Of a DNA stretch of 64,000 nt, positions 1 to 64,000 are shown piece by piece. Both the position numbers and the translations under genes were made by a program. The first letter of the stretch is position 1; each line of letters begins with the position of its first letter. The DNA comes from Pseudomonas lalkuanensis (GTDB lineage Bacteria; Pseudomonadota; Gammaproteobacteria; Pseudomonadales; Pseudomonadaceae): NCBI RefSeq assembly GCF_008807375.1, contig NZ_CP043311.1:4320001-4384000 (forward strand), read 5' to 3'. A model generated the notes under the pieces. It was given only the letters and a program-made list of their open reading frames with translations. It was not told where the DNA came from and did no database searches.

Positions 1-1
1 G

Positions 2-1126
2 TACAAGGGCGAGACGGCGCTGTCCAAGCACGAGCGGCAAGCTGTCACCGTGGCGCTCAAGCAGGTCATCAAGCCAATCTGGGCCGACGATGCGCCTCTG
101 ACCGCCGATCTACTGGCCTTCGCCCTGCTGGTCGTGGCGCTGCACACCGGACGCAATACCACGCCACTGCTAGAAATGGGCCGCAACTGCCTGCGCCCGC
201 ACCCCAAGGACAACACCGTGTTCCTGGTGCTGTGGAAGCGGCGCGGCTACACCAGCAGCAAAGTGGCGCTGCGCGCCGAGTCAGACATCGAGCGCCTACT
301 AGAGTCCACGCCGAGCGTGCGAACCAACGTGGAGCGCCTCATCCGCCGCGTGATGTCCTTGACCGAGCCCTTGGATGCAGAGGCCCCGGACGACCTCCGT
401 GGCCGCGTATGGCTGTATCGCATTCGCGGCGGCCCGGCTGCCGGCCAAGTCACGTCGTTGAGTGGAGCAATGTTAGCTCAGGCGACAAGCCGTCTCGTAG
501 CCAAGTACGGCCTGACTGACAGCAACGGACAGCCACTGCGCATCAACGTCTCGCGCCTGCGCAAGACCTTCGCCAACCGAATATTCGAGCTGACCGACGG
601 CGACCTGGCGACCACCGCCGCGGCCCTTGGCAATACCCTGCAAGTGGCCGACCAACACAACCTGGCGTCCGGCGAGGATGCCCGTCGCAACTGGCGGTTC
701 ATGGGCGAGATACTGGTGGAGGAGTTGCTGACCCGGACCATCGGTGCGACCCACAAGGACACCCCTTTGGGCCACTGCGCCGACTCGGCGTACGGCCAGT
801 ACGCCCCGAAGTTCGAGGGCGCAACTTGCATGAACTTCATGAACTGCCTGCGCTGCAAGCACTACGCGGTAACCGCCGAGGATCTGTACAAGCTGTTCAG
901 CTTCTACTTTCGCGTGCTGGCCGAGCGCTCGCGCATGGACAAGCGGCGTTGGGCACGGGAGTACGCCCACATTCCCCGTCTGATCGACCACTACATCGTT
1001 GCCGAGGGGCTGCGACGCGGCACCTTCAAGACCGCAGCCGTGGACGCCGCCCGTGAGCGCGCCCGCACCCAGCCGCATCCATTCTGGTCGGTTGATCTGA
1101 TTGACAGTCTGGAGGTCTTTGCATGA
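2..1126 (+). CDS. gmtY: Tyrosine-recombinase-like protein, GmtY-like, 5' partial
   Basis: The reading frame is open to the left edge of the window (an in-frame GTG at 50 is only internal), so the N-terminus is missing; 374 residues are visible. A recombinase fold is suggested by an Arg-I-like box (HTGRNTTPLL, nt 143-172) and a second box SRLRKTF (nt 550-570) in place of the usual HxxR. Where the Tyr nucleophile is expected (LGNTL...DQHNLA) there is His-Asn (His codon 656-658), so catalysis by this subunit is doubtful. A Cys-rich stretch (CMNFMNCLRC, about nt 826-864) may bind zinc. Its stop overlaps the next start in ATGA, which implies coupling. Position and partners fit the first gene of a gamma-mobile-trio module; that name is from memory of the family, not from a search. 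Confidence 0.7.
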   Translation, partial: YKGETALSKHERQAVTVALKQVIKPIWADDAPLTADLLAFALLVVALHTGRNTTPLLEMGRNCLRPHPKDNTVFLVLWKRRGYTSSKVALRAESDIERLLESTPSVRTNVERLIRRVMSLTEPLDAEAPDDLRGRVWLYRIRGGPAAGQVTSLSGAMLAQATSRLVAKYGLTDSNGQPLRINVSRLRKTFANRIFELTDGDLATTAAALGNTLQVADQHNLASGEDARRNWRFMGEILVEELLTRTIGATHKDTPLGHCADSAYGQYAPKFEGATCMNFMNCLRCKHYAVTAEDLYKLFSFYFRVLAERSRMDKRRWAREYAHIPRLIDHYIVAEGLRRGTFKTAAVDAARERARTQPHPFWSVDLIDSLEVFA

Positions 1127-3015
1127 GCGCTCCCCATTCGGCAACGCTACCTTACCCCCCCCTTACCGCCCAGCCTGGCGATGTGCGTGGGCTCCCCGAA
1201 GCCGAGCGCGACGCCCTGATCATCAGCGCTATTCAGGTCGATGGGCAGTGGATCATCCGCAGCCGCTACGGCGACGACATCTGGCAACTCGAGGGTTTCA
1301 CCAGCAACGTGCCGGCCAACAGGAGAAGGGTGGACTTCCGCAAGGTGCCACCAGCGTTTCGGGCACTGATGAAGCAGATTCTGTACCGCTACCTACAGCG
1401 GGGGCGTCGCTCGGGGGGTCGGCCTAAAGGCGGAGTACTGACACAGACTTTCTCTAGTGCTATGCCATTTCTTCGCCATCTGGAGGCGCTCAAGCTCGAT
1501 CATTTAGGCGCGGTTACGCCCCTGGTCTGCTCGACCTATGTTACTGCCTGCAAGGCGCACAGGCAGACCGGCCGAAATGAGGGCAAGCCGCTGTCGAAGC
1601 GTGGGTTGGTACGCCGTTTCATCGCCGTCGAAGCGCTCCATGAACTGAGCCAGTACACCGATGACCCGATGCCACAGCATCCTTGGCTCGAAACCTCCGC
1701 GAAAGCGTTGGCGGGGCTAACCGGCCGCGGAGCCCTGGTAGGTAAAACACCGCTGATTCCCGACGATGTGTTCTGCACTCTATTCGAGCGAGCCTACCAA
1801 CAGCTCGAGCGCGGCCAGAAACTTCTTGATATGCGCGATAAATTAGAAAACATCACTGAGCAGCTAAAGGGGCGGAGTTATTGGGGTGTCTATGTGACCA
1901 AGAACCGCTACCTAAATGGCCTTGGCTGGGAGGACGGTCTGAATGCGTTCAACAATGCGCTGATCGATCTGCGCACGGCCTGCTACATTGTCCTGGCCAG
2001 CACCACCGGCTGCCGCAACCACGAACTGGCCAACGTGCAGTGGGGCGCGCACCACCGCACCGAGGACGATGAGGGCACCGTCTACCACTGGATGCGCTCA
2101 CGGTCGGACAAGACATATGCCGGTATCCATGACTGGATGATCCCCGACGTCGCAGTACGCGCCCTGCGTCTGATGGAACGTTGGGCCGCGCCCTACCAGG
2201 CCATGGTCGCCGCCGAGATTGTGCAGCGCCGCCGTGCCAACCCGCTCGATCCGCAGATTGTCGAGGCGCACCAGCACCGTCATGCACTCTTTCTCGGCGT
2301 ATATAAGAATGAGGGCAATCAGGTACGCACTCTTTCCAGAAGCAGTTGGGACTCACACCTAAAGGCATTTGCCAAGGATTGCGGGCTGAGCTGGAACCTC
2401 GCCAGCCACCAATTCCGCCGCAAGTTTGCCAATTACGCAGCGCATAGTCGCTTCGGTGATCTGCGCTACCTCAAGGAGCATTTCGCGCACTGGACGCTGG
2501 ACATGACCTTGGGCTACGCCATGGACGACAGTTGGGGACAGCATCTGGACCTTGAACTGTACGCCGATATTCAAATGGAGTTAGACGACATCAAGCTCGG
2601 CGTCGTTGATAACTGGCTGGGTGACGACCCCCTGGCAGGCGGCTATGGTCGCGCGCTCAAGCAGTGGCAGCGGGCCCCGCAGAACCTGCTGATTTTCAAC
2701 GATCACGCCTCGATGCTGAAGTCCATTGCCGAAAGCACTGCGATTCGCAGCAACGGCCATGCCTGGTGTACAGCGGACGATGGTGGCTGCGTCGGTAATA
2801 CCCTTGAGCGCACCCGTTGCGGCAACGGCTGCACCAATGCCGTTATCGGACGCCCTCACACGCCCTTTTACAAACGACTCTACGAGGATCTGAAAGAGCT
2901 GCTGCACTGCACGGACATTGGTGAGGGCGGCCGCCAGCGCGTTGAGCGCGACCTGAAGCGCTGCCGTGAGGTATTGACCCAGTTGGGCATCGACCCGGAG
3001 ATCCTGATCGCATGA
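1123..3015 (+). CDS. gmtZ: Tyrosine recombinase, GmtZ-like (630 aa)
   Basis: A large integrase-type protein. The full catalytic set of a tyrosine recombinase can be read: Arg298 in TGCRNHEL, His429 and Arg432 in SHQFRRKF, His456-Trp457 in HFAHWTL, and Tyr465 in TLGYAMD. The N-terminal 250 residues would hold the core-binding part. The C-terminal 150 residues contain Cys/His clusters (CTADDGGCVG, RCGNGC) that may bind metal. The start ATG overlaps the upstream stop, and its own stop overlaps the next start in ATGA, so the three genes are translated as a unit. This is the only member of the trio with a complete active site, so it is the likely strand-exchange enzyme. Confidence 0.78.
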   Translation: MSAPHSATLPYPPLTAQPGDVRGLPEAERDALIISAIQVDGQWIIRSRYGDDIWQLEGFTSNVPANRRRVDFRKVPPAFRALMKQILYRYLQRGRRSGGRPKGGVLTQTFSSAMPFLRHLEALKLDHLGAVTPLVCSTYVTACKAHRQTGRNEGKPLSKRGLVRRFIAVEALHELSQYTDDPMPQHPWLETSAKALAGLTGRGALVGKTPLIPDDVFCTLFERAYQQLERGQKLLDMRDKLENITEQLKGRSYWGVYVTKNRYLNGLGWEDGLNAFNNALIDLRTACYIVLASTTGCRNHELANVQWGAHHRTEDDEGTVYHWMRSRSDKTYAGIHDWMIPDVAVRALRLMERWAAPYQAMVAAEIVQRRRANPLDPQIVEAHQHRHALFLGVYKNEGNQVRTLSRSSWDSHLKAFAKDCGLSWNLASHQFRRKFANYAAHSRFGDLRYLKEHFAHWTLDMTLGYAMDDSWGQHLDLELYADIQMELDDIKLGVVDNWLGDDPLAGGYGRALKQWQRAPQNLLIFNDHASMLKSIAESTAIRSNGHAWCTADDGGCVGNTLERTRCGNGCTNAVIGRPHTPFYKRLYEDLKELLHCTDIGEGGRQRVERDLKRCREVLTQLGIDPEILIA

Positions 3016-3440
3016 AACCCAAGGAAAAGGCAGCCAACTACAAACCGGCCGAGGATCGGGAGAAGGATCTGAGGCTCGCCCTCCTCCGTATCCAGAAGGG
3101 CCGTGCCAAAACAGGGGAAACGAAGGTTACCATCGCCGCAGTCGCCCGCGAGGCGAGCGTATCGAAGGCACTGATCCATAACTACTACCCAAGCATTGCC
3201 GAAGCTATCCGCCAGGTTCAGGGGCGCTCTAGTCGCGCCATGCGAGATGTGAAGCACCAAGACTTGCTTGCCGAGCGCAAAAAATCCGCTGGCTACCGTC
3301 ACGAGATCGAAGAGTTGCGGGCCAAGGTCTCCAATCTCGCCTCCATCAATGAGGTGCTGTTGGAGGATAACCGTGTTCTCAAGGCTAAGTTGGACGACCT
3401 TAAGGTGGTCCAACTGGCTTCAAAGAAGCCGCAAGGATAG
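3012..3440 (+). CDS. gmtX: Small HTH/coiled-coil protein, GmtX-like (142 aa)
   Basis: Third gene of the coupled trio. Residues about 40-65 (TIAAVAREASVSKALIHNYY) look like a TetR-type helix-turn-helix, where the bulky aromatic end matches the recognition helix. Residues about 80-135 form a charged heptad-rich stretch (EIEELRAKVSNLASINEVLL) typical of a coiled coil. There is no catalytic motif. It could be a DNA-binding accessory or directionality factor for the recombinases. The gene ends the mobile module on this side: after it the sequence changes to intergenic DNA and then ordinary metabolic genes. Confidence 0.7.
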   Translation: MKPKEKAANYKPAEDREKDLRLALLRIQKGRAKTGETKVTIAAVAREASVSKALIHNYYPSIAEAIRQVQGRSSRAMRDVKHQDLLAERKKSAGYRHEIEELRAKVSNLASINEVLLEDNRVLKAKLDDLKVVQLASKKPQG

Positions 3441-3779
3441 GTCGAAATGCTTGGTGCGCAATTGCACCCATCCGAGGGATAGCGTCTTCGATCACCGCTG
3501 GCATGGTAGTTAGCGAGTAGGCTCCGCCTGTGGGTGTGACTAGTCCTTCGACCTTCAAACTGAAGGATGAGTGAAAATCCAAGCCCCAAAAAGTACCCGG
3601 GCACACTTCCCTAGGTCCGAGATCATGGACCTGAAGAAAGAGAAGAACTTCTTCGAAACTCGCGTCATCGAGTACCAGACCGGCGCTGCGCTGAGCCGGG
3701 ATTGAGTGCGAGTCGCGTAGTTTTTCAACAAACACTGAAACTTTTTCACTGAATGTTGAAACGGATGCACCGAGACGGT

Positions 3780-3923
3780 GCAGAACCGCTGCCTTGGGGA
3801 GGGCAGCGGCGCTAGCCATCCAAGGCTGGCTGTAGCAACAGGGCAAGGCCATTAGCCCCAAAGGAACTGGGGTAGAAGGGAGTAAGAGAAAGGGCCGGTG
3901 AGCAATGCTCACCGGCCCTTTTT
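3780..3923 (+). ncRNA. Candidate structured RNA
   Basis: Three consecutive hairpins can be drawn: CGCTGCC/GGCAGCG around 3787-3808, GCTAGCCA/TGGCTGTAGC around 3811-3836, CCCC/GGGG around 3856-3872, followed by a perfect 12-bp rho-independent terminator with a T run (3892-3923). There is no convincing protein frame. This arrangement suits a small RNA or a long 3' untranslated region. The family is not recognised and the 5' end is unknown. Confidence 0.3.
3892..3923 (+). terminator. Rho-independent terminator
   Basis: A 12-bp perfect stem (GGGCCGGTGAGC with its complement), a 3-base AAT loop, and TTTTT immediately after. The flanking purine run upstream could also let it work for the opposite strand. 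Confidence 0.85.
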
Positions 3924-4019
3924 CATGGGTGGGCAGTTTCGCTTCTCGACCATAAACCTTGATTAACGGCATAGACATTCATGCAGCTCAGGCCCCCACG
4001 CCGATGCCAGCACTATTCA

Positions 4020-4601
4020 CTAGCTGAGATCGTGCAAAGTCTTATCAGACGCTGCCGAGACTCGCATCTCCGAAAAGGTGACCGCGAGCCCCTGCCTCTC
4101 CGGTGTGCAGCACATTGCGCCAACGAAATAACGCTTCTCTGACGGAAATGCGCAAAGACGGAGCAAGGGCCAATGCAAACCATCCGTGGAGTACTGCAGG
4201 CGCAATGAACCGGCCTTCAGTGTCAAACGAAGCCAGAAGCAACCTGCGTCTCCAGGGAAGATCCCGGGCGCCCAGTCGGAGGAAGGATTGGTCAGCACAC
4301 TGCTGATCATCGGCTGCGAATCGTTGAACTCGATAGCTGCCTTGAGCCAACAGCGCTCATCCAGCATGAGCATCAGGCCAGCTTGGTCGTACAACTCGGT
4401 GAAATCGCCCTCGACCTTTAGCTCGAAGGTGAAGTCGCCGGAGATATCGCATCCGTAGACGTGCCCGCTCTGACGGCGAAATCCATACCAGGTCTCCTGC
4501 CAGAAGTCGGTATTTGCATCAGTGACGACCGTTAGCCGATCAGCCTCAAGTCGCCAAGTCGCTGGCTCATTCAGCCAACGCCATTGGGTTGAATCATTCA
4601 T
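4020..4601 (-). CDS. DUF1349 domain protein (193 aa)
   Basis: The length and pattern (WQETWYGFRRQSGH, FTELYDQAGLMLMLDERCWLKAAIEF, YSTDGLHW) match the DUF1349 family, whose members adopt a concanavalin-like beta-sandwich; the N-terminal signature WLNEPATW is also typical. Biochemical function is unknown; some relatives are named regulation-of-enolase protein 1 without firm proof. A GGAAGG ribosome-binding site lies 9 bases before the ATG. It follows the APC permease on the same strand with a 127-base gap, so co-transcription is possible. No signal peptide, so probably cytoplasmic. Confidence 0.8.
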   Translation of the reverse strand: MNDSTQWRWLNEPATWRLEADRLTVVTDANTDFWQETWYGFRRQSGHVYGCDISGDFTFELKVEGDFTELYDQAGLMLMLDERCWLKAAIEFNDSQPMISSVLTNPSSDWAPGIFPGDAGCFWLRLTLKAGSLRLQYSTDGLHWPLLRLCAFPSEKRYFVGAMCCTPERQGLAVTFSEMRVSAASDKTLHDLS

Positions 4602-4728
4602 CAGGATTGCCTTCCATGCAGACGGTCCGAACCGAACTCATCTAATCGACGATGTGCGAACTGTCATAGCTTGCACTAGCCACGCAAGGTGACTAGTGCA
4701 AGCCATATACCTTCAGGAGATTGGACCC

Positions 4729-6312
4729 TTATCGAGCCGGCAATCCACGCACAGTTCCCGCGTCGACCTTGCCTGGCCGAGAGGTGCCCCCAGCACGCGC
4801 GACTCCGGCGCTCCGCCGCATGGCATTCGCAACTTCGACCGCATCGCCTTCGGGGGCGGTGGAGTTGCGATGAGGCTTGGCGATGTACATGTAGAGCAAG
4901 CCGGTTACCACTACGACCGACAATCCCACAAGCGCGATCCAGCGGTCCAGCAGCCCCAGGCTCTCATTGCTGGACGGCAGCGAAAGAATCACGCAAGCGA
5001 AGATGCCGTAGGCCAAGGCTCCAAGGTTGACGATCCATCCCCAGCGCCCCAGAGAGAACGCACCTGCAGGTTTCCAACCCTTCATCCGCGCACGCAGGGC
5101 CGCTACCACCACCATCTGGAAGGCCACGTAACCCGCGAGCATCTGCCCGCCTGCTACCCGATAGAGGGAGTCAGGCACTAGGTACACGAAGAGCAGCAGC
5201 AGTGCAGAGAGCGCATTGACGCCTACCAACGCGCACACCGGGACATGCCCCTTTTGGGAGAGCTTGGCGAAGATGTGAGCGCCGGGGAACATGTTGTCGC
5301 GCGCAAAGGAGTAAACTAGGCGGCTGGAAGAGGCCTGCTGTCCCATCACACAAGCCAGGAACGACGTGAGTGCGATGACGAGGAAGATCTTCGTGCCGAT
5401 GAAACCGATGGAGTCATTCAGGATCGCGGGAATCGGATCAGCAACGTTCCCATTCACGATCTCGACCAGGTTGGGCGCAGCCAGAACGTATCCAGCGAAA
5501 GACAGCAGTGCTGAGCTGCAACCAACGACGACCGTGAGGATCATTGCACGTGGAATCTGGCGGCCCGGGTTGGGCACTTCCTCAGCCACCTCACCGCAGG
5601 CTTCAAAGCCGTAGACCATCAGGATGCCAACCAGCGCCGCCCCAACGAACGCAGTCGAATAGTCGCCATCGAGAGCCGTACCCATGGTGTCGAAGAACAC
5701 GGAGAGATCATTGTGCCGCTCGAACACGAGCAGATAGAGACCCACGGCGATTACACCAATTAGTTCCGCCGCCAGGCCCGCACCAGCGATTCGTGAAAGG
5801 GTCTTTGTGCCCGTCATGTTCAACAGGAGGCCAACAAGCAGCATTGCGCCAGCGATCAACGCGCTCAGTCCAGGAGTAACCGGTACGCCAGCACTCTCCC
5901 TGGTTCCGGTGAACAAATTCGCCACGAAGCTCGAACCGAACATTGCTGTAGTGGCGATGGCGACGATTACGCAAGCCAGATAGATCCAGGAAAGGATCCA
6001 CGCATACTGCCCGTTCCAAAGTCGCCGCGCCCACTGATACAACCCACCGGCAATGGGATACTGCGCAACAATCTCACCAAACACCAAAGCCACCAGCAAC
6101 TGGCCAGCCCCAACAATGAGGATCCAGAACATGGAAGGCGGACCAGCGGTTGCCAGTCCTTGCGCAAGCATCGCGACCACGCTGACTAACGGTGAGAGGT
6201 AGAGGAAGCCTAATGCCAGGTTCGACCAGAGTGACATCGATCGATCGAATTTCTGGTCGTAACCTAGAGATTTCAGATGTTCCGCATCGGAGGTATCAGT
6301 TGCGTTTCGCAC
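4729..6312 (-). CDS. APC-family amino acid/choline-type permease (527 aa)
   Basis: An inner-membrane permease with about 12 hydrophobic segments from residue 30 to 480. The opening (LGYDQKFDRSMSLWSNLALG) and segment 1 resemble the amino acid/choline transporter branch of the APC superfamily, which imports GABA, choline or related amines by cation coupling. The tail after residue 490 is polar and cytoplasmic. A sigma-54 promoter (6549-6563) and upstream repeats shared with other operons in this window indicate co-regulation with the amine-catabolic genes; the implied 225-base leader contains a tandem repeat and an inverted repeat. The substrate is inferred only by class. Confidence 0.82.
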   Translation of the reverse strand: MRNATDTSDAEHLKSLGYDQKFDRSMSLWSNLALGFLYLSPLVSVVAMLAQGLATAGPPSMFWILIVGAGQLLVALVFGEIVAQYPIAGGLYQWARRLWNGQYAWILSWIYLACVIVAIATTAMFGSSFVANLFTGTRESAGVPVTPGLSALIAGAMLLVGLLLNMTGTKTLSRIAGAGLAAELIGVIAVGLYLLVFERHNDLSVFFDTMGTALDGDYSTAFVGAALVGILMVYGFEACGEVAEEVPNPGRQIPRAMILTVVVGCSSALLSFAGYVLAAPNLVEIVNGNVADPIPAILNDSIGFIGTKIFLVIALTSFLACVMGQQASSSRLVYSFARDNMFPGAHIFAKLSQKGHVPVCALVGVNALSALLLLFVYLVPDSLYRVAGGQMLAGYVAFQMVVVAALRARMKGWKPAGAFSLGRWGWIVNLGALAYGIFACVILSLPSSNESLGLLDRWIALVGLSVVVVTGLLYMYIAKPHRNSTAPEGDAVEVANAMRRSAGVARAGGTSRPGKVDAGTVRGLPAR

Positions 6313-6359
6313 GTTGCACTCCTTGGAGCTAATTGTTCTTGTAGTGACTCTTTAATGCC

Positions 6360-6420
6360 GCTGTGGAGTCGCTGTGGAGTCAAACGCACGACGATCCCGT
6401 TCGTAGCTAGATGGCTACGA
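6360..6420. repeat. Tandem 11-bp repeat and inverted repeat in permease leader
   Basis: GCTGTGGAGTC occurs twice head-to-tail at 6360-6370 and 6371-6381. Shortly after, TCGTAGC (6401-6407) and GCTACGA (6414-6420) form a perfect 7-bp inverted repeat with a 6-base spacer. Both lie between the predicted sigma-54 start and the permease ATG, so they could be an operator or a leader-RNA structure. Confidence 0.5.
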
Positions 6421-6548
6421 ATTCCCTCGACAAAACCGCTTTAGTCCTTTGACGCCACCGAAGTAGGAAATGCCGTTACAAGCAGAGAGGTAATCTCATA
6501 GAGCAAGCGATTGGCTGTTTCTGAAAAGCTTCGCGACAACCCGAATCA

Positions 6549-6563
6549 GCAAAATGAGTGCCA
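6549..6563 (-). promoter_or_regulatory. Sigma-54 promoter of the APC permease
   Basis: On the minus strand the sequence reads TGGCAC-TCATT-TTGC, a perfect -24/-12 element. Transcription would begin near 6537 and give a leader of about 225 bases. Candidate activator sites lie upstream at 6638-6685. Confidence 0.7.
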
Positions 6564-6637
6564 CTCAAAATAATGTTTCGCAACACACTGTTTTATAAGG
6601 ACTTCTCAAAAAGTACACTTACCTGCTGCGGGCACCA

Positions 6638-6685
6638 TCTCAGTATTGGTACGGGTTCACGCTCAGGCCTGAGAAAGGTCTCACC
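6638..6685. promoter_or_regulatory. Putative activator sites (TCTCA-N4-TGAGA type)
   Basis: Two sites lie 75-120 bases upstream of the sigma-54 element. One is TCTCAGTATTG (6638-6648), identical over 11 bases with the site before the aldehyde dehydrogenase operon. The other contains the perfect palindrome CTCAGGCCTGAG (6662-6673) followed by AAA and TCTCACC, and is nearly identical with the site before the binding-protein gene at 33.8 kb. I infer binding by the AcoR-type activator at 35.5 kb. Confidence 0.55.
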
Positions 6686-6715
6686 CCTGCGTCTTGCGAG
6701 ACGACTCAATCGAGC

Positions 6716-6742
6716 ACAAAAAAGCCTCCCGAGGGAGGCTTT
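6716..6742 (-). terminator. Terminator of the chemoreceptor gene
   Basis: AAAGCCTCC and GGAGGCTTT pair around a CGAG loop, and on the minus strand the stem is followed by a T run. It lies 24 bases after the chemoreceptor stop codon. Confidence 0.85.
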
Positions 6743-6765
6743 ACTGATGGACAGATTGGCTCCAT

Positions 6766-8886
6766 CTACACTCTGAAGCTTCCCATAAGGCGCTGCTGCT
6801 GATTCGCCAAATCGGTTAGCGACTGACTGATTTGAGCTGAATCCTTCGATTGGGTCGCCAGTAGCTCGGTGACATCCCTAATGGCTGATACGTTGCGGTT
6901 GACCTCTTCGGACACGGCACTTTGCTCTTCAGCTGCGCTCGCAATCTGCAGGTTCATCTCACCGATCACCTCGATGGCCTTACTGATTTTCTGAAGGGCT
7001 TGCACAGCCTGGTCTACCTGCTGGACGCTGGCGTCGGCCTGGGCATGGTTTGCCTGAATCGTCAGAACTACGTTTCTAGTACCGTGCTGAAGGTTCTGGA
7101 TGACCCCCTGAATCTCCTCCACAGAATCCTGTGTCCTTTTAGCCAGATGACGAACTTCATCGGCGACAACAGCGAATCCTCGGCCGGATTCACCAGCTCG
7201 AGCAGCTTCGATGGCGGCGTTTAGTGCCAACAGATTGGTTTGCTCAGCAACGGAACGAATCACCACGAGCACCTTGCCGATCTGCTCGCTGCTCTCGGCT
7301 AACTGGCCGACCTCGAGCATCGCGAGATTCATCTCGCTCGCAAGCTTGTTGATGCTGTGGGTGGTTCGTTCAATGGTTTGTGTGCCTTCCCGCACAGCCT
7401 CATCGACATGCCGCGCCGCATCAGCAGCCATTGCGGCGTTCCGGGCGACATCTTGAGAGGTGGCACTCATCTCTTGAGCAGCTGTTGCGACCTGCTCAAT
7501 CTCCCTGAATTGCTGCTGCATCCCACCATTGGTCTCGCTAGCAATGGTCGCAGCCTGATCAGCCGTGCGCCGAGTGTTATCAACGGACTCGCTCACCTCC
7601 GAAATGATCGGCTGCAACTTGTCCAGGAAGCGGTTGAACCAACCTGCCATCTGCCCTATTTCATCGCGCCCATCATGCACCAAGCGCTTTGTGAGATCCC
7701 CCTCACCACTTGCGATGTCTTTGAGCATTTCGGCCACGTTCAAAATCGGACGGGCAATGCTTGCAGCCATGAACCAGATCAGGACCAATCCAATCATTGC
7801 CCCCACTACACCCACGATCAGTTGGGTCCGTGTCGCAGCGTTATTCGCCTCGTCGAGGATTTTGCGCATCGCCCCCACTTGAGCCATCAGAACTGAGGTC
7901 GGGACTTGAATCACTACGCTCCAATGCGGAGTACCAACAAGTGGCGAGAAAGGCGCGACGACGGTGATCTCGCCGTCCAGTTCTACGTGGCTGACAGCCT
8001 CGGCCTGACTCCGATTGTGAACCTCACCCGCGAGCTTGGGCACCGTAGCCGTCAGCGATTTACCCAGCGACTCCTTATCACCACTTCGGGCTGCCACAGC
8101 GCCATCGGAGCTGATGAAACTCATCTGAACACGACCACCGTACAGACTATTGCTCGAGGCCTGCACCACTTCCTGCAGACTGCTCAACGCGAGGTCGATG
8201 CTCATCACAGCCACCACCCGCCCATCCTCCACCAATGGGATAGAGATGGTGGACATCAAGACATCGATGCCTTGCAAGGTGGTATAGGTGTAGGGATTGA
8301 TTACACATAGTCGCTTGGAGTCCCGAGCACAGCGGTACCAGTAAGTCGACGCCTGGCCATCGTCCGCCATCTCATTCTCGGGCATGGCGTAGCTTTTCAA
8401 CTGCGTCGTCGCGTAAGAAGCAAATCGGCCTGTGTCGTTGCCTGCTCCAACTCCGAGTCCAACGAATCGGTCGTCCTGGCCATCAAGCAAATTCGGCTCA
8501 AATGCCACGCCGACACCGAGCACTCCAGGGCTCGCTGCAACCTGCTCTTGCATCATGTTGAAGATGTCCTTGCGCAGCTCTGCTGGGTCCCCTCCCCTGC
8601 TCTGCGCCTGCTTTTTCATGAAAAGGATTTGCCGCGCCAACGTCTCACCAAAGATTGCGCCTTCACTAAAGCGCTTGGCGATGGCCTGGGCCTCAGCCTC
8701 ACCTACCTTGTACAAGTGCTGCAGAGCCTGCCCCTGTAGGGCGGCTGAACTGGACTGGTCAATCGCCTGCGATATCCCCTGGATACGGAAGATCGAAACC
8801 GCCACGAGAACTGCAAGTACAGCCAGCATGCATAGTCCAGCCAGCACCGTGATTTTTGTTTTTATAGATAGCTTTGACAGGTACAT
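6766..8886 (-). CDS. Methyl-accepting chemotaxis protein with periplasmic dCache sensor (706 aa)
   Basis: A transmembrane chemoreceptor. Residues about 12-32 form the first membrane helix; about 40-330 form a large periplasmic region with double-Cache features ([48 protein letters not shown]); the second helix ([20 protein letters not shown]) follows, then a HAMP segment. The cytoplasmic signalling hairpin has the invariant [19 protein letters not shown] core near residue 565. There is no C-terminal CheR/CheB-tethering pentapeptide. AAGGAGAGAAG before the ATG is a strong ribosome-binding site. dCache receptors usually sense amino acids, amines or organic acids, which fits the neighbouring permease and catabolic genes. 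Confidence 0.93.
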
Positions 8887-8991
8887 CTTCTCTCCTTGAC
8901 GCGTCGGACTGCGGTTTAACTACGCAAGACTCGTGTCCCCCAGTGGGGCGAAGTACTAGATTCGAGTCGTTAGCTGATTCCGATCCCCGGA

Positions 8992-9030
8992 AATAAAAAG
9001 GCCGTGAATCGCCCCATGCGATCCACGGCC
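8992..9030 (-). terminator. Terminator after the mmsA remnant
   Basis: GGCCGTG and CACGGCC pair around a 17-base loop that itself pairs partly; on the minus strand the stem is followed by TTTTTATTT. It lies at the 3' end of the mmsA remnant and is probably the original mmsA terminator. Confidence 0.75.
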
Positions 9031-9102
9031 CCGGACAGTCAATGAGGGCCTCATGCCGACGTCTGTCGACCCTCAATGCGTCCGTGTAACTTGTTGACTG
9101 AT

Positions 9103-9486
9103 TCAGCCGCTGCCAGGAAAGGCGAACTGTGCCGCCTCGTGGCTGGCACGCTGCGGCCAGCGCTGGATGATGGCCTTGCGGCGGGTGTAGAAGCGCACGC
9201 CGTCCGGGCCGTAGGCGTGCAGGTCGCCGAACAGCGAGCGCTTCCAGCCGCCGAGGCTGTGGTACGCCACCGGCACCGGTACGTTGACGCCGACCATGCC
9301 CACTTCGATCTCGTCGCAGAACAGGCGGACAGCCTCACCATCGCGGGTGAAGATGCAGGCGCCGTTGCCGTACTCGTAGTCGTTGATCAACTGCATGGCG
9401 TCTTCCACATGCTCGCCATTGATCGGATGCGGAATGATCGACATGCGGGAAATCCAAAAGTTAAAAAACGATGATGAGGACGGCAT
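9103..9486 (-). pseudogene. mmsA: C-terminal remnant of methylmalonate-semialdehyde dehydrogenase
   Basis: From about residue 25 the frame encodes the C-terminal 100 residues of Mms[49 protein letters not shown] and the family's terminal region. The catalytic Cys and the NAD-binding domain (about 390 residues) are absent, and the loop after VNVP appears two residues shorter than I remember for MmsA. The first 24 residues look unrelated and are probably read by chance from the junction at about 9410. So this is a truncated gene that cannot be an active dehydrogenase. It lies just after ridA and marks a rearrangement. Confidence 0.8.
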
Positions 9487-9501
9487 GATCCGCCTCCTCG
9501 C

Positions 9502-9867
9502 TCATGCCGTTACCGCAGCCTGCAGGGCAATCTCGATGAGGATCTCGTCATCTGCCAAGTTCGCCTCAACCGTAGCGCGTGCAGGTAATGCGTCATGAGG
9601 TATCCAGGCTTCCCACACCGCATTCATCGCGTCGAAATCTCTGACGGCATGCTTGAGCCAGATCTGGGCAAACAAGATTCGGGACTTATCTGAACCGACC
9701 TCGGACAGAAGCGCCTCGAGTCGGGCCAAAACCTGTTTTGTTTGGCCAGCTAGGTCTTGGGTGATGTCTTCAGGAACCTGACCTGTGATGTAAACCGTGC
9801 CGTTGTGTACGAGCGCATGACTGAGTCGCCCGGGCAGAACCTGGAGTCGTTGAATGGACAACGCCAC
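9502..9867 (-). CDS. RidA family deaminase (121 aa)
   Basis: Small trimeric YjgF/YER057c/UK114 fold: VYITGQVPEDITQDLAGQTKQVLARLEALL and ARATVEANLADDEILIEIALQA are diagnostic. Arg97 in PARATVEA is the residue that binds the carboxylate of the 2-imino acid substrate in RidA enzymes. These proteins hydrolyse reactive enamine/imine intermediates to keto acids. It is the second gene of an operon after the enolase-superfamily enzyme (75-base gap), whose dehydration products could be its substrate. The subgroup cannot be assigned. Confidence 0.88.
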   Translation of the reverse strand: MALSIQRLQVLPGRLSHALVHNGTVYITGQVPEDITQDLAGQTKQVLARLEALLSEVGSDKSRILFAQIWLKHAVRDFDAMNAVWEAWIPHDALPARATVEANLADDEILIEIALQAAVTA

Positions 9868-9942
9868 TACCTCGTGAAGTGATGGGAGTGTCTTCAGTCA
9901 GAACGGGGGCCCATACGGGCCCCTCGTCGCAGACTTGAACCT

Positions 9943-11103
9943 TCAGGCTTTGCACTCGGCCCACAGATAGGGCGCAACATTCTTCTGGTTCAAAGTCACA
10001 CCCAGACCCACGTCGGACGGCACGACCAGCTTGCCACCCTTGATGCGGTCTTCGAGCGGGTTCTCCAGCACCTGGACATACTTCGGCGAATCTGGGAAGT
10101 ACGGGTAGATCTCCAGGGTCATGAAGTTCGGCATGGTCACGCTCACCTGCAGGGTGGCCGCGGTGCACAGCATGCTTGCGCAGTTATGAGGTGCGACACG
10201 CATGTTGTAAGCCTCGGCCATTGCCGCGATCTTCTTGGTCTCGGACAGGCCGCCGGTGTTGCCGACATCCGGCTGGACAATGTCGACCACCTGCTTCTCG
10301 ACCAGGCGACGGAAACCCTGGCGGGTATACAGACGTTCGCCTGCAGCCATGGAGGTGTTGGTGGCACCAGCGATCTTGGCCATTGCACCGACATCGAAGG
10401 CATCGCAAGGCTCTTCAATCCAGGTGATACCCAGATCCTCATAGCGTTTGATCAAGCGGATGCTTTCATCAGTGGTAAGGCCGCCGCTCAGGTCGATGTA
10501 GACCTCAACCTCAGAACCCGCCACTTCAACAAGCTTCTTCACGCGCTGATAGGCCAGCTCCATGAATTCGCGATCATGGGCACGACGGGTCACATGACGC
10601 AGACGACCTTTCTCGTCCTGGGTCGCCAGGGGATAGCACTTCAGTGCGCGATAGCCATCGGCGATCGGTCGCTCAGCGGCATGGGCCCAGGAGTCGGCAT
10701 CCACGCAATGGTAGTTCCAGCCGTTGGCGTAGACCGGGACCTCATCGAAGACCTTGCCGCCGAAGAACTCGTATACCGGCAGATTCGTGGCCTTGCCCTT
10801 GATATCCCACAGCGCCTGCTCAATAGCGCTGATGCCGGAGAAGACGATGGCGCCACCGCCCTTGGCCCAGAAGGAATGGTCGTACATCTCGGTGAAGAGT
10901 TGCTCAATGCGGAACGGGTCTTTACCGATGATGAGGCGCTCGCAGAGGTCCTTGATCATCCCTGCTGCAGCGGTCGCACCCAGACCGTAGGCGATGGCAG
11001 CTTCGCCAATGCCGGTGATGCCTTCGTCGGTGGTGAGTTCGACGATGATCGGCTTGACGTAACCGCTCTCGACCAGGAAGACCTTTGCAGAAGTAATTTT
11101 CAT
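9943..11103 (-). CDS. Mandelate racemase/muconate lactonizing (enolase superfamily) enzyme (386 aa)
   Basis: Probably an acid-sugar or hydroxy-acid dehydratase. The capping domain opens with KITSAKVFLVESG. The barrel carries three metal ligands: Asp in VYIDLSGG, Glu in WIEEP and Glu in AAGERLYTR. VQPDVGNTGG and the His in APHNCAS are typical active-site loops. The position where many relatives have KxK reads ALKCYP, so only one lysine is present. The ATG at 11103 is chosen because ACGGAG lies a few bases upstream; a longer frame to 11160 has no such signal. First gene of an operon with ridA, divergent from a GntR regulator that probably controls it. Exact substrate unknown. Confidence 0.88.
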   Translation of the reverse strand: MKITSAKVFLVESGYVKPIIVELTTDEGITGIGEAAIAYGLGATAAAGMIKDLCERLIIGKDPFRIEQLFTEMYDHSFWAKGGGAIVFSGISAIEQALWDIKGKATNLPVYEFFGGKVFDEVPVYANGWNYHCVDADSWAHAAERPIADGYRALKCYPLATQDEKGRLRHVTRRAHDREFMELAYQRVKKLVEVAGSEVEVYIDLSGGLTTDESIRLIKRYEDLGITWIEEPCDAFDVGAMAKIAGATNTSMAAGERLYTRQGFRRLVEKQVVDIVQPDVGNTGGLSETKKIAAMAEAYNMRVAPHNCASMLCTAATLQVSVTMPNFMTLEIYPYFPDSPKYVQVLENPLEDRIKGGKLVVPSDVGLGVTLNQKNVAPYLWAECKA

Positions 11104-11373
11104 GTTGAGTACTCCGTAGTTCCTCAGCTGACGCATTGATTTGGTGCCGGATATCGCCATCGGCAGCCCGTTGGTGTGTAATGAAGATCAGGGAGTAACA
11201 CTCTCATTGTCAACAATCCAAAAACCACGCAAAGCACTGATTATTCTATGTATTCATCTCTTATTTGAGTCTCATTCTTGCGATTGTGAACAGGGAATAA
11301 CCGCCCTCCACCAAAGAGTGAGACAGAACTGAAAAAGCTGAGAATTCCCCTCTCAAGAACTTGCAAATATTTC
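11104..11373. promoter_or_regulatory. Divergent promoter region with GntR-type operator
   Basis: ATTGTCAACAAT (11206-11217) is an ATTGT/ACAAT inverted repeat that resembles operators of FCD-type GntR proteins, placed between the dehydratase and the gntR gene. A further repeat TGAGA-N7-TCTCA occurs around 11339-11355, similar in half-sites to the sigma-54 regulon sites, but no sigma-54 element was found here. Confidence 0.45.
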
Positions 11374-12168
11374 ATGTTAAATACACCACAAGATCACTCA
11401 GTTTCGGCGGACCCGAATGAGTTTCAGCAGCAAGGATCGAAAAGAACGTCGGGCAGGCCGAATCAAATGAGCAAGCAATCCATCGAAAATCAGACCTTGG
11501 CTTCTAAGCGTCAGCCGGCTGATGAACAGGCAGTACAGGTGCTTCGGAAATCAGTCCTACAGGCAGAGCTTGAACCGGGATCGCGCGTGACTGAGAACGG
11601 GTTGGCCGACCTGTTCGCGCTATCTCGTGGCGCTATCCGATCGGCACTTCACCACCTCTCCCAAGAAGGGCTGTTCTTGAAGATTCCGTACTGTGGTTGG
11701 GCAGTCATGCCGATATCATCGGCAGATGCCTGGGAGCTCTATACGTTGAGAGCGAACCTGGAAATGTTGGCAGCTTCGCTGGCCAGCCAGAACATGGACA
11801 GCAGCAGCTCCACCGAGCTGCTTCGGGCATTCGAAGAACTGGCCAATGCCTGCCGTAAACAGGATCGAACACAAGTAGCCGAGGCAGACTTCAAGCTGCA
11901 CAAAACGATCGTGACCCTTTCGCGACACAAGCGCCTGCAGCAGCAATATCGCATCGTTCAGCAGCAGATCCGGGTCTATATCGCGTCCAGTGATGCCCTC
12001 ACGCCTGACTTCCAGACATTCATCGATCACCACCGCCCGATCGTGGACGCCATTCTGGCTAGAGATGCTGACCTGGCCGCAAAGCTCTCCTCAGAGCACA
12101 ACCTCTCGGAAGGCAAGAAGTTGCATCGCCATTTACTGACATTGGAGTCCGCCCGGATCCAGGCGTAA
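11374..12168 (+). CDS. GntR/FCD transcriptional regulator
   Basis: An N-terminal winged helix (residues about 50-115: VLRKSVLQAELEPGSRVTENGLADLFALSRGAIRSALHHLSQEGLF) and a C-terminal all-helical FCD effector domain with the metal/ligand motif DFKLHKTIV and a later His in ARDADLAAKLSSEH. Cytoplasmic dimeric DNA-binding regulator, usually a repressor released by an organic acid. The start is uncertain: ATG 11374 gives 264 residues with a disordered lead, ATG 11467 gives 233 residues, and neither has a strong ribosome-binding site. The divergent dehydratase-ridA operon and the palindrome between them are its likely target. Confidence 0.88.
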   Translation: MLNTPQDHSVSADPNEFQQQGSKRTSGRPNQMSKQSIENQTLASKRQPADEQAVQVLRKSVLQAELEPGSRVTENGLADLFALSRGAIRSALHHLSQEGLFLKIPYCGWAVMPISSADAWELYTLRANLEMLAASLASQNMDSSSSTELLRAFEELANACRKQDRTQVAEADFKLHKTIVTLSRHKRLQQQYRIVQQQIRVYIASSDALTPDFQTFIDHHRPIVDAILARDADLAAKLSSEHNLSEGKKLHRHLLTLESARIQA

Positions 12169-12208
12169 CGACCATACCGAGTACAGTTCGGAGGCGCTCC
12201 GGGACGAC

Positions 12209-13441
12209 TCAGAAAGGGATTAGGGGGAACTCTGAGTAAACTGGATACTTCGCGCACATCCGCGTGATGCGACGCGTCACGAACGCCTCGACCTCAATGC
12301 CTCCGGGATTGTCTAGGATGTCGCAGATCCATCCAGCAACCTCTGCACAGTGGGACGGTCCCAAGCCTCGTGTCGTGATAGCGGTAGTACCCAATCGCAG
12401 ATAGTCGGGTTCAGCACCGTGACCAGGCCAGCGACCAGACTCCATACATATCCCGCTTCGGCGAAGCACCTGCTCCACCCCTACCGACTGAGGCGGTCGC
12501 CCGGCCAATCCAACCAATACCGGGCCGCCCTCCTCCAAACACGAACGCAGCTCGTACCCTCGACAAGAAAACGCACCCGCGACGGCACGGACGTTTTCCA
12601 GCACCTGGACCTGATAACTCTGAAAAGATGGGGACATCGCCTCCTTGAGACACAAAGCTTTCGCAGCCAAGTTACCGGAAGAGATGCGCACGATAGGGTC
12701 CCGCTCAACTGCCACAGCATTGAGCATCTGCTGCAACGACCTGTCTGCCTTGGCGAGAATCATCCCCCCTTCAGGGCCGCGCAACGTGGAACCAGTCGAT
12801 GCGATGGCGAGATCCACGAAAGGCACAGGGCTCAAGCAAAGGCCCGCCGCTACCATTCCGGCGATAAGTGTGAAGTCCACCACCAGATAGGCCCTGGCTT
12901 TGTCCGCTATCGCGCGTAGCCTGAAGTAGTCGATTCTCCGTCCAATGCCTGCGGCCTTTACCACCAGCAGCCTCGGTCTCAGCAACTGCACCCTTCGCTC
13001 TATAACGTCGAGATCAAGGCCGGAGGGATCGACCTCATCATGATGGGAACAATTGAAGGCTGCCCTGGCCGTGACAAATTTGCCGGCTTGGAGGGCATGA
13101 CCATTGCCGACCCAGCCGACACTGAGAATGCCATCCCCCATGTCCAGCAGAGCGTCGCAAATGGATGCAATTGCCTGCTCTACAGACGCGGGTGTCACGC
13201 AGGCGTAATCAGCATTGAACAATTGTCGAGCACGATCTGCAGCCAGCGCTTCGAACTCGCATCTCCCCATGAGAGATAATCCGCTATCGAAGCTTCCCCC
13301 AAGTGCATCCAGGATCTGGGGGCTGACATGGTTGGCAGAGGCACGTAGATCCAGACAGCTTTCGACGCGCCACGCGGCATCACTCAAGGCAGTGAACAGA
13401 TCCTTGTCATAGGACCGGAGTCGATTGAATCTGCTTTGCAT
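12209..13441 (-). CDS. Serine hydroxymethyltransferase-like protein lacking the PLP lysine (410 aa)
   Basis: Aligns by eye over its length with the true GlyA at 20.9 kb: VVDFTLIAGMVAAGL, STLRGPEGG, LRLGTTAITTRGL and the C-terminal WICDIL. Key active-site residues are replaced: the Schiff-base lysine (Lys229 in the GlyA here, THKTLRG) is Ser218 (TGSTLRG, codon 12788-12790), the cofactor-stacking DMAH motif is DFTL, and the loop carrying the substrate Tyr and Glu is shortened. The frame is intact for 410 residues, so it seems maintained rather than decaying. It cannot form the usual internal aldimine. It ends a sigma-54-driven operon with an aldehyde dehydrogenase and a flavin reductase. The ATG at 13441 is chosen for a GAGGG site 5 bases upstream; a TTG at 13471 is less likely. 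Role unknown. Confidence 0.8.
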   Translation of the reverse strand: MQSRFNRLRSYDKDLFTALSDAAWRVESCLDLRASANHVSPQILDALGGSFDSGLSLMGRCEFEALAADRARQLFNADYACVTPASVEQAIASICDALLDMGDGILSVGWVGNGHALQAGKFVTARAAFNCSHHDEVDPSGLDLDVIERRVQLLRPRLLVVKAAGIGRRIDYFRLRAIADKARAYLVVDFTLIAGMVAAGLCLSPVPFVDLAIASTGSTLRGPEGGMILAKADRSLQQMLNAVAVERDPIVRISSGNLAAKALCLKEAMSPSFQSYQVQVLENVRAVAGAFSCRGYELRSCLEEGGPVLVGLAGRPPQSVGVEQVLRRSGICMESGRWPGHGAEPDYLRLGTTAITTRGLGPSHCAEVAGWICDILDNPGGIEVEAFVTRRITRMCAKYPVYSEFPLIPF

Positions 13442-13523
13442 ACTGCCCTCTGGTATTGCGTACCCGTCCAAGGTGCCTCGACTCGCGCTTAGCTACCTCG
13501 GATATTCATTCCTACTCAGATCG

Positions 13524-13547
13524 CGGCGGGGGCCACCACCCCCGCCG
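13524..13547 (-). other. GC-rich hairpin between flavin reductase and SHMT-like gene
   Basis: A 9-bp stem (CGGCGGGGG and its complement, 6-base loop) without a T run, in the 121-base gap inside the operon. It may be an mRNA-stabilising element or may reduce read-through into the last gene. Confidence 0.5.
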
Positions 13548-13562
13548 AATCCGACCTCAGCA

Positions 13563-14057
13563 TCAGCTGGCGATATTCAGCTCCACGGCTTGATGCAGCC
13601 CACGCCCTTTCCACAGCAGGCAGTGATTGCGCTCGGGGTCGCTGAGGTTGATCGACTCGATGATGCCCACGAAGATGGTGTGAGAAAAACCATCGAAGCA
13701 ATTGCCGATCTTGCAGACCATTCCGGCCGGAGCGTCCTTCAGGATCGGCACGGCAAAGTCTTCCAGATCCCAATCGGACTCGGAGAAGCGGTCAGCCCCT
13801 TTGCTCTTGGTGAAGCGGTCCACCACGTGCGCCTGCAGCGGGGACAACAGGTTCACACCGAAATAGCCGTGGTTGAGAATCGCATCGTGAGCCGAAGCCG
13901 ACTTGTTGATGCACACAATGACGGACGGCGGTTCAGCGGACAGACTGCAGACCGCAGTCGCAATCAAGCCGACCGGCTTGTCGCCCTCGAAACTGGTAAT
14001 GGCATTCACTGCGCCGGCAAACCGGCCCATTGCTTCACGAAATTCCTGAGTCAACAT
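13563..14057 (-). CDS. Flavin reductase of a two-component monooxygenase (164 aa)
   Basis: A flavin-reductase-like (HpaC/NtaB type) protein: FREAMGRFAGAVNAITS, ATAVCSLSAEPPSVIVCIN and FGVNLLSPLQ are family signatures of the split-barrel FMN-binding fold. It would reduce FMN or FAD with NAD(P)H and pass free reduced flavin to an oxygenase. The only matching oxygenase in the window is the luciferase-like monooxygenase at 33.4 kb, whose promoter has the same sigma-54 type. The ATG at 14057 has GAGAGG 7 bases upstream; an in-frame extension lacks a signal. Second gene of the operon, 64 bases after the aldehyde dehydrogenase. Confidence 0.88.
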   Translation of the reverse strand: MLTQEFREAMGRFAGAVNAITSFEGDKPVGLIATAVCSLSAEPPSVIVCINKSASAHDAILNHGYFGVNLLSPLQAHVVDRFTKSKGADRFSESDWDLEDFAVPILKDAPAGMVCKIGNCFDGFSHTIFVGIIESINLSDPERNHCLLWKGRGLHQAVELNIAS

Positions 14058-14121
14058 GGCAGATACCTCTCTGGTTTGAAGGGCTCGGCCCGAGCAGCAC
14101 ATGCCACCAGGGCCGAGAGCG

Positions 14122-15558
14122 TCACTGGTTAAGGCACGAGACGAATTTGGTGGTCAAATAGCCGTCGAGAGCTTCGATACCGCCCTCGGAGCCGTAACCT
14201 GAATCCCTGACGCCGCCGTAAGGTGTTTCAGCCAGCGCCAGGCCCAGGTGATTGATGGTGAGCATTCCCGAATCGACGCGACGGGAAAGGGTGTCCGCCA
14301 CCGACTGGGTACGAGTCCAGGCGTAGGAAGCCAGACCAAACGGAAGTCGGTTCGCCTCCTGCAAGGCCTCTTCGACTTCATCAAAAGAGCGAACCAGAGC
14401 AACGGGGCCGAAAGGCTCTTCGCTCATGGCAGCCATTTCTGCGGTGACACCGGTCAGCACTGTCGGCTCGAAGAAGTAACCTTCCTTATCGATACGATTA
14501 CCGCCAGCCGCCACGCTGGCACCCTTGGCAACGGCATCCTTCACCAGGCGCTCTACTGCCTGCAGACGGCGCTCGTTGATCAACGGACCAACCTGGGTAT
14601 CAGGTGCCAGGCCATCACCAACCTTGAGCGCGGACGCAGCCGACGAGAACATCTCGACAAACTGGTCATGTACACCGCGTTGAACGATGAAGCGGGTCGG
14701 CGAGATACAAACTTGGCCGGCGTTGCGGTACTTGAACGCGATGAGTGCCTGGCACGCCGCTTGAAGGTCTGCATCGTTGCAGATGATCACCGGAGCATGT
14801 CCACCCAGCTCCATGGTGACCCGCTTCATGTGGCTACCTGCAAGGGCAGCCAGATGTTTGCCAACGGGCACGGAACCGGTGAAGGACACTTTGCGAATGA
14901 TCGGATGCGGAATGCAGTACGAGGAAATCTCGGCAGGAACCCCGTAGATCAGGCCGAGCGTACCAGCGGGAACGCCGGCGTCGGCGAAGCAGCGGAACAT
15001 TGCAGCAGGAGCAGCAGGAGTCTCCTCAGGTCCCTTGATGATGATCGAGCAACCCGCGGCCAGAGCGGGACCGACTTTGCGCAGAATCTGGCTGACAGGG
15101 AAGTTCCAGGGCGTGAACCCGATGCATGGCCCAACGGCTTCCTTGTTGGCAAGTTGGGTTACACCTGGCAGGCGGGCCGGAATGATACGGCCGTAAGTGC
15201 GACGCGCCTCCTCAGCGAACCAGTCGATCAGGTCGGCGCCGGAGTTGACCTCCATGCGGGCTTCGGCCAGCGGCTTACCCTCTTCCAGGGTGATCAGCGT
15301 GGCGATCTCCTCAACGCGCTCACGGAGCAGCGTGGCAGCGCGACGCATGATTTTACTGCGTTCAAAAACGGAGACGTTCTGCCAAGCCTTGAAGCCGGCC
15401 TGAGCGGCCTCGAGTACGTCATCGAGGTCCGCACGGCTCGCATGCGCAACGCTTCCGATGACCTTTCCGGTAGCCGGGTTGACTACATCTTCCCGGCGCC
15501 CTTCGGAACCCTCGCGCCATACCCCGTTGATGAACAAATTCACTGCTGGATAAGCCAT
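14122..15558 (-). CDS. NAD(P)-dependent aldehyde dehydrogenase (478 aa)
   Basis: Succinate-semialdehyde/glycolaldehyde-like class: NAD-binding FTPWNFPVSQILRKVGPALAAGC, catalytic Glu in TMELGGHAP, catalytic Cys in NAGQVCISPTR, and the C-terminal EEPFGPVA motif. Length is normal for the family. It oxidises an aldehyde to an acid in the cytoplasm; the substrate is probably made by the GMC dehydrogenase or amine oxidase encoded near 28 kb. AGGAG lies 5 bases before the chosen ATG (15558); a 59-residue extension to 15735 would run through the sigma-54 promoter and is rejected. First gene of the operon. Confidence 0.9.
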   Translation of the reverse strand: MAYPAVNLFINGVWREGSEGRREDVVNPATGKVIGSVAHASRADLDDVLEAAQAGFKAWQNVSVFERSKIMRRAATLLRERVEEIATLITLEEGKPLAEARMEVNSGADLIDWFAEEARRTYGRIIPARLPGVTQLANKEAVGPCIGFTPWNFPVSQILRKVGPALAAGCSIIIKGPEETPAAPAAMFRCFADAGVPAGTLGLIYGVPAEISSYCIPHPIIRKVSFTGSVPVGKHLAALAGSHMKRVTMELGGHAPVIICNDADLQAACQALIAFKYRNAGQVCISPTRFIVQRGVHDQFVEMFSSAASALKVGDGLAPDTQVGPLINERRLQAVERLVKDAVAKGASVAAGGNRIDKEGYFFEPTVLTGVTAEMAAMSEEPFGPVALVRSFDEVEEALQEANRLPFGLASYAWTRTQSVADTLSRRVDSGMLTINHLGLALAETPYGGVRDSGYGSEGGIEALDGYLTTKFVSCLNQ

Positions 15559-15684
15559 GCTAACTCCTGCGCTTCTCATACTGGCTCTGCCAGTTGGTCG
15601 TTGGATTTGCATGCAGTCCAGGAATCGCGGTCGGTTTGCTGCTTTGAAACCGTGGGCCCTGAACTGCTCGTTAGCCTGACTTGA

Positions 15685-15699
15685 GCAAGTTCGGTGCCA
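15685..15699 (-). promoter_or_regulatory. Sigma-54 promoter of the aldehyde dehydrogenase operon
   Basis: The minus strand reads TGGCAC-CGAAC-TTGC, a perfect -24/-12 element. The predicted start is near 15673, giving a leader of about 115 bases before the ATG at 15558. Confidence 0.8.
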
Positions 15700-15748
15700 C
15701 AAAGAAAAACACTTTATAATCAGATACTTAGACAAACAGAAAAGCGGG

Positions 15749-15825
15749 ATTCTCAGTATTGAGATGAGCCCGGAGCTGCTTTTTCTCTTTTTCTCAAGCT
15801 TTGTGAAAGTCAGGCATTCTCAATT
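15749..15825. promoter_or_regulatory. Putative activator sites upstream of the aldehyde dehydrogenase operon
   Basis: TCTCAGTATTGAGA (15751-15764) is an inverted repeat with a 4-base spacer, 50 bases upstream of the sigma-54 element. Two further TTCTCA boxes follow near 15791 and 15817. The first 11 bases are repeated exactly upstream of the APC permease (6638-6648). Confidence 0.6.
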
Positions 15826-15906
15826 CAGAGGCGAGCTGTTCCCAAGCGATTAACAGTTCGATACCCGACATCACTTTTCTACGGTCGCGAATCACCGGCC
15901 CCATCA

Positions 15907-15940
15907 GCGAAAAAGGCGACCTCAAGGTCGCCTTTTTCGC
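15907..15940. terminator. Bidirectional terminator between lipA and the aldehyde dehydrogenase promoter region
   Basis: A perfect 15-bp stem with a TCAA loop, containing AAAAAGG on one side and CCTTTTT on the other. It lies immediately after the lipA stop codon and ends the glycine cleavage transcript. Confidence 0.9.
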
Positions 15941-15954
15941 TTCTGCCGTTCTGC

Positions 15955-16917
15955 TTATCGAATTGTCTGCCCGTGAACCTGCTGGTCGGCGTGGTAGGAG
16001 GAACGAACCAGCGGACCGGAAGCTACGTTCTTGAAGCCCATTTCGGCGCCTTTCTCGGCGAACCAGGCGAAGGTGTCCGGGTGGACAAAGCGCTGCACCG
16101 GCAGGTGGCTGCGTGAGGGCTGCAAGTACTGGCCGAGGGTCAGCATGTCGATCTCGTGCTCGCGCATGCGCTGCATCGTTTCGATCACCTCGTCGTCAGT
16201 CTCGCCCAGGCCCAGCATCAGGCCAGACTTGGTAGGCACATGAGGTACGCGCTGCTTGAAGTTCTCCAGCAGGTCCAGGGACCACTCGAAATCGGAGCCC
16301 GGACGCGCGGCCTTGTACAGGCGCGGCACGGTTTCCAGATTGTGGTTGAACACATCTGGCGGCTCTTGCTCGGTGATGGCCAGCGCCACATCCATGCGCC
16401 CGCGGTAGTCCGGCACCAAGGTTTCCAACTGGATACCCGGAGAGAGCTTGCGGATCTCGCGCAGGCAGTCGACGAAGTGCTGGGCGCCACCATCGCGCAG
16501 GTCGTCGCGGTCCACCGAGGTAATCACCACATACTTCAGACGCAGGTCGGCGATGGCGACCGCGAGGTTTTTCGGCTCGTCCGGGTCAAGCGGCTTCGGC
16601 CGGCCGTGCCCGACGTCGCAGAAGGGGCAGCGACGGGTGCAGATGTCGCCCATGATCATGAAAGTAGCGGTACCACCAGAGAAACACTCGCCCAGGTTCG
16701 GGCAGGAGGCCTCTTCGCAGACGCTGTGCAGCTTGTGCTTGCGCAGCAGTTGCTTGATGCGCGCCACTTCAGGAGAGGTCGCGATGGGTACGCGAATCCA
16801 ATCGGGTTTGCGCGGCACCTCCTCGGTGGGAATGATCTTCACCGGGATGCGCGCTACCTTCTCGGCGCCGCGCAGTTTGACGCCCACTTCGACGGCGGAC
16901 CGGGATGTAGCAGTCAT
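15955..16917 (-). CDS. lipA: Lipoyl synthase (320 aa)
   Basis: A radical-SAM enzyme that inserts two sulfurs into the octanoyl group on lipoyl proteins such as GcvH. The auxiliary cluster ligands are Cys67, Cys72 and Cys78 ([12 protein letters not shown]), and the SAM cluster ligands are Cys93, Cys97 and Cys100 (CTRRCPFC). [18 protein letters not shown] and the C-terminal VRSSYHAD are typical. It is the last gene of the glycine cleavage operon, separated from gcvT by a terminator-like hairpin, which ties lipoylation capacity to glycine use. A housekeeping lipA beside lipB probably exists elsewhere, so this may be a second copy. Confidence 0.95.
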
Positions 16918-16930
16918 GCGTAAGCCCCAT

Positions 16931-16963
16931 GAAAAAAGAAAGGCGGGGATTGCCCCCCGCCTT
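16931..16963 (-). terminator. Terminator or attenuator between gcvT and lipA
   Basis: AAGGCGGGG and CCCCGCCTT pair around a 6-base loop; on the minus strand the stem is followed by CTTTTTTC. It sits about 15 bases before lipA, so it may lower lipA expression relative to the upstream genes. Confidence 0.7.
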
Positions 16964-17010
16964 GAATCCCCGGGCCGGCAAAGTAGGCTTTCGGGGCAGA
17001 CGAGGATCGA

Positions 17011-18135
17011 TCAACCGCGGTAGTAGCGCTGCGGAACGAAAGGAGTCTTGGCCACAAGCATGGGGACTTGCTTGCCGCGCACAACAGCAAACACTTCCGA
17101 GCCCAATGCGTTGTGAGGCGCTTTCACATATCCCATCGCCAGCGGGCCACCGAGGCTTGGGCCGAAACCACCACTCGTGACCTGACCAATTACGGTGCCT
17201 TCGGCATCGACAATTTCCGCCCCTTCACGCACAGGAATACGCTCTTGCGGCAGTAGACCAACACGCTTGCTGACGACTCCTTCCTGCTGCTGGGCGAAAA
17301 TCATGTCGTCTCCCGGGAAACCACCAGCTCGTACACCATCCGCGCGACGTGCTTTGGAAATGGCCCAAGCAAGGCTAGCTTCGATCGGGGACGTGAATTG
17401 GTCCATGTCGTGACCGTATAGGCACAGGCCGGCTTCCAGGCGCAGCGAATCGCGGGCGCCGAGACCGATGGGCTGGACTTCCGGCTGCTCCAGCAGAGCG
17501 CGAGCCAGGGCTTCGGCGTGCTCAACCGGAACGGAAATCTCATAGCCATCTTCACCGGTGTAACCGGAGCGGCTGACATAGCAATCCACGCCCATCAACT
17601 CGAGCTTGGTGAACTGCATAAAGGTCATACCGGCCACGTCCGGCGCCAAGCGACTCAGCGCCTGAGCGGCCTGGGGCCCCTGCAACGCGATCAGGGCACG
17701 AGACTTGAACAGCGACTCGATTACACAGCGATCACCAATGTGGCGCACCAGGTGAGCCAGGTCCTGATCCTTGCAGGCAGCATTGACCACTACGAACAGT
17801 TCATTCTCGGACAGGCGTGCGACCATCAGGTCATCAAGGATGCCGCCTTCGACGTTGGTGAACAGGGCATAGCGCTGCATGCCGACAGGCAGATCAACGA
17901 TATCGACAGGCACCAGGCTTTCCAGAGCAATGGCTGCTTGAGCGCCGCGCAGGATGATCTGGCCCATGTGGGACACGTCGAACAGGCCAGCCTGCTCACG
18001 GGTGTGCAGGTGCTCTTTGAGCACGCCCAGCGGGTATTGCACCGGCATGTCGTAGCCAGCAAAAGGCACCATGCGGGCACCGAGTTCGAGGTGCAGCGCA
18101 TGCAGTGCAGTCTTGGCAAGATTCTCAGTGGTCAT
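17011..18135 (-). CDS. gcvT: Aminomethyltransferase, T protein of glycine cleavage (374 aa)
   Basis: Moves the methylene group from the aminomethyl-dihydrolipoyl arm of GcvH to tetrahydrofolate. Recognised by HLELGARMVPFAGYDMPVQYP at the N-terminus, SGYTGEDGYEISVP and LRLEAGLCLYGHDM, where the conserved Asp and Arg contact folate. Length fits the family (about 365-375). Fifth gene of the operon after sdaA. The relatedness to dimethylglycine/sarcosine dehydrogenase C-domains is noted, but the neighbours make GcvT the right call. Confidence 0.96.
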   Translation of the reverse strand: MTTENLAKTALHALHLELGARMVPFAGYDMPVQYPLGVLKEHLHTREQAGLFDVSHMGQIILRGAQAAIALESLVPVDIVDLPVGMQRYALFTNVEGGILDDLMVARLSENELFVVVNAACKDQDLAHLVRHIGDRCVIESLFKSRALIALQGPQAAQALSRLAPDVAGMTFMQFTKLELMGVDCYVSRSGYTGEDGYEISVPVEHAEALARALLEQPEVQPIGLGARDSLRLEAGLCLYGHDMDQFTSPIEASLAWAISKARRADGVRAGGFPGDDMIFAQQQEGVVSKRVGLLPQERIPVREGAEIVDAEGTVIGQVTSGGFGPSLGGPLAMGYVKAPHNALGSEVFAVVRGKQVPMLVAKTPFVPQRYYRG

Positions 18136-18208
18136 GTAATTCTCTCCAGAAGGTGCGCCACGCGCACCAGTGTTGATTCGTTGATACGCACGGCACCGTA
18201 CGACGGCT

Positions 18209-19585
<1,377 letters not shown>

Positions 19586-19613
19586 TTCTCGACTCCCGTG
19601 AGCCCTTCGGTGA

Positions 19614-20867
19614 TCAGGCTGCGTATACCGGGAAGCGAGCGCAAAGCCCCGCAACCTGGCGCGCTACCTGAGCCTCGACATCGGCATCGCCGAGGTGGTC
19701 GAGAATGTCGCAGATCCAGCTCGCGAGGGCGCGGCACTCCGAAACCTGGAATCCTCGAGTGGTCACCGCCGGAGTACCGATGCGAATGCCCGAGGTCACA
19801 AAGGGCGACTGGGGATCGTTGGGCACAGCGTTCTTGTTCACGGTGATACCCACGCGATCAAGGGCTGCGTCAGCATCTTTACCAGTGAGGCCTTGCTTGA
19901 TCAGGCTGAGCAAGAACAGGTGATTGTCGGTACCACCAGAGACCACGTCGTAACCGCGGCCGACGAAAACCTCCGCCATGGCGCGCGCATTGGCGATGAC
20001 CTGTGCCTGGTACTCCTTGAAGGAGGGATCCAGCGCTTCCTTGAAGCACACGGCCTTGGCCGCGATAACGTGCATCAGCGGGCCACCCTGAGCGCCAGGG
20101 AACACGGCGGAGTTCAGCTTCTTCTCCAGGTCAGGATTGGAGCGAGCCAGGATCAGGCCACCGCGCGGGCCACGCAGGGTCTTGTGAGTGGTGGTGGTGA
20201 CCACGTCGGCATGGGGCAGCGGGTTCGGGTACAGGCCGGCGGCGACCAAGCCAGCGACGTGAGCCATGTCGACGAAGAGGTAGGAACCGACCTTGTCAGC
20301 GATTCGACGAAAACGCTCGAAATCGACCACGCGCGAGTAAGCCGAGAAACCGGCGACGATCATCTTCGGCTGATGCTCGAGGGCCAGGCGTTCGACTTCT
20401 GCATAGTCGATCAAGCCGTAGGCATCGATACCGTATTGCACGGCGTTGTACAGCTTGCCGGAAGACGACACCTTGGCACCGTGGGTCAGGTGGCCGCCAT
20501 GCGCCAGGCTCATGCCGAGAATGGTATCGCCAGGCTGAAGCAGAGCCAGATAGACCGCTGCGTTGGCCTGGGAGCCGGAGTGCGGCTGGACGTTGGCGTA
20601 ATCGGCACCAAACAGTTTCTTGGCGCGATCGATGGCCAGTTGCTCCACCACATCCACGTGCTCGCAGCCGCCGTAGTAACGCTTGCCCGGATAGCCCTCG
20701 GCGTACTTGTTGGTCAGCTCGGTACCCTGGGCCTGCATTACCTGCGGGCTGGTGTAGTTCTCCGAAGCGATCAACTCGATATGGTCTTCCTGACGCTGGG
20801 CCTCGTGGCGAATAGCATCGAAGAGCGCAGGGTCAAAATCGGACAGGGTGACACTCTTATGGAACAT
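19614..20867 (-). CDS. glyA: Serine hydroxymethyltransferase (417 aa)
   Basis: PLP enzyme that interconverts glycine plus 5,10-methylene-THF and serine. [38 protein letters not shown] and [14 protein letters not shown] (Schiff-base Lys229) are all intact, in contrast to the homologue at 12.2-13.4 kb. Length is standard. Located between gcvP and sdaA in the glycine cleavage operon, corresponding to the glyA2 position in P. aeruginosa. Confidence 0.97.
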
Positions 20868-20927
20868 GTTCGTATCCTTTAGATTCGGGGCGGAGGTATG
20901 GCCCGGAAGAACTCCGGGCCATAGGCG

Positions 20928-23795
20928 TCAGGCGTCCTGATACGCCGACATGGGCAAGCAGGCGCAGGCCAGATTGCGGTCGCCGTAGACGTTGTCGACG
21001 CGGCCCACCGGCGGCCAGTACTTGCCATCGATCAAGCTGGCGGTGGGGTACACGGCCAGTTCGCGGCTGTAGCGATGGGTCCACTCACCGACCAGCTCCG
21101 CGGCGGTGTGCGGGGCGTTCTTCAGCGGGTTGTCGTCCTGGTCCAACTCGCCGGCCTCTACCGCGCGGATTTCCTCGCGGATGCGGATCATCGCGTCGCA
21201 GAAGCGGTCCAACTCTTCCTTCGACTCACTCTCGGTAGGCTCCACCATCAGGGTGCCAGCCACCGGGAAGGACATGGTCGGGGCGTGGAAGCCGTAGTCG
21301 ATCAGGCGCTTGGCCACGTCCTCCACACTGATGCCGCTGGTTTCTTTGAGCGGGCGCAGATCGAGGATGCACTCGTGGGCGACCAGACCGTTTTCGCCGG
21401 TGTAGAGCACCGGGTAGTGCTCCTCCAGGCGACGGGCGATGTAGTTGGCACTGAGGATGGCCAACTGAGAGGCGCGCTTGAGGCCTTCGCCGCCCATCAT
21501 GCGGATGTACATCCAGGTGATCGGCAGGATGCTGGCGCTGCCGAAGGGAGCCGCACTGACCGCACCGAGCTTCCGCTCCATGTGGCAATGGCCGGGCAGG
21601 AAAGGCGCCAGATGGGATTTCACGCCGATCGGACCCACGCCCGGACCGCCACCACCGTGGGGGATGCAGAAGGTCTTGTGCAGGTTCAGGTGGGACACGT
21701 CGCCACCGAACTGGCCCGGTGCGCAGAGGCCGACCATGGCGTTCATGTTGGCGCCGTCGATGTACACCTGGCCGCCGTTGGCGTGGATGATCTCGCAGAT
21801 CTCGCGGATGCCCTCCTCGAACACACCATGGGTGGACGGGTAGGTGATCATCAGTGCGGCGAGGCGGTTCTGGTGCTCCTCGGCCTTGGCCTTGAGGTCG
21901 GCGATGTCCACGTTGCCACGGGCGTCGCAGGCGGTCACCACCACACGCATACCCGCCATCTGAGCGGTGGCCGGGTTGGTGCCGTGGGCCGATTGCGGGA
22001 TCAGGCAGATGTCACGCTGACCTTCGCCACGGCTGGCGTGGTAGGCGCGGATGGCGAGCAGACCGGCGTACTCGCCCTGGGAGCCAGCGTTGGGCTGCAG
22101 GGATACGGCGTCATAACCGGTGGCCTTGCACAGCATGGCCTCGAGTTCGTTGGTCAGCTCCAGGTAGCCCTGGGACTGCTCGACGGGCGCGAAGGGATGC
22201 AAGGCACCAAACTCCGGCCAGGTCACTGGGATCATCTCACTGGCGGCGTTCAGCTTCATGGTGCAGGAACCCAGCGGGATCATGGTGCGATCCAGGGCCA
22301 GGTCCTTGTCGGCCAGCTTGCGCAGGTAGCGCATCAGCTCGGTTTCCGAGTGGTAGCGATTGAACACTTCGTGCTGCAGGAAGGCAGACTCACGCAGCAG
22401 CTTCGAAGGCAGGCAATCGCCAGTGCTGGCAGCCAGAGCCTTGAAGTCAGGCAGGGTCTGGCCTTGGCTGGCAAACACCGACCAGAGTGCTTCGACGCTG
22501 GCGGCGTCGCAGGTCTCGTCCAGGGAAATACCCACACGCACGTCGTCCAGTACCCGCAGGTTGATGCGCGTAGCCTGGGCAGCTGCATGTACTTCCTTGG
22601 CGGTGGTCGAGGAAACGATGCTCAGGGTGTCGAAGAAATGGTATTGCTCAACCTGATGGCCAAGCTGAGTCAGGCCCTGAGCCAGGATGGCGGTCAAACG
22701 GTGCACGCGGCGGGCGATGCCAGCCAGGCCCTGCGGGCCGTGGTAAACGGCATACATGCTGGCAATGTTGGCCAGCAGCACCTGGGCGGTGCAGATGTTG
22801 CTGGTGGCCTTCTCACGGCGGATGTGCTGCTCACGGGTCTGCATGGCCAGGCGCAGGGCCGGCTTGCCGTGGCGGTCAATCGAAATGCCCACCAAGCGGC
22901 CGGGCATATCGCGCTTGAAGGTATCGCGGGTGGCGAAGTAGGCCGCGTGCGGGCCGCCAAAGCCCAGAGGTACGCCGAAGCGCTGAGCACTCCCCAGCAC
23001 CACGTCAGCACCAAACTCGCCGGGCGGGGTCAGCAGGGTCAGGGCCAGCAGATCCGCAGCTACGGCAACCAGGGCACCCGCAGCATGGAAGCGCTCCACC
23101 AGCTCGCGGTAGTCGAAGATGTCGCCATCGGTGGCCGGGTACTGCAGCAGCGCTCCGAAGTAGGCGCTGGCGTCATCAATCTCATGCTCGTCACCGATAA
23201 CCACCTCAATACCAAGAGGTTCAGCGCGAGTACGCAGCACGTCCAGCGTTTGCGGATGGCAATAGCGGGAAGCAAAGAAAGCGTTGCTGCGCTTGTTCTT
23301 CGCCAGACGCTTGCAGAAGGTCATCGCCTCCGCCGCAGCAGTCCCCTCATCCAGCAATGAAGCATTGGCAATTTCCATCCCAGTGAGGTCACTGACCAGG
23401 GTCTGGAAGTTCAGCAGCGCCTCCAGGCGGCCCTGGGAGATTTCCGGCTGGTAGGGGGTGTAGGCGGTGTACCAGGCCGGATTTTCCAGCAGGTTACGCA
23501 GGATCGGGGGCGGGGTGTGACAAGGGTAATAACCCTGCCCGATATGGCTCTTGAACAGCTGATTCTTCGCGGCGATCGCCTTGATGGCGGCCAAGGCCTC
23601 GGCTTCGCCCTGCCCTGCCGGCAGGTCGAGCACGCTGGTGCCCTTGATGCTCTCTGGAATGACGCTGGCAATCAGCGCTTCCAGGGAATCATGGCCGGTC
23701 AGCGCCAACATGGCGGAGATATCCGCCTCACGTGGGCCGATATGACGAGCGATGAACTCGTTGCTCGTTCCCAGGGAAAGATGTGCTTGGCTCAT
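20928..23795 (-). CDS. gcvP: Glycine dehydrogenase (decarboxylating), P protein (955 aa)
   Basis: Decarboxylates glycine on PLP and transfers the aminomethyl group to lipoyl-GcvH. The N-terminal half starts [17 protein letters not shown]; the C-terminal half carries the PLP lysine in [16 protein letters not shown]. At 955 residues it is the fused homodimeric form. The ATG at 23795 follows gcvH by 13 bases, so the two are co-translated; a start at 23825 would overlap gcvH and has no advantage. Confidence 0.97.
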
Positions 23796-23808
23796 GGCAT
23801 TCCCCGGC

Positions 23809-24186
23809 TCAGGCGTTTTCGGCAAGGAAGCTGTCGTAGGCAGACTGATCCATCAGTGCCTCCAGAGCTTCAGGATTTTCCGGGCGAAAGCGGAAGAACC
23901 AACCTGCTTGTAGGGGAGACTCATTGACCAACTCGGGGGTGTCGGCGAGCGCCTGATTCACCTCCAGCACTTCGCCGGTCAACGGCATGGTGATGTTGCT
24001 GGCGGCCTTCACCGACTCCAGCACTGCGACTTCTTGACCCTCCTCGTAGCTACCAGCATCCGGAAGCTGCACGAACACGACGTCGCCCAAGGCCTCCTGG
24101 GCGTAGCTGGTAATACCTACGGTTACGTCACCGGAAGCGTCGATACGCAGCCATTCGTGATCAGGGGTAAAACGCAGAATGCTCAT
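23809..24186 (-). CDS. gcvH: Glycine cleavage H protein (125 aa)
   Basis: Lipoyl carrier protein. The lipoylated residue is Lys60 in [10 protein letters not shown], preceded by the usual beta-barrel ([20 protein letters not shown]). First gene of the operon gcvH-gcvP-glyA-sdaA-gcvT-lipA, driven by a sigma-54 promoter about 65 bases upstream. Confidence 0.97.
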
Positions 24187-24248
24187 GGATCTTCCTCTTG
24201 TAATCAGTTGTTTTCCGAACCATCAAGGCTCGGCTGAACGAGGAAAGA

Positions 24249-24263
24249 GCAAGAGCAGTGCCA
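24249..24263 (-). promoter_or_regulatory. Sigma-54 promoter of the glycine cleavage operon
   Basis: The minus strand reads TGGCAC-TGCTC-TTGC, a perfect -24/-12 element. Predicted start near 24237, leader about 50 bases to the gcvH ATG. Agrees with the known sigma-54 dependence of the GcsR-controlled operon in P. aeruginosa. Confidence 0.85.
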
Positions 24264-24325
24264 ACAAAAAATAATTAGCTGCAAGCCAACAAAGTCCCCT
24301 TTGAGTCGACTTGAGATACTCCACG

Positions 24326-24343
24326 CGGAACGAAAGCATTACG
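24326..24343. promoter_or_regulatory. Putative GcsR binding site
   Basis: CGGAACG-N4-CATTACG lies about 65 bases upstream of the -24 box. It resembles the reverse complement of the TGTAACG-N4-CGTTCCG repeat that I recall for GcsR in P. aeruginosa, with two differences. Only one clear copy is visible here, not tandem repeats. A second palindrome, CGCTCCACTGGAGCG, lies at 24421-24435. Confidence 0.5.
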
Positions 24344-24564
24344 GACTCTATTGAAGTTTAGAAGGAGCAAATCCGCTGAAACCCAAGTGGTAGAAGGCTC
24401 CCGACCAAATGGATTAAATACGCTCCACTGGAGCGAAATTGATCCAGGCTTACACAGAACTGCCAAACAGAATCTCAATTAAATCTAGCGGCTGGGACTT
24501 TGTCGCAATTTCTAGATTTCCAAGTTGAGATTCGAGCGAGATGAATGGTGTGGAAATCCATGCC

Positions 24565-26082
24565 TTACGCTTTGGAGGAAATCCCATACTTTCTGAGACG
24601 TTGCCCGATAGCGGTATGAGAGGTATTCAGCCGCGCCGCCAGCTGTCTGGTGGAGGGATAAGCAGTGAAGAGCCTTTGTAATAGATTCTTCTCGTAACCT
24701 TGCATCGCCTCTTCCAGACTGGTGACTTCCAATGGCTCTGTTGCTTGGCTACCAAGCGCCGTACCAGCCAGCTCCAGACTGTCGCAATCAATCACCTCAG
24801 ACTCACAAATGGCAGCAGCACGAAAAACCACGTTTTGGAGCTGCCGCACATTCCCGGGCCAGCGATTCACCAGAAGTGCGGCACTGGCGGCCGTTGCCAA
24901 TCGGCATGGGGAACGCTGGATCTGGGCGCAGGCCTGTCGGAGAAAGTGCTCAGCAAGCACAAGGATGTCCTGCCCACGTTCGCGCAACGGTGGCACCACT
25001 AGGTTGAGTACGTTCAACCGATAGTAGAGGTCCTCCCGGAACCCCTCCTCCTCCACCATGCGCTCCAGGTTGCGGTGAGTGGCGCAGAGCACCCGCACGT
25101 TCACATTCACCTCGCGGTCGCCACCGATACGGCGGAAGGAGCCATCGCTGAGAAAGCGCAGCAGCTTGGCCTGAAGATAGGACGACATCTCCCCCACTTC
25201 GTCGAGGAACACCGTACCGCTGTCGGCCAGCTCCAGCAGCCCCGGCTTGCCACCACGCTGGGCGCCACTGAACGCGCCTGCGGCGTAGCCGAACAGCTCG
25301 CTCTCGGCCAGGTTTTCTGGGAGCGCAGCACAATTGAGCGCCAAGAATGGGGCATCCCGACGGGCACTGAGCGCATGACAAGCTCGGGCCACCAACTCCT
25401 TACCGGTTCCGGTTTCGCCCTGAATCAGCAACGGAGCTTCCAGGTTGGCCACCTTACGGAGACGCGTCTTCAGCGCTTTGAGCTCCGGCGATTTGCCAAG
25501 GAGTGCCTCCATGCCTTCAGCATGATCGTGGTGCAACGAAGCAAGACGTTCGCCAATACGGCTCGGCGGGTAGAGCGTGAGTAACCCCCCACCCCCTCCG
25601 CTTACCGGAGTGGCATCCATCAGCAGGGCCTGCCCCTTGAACCTCACTTCACACATGGGCAGACGAAAGCCTTTCTCGACGAGCTTCTGAGCCAGGTCCG
25701 GCTCAGCAAAAAGTGCCGACAAGTGCTCGCCGGCTGGCTCACGACCACACAGTCCGGTCAGTGACGGATTGGCCAGTAACACATGGCCGCGGGAATCTAC
25801 TGCCAGGATCGGATCATTCACGGCAGCCAACAGAGCATCGAGCTGCAGGCGTCGGCGCTGGCCAGGCAAGATGTCGACGAGCTCCACAGACTTAACCCCA
25901 TCCACTTGCAACAAAGCTTGATGGAGTTCTTCCAGTACTGTCTGGGAGAGAGATGGAGCATCGATGTAGACGTTCGGTGGAATCATCTCCACCGCGTCCA
26001 AATTGAGATTGCGAGCACCCAGGAGTGCCAGGACTTCCTGAGTAATACCCACGCGATCGATGAAAGAAACGTGAATTCGCAT
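24565..26082 (-). CDS. gcsR: TyrR-type enhancer-binding protein, GcsR-like (505 aa)
   Basis: Activator of the glycine cleavage operon by position and class. N-terminal ACT domain (MRIHVSFIDRVGITQEVLALL), then a PAS-like segment (residues about 80-185), an AAA+ domain with Walker A GETGTGKE, and a C-terminal TyrR-type HTH (STRQLAARLNTSHTAIGQRLRKYG). The sigma-54 contact loop reads GAFSGA rather than GAFTGA, a mild variant. E. coli TyrR lacks this loop, so the protein is of the true activator type. It lies upstream of gcvH on the same strand with a 378-base gap holding the sigma-54 promoter. The ligand is probably glycine. Confidence 0.9.
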   Translation of the reverse strand: MRIHVSFIDRVGITQEVLALLGARNLNLDAVEMIPPNVYIDAPSLSQTVLEELHQALLQVDGVKSVELVDILPGQRRRLQLDALLAAVNDPILAVDSRGHVLLANPSLTGLCGREPAGEHLSALFAEPDLAQKLVEKGFRLPMCEVRFKGQALLMDATPVSGGGGGLLTLYPPSRIGERLASLHHDHAEGMEALLGKSPELKALKTRLRKVANLEAPLLIQGETGTGKELVARACHALSARRDAPFLALNCAALPENLAESELFGYAAGAFSGAQRGGKPGLLELADSGTVFLDEVGEMSSYLQAKLLRFLSDGSFRRIGGDREVNVNVRVLCATHRNLERMVEEEGFREDLYYRLNVLNLVVPPLRERGQDILVLAEHFLRQACAQIQRSPCRLATAASAALLVNRWPGNVRQLQNVVFRAAAICESEVIDCDSLELAGTALGSQATEPLEVTSLEEAMQGYEKNLLQRLFTAYPSTRQLAARLNTSHTAIGQRLRKYGISSKA

Positions 26083-26096
26083 GACTACCAGAGCGT

Positions 26097-26125
26097 ATAA
26101 AAGCGGCAGGAGACCTCCTGCCGCT
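26097..26125 (-). terminator. Terminator of the transporter/oxidoreductase operon
   Basis: An 11-bp stem (AGCGGCAGGAG with its complement, 2-base loop), followed on the minus strand by TTTTATA. It separates the FAD oxidoreductase gene from gcsR, so the two are distinct transcription units. Confidence 0.85.
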
Positions 26126-26131
26126 ATCGGC

Positions 26132-27559
26132 CTATCGCACCCCTATCCTCAAGCCGAGGATTTTTGGCAGCGCAGCAAGGCTTCGTGCAGCAATATCTGA
26201 CCGCTGCTCAGCCTCCTCCGCCTCCTCGCATCGCAGAATGCCCCAGCGAATCGCGTTAGCGCCGATGTACTTGAAGGGCTCGGGCGGCAAGCGAGGCACT
26301 TTGCGAGCGCAGAATGGAGATTGGCTCCACTGGTCTTTAACGCCAAGCACCAGAGACGACAAGCATCGGCCTGCAATCCATGTGGCGTTGACGCCATGAC
26401 CGGAATAGCCGCCTCCGTAGTAGATCCCGCGTCGCAAGGTCTTGAAGAATGGCAGTCGGTCCGCCGATACATCGATTGGCCACCCCCAACTCTTCGCGAA
26501 CCCAGCTTGTGCCACCTCAGGCAATAGCCTGGCCATGCCTCTTCGCGCCCTCTCCTTGGTCGCTTCGTCCCCATAAAGCAGTGGATTCGCCGTCTGACTG
26601 CCGAAGCCAATGGGTCCAGAGCCGGATCCCATGAGCACACGATTGTCTTTGGTTCGCCGGAAGTAGTGCAGGAACATCCTGAAGTCGCTTGCCCCTACAC
26701 CGTGATTCCAACCAAGTCTCGAGAGGGCATCCGGTACCTCTCGTGACATGGTCGCGAAACTGGAGAAGAGACTCATCCGTGCTCCAACTTCGGGAATGGC
26801 GGAGAGGCCCACATTGGTAGCCAGGACCACGTGGCCAGCGCGGAGTCGTCCGTGCTTGGTTATCACCGAATGGATCCGTGCCTCATCAATGCGCCCCACG
26901 GGCGACTGCTCATAGATGCTGACACCTGCTGCCACGGCAGCATCCCTAAGAGCCAGAACCAGACGACCTGGATGCACGTTCGCCGCTTCGGGAAAGTACA
27001 GTGAGGAGCCAAACACAGGGGCGTCGATCATCTCCCTGGTTTCGGACTGGCTGATCTTCTGGATGAATCGACCGGCACCCAGTTCGTCGCATTCGCGCCA
27101 GTAATCGACCAGCTTGCGCTCCTGCGCCGGGCAGGTAGCGACGCGAATACTCCCCTCCTCTCGCCACCACACGTCAACGCCGGGCCGATTCGCAAATTTG
27201 CGAATCGCGTCCTGGGCGTCACTGCCCAGGCGCGCGATTTCCAGCGCGGACTCAATTCCGATGGTCTGAACGTTGCTGTTCAGGGATGCCCAGTAGCCAT
27301 GGACCATCCCACCATTGCGACTGCTAGCCCCATCCCCGACCCGCGATGCCTCCACTAACGCCACTGAAAGATGAGGCGCTCGCTCACGCAACGCGAGAGC
27401 AGTCCAGAGACCTGTAAACCCCCCACCGATGATGACAACGTCCACATCTTTGGTGCCGGTCAGCACTGTGCTGGCCGGCCCATAGCTGTAATTGGCGTCT
27501 TCACGCCACCACGACCACAAGCGGGAATCCGCTCCGGGAAGCGCCGGCTGGAGATCCAT
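26132..27559 (-). CDS. FAD-dependent amine/amino acid oxidoreductase, DadA/PuuB-like (475 aa)
   Basis: A glycine/D-amino acid oxidase-type (DAO) protein. The dinucleotide-binding motif is DVVIIGGGFTGLWTALALRE (residues 37-56), followed by SRNGGMVHG, typical of PuuB-like and sarcosine-oxidase-like members, and YYGGGYSGHGVNATWIAG near the C-terminus. It would oxidise a C-N bond of a secondary amine or glutamylated amine. It directly follows the GMC dehydrogenase gene, with no spacer, at the end of the ABC-transporter operon. Confidence 0.87.
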   Translation of the reverse strand: MDLQPALPGADSRLWSWWREDANYSYGPASTVLTGTKDVDVVIIGGGFTGLWTALALRERAPHLSVALVEASRVGDGASSRNGGMVHGYWASLNSNVQTIGIESALEIARLGSDAQDAIRKFANRPGVDVWWREEGSIRVATCPAQERKLVDYWRECDELGAGRFIQKISQSETREMIDAPVFGSSLYFPEAANVHPGRLVLALRDAAVAAGVSIYEQSPVGRIDEARIHSVITKHGRLRAGHVVLATNVGLSAIPEVGARMSLFSSFATMSREVPDALSRLGWNHGVGASDFRMFLHYFRRTKDNRVLMGSGSGPIGFGSQTANPLLYGDEATKERARRGMARLLPEVAQAGFAKSWGWPIDVSADRLPFFKTLRRGIYYGGGYSGHGVNATWIAGRCLSSLVLGVKDQWSQSPFCARKVPRLPPEPFKYIGANAIRWGILRCEEAEEAEQRSDIAARSLAALPKILGLRIGVR

Positions 27560-29230
27560 CTACTTGCCTCCGGTTCCAGCGATGGAACGGCCACGAATGA
27601 AGTCAGACAACCGCTCACCCAGCATCATCGACGGCGCGTTGGTGTTACCCGAAACCAGTGTCGGCATGATCGAGGTATCGGCGACGCGAAGTCCCTCAAT
27701 GCCGTGCACGCGGAACTGGGGATCCACTACAGCCATGTCATCGGTGCCCATCTTGCAAGCGCCAGACGGATGCAGCGCGCCCTGCGCAGTCTCCCTGACG
27801 AAACGCATGCGATCTTCCAGGGTGTTGAGCGGCTGGAGCGGGCGGTAGGAGCGCGCAACGTACTTGCTCAATGCCGACTGCTGCATGATTTCCTGGCCAA
27901 TGCGTACGCCTTCCGCCAGACACTCTACGTCGTAAGGGTCGGCCAGGTAGTTAGGATCAACCAGCGGCGCGGAGTTCGGGTTGCCATCGCGCAGGCGAAT
28001 GGTTCCACGAGAGCGCGGACGGGTCTGATAGACGTTGAGCGTGCAACCATTGCCACTCGGCACCGAGTCAGCCCCTTCTTCCACACCGGCGCCGGGGAGG
28101 AAGTGGTATTGGAGATTCGGCAGCGGATCGTCGTCCTTGCCGTACCAGAACAAGCCACCTTCGCAGATGTTCGAGGTAACGGGCCCATTACGGAACAACG
28201 CATACTGAAGACCGGCCCAAGCCTGCCAGTGAAGCTTCTTGTACTTGTCGTAACTGTGAGGACCGGTGAGCTCGTAGATCAGGAACATATCGACGTGATC
28301 CTGCAGATTCTCACCAACCCCTTTCAGGTCATGCACCACCGGCACACCAACCGAGCGCAGGTGGTCCGCCGGGCCGATGCCTGAACGCAGCAGCAGAGTC
28401 GGGGAACCGATCGCACCTGCACTAACGATGACTTCTCGCTCTGCACGGAGAACTTTGCGCTGGTTGCCCTGCTGGTACTCAACGCCAACAGCGCGGCCAT
28501 TCTCGACGAGAACTCTGAGCACCTTGGAATTGGTTTCGATCCGCAGGTTGCGTCGGCCACGCGCCGGGTTCAGGTAGGCAACCGCTGCACTGCAACGCAG
28601 TCCATCGCGCATGGTGACCTGGTAAAGACCGCAGCCCGCCTGTTTGCCTGAGTTGAAGTCCGGGTTGTAGTTGATCCCGTTCTCCTGGCAAGCCTTCAGC
28701 CATGCCTTGGTCAGGTAGTGGGTATGGCGCTGATCAGACACACCCAGGGGGCCGCCCTGTCCGTGCGCTTCCCCGGAGAAACGTTCATTGTCTTCAGCAC
28801 GCTTGAAGTACGGCAGAACGTCCTTGTACGACCAGCCATCGCAGCCCAACTCGCCCCAATGGTCGTAGTCTTCTGGGCAGCCCCGCATGTACACCATCGC
28901 GTTGACCGAACTGCCACCACCGAGGACGCGCCCCTGGACCATTTCCGGCGTGATCCCGCCCTGGTGAATCTGGGGTTGCAGCGTATAGCGACTCAGCAGT
29001 TGCCCCTTGGCGGTCTTGAAGTAGGTCACGGGCATGTGAATGTAAGGGTTCCAGTCCCGAGGCCCCTGCTCGAAGAGGGTCACGCTGACACCAGAATCCT
29101 CGCTAAGCCTGGAGGCTGCCGCGCAAGCAGCAGGACCGCCGCCTACAACGATATAGTCAACCACCTTGCTCTCCTTCACGTTCATTGCATGACTTAAATC
29201 TAGGTTACGGGGCGCTTCATTTATAGTCAT
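27560..29230 (-). CDS. GMC-family alcohol/choline dehydrogenase (556 aa)
   Basis: FAD motif DYIVVGGGPAACAAASRL near residue 28, GMC signature GRVLGGGSSVNAMVYMRG, and the active-site HPSGACKMG with the distal NTNAPSMM. It oxidises an alcohol (choline-like) to the aldehyde; the aldehyde dehydrogenase at 14-15.5 kb, under the same type of promoter, is a plausible next enzyme. BetA itself is similar in length, but no betaine operon genes flank this one. The start overlaps the upstream ATPase stop by 4 bases, so expression is coupled to the transporter. Confidence 0.9.
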   Translation of the reverse strand: MTINEAPRNLDLSHAMNVKESKVVDYIVVGGGPAACAAASRLSEDSGVSVTLFEQGPRDWNPYIHMPVTYFKTAKGQLLSRYTLQPQIHQGGITPEMVQGRVLGGGSSVNAMVYMRGCPEDYDHWGELGCDGWSYKDVLPYFKRAEDNERFSGEAHGQGGPLGVSDQRHTHYLTKAWLKACQENGINYNPDFNSGKQAGCGLYQVTMRDGLRCSAAVAYLNPARGRRNLRIETNSKVLRVLVENGRAVGVEYQQGNQRKVLRAEREVIVSAGAIGSPTLLLRSGIGPADHLRSVGVPVVHDLKGVGENLQDHVDMFLIYELTGPHSYDKYKKLHWQAWAGLQYALFRNGPVTSNICEGGLFWYGKDDDPLPNLQYHFLPGAGVEEGADSVPSGNGCTLNVYQTRPRSRGTIRLRDGNPNSAPLVDPNYLADPYDVECLAEGVRIGQEIMQQSALSKYVARSYRPLQPLNTLEDRMRFVRETAQGALHPSGACKMGTDDMAVVDPQFRVHGIEGLRVADTSIMPTLVSGNTNAPSMMLGERLSDFIRGRSIAGTGGK

Positions 29231-30312
29231 TGGTTGAGTACCACTACAGCTTCAGGCGACCAGCTCAAACGAACTTGCTCACCGGGTTTATGACGGACAC
29301 CAGAAACCGGACGGGTTTCCTGGCAATTTATAGTGCTGGCATTGCCAGTTCTTACCTGATAGACAACACGGCTTCCTATGAACGTGACATCTTCAAGGGT
29401 CCCAACGATGGAGTTCACGTCTCCATGAACATTGCCATCCAAAACCTCGCTAATATTCACCGACTCCGGGCGAATTGAGAGGGAGACTGATTCGCCCTCT
29501 TTGACCTTTCTTGCAATGCCCTTGACTAGAATCGAAGACGACTGGATATCGGCTACACCACCGTTAACACCAGTCACCTGCCCCTCCAAAATATTCGTCT
29601 CACCAAAGAACTTCGCACAAAATAGAGTTTCCGGTGCGCCGTACAAATCCTGTGGCGACCCCAACTGCTCGATCTGCCCTCTATTCATTAGCACTACTCG
29701 ATCAGAAAGAATCATTGCCTCGTCCTGATCGTGAGTGACATAAACAAAAGTCGTACCGGTTTCATCATGAATACGACGCAACTCTTTGAGCATGTGATGG
29801 CGAATCTTCAGATCAAGTGCCGCCAAAGGCTCATCGAGAAGTAATACATCGGGGTGGTTCACCAACGCCCGCGCAAGTGCAACCCTCTGCGACTGCCCGC
29901 CGCTCAGTTCGTTGATCCAGCGATTGGCCATGGAGTCAAGTTGAACAAGATGAAGCATGGCCAGAACCTTGGACTTCACTTCCTTTTCGGGCATATTTCT
30001 CAAGCGGAGGCCGAATGCAACGTTATCGAACACATCCAGGTGTGGAAACAGCGCATACCGCTGGAAGACCATGTTGACACTTCGACGCTCCGGCGGAAGA
30101 TGCGTCGCATCCACACCACCGATAAGAAGTTCACCTTTGGTGGGTTCTTCAAATCCGGCGATGATCCGCATCAAAGTCGTCTTACCACAACCACTCGGTC
30201 CCAGCAGGGTCAGAATCTCCCCTTTCTCGATCTTAAGATTGACGTCATTCAAAGCCGTGAATGGGCCGAACGTTTTCCGAACGCTGTTCAGTTCCACGAT
30301 GTACTTGCTCAT
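29227..30312 (-). CDS. PotA-type ABC transporter ATPase (361 aa)
   Basis: Walker A GPSGCGKTT (residues about 40-48), signature LSGGQSQRVALARAL, Walker B LLLDEPLAALD, and a C-terminal TOBE domain (SLSIRPESVNI). It energises import with the two permeases upstream. The start lies 68 bases inside the second permease gene, an unusually long overlap, but MSKYIVELNSVRKTFG is the expected beginning. Spermidine/putrescine-type family; actual substrate not shown. Confidence 0.93.
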   Translation of the reverse strand: MSKYIVELNSVRKTFGPFTALNDVNLKIEKGEILTLLGPSGCGKTTLMRIIAGFEEPTKGELLIGGVDATHLPPERRSVNMVFQRYALFPHLDVFDNVAFGLRLRNMPEKEVKSKVLAMLHLVQLDSMANRWINELSGGQSQRVALARALVNHPDVLLLDEPLAALDLKIRHHMLKELRRIHDETGTTFVYVTHDQDEAMILSDRVVLMNRGQIEQLGSPQDLYGAPETLFCAKFFGETNILEGQVTGVNGGVADIQSSSILVKGIARKVKEGESVSLSIRPESVNISEVLDGNVHGDVNSIVGTLEDVTFIGSRVVYQVRTGNASTINCQETRPVSGVRHKPGEQVRLSWSPEAVVVLNQ

Positions 30313-31114
30313 CTTCTTCGACCCTCGAAATAGACTTTCTGGACTTGATTGCTGCGCGACGCTGAAGCCAATAAATCAGGCCTCCCAGCATGATGACGAC
30401 AAGAGAAAGAGCGAACGCGACCATCGAGGCAGCGTTAATAGTCGGGTCAACCGTCCGACGCATCATTGACCAGACCATCATCGGCAAAGTGGTGTCATTT
30501 CCACTGACAAATACGGTGATGATCAACTCGTCAAACGAGAGTGCGAAGACGAGTACAGAGGCCCCCAAAATGCTGGGCCTCAATATGGGCAAGGTCACTA
30601 GGCGGAACGACTGCCAGGTTGTGGCACCAAGATCTCGAGCAGCCTCTTCCAGAGACTGGTCGAAGTACTCAATACGCGAACGCATGGTTGCCACGAAGAA
30701 CGGCAACGCATACAGGATGTGCGCAATGGTCACACTGACCAGAGAGCGCCCAATGCCAACCTGGGCGAACCAGATGATCAGGGAGATTCCGAGGAATAGC
30801 CCTGGCAGGCCGATTGGAACGGAGCAGATCGCAGCGATGGCTGCCTTTGCTCGCCCCTTGATCCTGATCATGGCAAGCGCCACTGTCGCGCCGAGAACAG
30901 TTGTGCCAATCGAAGCGGCTGTGGCGACGATGATGCTGTTCCAGAGCGAAGTAGTGAATGTGGGATTACTGAAGATCTGTTCGTACCAGCGGAGACTGAA
31001 ACCTTCAAACGGAAACACCAGTGAAGGCACGCTATGAAAACTGAACAGGGCAATGATGAAGATCGGCGCATACAGAAACGCCAGATATAACCAAAGATAT
31101 GCTCGCAGCATCAT
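30245..31114 (-). CDS. PotC-type ABC transporter permease (289 aa)
   Basis: Six membrane helices and the EAA loop (EEAARDLGATTWQSFRLVTLPILRPS, residues about 160-185) that docks the ATPase. The C-terminal tail after residue 260 is polar and is encoded in the region overlapping the ATPase gene. The start overlaps the upstream permease stop by 4 bases. Confidence 0.93.
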   Translation of the reverse strand: MMLRAYLWLYLAFLYAPIFIIALFSFHSVPSLVFPFEGFSLRWYEQIFSNPTFTTSLWNSIIVATAASIGTTVLGATVALAMIRIKGRAKAAIAAICSVPIGLPGLFLGISLIIWFAQVGIGRSLVSVTIAHILYALPFFVATMRSRIEYFDQSLEEAARDLGATTWQSFRLVTLPILRPSILGASVLVFALSFDELIITVFVSGNDTTLPMMVWSMMRRTVDPTINAASMVAFALSLVVIMLGGLIYWLQRRAAIKSRKSISRVEEDEQVHRGTEQRSENVRPIHGFE

Positions 31115-32013
31115 TTCTCTTTACTCCCCTGATCAAGATCATGGTAACGACGGCCAGGAGCAAGTCGGAGAACACTGAGCATCTGAGTAAAGATCAGATA
31201 CACCCCACCAAAGAGAAACAGCGTGATGAATGCCATAGCTGCACCCAAGGGCCAGTTTCCTGCACTTCGAAACTGGTTGGCGATGAGCAGTCCACTGGTG
31301 ACACCATCCCGCCCGCCAAGAAGTTGTGGGGTTATATAGTCGCCCGCAGCCAGGATGAATGTGAACATAAAGGCCGAGACAATCCCCTTGTATGACATGG
31401 GAATGATGACCTTTGTGAACACCCTGACTCCAGATGCCCCCAAGTCTCGCGCGGCATCGATGTAATCCGTTTTCACATCGCGCAACGCCGAGACCAAGAG
31501 CAGAAGTGCAAATGGAAACATGATATGAACAAGTGTTAGAACAGACGCAAATGGACTGAACAGGATGAAATCGATAGGCTCGCTGATAATCCCCATCTGC
31601 ATTAGGCTGGTATTGATCAGGCCATTAGTGCCCAGGATTGTTCGCCAGGCATACACTCTCACCAGATAGCTTGAAAACCACGACAAGAGAATCAGGTAGA
31701 GCGCATTGTTATTAGCCGTTTTATAGACGATGTAGTAGGCAGCGGGAAAACTTAGTACAACCGAGGCAACCGCCGTCCAAAGACCATTTTGAAATCCAGT
31801 CAGACTGGTCTTCCAGAACCCCTCGGCACCTAGCGTCCTGGTGTAATTGTTTATATTGAATGTCGGATCGATGACAAAGGACTTGGCGGTCCAGAAACTG
31901 CAAAGAATCAGCAGTATGCAGGGCAATATGAAGAAGAACAGCATGAACGCCATGGACGGAGAGGCCAGATAGCCTCCCAACAACCTCTGGCGCTGGGTAA
32001 TACTGAGTCGCAT
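31111..32013 (-). CDS. PotB-type ABC transporter permease (300 aa)
   Basis: Inner-membrane subunit with six predicted helices and an EAA loop (DAARDLGASGVRVFTKVIIPMSYKG). The ATG at 32013 is chosen because AAGGGG lies 7 bases upstream and it precedes the first hydrophobic helix; a 14-residue extension to 32055 lacks a signal. Partner of the PotC-like permease. The binding protein is not in the operon but is divergently encoded at 34 kb. Confidence 0.92.
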   Translation of the reverse strand: MRLSITQRQRLLGGYLASPSMAFMLFFFILPCILLILCSFWTAKSFVIDPTFNINNYTRTLGAEGFWKTSLTGFQNGLWTAVASVVLSFPAAYYIVYKTANNNALYLILLSWFSSYLVRVYAWRTILGTNGLINTSLMQMGIISEPIDFILFSPFASVLTLVHIMFPFALLLLVSALRDVKTDYIDAARDLGASGVRVFTKVIIPMSYKGIVSAFMFTFILAAGDYITPQLLGGRDGVTSGLLIANQFRSAGNWPLGAAMAFITLFLFGGVYLIFTQMLSVLRLAPGRRYHDLDQGSKEK

Positions 32014-32293
32014 AGAGCACCCCTTCCACGTTAAAGCCATAGCCAACCGCCCCAACTAGGGCAGCAACTTCATTTTTGGCAGTCGCAGGAAACTTCCGAA
32101 TCAACGGTGGCGAAGCACAATCGCATCAGAAGTGAAGGGCAGATTATGGGAACTGAATTAATCATGAACATGCAAGGTTTCTCCTATGTCAGACGCAAAA
32201 AACTTGGGGGCGTCCTTTTCTTGTTTAGTAAGGAGTTCTTTTTTGCAGATAACCGGCATGGGCCTCTTTCCGGTAAGGCCCATGCCGTACCAC
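32014..32293 (-). other. Intergenic region between monooxygenase and transporter genes, with hairpin
   Basis: A 12-bp stem around 32258-32289 (GGCATGGGCCT and its complement) sits directly after the monooxygenase stop. It has no T run on the minus strand, so it may trim or partly stop the transcript. No second sigma-54 element was seen in the rest of the gap, which suggests read-through from the monooxygenase promoter or an unrecognised promoter. Confidence 0.45.
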
Positions 32294-33400
32294 TTAGGAC
32301 GGCTGCTTCAGGGAAGCGCAGTAGTCCTTCAGCTTCGGCATAACTTCCTGAGCCAGGAGCTGCATGGAGCGCTGGTGGATCTTGGGCTGCTCCCAATCCT
32401 TCTGGGTGGCGAGAAGAGTGCCGAACGGAGCGCCGACGTAATCCACGAACGCAACCAGCTTATCCAGCACGGTTTTCGGCGAGCCCGACATGACCATCCA
32501 TTCCAGGCATTTCTCGCGAGTCACTTCGCTGTCAGGAATATCCGGGCTCGGCTTGAGGATCTTCTGCATGTTGAATGCAGCCATGTCCTCGATGATGTAG
32601 TCGTAGTACCAGCCGTAGCTCGAGCTCGGGTTGGCCAGGTAGTCGGCAGCCTCGCCATCGGTGTCGGTCACCAGGATGGAGCGAGCTACACGCCATTGCT
32701 CAGGATCCGCGCGGCGGCCGGCGTTCTCGCAACCGATCAGGTACTGCTCCCAGTGGGACTTGGCGTACACCGGCGGAATGAAGTTCGCACTCACGATGCT
32801 CCAGCCACGCTCGGCAGCCTGGCGGGCACTACTGGAGTGCGGACTCATGACCGAGATAGCCAGAGGCGGATGAGGCTGCTGGTAAGGCTTGAGCATTGGC
32901 CCGAAACCAAGCGACGGAATCAGGTTCTTCTCGAGGACCACGTTCCAGTATTTGCCCTGAATACGGTAGGGCGGATCCGAAGCCCAGATCTTGTGGATGA
33001 TCTCGACGGACTCGACGGTCATCTCAGCACGGTTCATTTCCTGAGTGCCGAAAAGCTCCATGTCGGAAACCAGGCCACCCGGGCCAACGCCCATGATGAA
33101 ACGGCCCTTGGACAGATGGTCGAACTGAGCGACGTCACCCGCGACAGCGGCCGGGTGATGTTGCGGCAGGTTGATCACGCCGGTGGCGAACTTGATGTTC
33201 TTGGTCTGATCGATCAGGGATGCGAAGAACTGCAGCGGGTTGGCAATCGGCTCCGAACTGCAGCTGTAATGCTCGCCAACCCAAACTTCGGAGTAACCGA
33301 GTTCATCGGCAAGAATAACGGCTTGCCGATCCTGATGCAGCATTTCGGTGTAATTACGCCGCGGATCATGCAGCGGCATCATGAAAAGACCGAGTTTCAT
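32294..33400 (-). CDS. Luciferase-like flavin-dependent monooxygenase (368 aa)
   Basis: Oxygenase component of a two-component system: a TIM barrel using reduced flavin supplied by a separate reductase. KLGLFMMPLHDP, GYSEVWVGEHY, FATGVINLPQHHPAAVAGDVAQFDHLS and GRFIMGVGPGG are class signatures, closest by eye to the limonene-monooxygenase-like branch. It contains no NAD(P)H site. The flavin reductase at 13.6-14.1 kb is the only obvious partner. It is the first gene after a sigma-54 promoter and precedes the ABC transporter genes. It may hydroxylate or N-dealkylate the imported compound; the substrate is unknown. Confidence 0.88.
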   Translation of the reverse strand: MKLGLFMMPLHDPRRNYTEMLHQDRQAVILADELGYSEVWVGEHYSCSSEPIANPLQFFASLIDQTKNIKFATGVINLPQHHPAAVAGDVAQFDHLSKGRFIMGVGPGGLVSDMELFGTQEMNRAEMTVESVEIIHKIWASDPPYRIQGKYWNVVLEKNLIPSLGFGPMLKPYQQPHPPLAISVMSPHSSSARQAAERGWSIVSANFIPPVYAKSHWEQYLIGCENAGRRADPEQWRVARSILVTDTDGEAADYLANPSSSYGWYYDYIIEDMAAFNMQKILKPSPDIPDSEVTREKCLEWMVMSGSPKTVLDKLVAFVDYVGAPFGTLLATQKDWEQPKIHQRSMQLLAQEVMPKLKDYCASLKQPS

Positions 33401-33558
33401 AGTGACTCCTTTATTGTTTACCGGCTGGTGTCTGCCCGAGCTTCTGGCAAAACCAGTGAATAGCCACGCATAACACGAAGAGGGACCTGGGTACCGCTAG
33501 GGCTCATCGGCCAGCAGCTTCACTGGTTCCAAAATCGCTAGATGCACTTCCGGAATAG

Positions 33559-33573
33559 CAAGGAGGATGCCAA
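33559..33573 (-). promoter_or_regulatory. Sigma-54 promoter of the monooxygenase gene
   Basis: The minus strand reads TGGCAT-CCTCC-TTGC, one base from the perfect consensus in a tolerated position. Predicted start near 33547, leader about 145 bases to the ATG at 33400. Confidence 0.72.
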
Positions 33574-33781
33574 GACCTTGAAACATTCTATCTATCTGTT
33601 TTTTAAGGATTTTATTTTATACGATCATTCTCGTCTCACGAGTTTCTCAGCTTCGCGATGAAAAGTTTTTCATCCCTGCGATGACGCCAGACAAGCAGAT
33701 AAAGAGTGCTTTCCATCAAACCTCTCCACCAGCAACTAATATCACCCCTCCCCATATCAAAGATGAGATTTTTTCGCGAGA

Positions 33782-33817
33782 GTGAGATTTCTAGGTCAGG
33801 CCTGAGAAATTCTCACC
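33782..33817. promoter_or_regulatory. Putative activator sites of the divergent region
   Basis: GTGAGATTTCT (33782-33792) and TCAGGCCTGAG followed by AAATTCTCACC (33796-33817). The second block matches the permease upstream site (6663-6685) except for two bases and a 1-base spacing change, and includes TGAGAA-A-TTCTCA. It lies 45-80 bases upstream of the binding-protein promoter and about 220 bases from the monooxygenase promoter, so one set of sites may serve both. Confidence 0.6.
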
Positions 33818-33861
33818 AAACTATTGGACGCCACCCAGCAGAATCACTGCCTTTTAACAAC

Positions 33862-33876
33862 TGGCATTGAAATTGC
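33862..33876 (+). promoter_or_regulatory. Sigma-54 promoter of the binding-protein gene
   Basis: TGGCAT-TGAAA-TTGC on the plus strand. Predicted start near 33888, leader about 110 bases to the ATG at 33999. Confidence 0.72.
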
Positions 33877-33998
33877 CTCGCCCGCCTTGGTACTGCGCTT
33901 ACCTAACGGCAGTCACCAGAGAAGATCCAAGAAAGCGTTTCCCCAGATTGAATCTGCCAATTTAAACAATATTGATTCACAGAATGCGGGTGACTTGA

Positions 33999-35159
33999 AT
34001 GTCAAAAGATCAAAGCTTTTCGCGCGAATCGTCCATTCAGAATCTTTTGAATACGCCCATCGGGCGTCGGAAATTAATGCTGGGGGCCGCAGCTGCTGCT
34101 GCCGGTGCTACCCTGGGTCGCTGGATTCCCAACGCCGAAGCGGCAGTGGGTGGACGGCTGGACATCATGGCTTGGGAAGGCTACACGCTGCAGGGCGAAG
34201 CCACGGATTGGATCAAGCAGAACGGAATCAACGTCAACGCCAGCATCATGAGCAACCAGGATGATGTGACCGCCAAGCTTATGGGCGGGGGCGTACGCCT
34301 TGATCTGGCTGAGTACTCCAACGGCTACAACGAGCTGTACAAGCAACTGAACCAGCTGAGGCCGATCGATACGTCCCGCATCCCGAACTACAACAAAGCG
34401 GACATCTACACCAACTTCTACGACGGCGAGATGTGGTACTGGGATGGACAACGGTTCGCCATTCCGTGGACCTGGGGCGTCGACACCATCGTGTACGACC
34501 CCAAATCGACCACTGAGCCCGTCGAAAGCTTCAAGGACCTTCTCCGCCCCGAATTCAAGGGCAAGCTTACCTTCCTCGACAACCCTTTGACCGTCTGGCC
34601 TCTGGTCGCCCGAATCACCGGCTTCGGAGACAAATTCCCCAACGTCACCGCCGACGAGCTTCAGGAAATATTCGAACTTATGCAGCCGTATCGCGAGCAA
34701 TGCCGCACGTTCGCCGGCAGCAACGGTGACGTGGTATCGCTCTTCGTCGCGAAAGAAATTTCGGCATGCTTCTGCACCTGGACTGCAGCCACGCTGGAAA
34801 CGGCAAAGCAGGGAGTCGACACCAAGTACGTATTCCCCAAAGAAGGTGGGGCAGTCTGGGCGGACGCGTGGTTCATCCCCGCATCGGCGGAAAACATCGA
34901 TACTGCGCTCGAGTTCATCAACCAGGCGCTGGATCCGCAGGTACAGGCCAAAATGAGCAAAGCCGTCAGCTCCGCAGTCGTGAACCGGCGCGCCGTACCG
35001 CTGATGGAACCATCCGTGCGCGCACTGTTCGACTATGACAACGTCGACAGCTTCCTGAAGCAATCCCCGCTGAAGGGGCAGCCTCCCCGTACCTCGGAAC
35101 AATACGCAACTTACGATGACTGGCTCCAGGCATGGTCGTCGTTCCGGGCAGGCTTCTAA
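33999..35159 (+). CDS. Tat-exported PotD-type substrate-binding protein (386 aa)
   Basis: Periplasmic binding protein for the PotABC-type transporter on the other strand. The N-terminus has a twin-arginine signal: Arg23-Arg24-Lys, then LMLGAAAAAAGATLG and a cleavage-like AEA at about residue 47. The mature part (DIMAWEGYTLQGEATDW, FCTWTAATLETAKQG, WADAWFIPASAENIDTALEFIN) fits the spermidine/putrescine-binding family. Tat export implies folding before export. It has its own sigma-54 promoter, probably for higher expression than the membrane parts. Confidence 0.9.
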   Translation: MSKDQSFSRESSIQNLLNTPIGRRKLMLGAAAAAAGATLGRWIPNAEAAVGGRLDIMAWEGYTLQGEATDWIKQNGINVNASIMSNQDDVTAKLMGGGVRLDLAEYSNGYNELYKQLNQLRPIDTSRIPNYNKADIYTNFYDGEMWYWDGQRFAIPWTWGVDTIVYDPKSTTEPVESFKDLLRPEFKGKLTFLDNPLTVWPLVARITGFGDKFPNVTADELQEIFELMQPYREQCRTFAGSNGDVVSLFVAKEISACFCTWTAATLETAKQGVDTKYVFPKEGGAVWADAWFIPASAENIDTALEFINQALDPQVQAKMSKAVSSAVVNRRAVPLMEPSVRALFDYDNVDSFLKQSPLKGQPPRTSEQYATYDDWLQAWSSFRAGF

Positions 35160-35522
35160 TCATCACCTTCGTCGGCGCAAGCTGAATCCCAGCTGCGTGC
35201 TTTGCATGAGACTCCGGTTCCGAGCGGAACCGGAGTCTTCACAAGGCTTAAAATGCCCAGTACAAAAGGGTTGGATGGGCACCATCCAAGGACTAGGCTG
35301 TCTCTTTAAGACAAGCTTTTAGTCCTTGGTAACTACGAAAGCATCAGCGGATAGGTCAGCGCCGAGAACACTGAGACAGCGCCCTCTGAAATCCCCATTA
35401 CTAGAGCGGCCTCTCCAGCACCGCCGCTGGTCTCTCAAACGTTTCGATCAAAGGGAATTGGCAAGCTCCTTGCCTGAGCAAGGGTGTACTGCTGTTTTCG
35501 ATTGGCTGCAGGATGGGACTCT
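35160..35522. other. Gap between binding protein and sigma-54 activator
   Basis: Contains a strong hairpin after the binding-protein gene and then about 280 bases upstream of the activator with no clear promoter motif or coding frame. Confidence 0.5.
35210..35242 (+). terminator. Terminator of the binding-protein gene
   Basis: A perfect 12-bp stem (GACTCCGGTTCC with its complement) and a GAGC loop, followed by TTC. The T run is weak but the position, 50 bases after the stop, is right. Confidence 0.7.
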
Positions 35523-37514
35523 ATGAATATTCACGAGCACAACTCACGCATTCTGGCCGGCGTCGAACAGCCTGCGTCCGATGTCGCCCCCTCCGCTTCC
35601 AAAGGCCTAATCGTTCGAGACAGCCATCAAGAATCCTGGCGCCGCTGTGTTGAACAGCACCAATTAGACCCCAAGAGTAGAGCCACCATTCCCCAGGTTG
35701 GCGAGAACCAACTGCGCCAACTCCAGGACGAGTTCGGACACCGGATATTTTCCTACGCCCTGGAAGAGCTCAACAGCCTCATGTCCATGGTGAACGAAGT
35801 AGGCTACTCAGCCAGCCTGGCAAACTCGCAAGGGGTGATCATTGCAGAGAGCGTCAAGCCATCCCAAGAGTACTACTGCGAGAGCGATAGGCTAGGCAGC
35901 ATATGGCTTGAGGAGATCGGCGGGACCAACGGTATTGGCACATCGATTATCGAACAGCGACCAGTAGCGGTGTTCAAAGACGATCATTTCTATTACGACT
36001 TCGCAGCGCAGGCCTGTGTCGCGGCGCCCTTCTATGACGCTATGGGAAATCTGCAAGGTGTCCTCAACCTCACCACCTGCAACCCGTACCTGGACATCAA
36101 TGCGCACCATATCGTCTACAAACTTGCCTGCCAGAGTTCGGTCCAGCTGGAGGAGCGGCTGTTTCTCGAGCATTTCCAGGATTTCATGTCTCTTCGTTTT
36201 CGGAATGTCAGCACGCAAGCATTCCTGATTGCCTACGACGAACTAGGGGTGATTCGTGGCGCTAGCATGGCGATGCGCAAACGCTTTGCTCTGAGCCAAA
36301 TGGATATGGGGCGACGGTTTATTTGGGAGATCTTCGACCTGCACAAGTCGGGCGCCGCGATAGATCAGCTGCGTAGCTCCGACCAAGTCAGGATGTTGGA
36401 CTCGGGAGAAGTAGTTTCGATCATCCGCTTTGATGCGCGCCGCCATGAGCGTAATGGCCGGCCGAATCTGTACATTCCTGATCGGGGCGAGCCCGTCGTC
36501 TCACGGACAGATAAGCCCACCGCCCTGGACGCGTGTGCGGGTAATGACAGGCAGATGAAGGAAAATGTCCGACTCGTACGGAAGATAATGAACAAGGGTC
36601 TGCCGATCATGCTGCTCGGCGAAACCGGCGTTGGTAAAGACACGCTGGCGAAAGCTATCCACCAGGAAAGTGATCGACGGGATGGCCCCTTCGTTGCCTT
36701 CAACTGCGCCGCCGTTCCTGAATCCTTGATCGACAGCGAACTGTTCGGCTATGGCAAAGGTGCCTTCACTGGCGCCAACAGGGAAGGCAACCAGGGCCGC
36801 CTGGTAGAGGCTCATGGCGGCACGCTGTTCCTGGATGAAATTGGCGACATGCCGTTGGTACTGCAAACCAGGCTACTCCGCGTGCTTGAGTCGGGAGAAG
36901 TCTCTCCGCTCGGTTCTGGCAAACCCCGACATGTCGATTTGCAGGTTATTGCTGCGACGAACCAACGTTTGCACGACAAGGTGGCAGAGGGTTCCTTCCG
37001 CGAGGACCTGTTCTTCCGGCTGGCGGGCGTAATTGTGAACCTGCCCCCCCTGCGCCAACGGGAAGACAAGGACTTCATTATCAAAGCCTTGCTGGCCGAT
37101 CTGTGCCGTAAATCCGACGCAGTCCAGCTGACCAAGGCAGCCGAGGAAATGTTGCTGTCTTACTCTTGGCCGGGCAACGTCCGAGAGATGAAGCACGTGC
37201 TACACCGCGCCAGTCTGCTCTGTGATGACGGCGTGATCGACGCCAAGGACATCTCGCTGCCATTCCAGCGCCACGAATCAACGCCGCCAACGGACAGGCT
37301 GCGACTCCCGAGCCCAAGTGCTTACGAAGAGGCTTCTGATCGATTTGAGTCACCCTCTGTCGCCGCCAAAATGGCGGTCGCGGAGGCAGAAGGAAAGGTC
37401 ATTGCGGAAGCGATGGCAGCCAATGATGGCAACGTCGAGGAGGCGGCGAAAACCCTCGGAATGAGTCGTGCAACGCTCTACCGTAAGCTGAAGAAATACG
37501 GCATCAAGAGCTAG
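35523..37514 (+). CDS. AcoR-type sigma-54-dependent activator (663 aa)
   Basis: Likely master activator of the regulon in this window. N-terminal AcoR-like sensory region with GAF (residues about 30-310: SHQESWRRCVEQHQLDP, GGTNGIGTS), AAA+ domain with Walker A GETGVGKD, an intact sigma-54 contact loop GAFTGA, and Walker B TLFLDEIGD; the C-terminal Fis-type HTH is EEAAKTLGMSRATLYRKLKKYG. The ATG at 35523 matches the family start; an upstream in-frame start at 35484 adds 13 unrelated residues. It lies between the divergent sigma-54 region and the next sigma-54 operon. Members of this group respond to small alcohols, ketones or amines. Confidence 0.92.
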   Translation: MNIHEHNSRILAGVEQPASDVAPSASKGLIVRDSHQESWRRCVEQHQLDPKSRATIPQVGENQLRQLQDEFGHRIFSYALEELNSLMSMVNEVGYSASLANSQGVIIAESVKPSQEYYCESDRLGSIWLEEIGGTNGIGTSIIEQRPVAVFKDDHFYYDFAAQACVAAPFYDAMGNLQGVLNLTTCNPYLDINAHHIVYKLACQSSVQLEERLFLEHFQDFMSLRFRNVSTQAFLIAYDELGVIRGASMAMRKRFALSQMDMGRRFIWEIFDLHKSGAAIDQLRSSDQVRMLDSGEVVSIIRFDARRHERNGRPNLYIPDRGEPVVSRTDKPTALDACAGNDRQMKENVRLVRKIMNKGLPIMLLGETGVGKDTLAKAIHQESDRRDGPFVAFNCAAVPESLIDSELFGYGKGAFTGANREGNQGRLVEAHGGTLFLDEIGDMPLVLQTRLLRVLESGEVSPLGSGKPRHVDLQVIAATNQRLHDKVAEGSFREDLFFRLAGVIVNLPPLRQREDKDFIIKALLADLCRKSDAVQLTKAAEEMLLSYSWPGNVREMKHVLHRASLLCDDGVIDAKDISLPFQRHESTPPTDRLRLPSPSAYEEASDRFESPSVAAKMAVAEAEGKVIAEAMAANDGNVEEAAKTLGMSRATLYRKLKKYGIKS

Positions 37515-37545
37515 ACGCAACCGTCCAACACTTTGTCATCCGATG

Positions 37546-37577
37546 GGGGGCAGCAGAGGCAACTTCTGCTGCCCCCT
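37546..37577 (+). terminator. Hairpin terminator after the activator gene
   Basis: A 12-bp stem (GGGGGCAGCAGA with its complement, 7-base loop) 31 bases after the stop codon. The downstream T content is modest. Confidence 0.7.
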
Positions 37578-37735
37578 GCTCATTTTCAGCCCCGCCCTCG
37601 TGTCCGTTTATCCCAACTCGTTGCTACCGCGCCAAGTGGTTTCAAATCTGATCTTTATCATCTCAACCCTGATACGCCCTCACACAAAGCACAATCAAAC
37701 CTAGCAATATCAGTGGCTTAAGTGAAAAAATACGA

Positions 37736-37750
37736 TGGCACACCTCTTGC
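37736..37750 (+). promoter_or_regulatory. Sigma-54 promoter of the hydroxyacid dehydrogenase-MFS-ribB operon
   Basis: TGGCAC-ACCTC-TTGC, a perfect -24/-12 element, with a predicted start near 37762 and a short leader to the ATG at 37799. TCTCA-ACCC-TGATA, a weaker version of the shared inverted repeat, lies about 75 bases upstream (near 37660). Confidence 0.8.
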
Positions 37751-37798
37751 TCATCTATCTCCAACCCTCGCCCACCATAGCTATTGGAGACTGGAAAG

Positions 37799-38743
37799 AT
37801 GCAGCGTACGAAAGTCCTCGTACTGAACAGTCGCGCTTACGACTACGCCTCGCTGCTGAAATCGCAAGCGCCTTGGATTGAGCCAGTGCCAGTTGAAGAG
37901 CATGCCACCGTGCCCTCTTCCAAACTCCTGCAATGCAAGATCTGGTTTGGCGAGCCGAACATTGCGGCAGTCCTTCTGCAGAAGGGTTTCAAGCCGGAAT
38001 GGCTGCAGCTCACTTGGGCGGGAATCAACAGGCTGATGCCGAGCGACCTGCCCAAAGACTATCTCCTGACCCGAGCTGTTGGTGTGTACGGCCAGGTCAT
38101 GGCGGAGTACGTGCTGTCTTACCTGTTGGCCAACGAGCAGCAACTGCAATACCGCAGGGACGAGCAAAGCAGATTCCATTGGTCGCCAAGCAAGCCGGGG
38201 ACCCTTCGAGGGAAGAACGTGCTTATCGTAGGCGCTGGCAGCATCGGTACAGAAATTGCCCGATTCATTCAACCATTCGGCGGCCGGTTAGTGGGTGTGG
38301 CCAACCATCAGCGACCGATCCCGCCTTTCGAACATGTGTATACCCTTAGTGAACTTCCTCAGGCGGTGGCATCGGCCGACTACATCATCAACGTCCTTCC
38401 CGATACGCCGTGCACCAGAGACGTGTACTCGGCAGCTCTTTTTGAAAATGTGAAGCGCGGGGCGTTCTTCATCAACATCGGTCGCGGCACTTCAGTGGTT
38501 GATCACGACCTGATCGTAGCCGTGGAGTCTGGTCAGCTTTCCGGCGCGGTGCTGGACGTCTTTCGCAAAGAGCCTCTTCCCCAGACCCACCAGTTCTGGA
38601 ACACGAAAAACATCGAGGTCACTCCCCATGTCGCCGGTCCAGAGATTCCTGAGCTGATGGTTCAGATGTTCCTGGACAACCTGTCTCGCTTCCAGAGTGG
38701 AGAGAAGCTTGATGGCCTGGTCGACTTCAACGCCGGTTACTGA
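37799..38743 (+). CDS. D-2-hydroxyacid dehydrogenase (314 aa)
   Basis: NAD(P)H-binding motif VGAGSIGTEIARF, catalytic Arg in NIGRGTSVVD and His in TPHVAGPE place it among glyoxylate/hydroxypyruvate-reductase-like enzymes (GhrA type). It would interconvert a 2-keto acid and a D-2-hydroxy acid, for example glyoxylate/glycolate or hydroxypyruvate/glycerate, products expected from glycine or serine chemistry. The ATG at 37799 has GGAAAG 4 bases upstream and is preferred to TTG 37784. First gene of a sigma-54 operon. Confidence 0.88.
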   Translation: MQRTKVLVLNSRAYDYASLLKSQAPWIEPVPVEEHATVPSSKLLQCKIWFGEPNIAAVLLQKGFKPEWLQLTWAGINRLMPSDLPKDYLLTRAVGVYGQVMAEYVLSYLLANEQQLQYRRDEQSRFHWSPSKPGTLRGKNVLIVGAGSIGTEIARFIQPFGGRLVGVANHQRPIPPFEHVYTLSELPQAVASADYIINVLPDTPCTRDVYSAALFENVKRGAFFINIGRGTSVVDHDLIVAVESGQLSGAVLDVFRKEPLPQTHQFWNTKNIEVTPHVAGPEIPELMVQMFLDNLSRFQSGEKLDGLVDFNAGY

Positions 38744-38841
38744 GCAATTTTTAGGCAATAGCCCAGACTTATACGAGACGAGGCCCCCACGGCTTTGATC
38801 GTCAGTTTCACCCGTAGAACGAGAACAAGAGAGAAAGCTCC

Positions 38842-40185
38842 ATGATTAGCAAGACAACGGTCATTGCACCAACCCCGTCGATGATCGCGCGGGCCTTCGT
38901 CGTCTGCTGGATAGCATTGTTCGCGGCAGGCTTCGCCATGATGCTCAAGCTTTGCCTGTCTGGGACGCTCAAGGCCGTGTTCTTTGATACCACCTCGCCC
39001 CTGACATCCGCCGCGATGGTTGGAAGCATCATGGGGATCACCTACCTTGGGTTCGCCATCTGCAACTCCCTGCTCCCTCCGTTCATCGACGCACTGAACA
39101 TCAAGCGAGTCCTGTTTGTCGGCCTGCTGATCTTCAACGCAGGCATAGCAGTCATGATCACCGCCGTTCCTGGCTCGGAAAGCGCTTATCAGGTGCTTTG
39201 GACTGGTGCTCTTCTGCACGGTATCGGCTGGGGTTGCATCGAATCAGTAGTCAACCCGGTCGTACCTTCCCTCTATCCGCACGACAAGGCAGCCAAGCTG
39301 AACCGCCTGCACACCAGTTGGCCGCTCGGCTGGATTCTTGCCGGCCTGCTCTCCATCACTCTGGAAAAGTACGAGTTCGGCTGGGACTACATGTTTGCCC
39401 TGGCCTTCGTGCCTGCAACGATCGCGCTGATCATGATGTTCTTCGTTCAGTTCCCGCCGACCGAACGGGTCACGAACGGCGTCAGCTTCAAGGGGATGTG
39501 GAAAGAGGTTGCGCTAAAGCCCGGCATCTTTGTCCTTGTAGGGGTGATGTTCCTGGCCTTGGCCTGTGAGGTCGTGCCTCAGAACTGGCTGGATATCGTT
39601 GTTGGCCAGACATCTGGAATCAAGGGAACTTGGCTTCTGATCTATGTGGCTATTGCCTACTTTTTCGCGCGCAGCATTGCCGAATATGTCTTGAAGAAAG
39701 TGCATGCGGTTACCATCCTGATCTTCGCTTGCCTCGCCATCTCATTGGCCTTGATTGGCCTGGCGCATTCACACAGCACAGTCCAGACGCTCCTCGCCGC
39801 GGCTCTTCTCGGTGTTGGTGGATCCCTCCTCTGGCCCAACATGCTGGCCGTTGCATCCGAACGCTACCCAAATACCGGCGCCCTTGGCATCGGCATGCTT
39901 TGCGCTGCTGGCATGGCCTCAGGCTACGTATTCGTGCCTTGGGTTGGCGGACTTTATGACGGTTTCAAGATTGAAGCCGCGGGCGGCGCCGAGGCATTTA
40001 AGGCGCTGGTTCCGGACTCGGCGGAGTGGCTGAAAGTCAACGCCTATGCAGCCGTGAAATCGTTTGAGCTATTCGCTGTGCTTCCGCTGGTACTTGCTCT
40101 CTACTTCTTCGTCGATCACAGGCTCGTTGTCAGAAAAAAGTCTAAAGGCAACACCGTTTGCCACAGCAACTTTGCCGGCCAATGA
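38842..40185 (+). CDS. MFS transporter (447 aa)
   Basis: Twelve predicted membrane segments; the central loop includes PPTERVTNGVSFKGMWKEV and the second half resembles sugar/organic-acid MFS members (GIGMLCAAGMASGYVFVPWVGGLYDG). Import or export of an intermediate is possible. Second gene of the sigma-54 operon, 98 bases after the dehydrogenase. Confidence 0.86.
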   Translation: MISKTTVIAPTPSMIARAFVVCWIALFAAGFAMMLKLCLSGTLKAVFFDTTSPLTSAAMVGSIMGITYLGFAICNSLLPPFIDALNIKRVLFVGLLIFNAGIAVMITAVPGSESAYQVLWTGALLHGIGWGCIESVVNPVVPSLYPHDKAAKLNRLHTSWPLGWILAGLLSITLEKYEFGWDYMFALAFVPATIALIMMFFVQFPPTERVTNGVSFKGMWKEVALKPGIFVLVGVMFLALACEVVPQNWLDIVVGQTSGIKGTWLLIYVAIAYFFARSIAEYVLKKVHAVTILIFACLAISLALIGLAHSHSTVQTLLAAALLGVGGSLLWPNMLAVASERYPNTGALGIGMLCAAGMASGYVFVPWVGGLYDGFKIEAAGGAEAFKALVPDSAEWLKVNAYAAVKSFELFAVLPLVLALYFFVDHRLVVRKKSKGNTVCHSNFAGQ

Positions 40186-40244
40186 GGCTCTCCAGGACAG
40201 GCCTCTCCGGCGGGGCCTCTCCAGTCAACATCAAGGTGTGCGTT

Positions 40245-40901
40245 ATGAACCATCACAACAACTTCAATGATTTTCCCCGTTTGGCCGCTGCTATCGCAGC
40301 CTATCGCTGTGGCAAACCCGTTCTGCTCATGGACGACGATGATCGCGAAGACGAATGCGACATCGTGGCCGCCGCAGAAAACCTTTCGGTGGAAACCATG
40401 ACGATGATGATTCGTGATGGCAGCGGTATCGTGTGCCTGTGCCTGGATGAGCAGACAGTTGAAATGCTGCGCCTCAAGCCGATGGTGCCCGTAAACAAGT
40501 CCCGCCATTCGACCGCCTTCACGGTGACCATTGAGGCTGCAGAGGGCGTATCGACTGGCGTTTCGTCTGCGGATCGAGTCACGACTATCCAAGCGGCACT
40601 GAACTCCACGCCTGACATTGTTCGGATTGTTAGCCCCGGGCATGTCTTCCCGCTGTGCGCTCGAGACGGCGGGGTCCTGGTCAGACGTGGTCATACCGAG
40701 GGAGCCGTAGATATCGCCATCCTCGCTGGACAGCGCCCGGCTGCGGTCATCTGCGAACTGATGAACCCGGATGGAACGATGGCCAAGGGTGAGCAGATCC
40801 GGGAATACGCGAAGCGCTACGACCTCCCGATCCTGACGATCGATGAAATCGCCCGGTACCGCAGTCTCAAGGAAGAAAGCTTGCTGGAAGCGATTGCTTG
40901 A
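40245..40901 (+). CDS. ribB: 3,4-dihydroxy-2-butanone-4-phosphate synthase (218 aa)
   Basis: Stand-alone RibB that turns ribulose 5-phosphate into the four-carbon riboflavin precursor. The metal/acid cluster DDDDREDECDIVAAAE and the loop RDGSGIVCLCLDE are intact, followed by RHSTAFTVTIEA and GHTEGAVDIAILAG. Length equals the monofunctional enzyme, with no GTP cyclohydrolase II half. The ATG at 40245 has AAGGTG 9 bases upstream. Its place in a catabolic sigma-54 operon suggests that it raises flavin supply for the flavoenzymes of the same regulon. A housekeeping ribBA or ribB probably exists elsewhere. Confidence 0.93.
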   Translation: MNHHNNFNDFPRLAAAIAAYRCGKPVLLMDDDDREDECDIVAAAENLSVETMTMMIRDGSGIVCLCLDEQTVEMLRLKPMVPVNKSRHSTAFTVTIEAAEGVSTGVSSADRVTTIQAALNSTPDIVRIVSPGHVFPLCARDGGVLVRRGHTEGAVDIAILAGQRPAAVICELMNPDGTMAKGEQIREYAKRYDLPILTIDEIARYRSLKEESLLEAIA

Positions 40902-40912
40902 TTGGTTGCTTG

Positions 40913-40941
40913 GGTGCCTTGCGCGGTAGCCAGGGCACCCA
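40913..40941 (+). terminator. Possible terminator after ribB
   Basis: GGGTGCC and GGCACCC pair around a 15-base loop, 11 bases after the stop. No T run, so only a weak call. Confidence 0.4.
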
Positions 40942-41051
40942 TGACTCTTCCAACTACCTCACCAGGCGATTCAGCCTGCTCCCCCTCTCCTCCTGAATCT
41001 CTCGGCTCTCAGTTCACGGGACATGAACCGTAATACAGGTTGGAGCTGCAG

Positions 41052-41522
41052 CTATCTGCCCCATACGCAACCGAGCAACGCTGGAACGACGAAACGTATC
41101 AGTCTCGTCGCAAAAATGGGATTGCTCCAAAATCGACGTACCTGATCACTCCATGCTTTGCCATACAGGCACCAGTTGCAGAAATGTTCGCAATTGTTCG
41201 TCAGCAGTCTGTAGCGGCACTCACCGATTCTGCTCCGTGCTCTGGCAACTACATCCTGCGCGCGATACTCAGAGTCGCAGTCTTCAATGCTCCAGACATC
41301 ATTAGGTCCGGCAAACCTGCTCAGTGAAACCTCTTCAACGGGGCCATACCGCAAGGACTCACAAAGGCCGGCGTAATGGATCACCCTGCCGTTTCCCACA
41401 TAGATTCCATGGTGGAGGTAGCCTGTCCGTTCGGACACCAGATGAGTCCCCACTGGCCACGGCACCATATCAAAGCAGTGCACTATTTCCGCTGCACTGA
41501 GCCGTGTCCGAAAGCCGCCCAT
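41052..41522 (-). CDS. LRAT/NlpC-P60-like domain protein with C-terminal membrane anchor (156 aa)
   Basis: The papain-like LRAT core is clear: the catalytic His is in HHGIYVGNGRVIHY and the Cys is in NNCEHFCNWC. LRAT-type enzymes are acyltransferases or thiol hydrolases on lipids. A hydrophobic C-terminal stretch (LIRFVVPALLGCVWG) may anchor it in the membrane, as in eukaryotic relatives. The ATG at 41522 has GGGAGG 6 bases upstream; the frame extends to 41597 without a better start. Stands alone in an accessory-looking patch; function unknown. Confidence 0.75.
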   Translation of the reverse strand: MGGFRTRLSAAEIVHCFDMVPWPVGTHLVSERTGYLHHGIYVGNGRVIHYAGLCESLRYGPVEEVSLSRFAGPNDVWSIEDCDSEYRAQDVVARARSRIGECRYRLLTNNCEHFCNWCLYGKAWSDQVRRFWSNPIFATRLIRFVVPALLGCVWGR

Positions 41523-41741
41523 GCCTGACCTCCCGCCATCCGAATAACCTGAACTTTTGATGAGATGGCTGGGTGTTCCCTGCATGTAGCACGCCAAAAC
41601 TTCCGATAGCGTCGGAGAAAAGCTGCGACATCAGCAAAGGGCTACATGGCGATAAAACAAAGGGGTTTAGCACCATAGCCACCACGCGACAACTGTAACG
41701 TCAGAGAAGCTAGAGAACCCCTGAGTCACAGCTATAAAGCG

Positions 41742-42017
41742 ATGCTCTCGCTACTCACTGGACGGCTTGAACAGCCCAACGAGTTGGCGAATACTGGCTT
41801 GCTAACTGACACAAGGCACCGCAGTTTGACTCTATTGGACGCCACCATTGCCCTCTTGCTCACCGCGCAGATTCACTGCTCGGACAAGGCTATCAAAGCC
41901 ACAGCAAAACGCTGCGCCCAGCGTCTTCCTCGCAGCAAGCGAGATTTGATGTTCTCCATCATCGACAGCGCCGAACCACTCAAGCTGGTTAGGTACATAG
42001 CCGAGAATTTGGACTGA
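41742..42017 (+). CDS. Hypothetical small protein (91 aa)
   Basis: A helical, Leu/Ala-rich protein (TLLDATIALLLTAQIHCSDKAIKATAKRC) with no recognised family. No strong ribosome-binding site precedes the ATG, so the start is unsure. It lies upstream of the MvaT-like gene on the same strand and may be part of the same accessory patch. Confidence 0.45.
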   Translation: MLSLLTGRLEQPNELANTGLLTDTRHRSLTLLDATIALLLTAQIHCSDKAIKATAKRCAQRLPRSKRDLMFSIIDSAEPLKLVRYIAENLD

Positions 42018-42135
42018 TAGCATTGAACAGGTGCGATCCTGGCACGCTAATCGTTTGCAATGGCAACCGTCAGAGTAGTTGCAGACGTTATCGGTCAACT
42101 GCGGAGCTTATTTTCATCACGCTAAGGAGAAACCA

Positions 42136-42492
42136 ATGAGCAAACTGGCTGAATTTAAACGCCTGGAAGCACAGCTGGCAGAGCAACTCGCTGCGCTGGA
42201 CAACCTCAAAAATGATACGGAGCTCAAGCGAGAAATTGAGTTTGAGTCCAAACTTAAAGCGCTGCTGGATGAATATGGCCTGGGGCTAAAGACAGTAATC
42301 AATATCCTTGATCCAGGTCGCACGCGCACTCCGCTGCCTGCTCAAAAAGTCCAACGGCGCGAACGCACCGTCAAGGTCTACCAGAATCCGCACACCAATG
42401 AAGTCGTCGAGACAAAAGGCGGCAACAACAAGGTGCTGAACGCTTGGAAGGCTAAATATGGTGCCGCAGCAGTAAAGTCTTGGATCCAGTAA
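42136..42492 (+). CDS. MvaT/MvaU-family H-NS-like protein (118 aa)
   Basis: Xenogeneic silencer family restricted to Pseudomonadaceae. An N-terminal coiled-coil oligomerisation part (MSKLAEFKRLEAQLAEQLAALDNLKND), a basic linker (RTRTPLPAQKVQRRERTVKVY) and the C-terminal AT-hook-like DNA-binding motif NPHTNEVVETKGGNNKVLNAWK. AAGGAG lies a few bases before the ATG; an upstream extension to 42079 has no signal. Shorter linker and accessory setting suggest a horizontally acquired paralogue rather than chromosomal MvaT, which usually sits near other genes. Confidence 0.92.
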   Translation: MSKLAEFKRLEAQLAEQLAALDNLKNDTELKREIEFESKLKALLDEYGLGLKTVINILDPGRTRTPLPAQKVQRRERTVKVYQNPHTNEVVETKGGNNKVLNAWKAKYGAAAVKSWIQ

Positions 42493-42502
42493 AGCTGCTC
42501 GG

Positions 42503-42535
42503 CGTAAGGTCGGCCACGCCCGACCTTACGATCCT
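42503..42535 (+). terminator. Terminator of the MvaT-like gene
   Basis: An 11-bp perfect stem (CGTAAGGTCGG with its complement, 6-base loop) 11 bases after the stop. Confidence 0.75.
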
Positions 42536-42539
42536 AGTT

Positions 42540-42770
42540 TGAGTTAGTTTGCTCCGCGCCCCGCATAGCTTCGCCACGTGACTCTATCGTAGGCTTTCAC
42601 GACCTCCAGGGCATACACGAGGTCGGTATCGGCGTTTACCCGAAGGTTGGCATTGTGCGTCGCTAGGATCAGCTGTCGCTGGTTCTTCACCTTGCGCAGC
42701 AAGGGCCTCAACCTGTGACCGCCGGTTGCATAAAGGGTGCGAAGATCTCGTCGAGACCATGGGCACGCGG
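42540..42770 (-). pseudogene. Degenerate C-terminal remnant of an AAA-type ATPase
   Basis: On the minus strand the final frame encodes RQLILATHNANLRVNAD and then LVYALEV to a stop near 42540. The ATHNANL-VNAD block is typical of the end of SMC-like or TrlF-type ATPases from defence and repair systems. Just upstream another frame reads GLDEIFAPFMQ, so a frameshift separates the pieces. No start or Walker A is present. It is the scar of a lost accessory gene. Confidence 0.6.
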
Positions 42771-42789
42771 CTACTGTGCGGACCGAAAC

Positions 42790-43737
42790 TTATTCATGTA
42801 CTCGTACCCTACCACTACGCTGCGCTATGGCCTTGGCACGTTTGATACACCGCCATATACGCGGAATGTCTTCAAGCGGAGCTATGGTTAGTCGGACCGT
42901 CCAATAGGCCCATGCCCGCGTCTTGCGCATCAGCAGACGTTCCCCCCTATCGTGCAGTTCAAGCACTTCCGAGATGAAACGGTAGAACGCGGTATGGCTG
43001 AGGAACTGATCGTTCACGCACTCCAGGAGCGTTTCACCGATCTGCTTGATCCAAACGAGAACTACCGCGGCCGGCAGCACACAAACCGCGAATGGCAGCA
43101 CGATAGCGAGCCACAGCTGAACGATCAGATGCCAAGTATCAATCAGGAACTGCTCTAGATCGGCAAAGAGCGCCTCACCAGATAATGTAGCGATGACGAT
43201 ACCGGCCAAGACCGCCACGAGGCCTGTCATGTACGCGGCGAAGTTACTCGGTGACGGTAGTTTAAAGAAACCTGTAGCAAGGCGGGACAGGGGCTCCTGG
43301 GCACGGGTCTTGATCTCACGTCGCCATTCCCATTCTTCAATGAGGTGCTTGGCCAGTGCACGCAGGTCTCCGTTGAGAGCGAAGGTAGTACGGAGGTAGG
43401 CGTGCTTTTCTTTCGCCAAGATGGCATACGGCGTCCTGAAGTGGATGCGTCTTGCGGTTGGATAAAGCAAGCGATACCGACGCTCGGCGCCTTGGAAATA
43501 GACCTGCATCAGGCCGAACAGCATGGGCACCTCGTACACGATTAGCCATGCCTGATCGACCTTGCCCAACAGATATGTGTTCGTGGCAATGCGCAGGTAC
43601 AGGTCGAAGAACAAAAGCCCCAGGATAAGCATCGCCAGTCCGATGGACAGCCAGAGTGCCAACGAGTTGAGCGCGTAGAAGACCGGCGGACGAAACGTTT
43701 GTCGGTAATGGCGGATTTTGTCGGCGATCGCTTCCAT
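42790..43737 (-). CDS. Hypothetical membrane protein (315 aa)
   Basis: Two N-terminal hydrophobic segments (residues about 20-50 and 60-80), two central ones (about 165-185 and 205-235), and a basic C-terminal tail. No recognised domain. It lies next to the ATPase remnant and could have belonged to the same lost system. Start taken at the frame's ATG (43737). Confidence 0.6.
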   Translation of the reverse strand: MEAIADKIRHYRQTFRPPVFYALNSLALWLSIGLAMLILGLLFFDLYLRIATNTYLLGKVDQAWLIVYEVPMLFGLMQVYFQGAERRYRLLYPTARRIHFRTPYAILAKEKHAYLRTTFALNGDLRALAKHLIEEWEWRREIKTRAQEPLSRLATGFFKLPSPSNFAAYMTGLVAVLAGIVIATLSGEALFADLEQFLIDTWHLIVQLWLAIVLPFAVCVLPAAVVLVWIKQIGETLLECVNDQFLSHTAFYRFISEVLELHDRGERLLMRKTRAWAYWTVRLTIAPLEDIPRIWRCIKRAKAIAQRSGRVRVHE

Positions 43738-44037
43738 GCGGATTTTTCACTACGAGTCGGTGATAAGTGCTTCGAGTAGTTATCAGCTGAAATGGGTACT
43801 GAGCAAAAGGTGGACGCAAGCTGCGCCGGCTTGATCGGCCCAGCCCCGAGTTCATCTTTCGGTTCGGATTCAGGGCATTTAGTTCGAGATGGTGAAACCA
43901 ACCGAGTGGCGATCGTTGCCATCGACTGTCAGGCTGTCATTTGGATAAGGCGCTGCCCCTAATCCCCTGTCTCTTTCGTTCACTACACGGCGCGATTAAT
44001 CATCGTGACGGTGATGACGGACAGGTCAATTTGTACA
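43738..44037. other. Intergenic, nothing clear
   Basis: About 300 bases upstream of the membrane-protein gene. I see no coding frame, hairpin or promoter that I can support. Confidence 0.4.
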
Positions 44038-44069
44038 CAAATAAAAAGCAGCTCTCGGGAGCTGCTTTT
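44038..44069 (-). terminator. Terminator of the 42-residue protein gene
   Basis: AAAAGCAGCTC and its complement pair around a TCGG loop; on the minus strand the stem ends in TTTTTATTT. It follows the small gene's stop codon within 10 bases. Confidence 0.85.
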
Positions 44070-44074
44070 CGATC

Positions 44075-44203
44075 CTACTCCCCCTTTTTATGCTTATGGG
44101 GTTTCAGGTCTGGATGATCCTTTTGCTTTTCGGGCGTGACTCTCTGCCTCTTGTCCGGAGTACCATCTTCGTTTGTTCTTTTAGGGCCAGGCTTGATACT
44201 CAT
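44075..44203 (-). CDS. Small basic hydrophilic protein (42 aa)
   Basis: An ATG at 44203 is preceded by AAGGA 9 bases upstream, and a TAG stop at 44075-44077 is followed directly by a rho-independent terminator. The product begins MSIKPGPKRTNEDGTPDKRQ and ends in a Lys/His-rich HKHKKGE; almost no hydrophobic residues, so it is probably disordered. No family recognised. The combined signals make it a real gene despite its size. Confidence 0.65.
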   Translation of the reverse strand: MSIKPGPKRTNEDGTPDKRQRVTPEKQKDHPDLKPHKHKKGE

Positions 44204-44769
44204 GGTCGATTTCCTTTATCGCTTGCGTTGTTAAATCCTGATTTGTAATTAGCCCAGCCCCTTACAACTGTCAACCAGCAAGCGGGCTAGCATTGCGTAG
44301 TCAAGGTGTAGGCATTCGGTAGTTAATCGCCGGCATGGTCACGCCTCAGAAGCCCCAACTTCGGGGCTTTCGTCGAGCAGCTTGAATCGGCCCTTAGCTT
44401 TTAGACATCTGCGAGAATGTAAATCCGTCCTCTTTCTGGTTACTGGCAGTCAAGGGTGTGAATCGCCCCTAGTTTCGTAGACAACTCCTACATGCCCTCT
44501 TTCTCATACCCGGAGACTTCAGCAGCACCTCAAGCATAAGACGGGTTATCCGGTTCTCAGCGGTCGTTGAAATCGAGGGGGGAGAATTCGGCCCCGAAAG
44601 ACTCTCCTTGGCCCAGACAAGCTTCATCTAGACTTACTGAGCAGCACAGGAAGCTAAAGGCACGTGGAATGCTGGAAGCCAGATGTCCACAAGTTTCGTA
44701 ACAACGGCCCCGCATTATGGTTAAGCCTTTTCCATCGGGGCAAAATATTCGGTTCTCGGAGGGGAAGCG
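44204..44769. other. Intergenic, one hairpin
   Basis: Holds a weak terminator-like hairpin, AAGCCCC/GGGGCTT around 44350-44369 followed by TCG, on the plus strand. No tRNA, small RNA or coding frame that I can support; the last bases before 44770 carry GGAGG for the next gene. Confidence 0.35.
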
Positions 44770-45591
44770 ATGTTCAACTACCTATACCACCGGCTACCCA
44801 AGGTCTGGTGGATAGGGGCGTTGCTGAGCGCGGCACCTTTCTCCACCCCGGGCGAAACTCTGGTAACCTTGTTGGTCGACGAGAACTACCCGCCTTATGC
44901 CTACCGGGCAGCCGATGGAACGGCCACCGGTATATACCCGGACATCCTTCGTGCGGCTGAGTCGCAGCTGCGCGGCTACCGCTTGAGCCTACAACCCACG
45001 CGATGGCGACGTGCATTGGCCGAGGTCGAGGCTGGGCGAGCACTGGCTGTGGTGCCGCCCTTTTTCCGGCCGCAGGAGCGGCCGTTCATTGGCCGCTATT
45101 CGACACCACTTCTGGAAGAACAGGTGGCGGTGTTCTGCCGCCACTCGGTATTTGCTGAGCGCCCACGCCAGCTCTGGCCTGAAGATTTCCAGGGACTGCG
45201 CTTCGGCGTCAACTTAGGCTCGCTCTCAGCAGGCACAGCGTTCTGGCAGGCGGAGTCGAACAAGCTGATCAAAGTCGAGGAGGCTCCTGGAACACGCTCC
45301 AACCTGCTCAAGATGCTGCGCGGACGGATCGACTGTTTCGCCTTTGACCGCATATCCACTCTCAGTGGATTAGCCGAGCTTAAGCGCAGCGGAGATTACG
45401 ACGAGGCCAGGGACGGGCGCATCGTGGAAGGACCGATTCTGAACAAGGACACCGCACACGTCGGCTACACCAATCGCGACCAGGGCCGCTTCCCTTTCAA
45501 GGAGGATTTCGCCACACAACTGGATACGGCGCTCGACGCGATGCGCCGCGCTGGGGAGGTTGACCGAATCATCCAACGCTATACGGACTGA
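44770..45591 (+). CDS. Orphan family-3 substrate-binding protein (273 aa)
   Basis: Periplasmic amino-acid-binding (SBP_bac_3) type: a signal peptide to about residue 27, then VTLLVDENYPPYAYRAADG and GIYPDILRAAESQL. No transporter genes are adjacent, so it may act in sensing or use a distant permease. GGAGG lies 9 bases before the ATG. It closely resembles the orphan binding protein at 49.8-50.6 kb (paired motifs YPPY and YxDILRAA), pointing to a local duplication or shared ligand group. Confidence 0.82.
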   Translation: MFNYLYHRLPKVWWIGALLSAAPFSTPGETLVTLLVDENYPPYAYRAADGTATGIYPDILRAAESQLRGYRLSLQPTRWRRALAEVEAGRALAVVPPFFRPQERPFIGRYSTPLLEEQVAVFCRHSVFAERPRQLWPEDFQGLRFGVNLGSLSAGTAFWQAESNKLIKVEEAPGTRSNLLKMLRGRIDCFAFDRISTLSGLAELKRSGDYDEARDGRIVEGPILNKDTAHVGYTNRDQGRFPFKEDFATQLDTALDAMRRAGEVDRIIQRYTD

Positions 45592-45619
45592 AAGATTCGC
45601 GCGAGCCGATGTCGGTCGA

Positions 45620-46111
45620 TTACTGCTGGCTCAGCAGTTTGCGCAGCGGTACGCCATCCTTCAGCACTGGCGATTTGATAACGATATAGCTGAAGTATTT
45701 GGATATGCCGATGTTCTTGTCTAGCAAGCCCTCCATAACCTCCTGATAGTGCTGAATACTGCGGGTCATGAAACGTGCCAGATAGTCGTAGCCACCGCTG
45801 ATCAAATGACACTCTAGTACCTCATCGACCAGTCGAATATTGGACTCGAATTTCGCAAAGTCTTCGCGCTTATGGTCGCTCAAGGTTATCTCGGTGAACA
45901 CCGTTACTGACTCGGTAATCTTGGCCAGATTCAGGTGAGCACTGTAGCCAGAGATATAACCCGCCGCCTCAAGCCGCTTGACCCGTTGCAAGCATGGGCT
46001 GGCTGAGAGCCCTACTGCATCCGCCAGGCTGACGTTGGTAATGCGGCCGTCTTTTTGCAATTCAACCAGGATGTTGATGTCGATCCGGTCCAGCTTGACT
46101 ATACCTTCCAT
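45620..46111 (-). CDS. Lrp/AsnC-family regulator (163 aa)
   Basis: Winged-helix N-terminus (KLDRIDINILVELQKDGRITNVSLADAVGLSASPCLQRVKRLE) and the RAM ligand-binding domain (ECHLISGGYDYLARFMTRSIQHYQEVM). Cytoplasmic octamer-type regulator responding to amino acids. Downstream of gabT and the HAD gene on the same strand; probably controls this amino-acid catabolic unit. Confidence 0.92.
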   Translation of the reverse strand: MEGIVKLDRIDINILVELQKDGRITNVSLADAVGLSASPCLQRVKRLEAAGYISGYSAHLNLAKITESVTVFTEITLSDHKREDFAKFESNIRLVDEVLECHLISGGYDYLARFMTRSIQHYQEVMEGLLDKNIGISKYFSYIVIKSPVLKDGVPLRKLLSQQ

Positions 46112-46152
46112 CGCCTACCTCTCGAGTAACCGATAAGATCTTTCTAGCAAAT

Positions 46153-46806
46153 TCAACGACGCAACGACAGTTGATGTTGCGCCACCAAGTCGGCCATGCT
46201 GCTAGCGCAAAAGTCCGCATTCGCCGGTGGGGCGTACTCAGTCTCGCCGCGACGGATAAGACAAAGGTCAACCGACGCTGGCGTGTTAGCTGACGGGGCG
46301 GAAACCAGCAGGATATCTTTGGGTTCCAAGTCATTGGCTGATAGCCAGGCGGGATCCAACAGCGGATTGGACCAAGACAAGAGATCCTCGGGGGGGATCC
46401 CCAGGCGCTCGCAGAGCGCTTCGCGGTCGGCATTATCGCGATCGCCGTACACTAGCAGCCGATAGAACTTACGCAGGTACAGCATCGCGCCGGGCGCGTC
46501 CTCGAACAGCGACCAGTCGCCAGCCGAGCGAGCAAACGTCATGTCCTCCTCCCAGCTGCTTTCGAGCCCCAGGCGCTGCGCTAACTGACGGTGCGCGAAG
46601 CACAGCAGGCCGCCGAAGCCGAGTTCGCCGAAGCGTGGATAAAGCGACTGGGCAACTTGTTTGAACTCGGCCAGTACCTCCTCCTTGCTCAGTGAGCCCG
46701 GGTGATTCTCGAGCAATGGCTGCAAAGCCACCCAGATGCCGGAATCTCGATCGACCAGAACCTCGTCGCAGTCGACCAGCAGTGCACGATAGTCAGTCAG
46801 TTCCAT
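46153..46806 (-). CDS. HAD-superfamily hydrolase (217 aa)
   Basis: The catalytic motif I is LLVDCDEVLVD, motif II-like VYGDRDNADRE is present, and the acidic motif IV is less clear. Haloacid-dehalogenase-like phosphatase; substrate unknown. The ATG at 46806 is used; a TTG two codons upstream is also possible. Sits between gabT and lrp. Confidence 0.75.
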   Translation of the reverse strand: MELTDYRALLVDCDEVLVDRDSGIWVALQPLLENHPGSLSKEEVLAEFKQVAQSLYPRFGELGFGGLLCFAHRQLAQRLGLESSWEEDMTFARSAGDWSLFEDAPGAMLYLRKFYRLLVYGDRDNADREALCERLGIPPEDLLSWSNPLLDPAWLSANDLEPKDILLVSAPSANTPASVDLCLIRRGETEYAPPANADFCASSMADLVAQHQLSLRR

Positions 46807-46900
46807 GGCCAATCAAGCCTCCCTCGCTGCGTTTCATGAGTAGGAACTCCCTGGTTGCCTCGGTCGATGCCACATTGCCCGCATCGACCGAGGCTGGGGC

Positions 46901-48196
46901 TTAGTTCAGAACACGCTCCAGCGCCGTCTCGAGGATATCCAGCGCTTCATCGATCTGAGCCTCCTCGGTGACCAGAGGCGCGAGGAAGCGCAGCACGTTA
47001 CGGTACACGCCGCACTTGATCACCAGCAGCCCGCCGTTACGGGCCTCATCGATGATTTTCTGATTGATCTCGGGGTCGGGGCTGCGGGCCGCGTCGTCCT
47101 TGACCAGCTCGATTGCCAGCATGAAGCCGGATCCGCGTACGTCGCCAATTTGCGGATAACGCGCCTGGAGGCGCAGCAGTCCCTGACGCAGGCGCTCGCC
47201 TAGCTGGTCGCCACGAGCAAGCAATTGTTCGCGCTCGTAGGTCTCGATCACCGCCAAGGCCGCGGCGCAAGCCAGAGCGTTGCCGCCATAGGTGCCGCCG
47301 AGGCCACCTGGGGTCGGCGCGTCCATGATCTCCGCCCTGCCGACCACACCCGAGATTGGCATACCGGCGGCCAGACTCTTGGCCACGGTGACCAGGTCAG
47401 GTTGGATGCCGGCATGCTGGAAGCCGAACCATGTACCGGTGCGGCCGAAGCCAGCTTGAACTTCGTCGAGGATCAGGACGATGCCGTGCTGCTCGGTGAG
47501 CGCCCGCAACGCCTGGAGGAATTCCGGCGGCGCGGTGAGAAAACCGCCGTCGCCCTGCACCGGCTCAATGATGATCGCCGCGACGCGCTCCGGCGCGACT
47601 TGCGTGGCGAACAGATCGTTGAGGGCGTTCAGCGCCAACTCGCTGGTGAAGCCGCGATAGGCATTTGGGTAGGGGGTGTGGAAAACCTCGGGCGCCATGC
47701 CGAAGTTCTGCTTGTAGGGCTGGCTCATGCCGGTGAGGGTTGTTCCGAGCAGGGTGCGACCATGGAAGCCACCACGGAAGGAGATCACCGCGGGGCGCTT
47801 GGTATGGGCGCGAGCGATTTTCACCGCGTTCTCCACGGCCTCCGCACCGGAGGTGAACAGCGCCGCCTTGTGCGCAATGCCGCTGGACCCGCCGACCAGC
47901 TCACATAGACGCTGTACTAGGTCGAGATAGGGCTGATAGGCCACCACCTGGAAGCAGGCATGGGTAATCTTCTCCAACTGCGTCTGTACCGCTGCGACCA
48001 CTTGCGGGTGGTTGTGGCCGATGTTCATCACACCGATACCGCCGACGAAGTCGAGGTAGCGCTTGCCGTCAACATCCCACAACTCCGCCCCCTGAGCTCG
48101 ATCGATGACCAGCGGATGGGCGGTGACCAGGCCACGCGGCACGAACCGATCACGCTGTTGGAGCAGATAAGGGGTTTCTTCGCATTTGCTGTTCAT
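46901..48196 (-). CDS. gabT: 4-aminobutyrate-type aminotransferase (431 aa)
   Basis: Class-III PLP aminotransferase: GGIGVMNIGHNHP, ILDEVQAGFGRTGTWFGFQ and the PLP lysine in VTVAKSLAAGMP. Transfers the terminal amino group of GABA or a related omega-amino acid to 2-oxoglutarate, giving a semialdehyde that the GabD-like enzyme at 51.8-53.3 kb could oxidise. GGGAG lies 6 bases before the ATG at 48196. Exact substrate among omega-amino acids is open. Confidence 0.88.
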   Translation of the reverse strand: MNSKCEETPYLLQQRDRFVPRGLVTAHPLVIDRAQGAELWDVDGKRYLDFVGGIGVMNIGHNHPQVVAAVQTQLEKITHACFQVVAYQPYLDLVQRLCELVGGSSGIAHKAALFTSGAEAVENAVKIARAHTKRPAVISFRGGFHGRTLLGTTLTGMSQPYKQNFGMAPEVFHTPYPNAYRGFTSELALNALNDLFATQVAPERVAAIIIEPVQGDGGFLTAPPEFLQALRALTEQHGIVLILDEVQAGFGRTGTWFGFQHAGIQPDLVTVAKSLAAGMPISGVVGRAEIMDAPTPGGLGGTYGGNALACAAALAVIETYEREQLLARGDQLGERLRQGLLRLQARYPQIGDVRGSGFMLAIELVKDDAARSPDPEINQKIIDEARNGGLLVIKCGVYRNVLRFLAPLVTEEAQIDEALDILETALERVLN

Positions 48197-48466
48197 GGCA
48201 TCTCCCATAGTGAGCCGAGCAACCGGGAGGCGGCTGCGATGCTGATGAGGTTAAGCCTTCGCGGCAAAGTTCTAAGCCGAACTTGGCCGCCGAGAGATTC
48301 GGATCAACTGTTTTCCTCCCGGCAAACGGCAGAATCGGCCACGGCATGGAATCTGCCGGATTCGGCCCGAGACAACTCGGCATGCTGCGTTCAGCGAGGC
48401 CATTTCGACATTTACTGCTCTGACGCTGCGGCACACTGGATGCCTTCGCATACAGGAGAAATGCCC

Positions 48467-49393
48467 ATGGCACTGCTCTACAAAGCTGACCCGGTGCGCG
48501 GCGAAAGATGGCAAGCGCTGTTCGCTGAACAGGCGCCGGATATTGAATGGCGTGCCTGGCCGGATATCGGCGACCCGCATGACGTCCGTTACCTAGCGGC
48601 CTGGCAGGCGCCGGAAAATCTCGACTCATTGCTACCGAATCTGCAGGTGCTTTTCGCCCTATCAGCTGGTGTCGATCAACTCGACCTGGGCCGCCTGCCA
48701 CAGTCCTTGCCTGTGGTTCGTCTGCTCGACCCAGGCATCACCAAGGGCATGTGCGAATACGCCAGTTTCGCCGTGCTCGGGCTACATCGAGACATGCTGC
48801 GCTACCGTCAGCAACAGGCCGAGAAATGCTGGCAGGCGCACCGGTTGGTGCCGGCACACCAGCGTCGGGTCGGGGTGCTGGGCCTTGGTTTGCAGGCACG
48901 ACAAATACTCACCACCTTAAGGCCCTATGGATTCGCCCTGTCCGGTTGGGCTCGCAGCCTGCATCACATCCCCGGCGTCGACTGCTTCGCTGGCCCCGAT
49001 CAACTGCCGGTCTTCCTCGGCCAGTGCGACATCCTACTCTGCGCCCTGCCGCTGACTGAGCAGACCCAGGGGATTCTCGACCGCGAACTGTTCCAACAGC
49101 TGCCCAAAGGCGCCGCGCTGATCAACATGGGGCGCGGTGGCCATCTGGTAGAGGAGGACCTGCTCGAAGCCCTGGATAGCGGTCAACTCAGCGCCGCGGT
49201 GCTCGATGTACTGCAGCAGGAGCCTGCCGGGCCAGATCATCCGTTCTGGCAGCACCCGAAGATTCTGCTGACCCCGCATATCGCTGCGATGACCCAACCG
49301 GAAAGCGCCTTTTCTGTGCTGCTGGAGAATATCCGTCGTCATCAGCGCGGCGAACCCATGCTCGGGCAGATCGACCGCAAGCAGGGCTACTAG
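48467..49393 (+). CDS. ghrA: Glyoxylate/hydroxypyruvate reductase, GhrA-like (308 aa)
   Basis: NAD(P)-binding VGVLGLGLQARQIL, catalytic Arg in NMGRGGHLVEEDLL and His in LTPHIAAMTQ. Size equals E. coli GhrA. AGGAG lies 8 bases before ATG 48467; an ATG 6 bases earlier has poor spacing. Divergent from gabT. Second enzyme of this class in the window, more GhrA-like than the one at 37.8 kb. Confidence 0.87.
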   Translation: MALLYKADPVRGERWQALFAEQAPDIEWRAWPDIGDPHDVRYLAAWQAPENLDSLLPNLQVLFALSAGVDQLDLGRLPQSLPVVRLLDPGITKGMCEYASFAVLGLHRDMLRYRQQQAEKCWQAHRLVPAHQRRVGVLGLGLQARQILTTLRPYGFALSGWARSLHHIPGVDCFAGPDQLPVFLGQCDILLCALPLTEQTQGILDRELFQQLPKGAALINMGRGGHLVEEDLLEALDSGQLSAAVLDVLQQEPAGPDHPFWQHPKILLTPHIAAMTQPESAFSVLLENIRRHQRGEPMLGQIDRKQGY

Positions 49394-49446
49394 CTCCCAG
49401 CTTGAACAACTTACCCCCCAGGCGAGTGCATCCCGTTGTGACGTAA

Positions 49447-49469
49447 GCCGAGGCGGGCTACGCCTCGGC
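49447..49469 (+). terminator. Hairpin after the ghrA-like gene
   Basis: GCCGAGGCG and its complement, 5-base loop, 54 bases after the stop; no T run. Probable weak terminator. Confidence 0.45.
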
Positions 49470-49488
49470 AAGAACGTCATTGGGTGAT

Positions 49489-49707
49489 TACATAAGCCAC
49501 GACGGCCGTACACCGCCAAACGCTTACAACATGCAAGGCTATGGCGTGGTCGACCTGCTGAGCTTCTACAAGCTCAATGAAGATGTCCGACTGAACCTGG
49601 ATGTGAAGAATCTGTTTAACGAGGAGTACGAGGAAGGGGCGTTCAATTTCTATGCGTACCCCGGCGCACCGTGCACCGTTCAGTTTGGCATCGCCTACAC
49701 CTTCTGA
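49489..49707 (+). pseudogene. C-terminal remnant of a TonB-dependent receptor
   Basis: The frame reads the last strands of an outer-membrane beta-barrel: YGVVDLLSFYKLNEDVRLNLD, NLFNEEYEEGAFNFY and a terminal GIAYTF ending in Phe, the membrane-insertion signal. The plug and most of the barrel (over 600 residues) are missing, and no start is credible. A deletion scar between two catabolic units. Confidence 0.8.
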
Positions 49708-49798
49708 CCGACACGGTCGGCTCGCTCAAGCACGGCCAGGCGCAGTCGCCTGGCCTCGGCGGAAGCACGAGTCATCCGAGCGCCTTCCAACTGAGCAG

Positions 49799-50629
49799 CT
49801 AAATGCCGCCAGCCTGCAGCTGAATTGGATAGATCGCATCATAACCAGTGACGATGCGATAGATAACGCCCTCCCGCTCGAGATCGGTCAGGACAGCGTC
49901 GAGACGCTTCCTGAAATCTTGCTTGTACGGATAGGCCTGCGGGTTGGTGCGGGTATAACCAAGATGCCCAGTCTCACCGGAAAGCCAAGGGCCCTCGATC
50001 AACCAGTCAAGACCGTACTGCCCGAATACGCCGTCGCTGTGCATTTGCTCCAGCTCCCAGAGCACTGCACGGCGGTCGTTGATGTACGCATCCAGGCGAC
50101 CGCGATAAAGCATGGCCAGGCTTGTTCGGTTGTCCTTGACGTAGACCTGATGCAACTCGCCACTGGTAAGCATGCGCTGGTAATCCCGATTGAGGACATT
50201 GATGAAGCCCCTGTTCTGGCCGATGCGCAGGCCGCCGTAGGCTTGCGGAAACTGCTCGTCCGAAAGTTTCCGGGCGACCTCGGCCCGCAAGAAGACCACC
50301 AGCTTTTCCTGCAGTATGGGCCGCGAATAGTCCATCCACGGCCGCTCGCTAGGCCGGTAGTACGGCGGATACAGGGCAAAGGCCCGGCCCTTGGACAATT
50401 CCCTGAGGGCGCGCGCCCAGGGCAAGGGGCGAATCTGTACGCGATACTCGGGCATGCGGGCGAAGGCCGCCCGCAGAATATCGTGGTAGAGCCCCTTGGC
50501 CTGGTAGCCCTCGGCATAGCTGTAAGGCGGGTAGCCGGCGTCACAGAGAATGGTCACCTCGATGGGCGGGCTCGCCCAGCTACCAGCATTCAGCCAGCAC
50601 GCCAGCATCCCGACCAACAACTTACGCAT
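49799..50629 (-). CDS. Orphan family-3 substrate-binding protein (276 aa)
   Basis: Signal peptide (KLLVGMLACWLNAGSWAS) then VTILCDAGYPPYSY and GLYHDILRAAFARMP. Same class and unusual orphan position as the binding protein at 44.8 kb. GAGG lies before the ATG at 50629; a longer frame to 50668 lacks a signal. Located after a terminator that closes the dehydrogenase operon. Confidence 0.82.
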   Translation of the reverse strand: MRKLLVGMLACWLNAGSWASPPIEVTILCDAGYPPYSYAEGYQAKGLYHDILRAAFARMPEYRVQIRPLPWARALRELSKGRAFALYPPYYRPSERPWMDYSRPILQEKLVVFLRAEVARKLSDEQFPQAYGGLRIGQNRGFINVLNRDYQRMLTSGELHQVYVKDNRTSLAMLYRGRLDAYINDRRAVLWELEQMHSDGVFGQYGLDWLIEGPWLSGETGHLGYTRTNPQAYPYKQDFRKRLDAVLTDLEREGVIYRIVTGYDAIYPIQLQAGGI

Positions 50630-50670
50630 ATCCAGTCCCTCGAACGGCACGGCCCAGCCGAATCTCACGC

Positions 50671-50698
50671 AAAAAAAAGCCCGCAGTGTGAACGGGCT
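50671..50698 (-). terminator. Terminator of the dehydrogenase operon
   Basis: AGCCCG and CGGGCT pair around a 9-base loop; the minus strand continues with eight T residues. Lies 36 bases after the tartrate-dehydrogenase-like stop. Confidence 0.85.
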
Positions 50699-50733
50699 AA
50701 GAGGGTTACAAACTAGCTAATCAGACAGGGATT

Positions 50734-51813
50734 TCAGAGCGCCGATACGATTGCGGCACCGACATCCTGGGTCGAACCTTGCCCACCAAGATCGGGGGTG
50801 ATCGGCCCTTCGGCGATGACCCGTTCGATAGCCCTGAGGATTCCGTCGTGGGCAGCCCGGTAACGCTCGTCGCCATTCCCGAGGAAGTCCAGCATCAGCG
50901 CCCCGGACCAGATCATCGCAATGGGGTTGGCGATGTTGCGTCCGTAGATGTCCGGCGCCGAACCGTGCACCGGCTCGAACAGCGAGGGGAAACGCCGTTC
51001 CGGATCCAGGTTCGCCGACGGCGCGATGCCGATGGTGCCGGCGCAGGCCGGGCCAAGATCCGAGAGAATGTCACCGAAAAGGTTCGAGGCCACCACCACG
51101 TCGAAGCGATCGGGCTGCAACACGAAACGCGCACAGAGAATGTCGATGTGCTGCTTGTCCCAACTCACTTCAGGGTACTGCTCAGCCATCCGCTCGGTGC
51201 GTTCATCCCAGTACGGCATGCTGATCGAGATACCGTTGGACTTGGTCGCCGAGGTTAACTGCTTGCGCGGTCGGGTCTGCGCCAGGTCGAAAGCGAACTT
51301 GAGAATCCGGTCCACACCACGGCGCGTGAACACTGACTCCTGCAGCACGAACTCATGCTCGGTGCCTTCGAACATCTTGCCGCCCACCGAGGAATATTCA
51401 CCCTCGGTGTTCTCGCGGATCACCACGAAGTCGATGTCGCCCGCTTCGCGACCGGCCAGCGGACACGGCACACCCGGGAACAGGCGTACAGGACGGATGT
51501 TCACGTACTGGTCGAAGTCGCGGCGGAACTTGAGCAGCGAGCCCCACAGCGAGATGTGATCGGGTACCTTGTCCGGCCACCCTACGGCACCGAAGTAGAT
51601 GGCGTCGAAGCCCTTGAGTTGCTCGAACCAGTCGTCGGGCATCATCTGCCCGTGCTCCAGGTAGTAATCGCAGTTGGCCCATTCGAGCACTTCGATGCTC
51701 AGATTCAGATCCCACTTGCGCGCAGCCTGCTCCAGCACGCGCAGCCCCTCGGGCAGCACTTCCTTGCCGATGCCATCGCCGGCGATCGCGGCGATTCTGT
51801 ATGTCTTGCTCAT
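50734..51813 (-). CDS. Tartrate/D-malate dehydrogenase-type enzyme (359 aa)
   Basis: Isocitrate/isopropylmalate dehydrogenase superfamily, tartrate dehydrogenase/decarboxylase branch: AAIAGDGIGKEVLPEG at the N-terminus, IRENTEGEYSSVGGKMF and the Asp cluster in LFGDILSDLG binding metal. Oxidises a 2-hydroxy acid with possible decarboxylation. Follows the semialdehyde dehydrogenase by 23 bases, so it is in the same operon. Confidence 0.88.
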   Translation of the reverse strand: MSKTYRIAAIAGDGIGKEVLPEGLRVLEQAARKWDLNLSIEVLEWANCDYYLEHGQMMPDDWFEQLKGFDAIYFGAVGWPDKVPDHISLWGSLLKFRRDFDQYVNIRPVRLFPGVPCPLAGREAGDIDFVVIRENTEGEYSSVGGKMFEGTEHEFVLQESVFTRRGVDRILKFAFDLAQTRPRKQLTSATKSNGISISMPYWDERTERMAEQYPEVSWDKQHIDILCARFVLQPDRFDVVVASNLFGDILSDLGPACAGTIGIAPSANLDPERRFPSLFEPVHGSAPDIYGRNIANPIAMIWSGALMLDFLGNGDERYRAAHDGILRAIERVIAEGPITPDLGGQGSTQDVGAAIVSAL

Positions 51814-51836
51814 GCTTCAGTCCCCTAGATGTCGAC

Positions 51837-53303
51837 TCAGGCGCCCAGCAGCCCACCGATATGGAAAGCCTTGATTTCCAGATATTCGTCCAGCCCGTAC
51901 TTGGAGCCCTCGCGACCCAGACCCGACTGCTTGACGCCACCGAACGGCGCTACCTCCATCGAGATCAATCCGGTATTCAGACCGACCATGCCGAACTCCA
52001 GCGCCTCACCGAAACGCCAGGATCGACGCAGGTCCTGAGTGAAGAAGTAGGCGCCGAGGCCGTAAGGAGTCGCGTTGGCGATAGCCAGGGCCTCTGCTTC
52101 AGTTCTGAAGCGCATCAGTGGCGCGACTGGCCCGAAGGTTTCCTCGTTCGCCAGCAGCATGTCGGCGCGAGCTTCGCCGAGCACCGTCGGCTTGACGAAT
52201 TGGCTATCGTCCTCAGGCACGCCACCACAGAGCAGACGGGCTCCTTTACTCAGGGCATCGTCAACATGTCGGGCGACCTTGCTCACAGCCGCGGCATTGA
52301 TCAGCGGACCAATGGTGGTAGCGGACTCCATTCCATCGCCGACACGGAGCTTGCCCACCTCCTCCACCAAGCGCGCAGCGAAGCGCTCATAAATACCGTC
52401 CTGCACCAGGATTCGATTGGCGCAGACGCAAGTTTGCCCGGCGTTGCGGAACTTGCTCTGCATCACCCCGGCGACCGCCTGTTCGAGGTCTGCATCGTCG
52501 AATACGATGAAGGGCGCATTGCCGCCCAGCTCGAGGCTGAGGCGCTTGATCTGATTGGCGCTCTGGCGCATCAGCAAGCTGCCAACGGCAGTCGAACCGG
52601 TGAAGGAAATCTTGCGCACGGTCGGATTGCTGGTCAGCTCCTCACCGATGCCCGCCGGCATGCCGGTGACCACGTTGAAGACGCCAGCCGGGATGCCAAC
52701 GCGCTCGGCCAGCACTGCCAGCGCCAGCGCCGACAGCGGAGTCAGATCGGAGGGCTTGACCACCATAGGACAGCCGGCTGCCAGGGCTGGCGCGCACTTG
52801 CGGGTGATCATCGCATTGGGGAAGTTCCACGGCGTGATGGCCGCGCACACACCGACCGGCTGCTTCAGGGTAAGCAGGCGACGATCGCCACTAGGCGCGG
52901 GAATGGTTTCGCCATACACCCGGCGAGCCTCCTCGGCGAACCATTTGACGAAACTGGCGCCGTACCGAATCTCGCCCTGGGCTTCAGCAAGCGGCTTGCC
53001 TTGCTCGCAGGTCATGATCAGTGCCAGATCGTCGAGATTGTCGAGCATGGCCTCATACCAGCGCTCGAGCAGCGCAGCACGCAGCGCAGCGGGCCGTGCT
53101 CGCCAGGCAGGCCAGGCACGTTCGGCCGCTTCGATGGCGCGGCGAGTTTCGCTGCCCTGCAGAGCTGGAATCCGGGCGAGACACTCGCCGTTGGCAGGGT
53201 TGACGACATCGAGCGTGTCGCCATTATCGGCGCTCACCCACTGGCCATCGATATAGGCACGTTCCACCAACAGGCTGGGATCTTTCAGACGATTCTTCAA
53301 CAT
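51837..53303 (-). CDS. gabD: Succinate-semialdehyde dehydrogenase-type enzyme (488 aa)
   Basis: NAD(P)-binding ITPWNFPNAMITRKCAPALAAGC, Glu in SLELGGNAPFIV and the catalytic Cys in NAGQTCVCANR, with a second Cys nearby as in GabD. Oxidises succinate semialdehyde, matching the GABA-type aminotransferase at 47-48 kb. AGGACT precedes the ATG at 53303; the 43-residue extension is rejected. Confidence 0.88.
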   Translation of the reverse strand: MLKNRLKDPSLLVERAYIDGQWVSADNGDTLDVVNPANGECLARIPALQGSETRRAIEAAERAWPAWRARPAALRAALLERWYEAMLDNLDDLALIMTCEQGKPLAEAQGEIRYGASFVKWFAEEARRVYGETIPAPSGDRRLLTLKQPVGVCAAITPWNFPNAMITRKCAPALAAGCPMVVKPSDLTPLSALALAVLAERVGIPAGVFNVVTGMPAGIGEELTSNPTVRKISFTGSTAVGSLLMRQSANQIKRLSLELGGNAPFIVFDDADLEQAVAGVMQSKFRNAGQTCVCANRILVQDGIYERFAARLVEEVGKLRVGDGMESATTIGPLINAAAVSKVARHVDDALSKGARLLCGGVPEDDSQFVKPTVLGEARADMLLANEETFGPVAPLMRFRTEAEALAIANATPYGLGAYFFTQDLRRSWRFGEALEFGMVGLNTGLISMEVAPFGGVKQSGLGREGSKYGLDEYLEIKAFHIGGLLGA

Positions 53304-53454
53304 GGTCGAGTCCTGTTCCGAGACAGACTTCAGTCTATTGAGCCGAGGCAGACGAGGATGCTGAAAGCGCGGTTTGAGCGGTGACGGATGCTGAAATTCA
53401 TCCACCAACGGCAGGCTCTGCCGGCACTCCAAATCAGGCGCGCGAGGTACCGAA

Positions 53455-55494
53455 TCAGATCACGAAGTGTCTGACCATATCGCTCATCTCCCCGGCGAGA
53501 TCCGCGAGTTGGCGGCTGGAAAGCTGAGTCCGATCGGCTCCATTGGAAGTCAGCGCGGCGACCTCTCGGATATTGAGCAGATTGCGATCCACCTCGCGCG
53601 CTACCTGGGATTGCTGCTCGGTGGCGCTGGCGATGCACAGGTTCCGTTCGTTGATCTCGGTGATAGCGCCGACGATGCGCTGCAGTGCCACACCCGCCGC
53701 GCGGGCGAGCTCCAAGGTCTCCCGGGTTCGCCCATCGCTGCTGCGCATGGCCCGCAGAGCGTCCTGGCTGCCCTGTTGCACCGCGCCGATGATGGTTTCG
53801 ATCTGCCGGGTAGAATCCTGTGTGCGTCGGGCCAGTGCCCGAACCTCGTCGGCCACCACGGCAAAACCGCGGCCGCTTTCGCCTGCTCGCGCTGCTTCAA
53901 TCGCCGCGTTCAGGGCCAGGAGGTTGGTCTGCTCGGCGATCGCTCGAATCACATCCAACACCGATCCGATGTCGTCGATACGACCGGCCAACGACTGTAA
54001 GGCCTGCGCGGTGCACTCGATATCGCCGGCTAGGGCCTCGATGGCATCAACCGTGCGGATAACACTGTCGTGTCCTTGACGCGAGCACTGGTCCGCCGAA
54101 AGCGACACCTCGGAGGTGGACACCGCATTGCGCGCTACCTCTTCGATGGCCGTGGTCAGCTGCGTCACGGCGGCAGCGGCCTGGTCAAGCTCCTCGCACT
54201 GGCGCTGCAGGCCACAGGAGGCCCCCTCGGTTACCGTGCTCAGCTCGCCCGAAGCCGTGGCCAACTGCTCTGAAGAACACACAATCTGCCTGACCGTGAC
54301 GCGCAGATCGGTTTGCATACGGTGTAATGCCTGCAGCAGGCGAGCCGCTTCGTCGCGGCCGTCACTTTCCAGCGGCTGGCTCAGGTCGCCCTTGGCGATA
54401 CGCTCGGCGGCAGCCATGGCCTCTCTCAGCTGAGCGAGCAAACGCATAACGATCAATGCGGCGACAGTGCCACCAATCAGCAACAGTGCCAGCAGAGCGG
54501 CGGACATGAGCAGGGTGTGGCGGCGGTGTTCATCACGCCGCTCGCCCAGCCTCTTCTCGAGCTCCATCAGGGCGGAGTCGCCAATCGCCTGCAAGCCGTC
54601 GATCGACCGAGCATAAGCGGCCAGGTAATCCGCCACCGGGTAGGTCAGCTTCAAACCGGCACCACCGCCGGCAAAATCCAGTTCTATGGCCGAGATCAAC
54701 TCCTTGTCGGTCAATGCCAAGGCTTTCTGGATCTGCGGACGCAGCGAAGCCAGCGGTGCCTCCAGCATGGCCGCGAGCGCCGGATCGGCGGCAGAGGCCT
54801 TGGCGAACGCGCGGCTCATCCTCTCGGCACTGACCAGCGCCTGGGCACTGAGCCCCATCAGGGCGCCTTGCTGCTCCGGCAGAATGCGACCCTGTGCCAG
54901 ATACAGGGCGCCGTAGCTACGCAGCTGGCCGAACAGTTCGGCGGTCTGCGGCATCTCGATCAGCGCTGAGTTGATCAGTGCGGCGCTGTCCAGAAGCGGA
55001 TCCAGCGCCAACTCGAAGTGATCGAGCAAGGCATCTTCAATCAGCAGGCTGGACGCGATGAGCTGCGCATGCTGTTGCAGGCTCTGTCTGGCACCGATAT
55101 CGCCCTGGCCGATCTTCTCGGAAAGGGTGCGCCATTGCTCACGCACCTGCTGCCAGGCGGCCAGTAGATCGGCTTCGACATCGGCTGCGTGCAGCGCCTG
55201 CTCGCTCGCCTCGAAGGCACGCTGCAACTCGGCCTGTTTAGCCTGGCGAGCCTGCTGCAGGCCGCTGTCGCCGCCGAGCATGCTGGCGGTCAGATCGCGA
55301 TGTTGCTGGGTCAGCGCGACCAGCTGCAGCAGCGTCTGCACCGGCACAACACCATGCAATTCACGCTCGGCTTGGTGGCCGCTTTTCAGCGCGCCGAACA
55401 AGTACAGAGTGGTCGGCACCAGGACCAGGCTGAAGGCCAATGCACCGAGCAAGACGAACTTGGCGGAGAAGGACAAGTATTCCATAGCTTTCAT
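53455..55494 (-). CDS. Methyl-accepting chemotaxis protein with helical periplasmic sensor (679 aa)
   Basis: First membrane helix at about residues 12-32, a periplasmic helical sensor of about 290 residues ([22 protein letters not shown], resembling NIT-type sensors by its buried helix pattern), a second helix near 330-355, HAMP, then the [19 protein letters not shown] hairpin. No tethering pentapeptide at the end. Lies between the semialdehyde dehydrogenase operon and the ArgE gene, divergent from none. Ligand unknown, possibly a substrate of the neighbouring operons. Confidence 0.9.
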
Positions 55495-55636
55495 GGCAGG
55501 GTTTCCAGCAGTGCTCGGGACTACGAGGAGCCTCAGCAGTCCAGCTTTATGGTTATAGTTTTTTGCCCACGACTGTCGCCTGCGTAGCCGCGCGGCCCGG
55601 CTGCGGGCGCGAGGCGGCCGTAGCAGAGCGTCGGCG

Positions 55637-56794
55637 CTACGCCTTCAGCGAGCCCAGCAGCCCATCAAGAAAACGCTCGCTGGCGTCCATCTGGCTCAAC
55701 TCGACGAATTCGTCGGGCTTGTGCGCCTGCTCGATGGAGCCGGGGCCGCAGACCACCACCGGCACATCCAGGCGCTGGTTGAACAGTCCGCCCTCGGTGC
55801 CGAAAGACACCTTGGCGGTGCCGGTCCCCGGCGCTGCGAACGCCTGCAGCAAGCGCACGGCCTCGACGCTCGGGTGGGTATCGAGGCCGGGATAGACGTT
55901 CAGGGTTTCGATCTCGATGGCCGCGACGCTGGACAGTCGCCTGGCCTCCGCGACGATGACCTGCGCCTGCTCGCGCATCTGCTCGATGAACTGGTCGAGG
56001 TCGTCGGCCGGCAGATTGCGGACCTCGAAATCCAAGGTGCACAGATTCGGCACGATGTTCAGCGCCTTGCCGCCTGCGATCTGCCCGACGTGCACGGTGC
56101 TGTAAGGCACGTCGTAGGCCGCATCATGGGCGCCCTGCTGTTGCAGGCGGCATTGCCCCTCGCGCAGCGCGGCGATGAAGTCGCACGCCAGGTGGATGGC
56201 ATTGGCCGAGCGCGGCGCCAGGGAGGAATGCGCCTCCTGGCCACGGCACAGAGTGCGGTAGGAACCTTTGCCCTTGTGGCCGAGAACGAACTGCATCTCG
56301 GTCGGCTCGCCGACGACACACAGCATCGGCCTCACAGGCGCCAGATGCAGCACATCGAGCAGGCGCCGCACACCCACGCAGCCGATCTCCTCGTCATGCG
56401 AAAGGGCCAGTTGCAGGGGCCGGGTCAACGGCGCTTCAGTCGCGCTGAGCATGGCGTCGACGGCCAGGGCGATGAAGCCCTTCATGTCGCAGCTGCCACG
56501 GCCATAGATGCGCCCATCGCGCACCGTCGCCTGGAACGCCGGCACCGTCCATGCCTGACCGGCGGCCGGCACTACGTCGGTATGTCCGGACAGCAGGATG
56601 CCCGGCACATCGCGCGGGCCGACGCTCGCGAACAGGTTGGCCTTGCGCCCGCTCTCGTCCTTGACGATCAGCGACTCGATGCCCTTACTCGCCAGCAGCT
56701 CGCGGACATAGTCGATCAGCGCCAGGTTCGATTCCGAGGAGACGGTATCGAAGGCAATCAGCCGTTTGAGGATTTCCAGTGCGCGGGGTCTCAT
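55637..56794 (-). CDS. argE: ArgE/DapE-family deacylase, acetylornithine deacetylase-like (385 aa)
   Basis: Zinc aminopeptidase-type M20 fold: [14 protein letters not shown] (first metal His), GRGSCDMKG, and [14 protein letters not shown] with the catalytic Glu. Removes an acyl group from an N-acyl amino acid. Overlaps the upstream FAD oxidoreductase by 4 bases and ends the ABC-transporter operon, so in this context it may hydrolyse the imported N-acyl compound rather than serve arginine biosynthesis. Confidence 0.87.
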
Positions 56795-57945
56795 GACGCC
56801 CTCCTCTGCTGCTCGGTGTAATCGGCGAAGCGGCCGATACCGAAGGGCGCGATCGAAGTGTTGGTGCCACCGGTACTCATCAGTTCAGCCATCACGTCGC
56901 CCACGCCCGGGCCAAGCTGGAAACCATGGCCGCTGAAGCCAAAGGCGTAGTACAGACCCTCGACCTTGCCGCTCGGCCCCATGATCGGCAGTGAGTCCGG
57001 CAAATAGCTCTCGATACCGCTCCAGGTGCGGATGATGTTCAGATTGGTCATATCCGGTACGAGCCGGCGCATCTGCTGCAGCTGTTTGAGGAGGCTGCGC
57101 GGATCGAAATGGGCGCGTCGGTTGAGCATGTCCGGCTTGGTGTGACTGCAGCCGCCGATGATGATGTTGCCGCGCGGGATCTGTCGGAAATACAGCTCTT
57201 CTTCAGGCATCTTGGTGTACACGCCGATCACAGTCTTCAGGACATAGGGCACCGGCTCGGTGACCGACATCTGCGGGCCCTTTGTGATCAGGGGCACTGG
57301 CTCGCCGAACTGCGCGGACAGTTTCTCGCCCCAGGCACCGGCCGTGATCAGTACCTGCTCGGCGCGGTACTCGCGGCCGTTGCTGGTGGTCACCCGGAAC
57401 TGCCCGCCGACCTTCTCTACGCTGGTCACCTCGCAGCGCTCCTCGACTATCGCGCCTGCACGCCTCGCGGCGCGGGCGAAGGCGGGTGCAGCGAGGCGCG
57501 GGTTGGCATGGCCGTCGTGCGGCGCATAGGATCCGCCCTTAACCTCAGGACCGAGGAACGGGAAACGCGTGTGCAGCTCGCGCCCGCTATAGATGCGCAG
57601 ATCCAGCTCGCGCGCCTCGGGGGTTGCTGCGTAGGCCTCCAGCTCAGCAATCTCGTCCTCGCGATAACAGACCCGCATATGGCCGCTGGTGATGAACTCC
57701 AGGTCATCGTCGATCAGCTGCGGCAAGCGCTTCCACAGTGCGAAGGAGTGGTTGGCCAGCTCCAACTGGCCGAGGAAACGTCCCTGGCGGCGGACGTTGC
57801 CGAAGTTCACCCCGCTGGCGTACTGGCCGATCACGTCCCGCTCAAGCAGGACCACCGAACGCCCATGCTGACGCAGGAAAAATGCCGAAGCCGCGCCCAT
57901 GAGGCCGCCGCCGACAATCAGTACATCGGTCTGATCAAAGCTCAC
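56791..57945 (-). CDS. FAD-dependent oxidoreductase, beta subunit of an opine/amine dehydrogenase (384 aa)
   Basis: DAO-fold with DVLIVGGGLMGAASAFFLRQ near the N-terminus and YYAFGFSGHGFQLGPGVG near the C-terminus. Similar to OoxB, LhpB and HcnC, which carry the substrate-oxidising flavin site of heteromeric dehydrogenases. Coupled by 4-base overlaps to both neighbours. Confidence 0.87.
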   Translation of the reverse strand: MSFDQTDVLIVGGGLMGAASAFFLRQHGRSVVLLERDVIGQYASGVNFGNVRRQGRFLGQLELANHSFALWKRLPQLIDDDLEFITSGHMRVCYREDEIAELEAYAATPEARELDLRIYSGRELHTRFPFLGPEVKGGSYAPHDGHANPRLAAPAFARAARRAGAIVEERCEVTSVEKVGGQFRVTTSNGREYRAEQVLITAGAWGEKLSAQFGEPVPLITKGPQMSVTEPVPYVLKTVIGVYTKMPEEELYFRQIPRGNIIIGGCSHTKPDMLNRRAHFDPRSLLKQLQQMRRLVPDMTNLNIIRTWSGIESYLPDSLPIMGPSGKVEGLYYAFGFSGHGFQLGPGVGDVMAELMSTGGTNTSIAPFGIGRFADYTEQQRRAS

Positions 57946-59366
57946 AGCGCCACCTCCTCGCCCGGCTTCAGCTCCTCGGTCAACATCGACAGCGGCTTTA
58001 CCGGTGCCTGGCCACGCTGACGGCCGACCAGCTCGACATCAACGCCGGCGGCCGCGGCGATCACTTCGGCACCGGCCTGGGAGCAGTAGCGGCCCTGGCA
58101 ACGGCCCATGCCGACCCGGCTGAACGCCTTGGCGCGGTTGACCTCGGAGGCACCCTTCTCGCTCACCGCGGCGCGCAGCTCTCCGGCGCTGATCATTTCG
58201 CAACGGCAGACGATCGCCTCGTCCGGCAGCGCACCGGCTTGTGCCGCCGGCCAGGGAAAGGCCTGGTAGAGGCCTTGACTGAACTGCTCCATCACCGCCA
58301 AGGCGCGGCGGTGAAGCGCGAGCGCCTCACTACTCACGGGTTGCCGCATGTCCTGCAGCAGCGCCATCGCCGTCAGGCGCCCGGCGTGTTCGGCAGCATC
58401 GGCGCCGCGAATGCGCGTACTGTCGCCGGAGGCGTACACGCCCTTGACCGAGGTGCGGCCCTGCTCGTCGGTATCCAGCAGCCACTGCTGAGAAACCTGA
58501 TGGAAGCGCATGCGACAGCCAGCCAGGTCAGCCAGCTGCGTCTCGGGCCGTAGGTGATAGCCCAGCGCCAAGGCATCGCATTCGACCTGCAGATCATCGC
58601 CAGCGGCGGTTCGCACGTGCACGCCGCAGACACCCGACGAGGCGTCGCCGAGAATCCGCTGCGGCTCGACACCGAAATGAACGGGAACCTTGGCTCGCTG
58701 GAGCTGCGCCAGCAACTTTATCCCGGCGAATAGCACCCCAGGGCGTGCTAGCAAATTTGGCAGGGCCGCGATGCGCCTGCGCAGCGGCGAGGTATCGAGC
58801 ACTGCGGCTATCTTGGCGCCGGCCTTCAGGTACTGACTGGCAACCAGATACAGCAGCGGCCCGCTGCCCAAAAACACCACCCGGCGACCGATGGAAACCG
58901 CCTGGGCCTTCAGCGCAATCTGCGCCCCGCCCAGGCTGTAGATGCCAGCCAACTGCCAGCCCTCGATCGGCATTATCCGGTCGGTGGCGCCTGTACAGAG
59001 AATCAGCGCGTCGTATTCCACTGTCGAATGGCTGCCCTGGCTGACGCAGCACAACTGGCCCGGCGTCAAACCCCAGACCAGAGTGTCGGGCCGATAATCG
59101 ATCTGTCCGCGCAGGCGATCGAATGTCTGGTGCAGCGCCCTGGCCTTATCCGCCTCGCTGCCATATAGAGTGGCGTAGTCGCGGCTGAAACCTTCGGGCT
59201 GACGGCGATAGATTTGCCCGCCATCGCGGCGGTTCTCATCGAGCAGGATCGGCCGGATTCCGGCTGCAACCAGAGCTTCGGCACAGCGAGTTCCGGCCGG
59301 GCCGGCACCGACGATCACCACCCGACAGGCCTCCTTGTGCAGGTCTTTCAACCGCGCAGTGGCCAT
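57942..59366 (-). CDS. NAD(P)/FAD and [2Fe-2S] oxidoreductase, alpha subunit (474 aa)
   Basis: Pyridine-nucleotide-disulfide-type fold with VVIVGAGPAGTRCAEALVAAGI and a second GSGPLLYLVA site, plus a C-terminal Bfd-like [2Fe-2S] domain with CRCE and CQGRYC. Resembles OoxA, LhpE and HcnB. Together with the small ferredoxin-like subunit it moves electrons from the flavin subunit to a carrier. Confidence 0.88.
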   Translation of the reverse strand: MATARLKDLHKEACRVVIVGAGPAGTRCAEALVAAGIRPILLDENRRDGGQIYRRQPEGFSRDYATLYGSEADKARALHQTFDRLRGQIDYRPDTLVWGLTPGQLCCVSQGSHSTVEYDALILCTGATDRIMPIEGWQLAGIYSLGGAQIALKAQAVSIGRRVVFLGSGPLLYLVASQYLKAGAKIAAVLDTSPLRRRIAALPNLLARPGVLFAGIKLLAQLQRAKVPVHFGVEPQRILGDASSGVCGVHVRTAAGDDLQVECDALALGYHLRPETQLADLAGCRMRFHQVSQQWLLDTDEQGRTSVKGVYASGDSTRIRGADAAEHAGRLTAMALLQDMRQPVSSEALALHRRALAVMEQFSQGLYQAFPWPAAQAGALPDEAIVCRCEMISAGELRAAVSEKGASEVNRAKAFSRVGMGRCQGRYCSQAGAEVIAAAAGVDVELVGRQRGQAPVKPLSMLTEELKPGEEVAL

Positions 59367-59656
59367 ATCGCCTCCGGTTGCCTGGTGACGATGTCCAGTC
59401 CTTCGCAGACTTCGCTGGAACAGGCGCGCAGACGCTCACCGCTGCGAGTCCAGACCCAGCAGTCCTGACAGGCGCCCATCAGGCAGAAGCCGGCGCGGTT
59501 ACCCGGAACGAACTCCGACTGGCGCAGCGCTGGCACTCGGGTCAGCAGAGCGACCATCAGCGTATCGCCCTGTAACGCTTCGATGGGCTCGCCATCGACC
59601 ATCAGCTTCACCGTTGACCGGTCACGCTCGGCCAACCGCACGAAACGTCCGCTCAT
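59348..59656 (-). CDS. (2Fe-2S)-binding small subunit (102 aa)
   Basis: Plant-type ferredoxin-like fold; the cluster Cys residues are in GFCLMGACQDCWV and RACSSEVCEG. Corresponds to HcnA/LhpF-type subunits. Overlaps the large subunit gene by 19 bases and the ATPase gene by 4. Together the three form a membrane-associated or soluble amine dehydrogenase. Confidence 0.88.
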   Translation of the reverse strand: MSGRFVRLAERDRSTVKLMVDGEPIEALQGDTLMVALLTRVPALRQSEFVPGNRAGFCLMGACQDCWVWTRSGERLRACSSEVCEGLDIVTRQPEAIWPLRG

Positions 59657-61482
59657 GCGTAGGTACCCACGAGTTTCAAGCTGTTCGCACCCTGCTGCGC
59701 CTTTAGCAGCTCAGCGCCGCTGCGATGACAGAGGACCTCACTGCCACCGGCGATGCTGTTGCGTGGCGGTGCGCTGCGATTGCACAAGCCGTCGACCCGC
59801 ATCGGGCAGCGGTTGAGGAACGGACAGAGATTCACCCCGGCGGCCGGTTCGCCGATTCGCGGCAGCGCGCCGTAGTTGGCGCCGCAGTTTTCCAGCCAGC
59901 CCTGGCGCAGCTCCGGCACCGAATTGATCAGCAGGTCGGTGTAGGGATGGAAAGGCACCTGGGCGAAGGACTGCTGGTTGCCCGCCTCGACCTTATGGCC
60001 GCTGTACATCACCACGATGTCATCGCACAGCGCACGCACGGTGGAAATGTCGTGGCTGATGAACAGGTAGGAAACCCCCAGCTCGCGACGCAGATCGCGC
60101 AGCAGCTCGAGGATCGCGGCCCCAACCACAGTGTCCAGCGCAGAGGTCACCTCATCACAGAGGATCAGGTCCGGCTCCGCCGCCAGCGCCCGCGCCAGGT
60201 TGATGCGCTGCTTCTGGCCACCGGACAGCTCGCCCGGTCGGCGCTGTGCGATGCTGGCCGGCAGTTGCACCAGTTCCAGCAGCTCGGCGATTCGCCGTTG
60301 CTGCTGCGCGCCCTTCATGCCGTGGTAGAAACGCAGCGGACGGCCGAGGATGTCTTCGATGCTGTGCTTCGGATTGAGCGCGGTATCGGCGTTCTGGAAC
60401 ACGTACTGCACACGACGGAACTGATCGCGAGTGCGGCCGGCCAGCGAACGGCTGAGCGGCTGGCCGTCCAGCATGATCTGCCCGGCAGACGGCTCGGCCA
60501 GGCCGGCGATGGCCTGCGCCAGAGTGGTTTTCCCCGAGCCCGATTCGCCTATCACGCCCACCGCTTCACCGCGGCGGATCTTCAGATCGACGTCGTGCAG
60601 CACCTTCTTCGTGCCGTAGCAGATCTCTAGGCCGCGCACCTCGAGCAGCAGGCCCTCTTCCGCGGGAGCGATCTCCTGTTCACCGACATTGTTCGCCGCC
60701 GGCTTCATCGCCTCCAGCAGACTGCGGGTATAGGGGTGCTCCGGCTCTTCGAGGATCTGCCCGGTGCTGCTGTTTTCCTGAATCTGGCCGTCGCGCAGAA
60801 CGATGATGCGGTCGGCCATTTGCGCCACGACTGCGAGGTCGTGGGACACGTAGATCGCCGTGGTATCGCGCTCACGCACCACCTGTTTGAAGGCGCGCAA
60901 CACTTCGATCTGGGTGGTGACGTCCAGCGCCGTGGTCGGCTCGTCGAGAATCACCAGCGCCGGATCGGTGATCAGCGCCATCGCCGCCATCAGACGCTGC
61001 AGCTGCCCGCCCGAGACCTGGTGCGGATAGCGCGAGCCGATGCGCTCGGGTTCCGGCAGCGCCAGCGCGCGGAACAGCTCGACGGCCTTGGCCTGCGCTT
61101 GCTGCCGCGTCAGCACGCCATGGATCAGCGCGCTTTCGATCACCTGCTCCATGATGCTTTTCGACGGGTTGAACGCCGCGGCCGCGCTCTGTGCGATATA
61201 GGCCACGGTGCGGCCGCGCAGCTTGGCCAGCTCGGCGTTCGACAGCTTGAGCACGTCGACGTCGCCGATGCGCACCGAGCCGCCGACGATGCGGCAACCG
61301 GCGCGCGCATAGCCCATCAGAGACAGCGCGATCGTACTCTTGCCCGAGCCGGATTCGCCGATCAGCGCCAGCACCTCGCCCTTGTTCAGGCTGAAATCGG
61401 CACCGTGCACGATCGGTACGTCGACACCCTCTTCGTTGCGTGCGGCCACACGCAGACCGCTTACCCTGACGATTTCGTTCAT
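59653..61482 (-). CDS. Fused dipeptide/oligopeptide ABC ATPase, DppD-DppF type (609 aa)
   Basis: Two nucleotide-binding domains in one chain: the first has GESGSGKST and VSGGQLQR, the second has GESGSGKTT and LSGGQKQR, each with a C-terminal oligopeptide-transporter extension (PFLNRCPMRVDGLC near the end). Energises import with the two permeases. The fusion of DppD and DppF is common in this subfamily. Confidence 0.93.
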   Translation of the reverse strand: MNEIVRVSGLRVAARNEEGVDVPIVHGADFSLNKGEVLALIGESGSGKSTIALSLMGYARAGCRIVGGSVRIGDVDVLKLSNAELAKLRGRTVAYIAQSAAAAFNPSKSIMEQVIESALIHGVLTRQQAQAKAVELFRALALPEPERIGSRYPHQVSGGQLQRLMAAMALITDPALVILDEPTTALDVTTQIEVLRAFKQVVRERDTTAIYVSHDLAVVAQMADRIIVLRDGQIQENSSTGQILEEPEHPYTRSLLEAMKPAANNVGEQEIAPAEEGLLLEVRGLEICYGTKKVLHDVDLKIRRGEAVGVIGESGSGKTTLAQAIAGLAEPSAGQIMLDGQPLSRSLAGRTRDQFRRVQYVFQNADTALNPKHSIEDILGRPLRFYHGMKGAQQQRRIAELLELVQLPASIAQRRPGELSGGQKQRINLARALAAEPDLILCDEVTSALDTVVGAAILELLRDLRRELGVSYLFISHDISTVRALCDDIVVMYSGHKVEAGNQQSFAQVPFHPYTDLLINSVPELRQGWLENCGANYGALPRIGEPAAGVNLCPFLNRCPMRVDGLCNRSAPPRNSIAGGSEVLCHRSGAELLKAQQGANSLKLVGTYA

Positions 61483-61483
61483 C

Positions 61484-62410
61484 TCACTTCTCCGTCTCGC
61501 GCTTGGACCGCCCGCCGAAGCTGTCGATGAGCAGGTTGACCCCCATGGTCAGGGTGGCGATGGCCACCGCCGGCGCCAGCACGGCCGGTGCGCCCTGGCC
61601 CAGGCCATCGATGTTCTCGCGCACCAGAGAGCCCCAGTCGGCGTCCGGCGGCTGTATGCCCAGGCCGAGGAAACTCATCGCGCTAAGCAACAGCACCACG
61701 TACACGAAGCGCAGGCCGAAATCGGTCAGCACCGGGCGCAGCATGTTCGGCAGCACCTCGACGAAGATGATGTAGGGCATGGCTTCACCTCGCGTGCGGG
61801 CGACTCGGACGAAGTCCATGGTCATCACGTTCACCGCCACGGCCCGGGCGATGCGGAACGAACCCGGCATGTAGGCGAAGGCAGCCATCACCAGCAGCAG
61901 CGGCACCGAGGAGCCGAACGAGGCGACCATGAGCAGGGCAAAGATCTTGTTGGGGATGGCGATCAGCGCATCCTGGGTGCGGCTGATCAGCGCGTCGACC
62001 CAGCCACCGGAGGCGGCCGCCACCAACCCCAGCACCACGCCGGCGGTGCAGGCCAGCAGGGTGGCCACCAGGGCCAGGCCGATGGTGTAGGGCGCGCCGT
62101 ACAGCAGCCGGCTCAAGATATCGCGGCCCAGGTAATCGGTGCCCAGCGGGAACTCCCAGCTGAGTGGGCCGAAGAAGTCATCGCCGATCAGGGCGTTGGC
62201 GTCGTGCGGCGCGATCAGCGGGCCGATAAAGGCCATCAGGGCCCAGAACAGTACTAGCAGCAGGCCGATGGCGCCGCCAACGGATAGCGAGAAGCAACGT
62301 TTGCGGTGCTTAACGGCAGAGGCCTGGTCCTTCATCGGTCCTTCCGCAGGCAATGCGTTATCGCCATCAGGCGTTCCGTTTGGTTTCGGTGTATTGCGGT
62401 TCGCTTTCAT
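61484..62410 (-). CDS. DppC-type ABC permease (308 aa)
   Basis: An N-terminal cytoplasmic segment, then six membrane helices with the EAA-type loop RIARAVAVNVMTMDFVRVARTRGE. Ends one base before the ATPase start. The start overlaps the DppB stop by 4 bases. Confidence 0.93.
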   Translation of the reverse strand: MKANRNTPKPNGTPDGDNALPAEGPMKDQASAVKHRKRCFSLSVGGAIGLLLVLFWALMAFIGPLIAPHDANALIGDDFFGPLSWEFPLGTDYLGRDILSRLLYGAPYTIGLALVATLLACTAGVVLGLVAAASGGWVDALISRTQDALIAIPNKIFALLMVASFGSSVPLLLVMAAFAYMPGSFRIARAVAVNVMTMDFVRVARTRGEAMPYIIFVEVLPNMLRPVLTDFGLRFVYVVLLLSAMSFLGLGIQPPDADWGSLVRENIDGLGQGAPAVLAPAVAIATLTMGVNLLIDSFGGRSKRETEK

Positions 62411-63360
62411 TTACGCAGCCTCGGGTTGGAAAGAATTGCACAGAGGTCAGCCAGCAGCACCAGCACCAGAAAGCCAAGGCAGAACATCATCACGCATGTC
62501 TGTACCAGCGGCATATCTCGAGTAATCACACCGTTCACCATCAACGTCGCGATGCCCGGATAGTTGAAGATCGACTCAACAATCACCACACCACCCAACA
62601 GATAGGAAAGACTCAACGCCACGGCGTTGGCGATCGGTCCGATGGCGTTAGGCAGTGCATGACGCAGCACCACGCGGATCGGCCGAGCCCCTTTCAGCAC
62701 CGCCATCTCGACATAGGGAGCACTGAGCTGATCGATTACTGCTGCGCGGGTCATACGCGCCATTTGCGCCGTCAGCACGCAGCACAGGGTCAGCACCGGC
62801 ATGGCGTAGACGCGCACCAACTCACCGAACGTGTGGACATCGACGTTGCGCGACAGTGCTGACAGCCAGCCCAGCTTCACGGCGAAGATCAACACGGCGA
62901 TGGTGGCGATCAGAAATTCCGGGACGGAGACGGCGAACACCGCCAGCATGTTGCTGTAGCGGTCGAAGATCGAGCCGCGATACATTGCCGAGAGAATGCC
63001 GATGGTCAGCGCCAGCGGCACCGAGACCAGCGCGGTGATCACGGCCAGCCTCAGGGTATTGGGTAGGCGGCTGGCGATCATTGAGTCGACCTGCATGCCG
63101 TTGACCAGGGAAACACCTGGGTTGCCGGTAACCAGCCCGCCCAGCCAGTAGAGGTAACGCAGGTAGACCGGCTGATCGAGGCCGAGCTGCGCACGCAGGG
63201 CCGCCACCGCTTCGGGGGTCGCCTCCTGGCCGAGCTGCTCCTGGACCGCATCGCCGGGAAGCAAGCTGGTGAGGAAGTAGACCACCAGCGAAACAATAAG
63301 CAACGTCAGCACGCCGACAGCCAGCCGACCAATCACAAGGCGCGCAATGGTGCTGTTCAT
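62407..63360 (-). CDS. DppB-type ABC permease (317 aa)
   Basis: Begins with a membrane helix (VLTLLIVSLVVYFLTSLLPGD) and contains GQEATPEAVAALRAQLGLDQP, typical of DppB/OppB. Translated from ATG 63360, 72 bases after the binding-protein gene. Confidence 0.93.
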   Translation of the reverse strand: MNSTIARLVIGRLAVGVLTLLIVSLVVYFLTSLLPGDAVQEQLGQEATPEAVAALRAQLGLDQPVYLRYLYWLGGLVTGNPGVSLVNGMQVDSMIASRLPNTLRLAVITALVSVPLALTIGILSAMYRGSIFDRYSNMLAVFAVSVPEFLIATIAVLIFAVKLGWLSALSRNVDVHTFGELVRVYAMPVLTLCCVLTAQMARMTRAAVIDQLSAPYVEMAVLKGARPIRVVLRHALPNAIGPIANAVALSLSYLLGGVVIVESIFNYPGIATLMVNGVITRDMPLVQTCVMMFCLGFLVLVLLADLCAILSNPRLRK

Positions 63361-63432
63361 AACTGAACCCTTTTCTTCTATGGCTCCGCCTGCACTGCCC
63401 TGCAGACGGAGCCTTGGTTATCGAACCAGCGT

Positions 63433-64000
63433 TCAGGCATCCAACCAGACGTGTTCGGCGAACATGTAGCCCATCAACCCACCGAGCGGATGGGGAGAAA
63501 GGCCTTTCAGCTTGGCGTTGTGGCCGTCGAGGCTGCTGTTGAACTGCGGGATACCGATGCCGCCGTGCTCATGCACCAGCACCTGCATGTCGGCGTACAT
63601 CTGTTTCCGCTTGGCCTCGTCGGTCTCGCCGCGGGCGGCAAGCAGTAGTTGGTCAAACTGCTCATTCTTCCAGCCCGACTCGTTCATGCTGGCGTCGGAC
63701 TGGAAGAACAGACTGAACAGCAGATCCGCGGTCGGCCGTGTACCGACGTTGCCGAAGCCCAGCGGGTGCTTCATCCAGTGGCTGGACCAGTAGCCGTCTG
63801 CCGGTACCCGTTTGATATCGAGCTTGAGCCCGATCTGCTGGCCCGACAGCTGCAGCAACTGGGCGATGTCCAGCGAACCGGTAGCGGCTTCGGAGGCCAC
63901 CAGCGGAATGGAGCGCCCGGTCATGCCAGACTTCTGCAGGTGAAACTTGGCCTTCTCCGGGTCGAACTCACGCTGCGGAAGACCAGCGAAGTAGTAGCGG
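63433..64000 (-). CDS. Oligopeptide-type substrate-binding protein, 5' partial
   Basis: The frame continues to the right edge, so the N-terminus and signal peptide are missing; about 189 residues remain. C-terminal SBP_bac_5 features are visible (WMKHPLGFGNVGTRPTADLL, QFDQLLLAARGETDEAKRKQMYADMQVLVHEHGGIGIPQF). First gene of the operon. Likely binds the peptide- or opine-like substrate of the linked dehydrogenase and deacylase. Confidence 0.9.
   Translation of the reverse strand, partial: RYYFAGLPQREFDPEKAKFHLQKSGMTGRSIPLVASEAATGSLDIAQLLQLSGQQIGLKLDIKRVPADGYWSSHWMKHPLGFGNVGTRPTADLLFSLFFQSDASMNESGWKNEQFDQLLLAARGETDEAKRKQMYADMQVLVHEHGGIGIPQFNSSLDGHNAKLKGLSPHPLGGLMGYMFAEHVWLDA

Follow-up and report, generated by a model that had tools for sequence, protein, structure and literature searches.

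The stretch analysed here, 64,000 nt of Pseudomonas lalkuanensis contig NZ_CP043311.1 (the window; all coordinates are positions within it), contains the following genes:

4729-6312, minus strand: APC-superfamily permease (NCBIfam and Pfam matches to amino acid permeases)
6766-8886, minus: chemoreceptor (MCP with PDC sensor domain; Pfam)
9502-9867, minus: RidA-family protein (imine deaminase family), matching RidA of the A. cucumeris cluster at 64% identity over 9520-9861
9943-11160, minus: mandelate racemase/enolase-superfamily dehydratase-like protein (family matches)
11374-12168, plus: GntR/FCD regulator, divergent from the dehydratase (family matches)
12209-13471, minus: SHMT-like protein (alignment; SHMT fold)
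13563-14102, minus: flavin reductase, RutF/HpaC type
14122-15558, minus: aldehyde dehydrogenase, SSADH/ketoglutaric-semialdehyde type (family matches)
15955-24186, minus: gcvH-gcvP-glyA-sdaA-gcvT-lipA operon (NCBIfam families above cut-offs)
24565-26082, minus: GcsR/TyrR-like sigma-54 activator with GAFSGA, encoded beside gcvH
26132-27559, minus: FAD-dependent oxidase of the DAO family (amine or amino acid; family matches)
27560-29230, minus: GMC (choline-dehydrogenase-like) oxidoreductase (family matches)
29227-32055, minus: PotA/PotC/PotB-like ABC transporter genes (profile matches)
32294-33400, minus: luciferase-like flavin monooxygenase (Bac_luciferase domain, 146.3 bits)
33999-35159, plus: PotF-like periplasmic binding protein (profile matches)
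35523-37514, plus: AcoR-type sigma-54 activator (GAF, AAA+ with GAFTGA, Fis HTH)
37799-38743, plus: D-2-hydroxyacid dehydrogenase family protein (GhrA among the best models)
38842-40185, plus: MFS-type transporter (weak matches to MFS efflux models)
40158-40901, plus: RibB, 3,4-dihydroxy-2-butanone-4-phosphate synthase (TIGR00506 above cut-off)

The family matches of the importers and flavin enzymes bear out the proposal of a preliminary description of this DNA that the genes may serve transport plus flavin-dependent oxidation. That description also placed an SHMT-like gene in the aldehyde dehydrogenase-flavin reductase operon; the protein has the SHMT fold but lacks catalytic residues: in the alignment serine replaces the PLP-binding lysine of TTTTHK and the active-site loop (13 residues) is absent. 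With the catalytic lysine missing, the protein was rejected as the intact methylserine hydroxymethyltransferase by which a TRIS cluster would be recognized.

A scan for the -24/-12 pattern TGGCAY-N5-TTGC, which contains the GG and GC dinucleotides at the usual spacing, gave six exact matches in the window (distances run from element start to start codon):

6549-6563, minus: before the APC permease, 251 bp
15685-15699, minus: before the aldehyde dehydrogenase operon, 141 bp
24249-24263, minus: before gcvH, 77 bp
33558-33572, minus: before the monooxygenase, 172 bp
33862-33876, plus: before the binding protein, 137 bp
37736-37750, plus: before the hydroxyacid dehydrogenase operon, 63 bp

Five of these had been described before as near-perfect; all five are exact and have the named genes downstream on the right strands, and the only correction concerns the monooxygenase element, which starts at 33558 and not at 33559. 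The sixth, at 24249-24263 on the minus strand, is absent from the earlier list. Genome-wide, the exact pattern occurs 53 times in 6.06 Mb (7 times for the reversed control pattern), the expectation for the 31.2 kb that hold the six elements is 0.27, and when 53 sites were placed at random 20,000 times, such a cluster arose anywhere in the genome in 9 cases. Chance is thus a very poor explanation for six exact elements in 31 kb. With up to one mismatch the enrichment is mild (19 matches in the window, 12.0 expected, 19 reached in 4 of 100 shuffles). No sigma-54 site was found here for the dehydratase/RidA pair, upstream of the GntR/FCD regulator or in the 315 bp searched upstream of the chemoreceptor.

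Enhancer-like sites lie upstream of all six elements: the palindrome TCTCA-N4-TGAGA at five and a GcsR-like site at the sixth, the gcvH promoter, where the palindrome is absent. The palindrome sites are:

6661-6674: one mismatch, 111 bp upstream of the APC permease element
15751-15764: exact, 65 bp upstream of the aldehyde dehydrogenase operon element, the sole exact copy in the 6.06-Mb genome
33645-33807: five palindrome-like sites between the divergent monooxygenase and binding-protein promoters, one with one mismatch (33755) and four with two
37661-37674: one mismatch, 75 bp upstream of the hydroxyacid dehydrogenase element

A possible promoter of the AcoR-type activator gene itself (35459) has an inexact element, and the palindrome is absent there. 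With at most one mismatch, the palindrome is paired with an exact -24/-12 element only in this island; these are five promoter-site pairs in the genome, formed by four sites of which one is common to two promoters, against 0.07 expected, a window count that is not independent because the palindrome was first spotted there by eye. The palindrome alone, with one mismatch, is not strongly enriched (35 places genome-wide, 24 for the reversed control). Thus, it is the pairing of element and palindrome, not the palindrome as such, that stands out in this genome.

Counts in relatives are independent of that first sighting. In seven relative clusters 23 of 34 exact elements are accompanied by a palindrome of no more than one mismatch (23 of 35 without the range limits, which were set by hand), where 500 shuffle sets gave a mean of 0.30 and a largest value of 2; the exact palindrome accompanies 13 of 34 (shuffle mean 0.008, largest 1). 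It stands before the corresponding genes in P. lini, P. alliivorans, Burkholderia, Mesorhizobium, Agrobacterium and Ensifer, and across ten genomes or replicons 17 of the 21 exact copies lie inside or beside the island. Between the window and JM0905a, none of the 40 arm positions of four sites has changed and 7 of the 16 spacer positions have. At this threshold the palindrome is missing from 11 of the 34 exact elements in the relative clusters and from all five in A. larrymoorei; among those 11, the monooxygenase and hydroxyacid dehydrogenase promoters of P. lini and the monooxygenase promoter of P. alliivorans have two-mismatch sites only. The recurrence of the palindrome before the same genes supports a single AcoR-type regulon with an operator, and the earlier proposal of one regulon under one activator gains from a palindrome that is common to five promoters and conserved in relatives.

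The AcoR-type activator has the architecture of its namesakes (Pfam GAF, 24.9 bits with a cut-off of 22.4; Sigma54_activat, 215; HTH_8, 55.3). Its putative regulon differs from theirs in that acetoin dehydrogenase genes are absent among the identified island genes. The preliminary description was right about an AcoR-type activator with an intact GAFTGA; a second sigma-54 activator, absent from that description, is encoded at 24565-26082. The top NCBIfam model of this protein is TyrR (439.6 bits, under the curated cut-off of 576), and the genome encodes two paralogues of it, at 71% and 79% identity, each next to another gcv operon. The arrangement resembles GcsR/gcs2 of Pseudomonas aeruginosa, in which a TyrR-like activator likewise lies beside a sigma-54-dependent gcvH-gcvP-glyA-sdaA-gcvT operon (PMC4894688). 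It differs in that the genome has three gcsR-gcv loci, of which the window copy lies inside a catabolic island and has lipA at the operon end. The scan gave one clear GcsR-like site, with two mismatches, at 24343 (80 bp upstream of the gcvH element), whereas PAO1 is described as having three before gcvH (TGTAACG-N4-CGTTCCG; PMC4894688). A weaker second GcsR-like site before gcvH was seen by eye only. The gcvH promoter here would belong to the GcsR-type activator, apparently as a circuit of its own. The counterpart of this operon in P. lini and P. alliivorans is preceded by the AcoR-type palindrome, and for this reason glycine is probably a product of the pathway. The earlier suggestion that the products enter metabolism at the level of glycine and serine agrees with this and with the presence of a glycine-cleavage/serine operon in the island.

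Monooxygenase, flavin reductase, aldehyde dehydrogenase, GMC oxidoreductase and activator are present in all nine relative clusters compared, which supports co-occurrence of the gene set. RibB is present in eight; the remaining cluster has RibA, RibH and RibF. The regulon had been called dispersed, a description that is right only in part: in P. lini and P. alliivorans nearly the whole set is contiguous. The APC permease, also taken for a member, has promoter and palindrome in the window but was found in only four of the nine clusters, with 77-79% identical copies in P. lini, P. alliivorans and Burkholderia. A 56% identical full-length copy of the chemoreceptor adjoins the P. lini cluster. Plasmids carry clusters in rhizobia and in agrobacteria of the hairy-root or tumour-inducing kind. 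Within the family, occurrence is patchy (2 of 398 genomes in one draw and 1 of 398 in each of two others, with the genome on which the draw was centred counted in).

The closest solved relative of the monooxygenase, by both sequence and structure, is 3,6-diketocamphane 1,6-monooxygenase, a type II Baeyer-Villiger enzyme of the CAM plasmid (29% identity over the structural alignment). The diketocamphane enzyme works with a separate flavin reductase; here flavin reductase and RibB both appear to belong to the regulon. EDTA and NTA monooxygenase systems likewise combine a luciferase-like monooxygenase with a flavin reductase, and give glyoxylate-level products; in a comparison of folds only, their monooxygenases lie at a far greater structural distance. 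The enzyme appears more like the diketocamphane monooxygenases than the EDTA/NTA N-dealkylases, which makes the alkylated-amine chemistry of the preliminary description only one option. Luciferase-type monooxygenases use freely diffusing FMNH2, and in bacterial lux operons ribB is co-expressed with the luciferase-type enzyme. RibB in the regulon fits flavin supply, in this case within a catabolic sigma-54 regulon.

Combining these data, we consider it probable that the locus is a horizontally spread catabolic island in which one AcoR-type activator, the palindrome and RpoN drive degradation of a nitrogen-containing compound. In this model, (i) the activator would sense a small nitrogen-containing compound via its GAF-containing N-terminal part, bind the palindrome and act with RpoN on the island promoters, (ii) the APC and Pot-type ABC importers, the GMC dehydrogenase, the FMNH2-dependent monooxygenase with its flavin reductase, the FAD oxidase, and the aldehyde and hydroxyacid dehydrogenases would be switched on, with RibB co-induced because a monooxygenase of this class needs extra flavin, and (iii) breakdown would yield glycine and/or glyoxylate and C3 units, the glycine being burned by the glycine-cleavage operon under its own GcsR-type activator. 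A hydroxylated amine or amino alcohol of plant or rhizosphere origin fits best as substrate; substrate and reaction order are read solely from family resemblance. In a more speculative reading, an undescribed pathway that we regard as rather unlikely, the GMC enzyme might convert a hydroxylated plant amine or alkaloid to an amino ketone, which the type II Baeyer-Villiger-like monooxygenase would open to a glycine ester or lactone; the island operon would burn the glycine, flavin biosynthesis would be part of the regulon, and TCTCA-N4-TGAGA would have travelled with the genes across Alpha-, Beta- and Gammaproteobacteria, including rhizobial and agrobacterial plasmids. As the preliminary description had it, no described pathway with this gene set, and no published account of the island, was found in the literature searched.

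Other substrates are conceivable. The monooxygenase could N-dealkylate an alkylated amine or amino alcohol in the manner of the EDTA/NTA enzymes, with glyoxylate and amines giving glycine; the Pot-type and APC importers, the GhrA-like reductase, an FAD oxidase remotely similar to glycine and sarcosine oxidases, and the malate synthase and D-amino-acid dehydrogenase of the Mesorhizobium clusters are consistent with this, and we regard it as possible though unlikely. Equally doubtful is a nitrogen-bearing, opine- or Amadori-like sugar or sugar acid, of which dehydratase and aldehyde dehydrogenase would take the sugar-acid half, and oxidase and glycine genes the amino half. The dehydratase occurs in seven of nine relative clusters (85% identity in P. 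lini and P. alliivorans, 53-54% in Mesorhizobium, A. cucumeris and Ensifer), the aldehyde dehydrogenase is close to ketoglutaric semialdehyde dehydrogenase, and the plasmid locations point the same way. However, the Burkholderia and A. larrymoorei stretches compared gave no dehydratase, here it has no recognizable sigma-54 site, and in the stretches compared no kinase or aldolase shared among the clusters caught the eye. A route like that for TRIS or 2-hydroxymethylserine, in which GMC and aldehyde dehydrogenase would produce an alpha-hydroxymethyl amino acid for cleavage by the SHMT-like protein, is very improbable: Pseudomonas TRIS clusters share an importer, a choline-dehydrogenase-like enzyme, an aldehyde dehydrogenase and an SHMT-type protein with the island, but the main text of the TRIS paper names no monooxygenase (PMC10848231), and the SHMT-type protein here is without PLP lysine and active-site loop. 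That the -24/-12 elements are fortuitous neighbours under unrelated activators, as two activators and a seemingly separate gcvH circuit could suggest, is hardly credible given a conserved palindrome common to five promoters here and in other bacterial classes.

The preferred reading, a catabolic island under one AcoR-type activator, makes a loosely drawn regulon open to test: a single activator and a single operator sequence would govern five promoters, and nine relatives share the core genes. Conservation of the putative operator across bacterial classes makes the regulon searchable by DNA pattern, and the two wirings of the glycine-cleavage operon, by AcoR-type palindrome or by GcsR paralogue, offer a clean natural comparison. 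Identification of the substrate would put to the test whether recruitment of riboflavin genes goes with every use of a luciferase-type monooxygenase in catabolism, and would extend by one pathway the diet of rhizobia, agrobacteria and pseudomonads in the surroundings of plants.

The preliminary description had placed five TGGCAY-N5-TTGC elements in the window and read the genes behind them as one sigma-54 regulon. All five elements are exact and lie at the positions and on the strands assigned to them, and a sixth exact -24/-12 element is present at 24249-24263 on the minus strand. The 6.06-Mb genome holds 53 exact matches versus 7 for the reversed control pattern, six of them fall inside 31.2 kb where 0.27 are expected, and 9 of 20,000 random placements yielded such a six-element cluster anywhere in the genome. 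Because allowing one mismatch gives a slight enrichment (19 matches in the window versus 12.0 expected), the claim of sigma-54 clustering rests on the exact sites. The gene names given in the preliminary description are consistent with family searches, which also add genes, and the gene set with the six elements, here called the island, reads as follows:

Minus strand, by rising coordinate, first half: APC permease, chemoreceptor, RidA, enolase-superfamily dehydratase, SHMT-like protein, flavin reductase, aldehyde dehydrogenase
Minus strand, continuing: lipA, gcvT, sdaA, glyA, gcvP, gcvH, GcsR/TyrR-like activator
Minus strand, last: FAD oxidase, GMC enzyme, PotA/C/B-like genes, luciferase-like monooxygenase
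Plus strand: GntR gene (11374-12168), PotF-like protein, AcoR-type activator, hydroxyacid dehydrogenase, MFS-type transporter, RibB

The RidA gene was identified through comparison with relatives. Upstream of the dehydratase, the GntR gene and the chemoreceptor of the window, a sigma-54 site was looked for and none was found. A near-match, TGGCAAGCTCCTTGCC, lies at 35459-35474, 64 bp ahead of the AcoR-type activator gene and without the palindrome described below; it may be a sigma-54 promoter for the activator itself. In the SHMT paralogue at 12209-13471 the PLP lysine is replaced by Ser and the active-site loop is absent, and the gene is open and 92% conserved in Pseudomonas sp. JM0905a, a close relative of the window's strain; the protein is possibly a pseudo-enzyme with another role. 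At the gathering threshold Rfam gave zero matches in the window, so neither a glycine nor an FMN riboswitch scores above it. A second, G+C-richer catabolic block at 46901-55494 contains a GABA-type aminotransferase, a GhrA-like reductase, a tartrate dehydrogenase, a succinate-semialdehyde dehydrogenase and a chemoreceptor.

Reading of the upstream regions in the window revealed a palindrome, TCTCA-N4-TGAGA, that precedes every sigma-54 promoter except that of gcvH. With at most one mismatch it occurs at 35 places in the genome versus 24 for its reversed control; requiring a distance of 20-260 bp to one of the 53 -24/-12 elements leaves 5 pairs from 4 sites (0.07 expected), all of which fall in the island. 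Because the palindrome was first seen in the window, it was tested in relatives not used for its discovery, i.e. in seven clusters from P. lini, P. alliivorans, Burkholderia sp. Ac-20379, two Mesorhizobium, A. cucumeris and Ensifer, with JM0905a excluded for its closeness to the window. Among the 34 exact -24/-12 elements tested, 23 come with a palindrome of at most one mismatch, compared with a mean of 0.30 and a maximum of 2 over 500 shuffle sets, and 13 come with an exact copy (mean 0.008, maximum 1); the ranges were set by hand, and dropping them gives 23 of 35. In ten genomes or replicons, 17 of 21 exact copies lie in or beside the island, and the reversed control has 3 places in nine of these ten. 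JM0905a carries the palindrome at five of six elements, the sixth being the gcvH element. In the comparison of JM0905a with the window, the arms of four homologous sites differ at 0 of 40 positions and their spacers at 7 of 16, with 82-91% identity over the whole promoter regions.

The evidence on this candidate operator is not uniform. A. larrymoorei, which is left out of the 34-element test, has the palindrome with at most one mismatch at none of its five exact -24/-12 elements. Moreover, 11 of the 34 elements fail the test. Three of these, at the monooxygenase and hydroxyacid dehydrogenase genes of P. lini and at the monooxygenase gene of P. alliivorans, are accompanied by sites with two mismatches only. 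Such failures suggest either a looser operator at some promoters or too strict a test.

The core of the gene set co-occurs in other genomes. Nine relative clusters were compared, four from genome loci and five from plasmids, and a second A. larrymoorei plasmid was not counted since it repeats the first. All nine contain the monooxygenase, the flavin reductase, the aldehyde dehydrogenase (at an identity of only 37% in A. larrymoorei), the GMC enzyme and the AcoR-type activator. Eight contain the FAD oxidase, eight RibB and eight a member of the hydroxyacid dehydrogenase family, this last at 29-31% identity in five cases; A. cucumeris, the one cluster without RibB, has RibA, RibH and RibF. The dehydratase is found in seven, RidA and the Pot transporter with PotF in six each, and the APC permease in four. 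In P. lini and P. alliivorans almost the whole set is contiguous from the dehydratase through the APC permease, adjoined in P. lini by a chemoreceptor; their SHMT-family gene is a different paralogue, and no GcsR, GntR gene or RidA was seen in these two clusters. The GAFTGA motif of the activator is kept in the window, in eight aligned relatives and in JM0905a. In Phaeobacter (L030:16517-18391), an activator-like protein adjoining a related monooxygenase (47%), flavin reductase and ribB has lost GAFTGA and, therefore, probably no longer works with sigma-54. An ORF for an LRAT-domain protein adjoins the activator in P. lini (L032:8970-9530).

The monooxygenase alone is not diagnostic of the gene set; six monooxygenase loci (59-63% identity), two of them on cut contigs, are without other core genes in the stretches compared. 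Among 47 genome loci, four (L031, L032, L033 and L048) lie in full clusters after neighbouring stretches were added, the Acidocella locus has a partial set, and many of the remaining loci are short. With the GMC protein as query against plasmids, the five best records (71-76% identity) all also carry the monooxygenase, and at 60-64% there are also records without it in the stretch read; the FAD oxidase as query likewise gave Paraburkholderia and Sulfitobacter records without it in the stretch read. Plasmids of S. meliloti Rm41 (pRM41A), S. chiapasense and A. tumefaciens (L129, L131 and L133) carry a different conserved cluster with two GMC enzymes, a class III aminotransferase, hydantoinase/oxoprolinase genes, an NTF2-like protein, a fumarylacetoacetate-hydrolase-like protein and a MurR-type regulator. 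In draws of 398 genomes, scored from the best few first-look candidates per genome, a close monooxygenase was found in two genomes of the window's family (its own and one other) and in one each in Burkholderia's family and P. lini's genus, this one being in both draws the genome at the centre. The monooxygenase is not confined to these genomes, since one protein cluster at 84% identity to it represents 41 sequences on 31 contigs. A transfer boundary could not be set from flanking genes because each of the two flanks tested belongs to the accessory genes, occurring in 4 of 18 genus genomes.

The clusters of P. lini and P. alliivorans include a gcvH-gcvP-glyA-sdaA-gcvT-lipA operon behind a -24/-12 element with the palindrome, in one case with one mismatch at 129 bp and in the other exact at 204 bp. 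The gcv operon of the window is without palindrome; a GcsR-like site lies 80 bp upstream of its -24/-12 element, and the operon comes with a GcsR paralogue of its own. It is one of three gcsR-gcv loci in the genome, each with its own gcsR (G000:C1 2613078-2615948, 4340931-4343825 and 4538752-4541619), and a further gcvP lies at G000:C1 5814513. In P. aeruginosa, GcsR responds to glycine by activating the gcv operon (PMC4894688). In the Mesorhizobium clusters malate synthase adjoins a D-amino-acid dehydrogenase, and the A. larrymoorei cluster contains a serine ammonia-lyase and a glycerate kinase. From the gcv wiring and these genes we infer that the products would be glycine, glyoxylate or C3 compounds.

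Searches with solved structures and folds, for which L070 (stop codon), L072 and L073 were left out of the monooxygenase alignment to be folded, returned families and no substrate; the 50 entries listed include no trigonelline or pyridine monooxygenase, an absence that excludes nothing. Judged from titles and the opening lines of abstracts, none of the papers found by a full-text search covering few subscription journals describes the gene set. The accessible part of one report places a luciferase-like monooxygenase and a flavin reductase of Mesorhizobium huakuii, with neighbouring locus numbers, in a nitrogen-fixation network and gives no pathway (PMC3973600). Full-text searches found no paper for the palindrome as text or for trigonelline (at least four of five terms required), and two for calystegine catabolism. 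The alkylated amine proposed in the preliminary description stands as one of several readings of the substrate. The proposal of one regulon appears right in outline, now with a candidate operator, and the pathway can be called real insofar as its gene set is conserved and has a putative cis-regulatory site in common.
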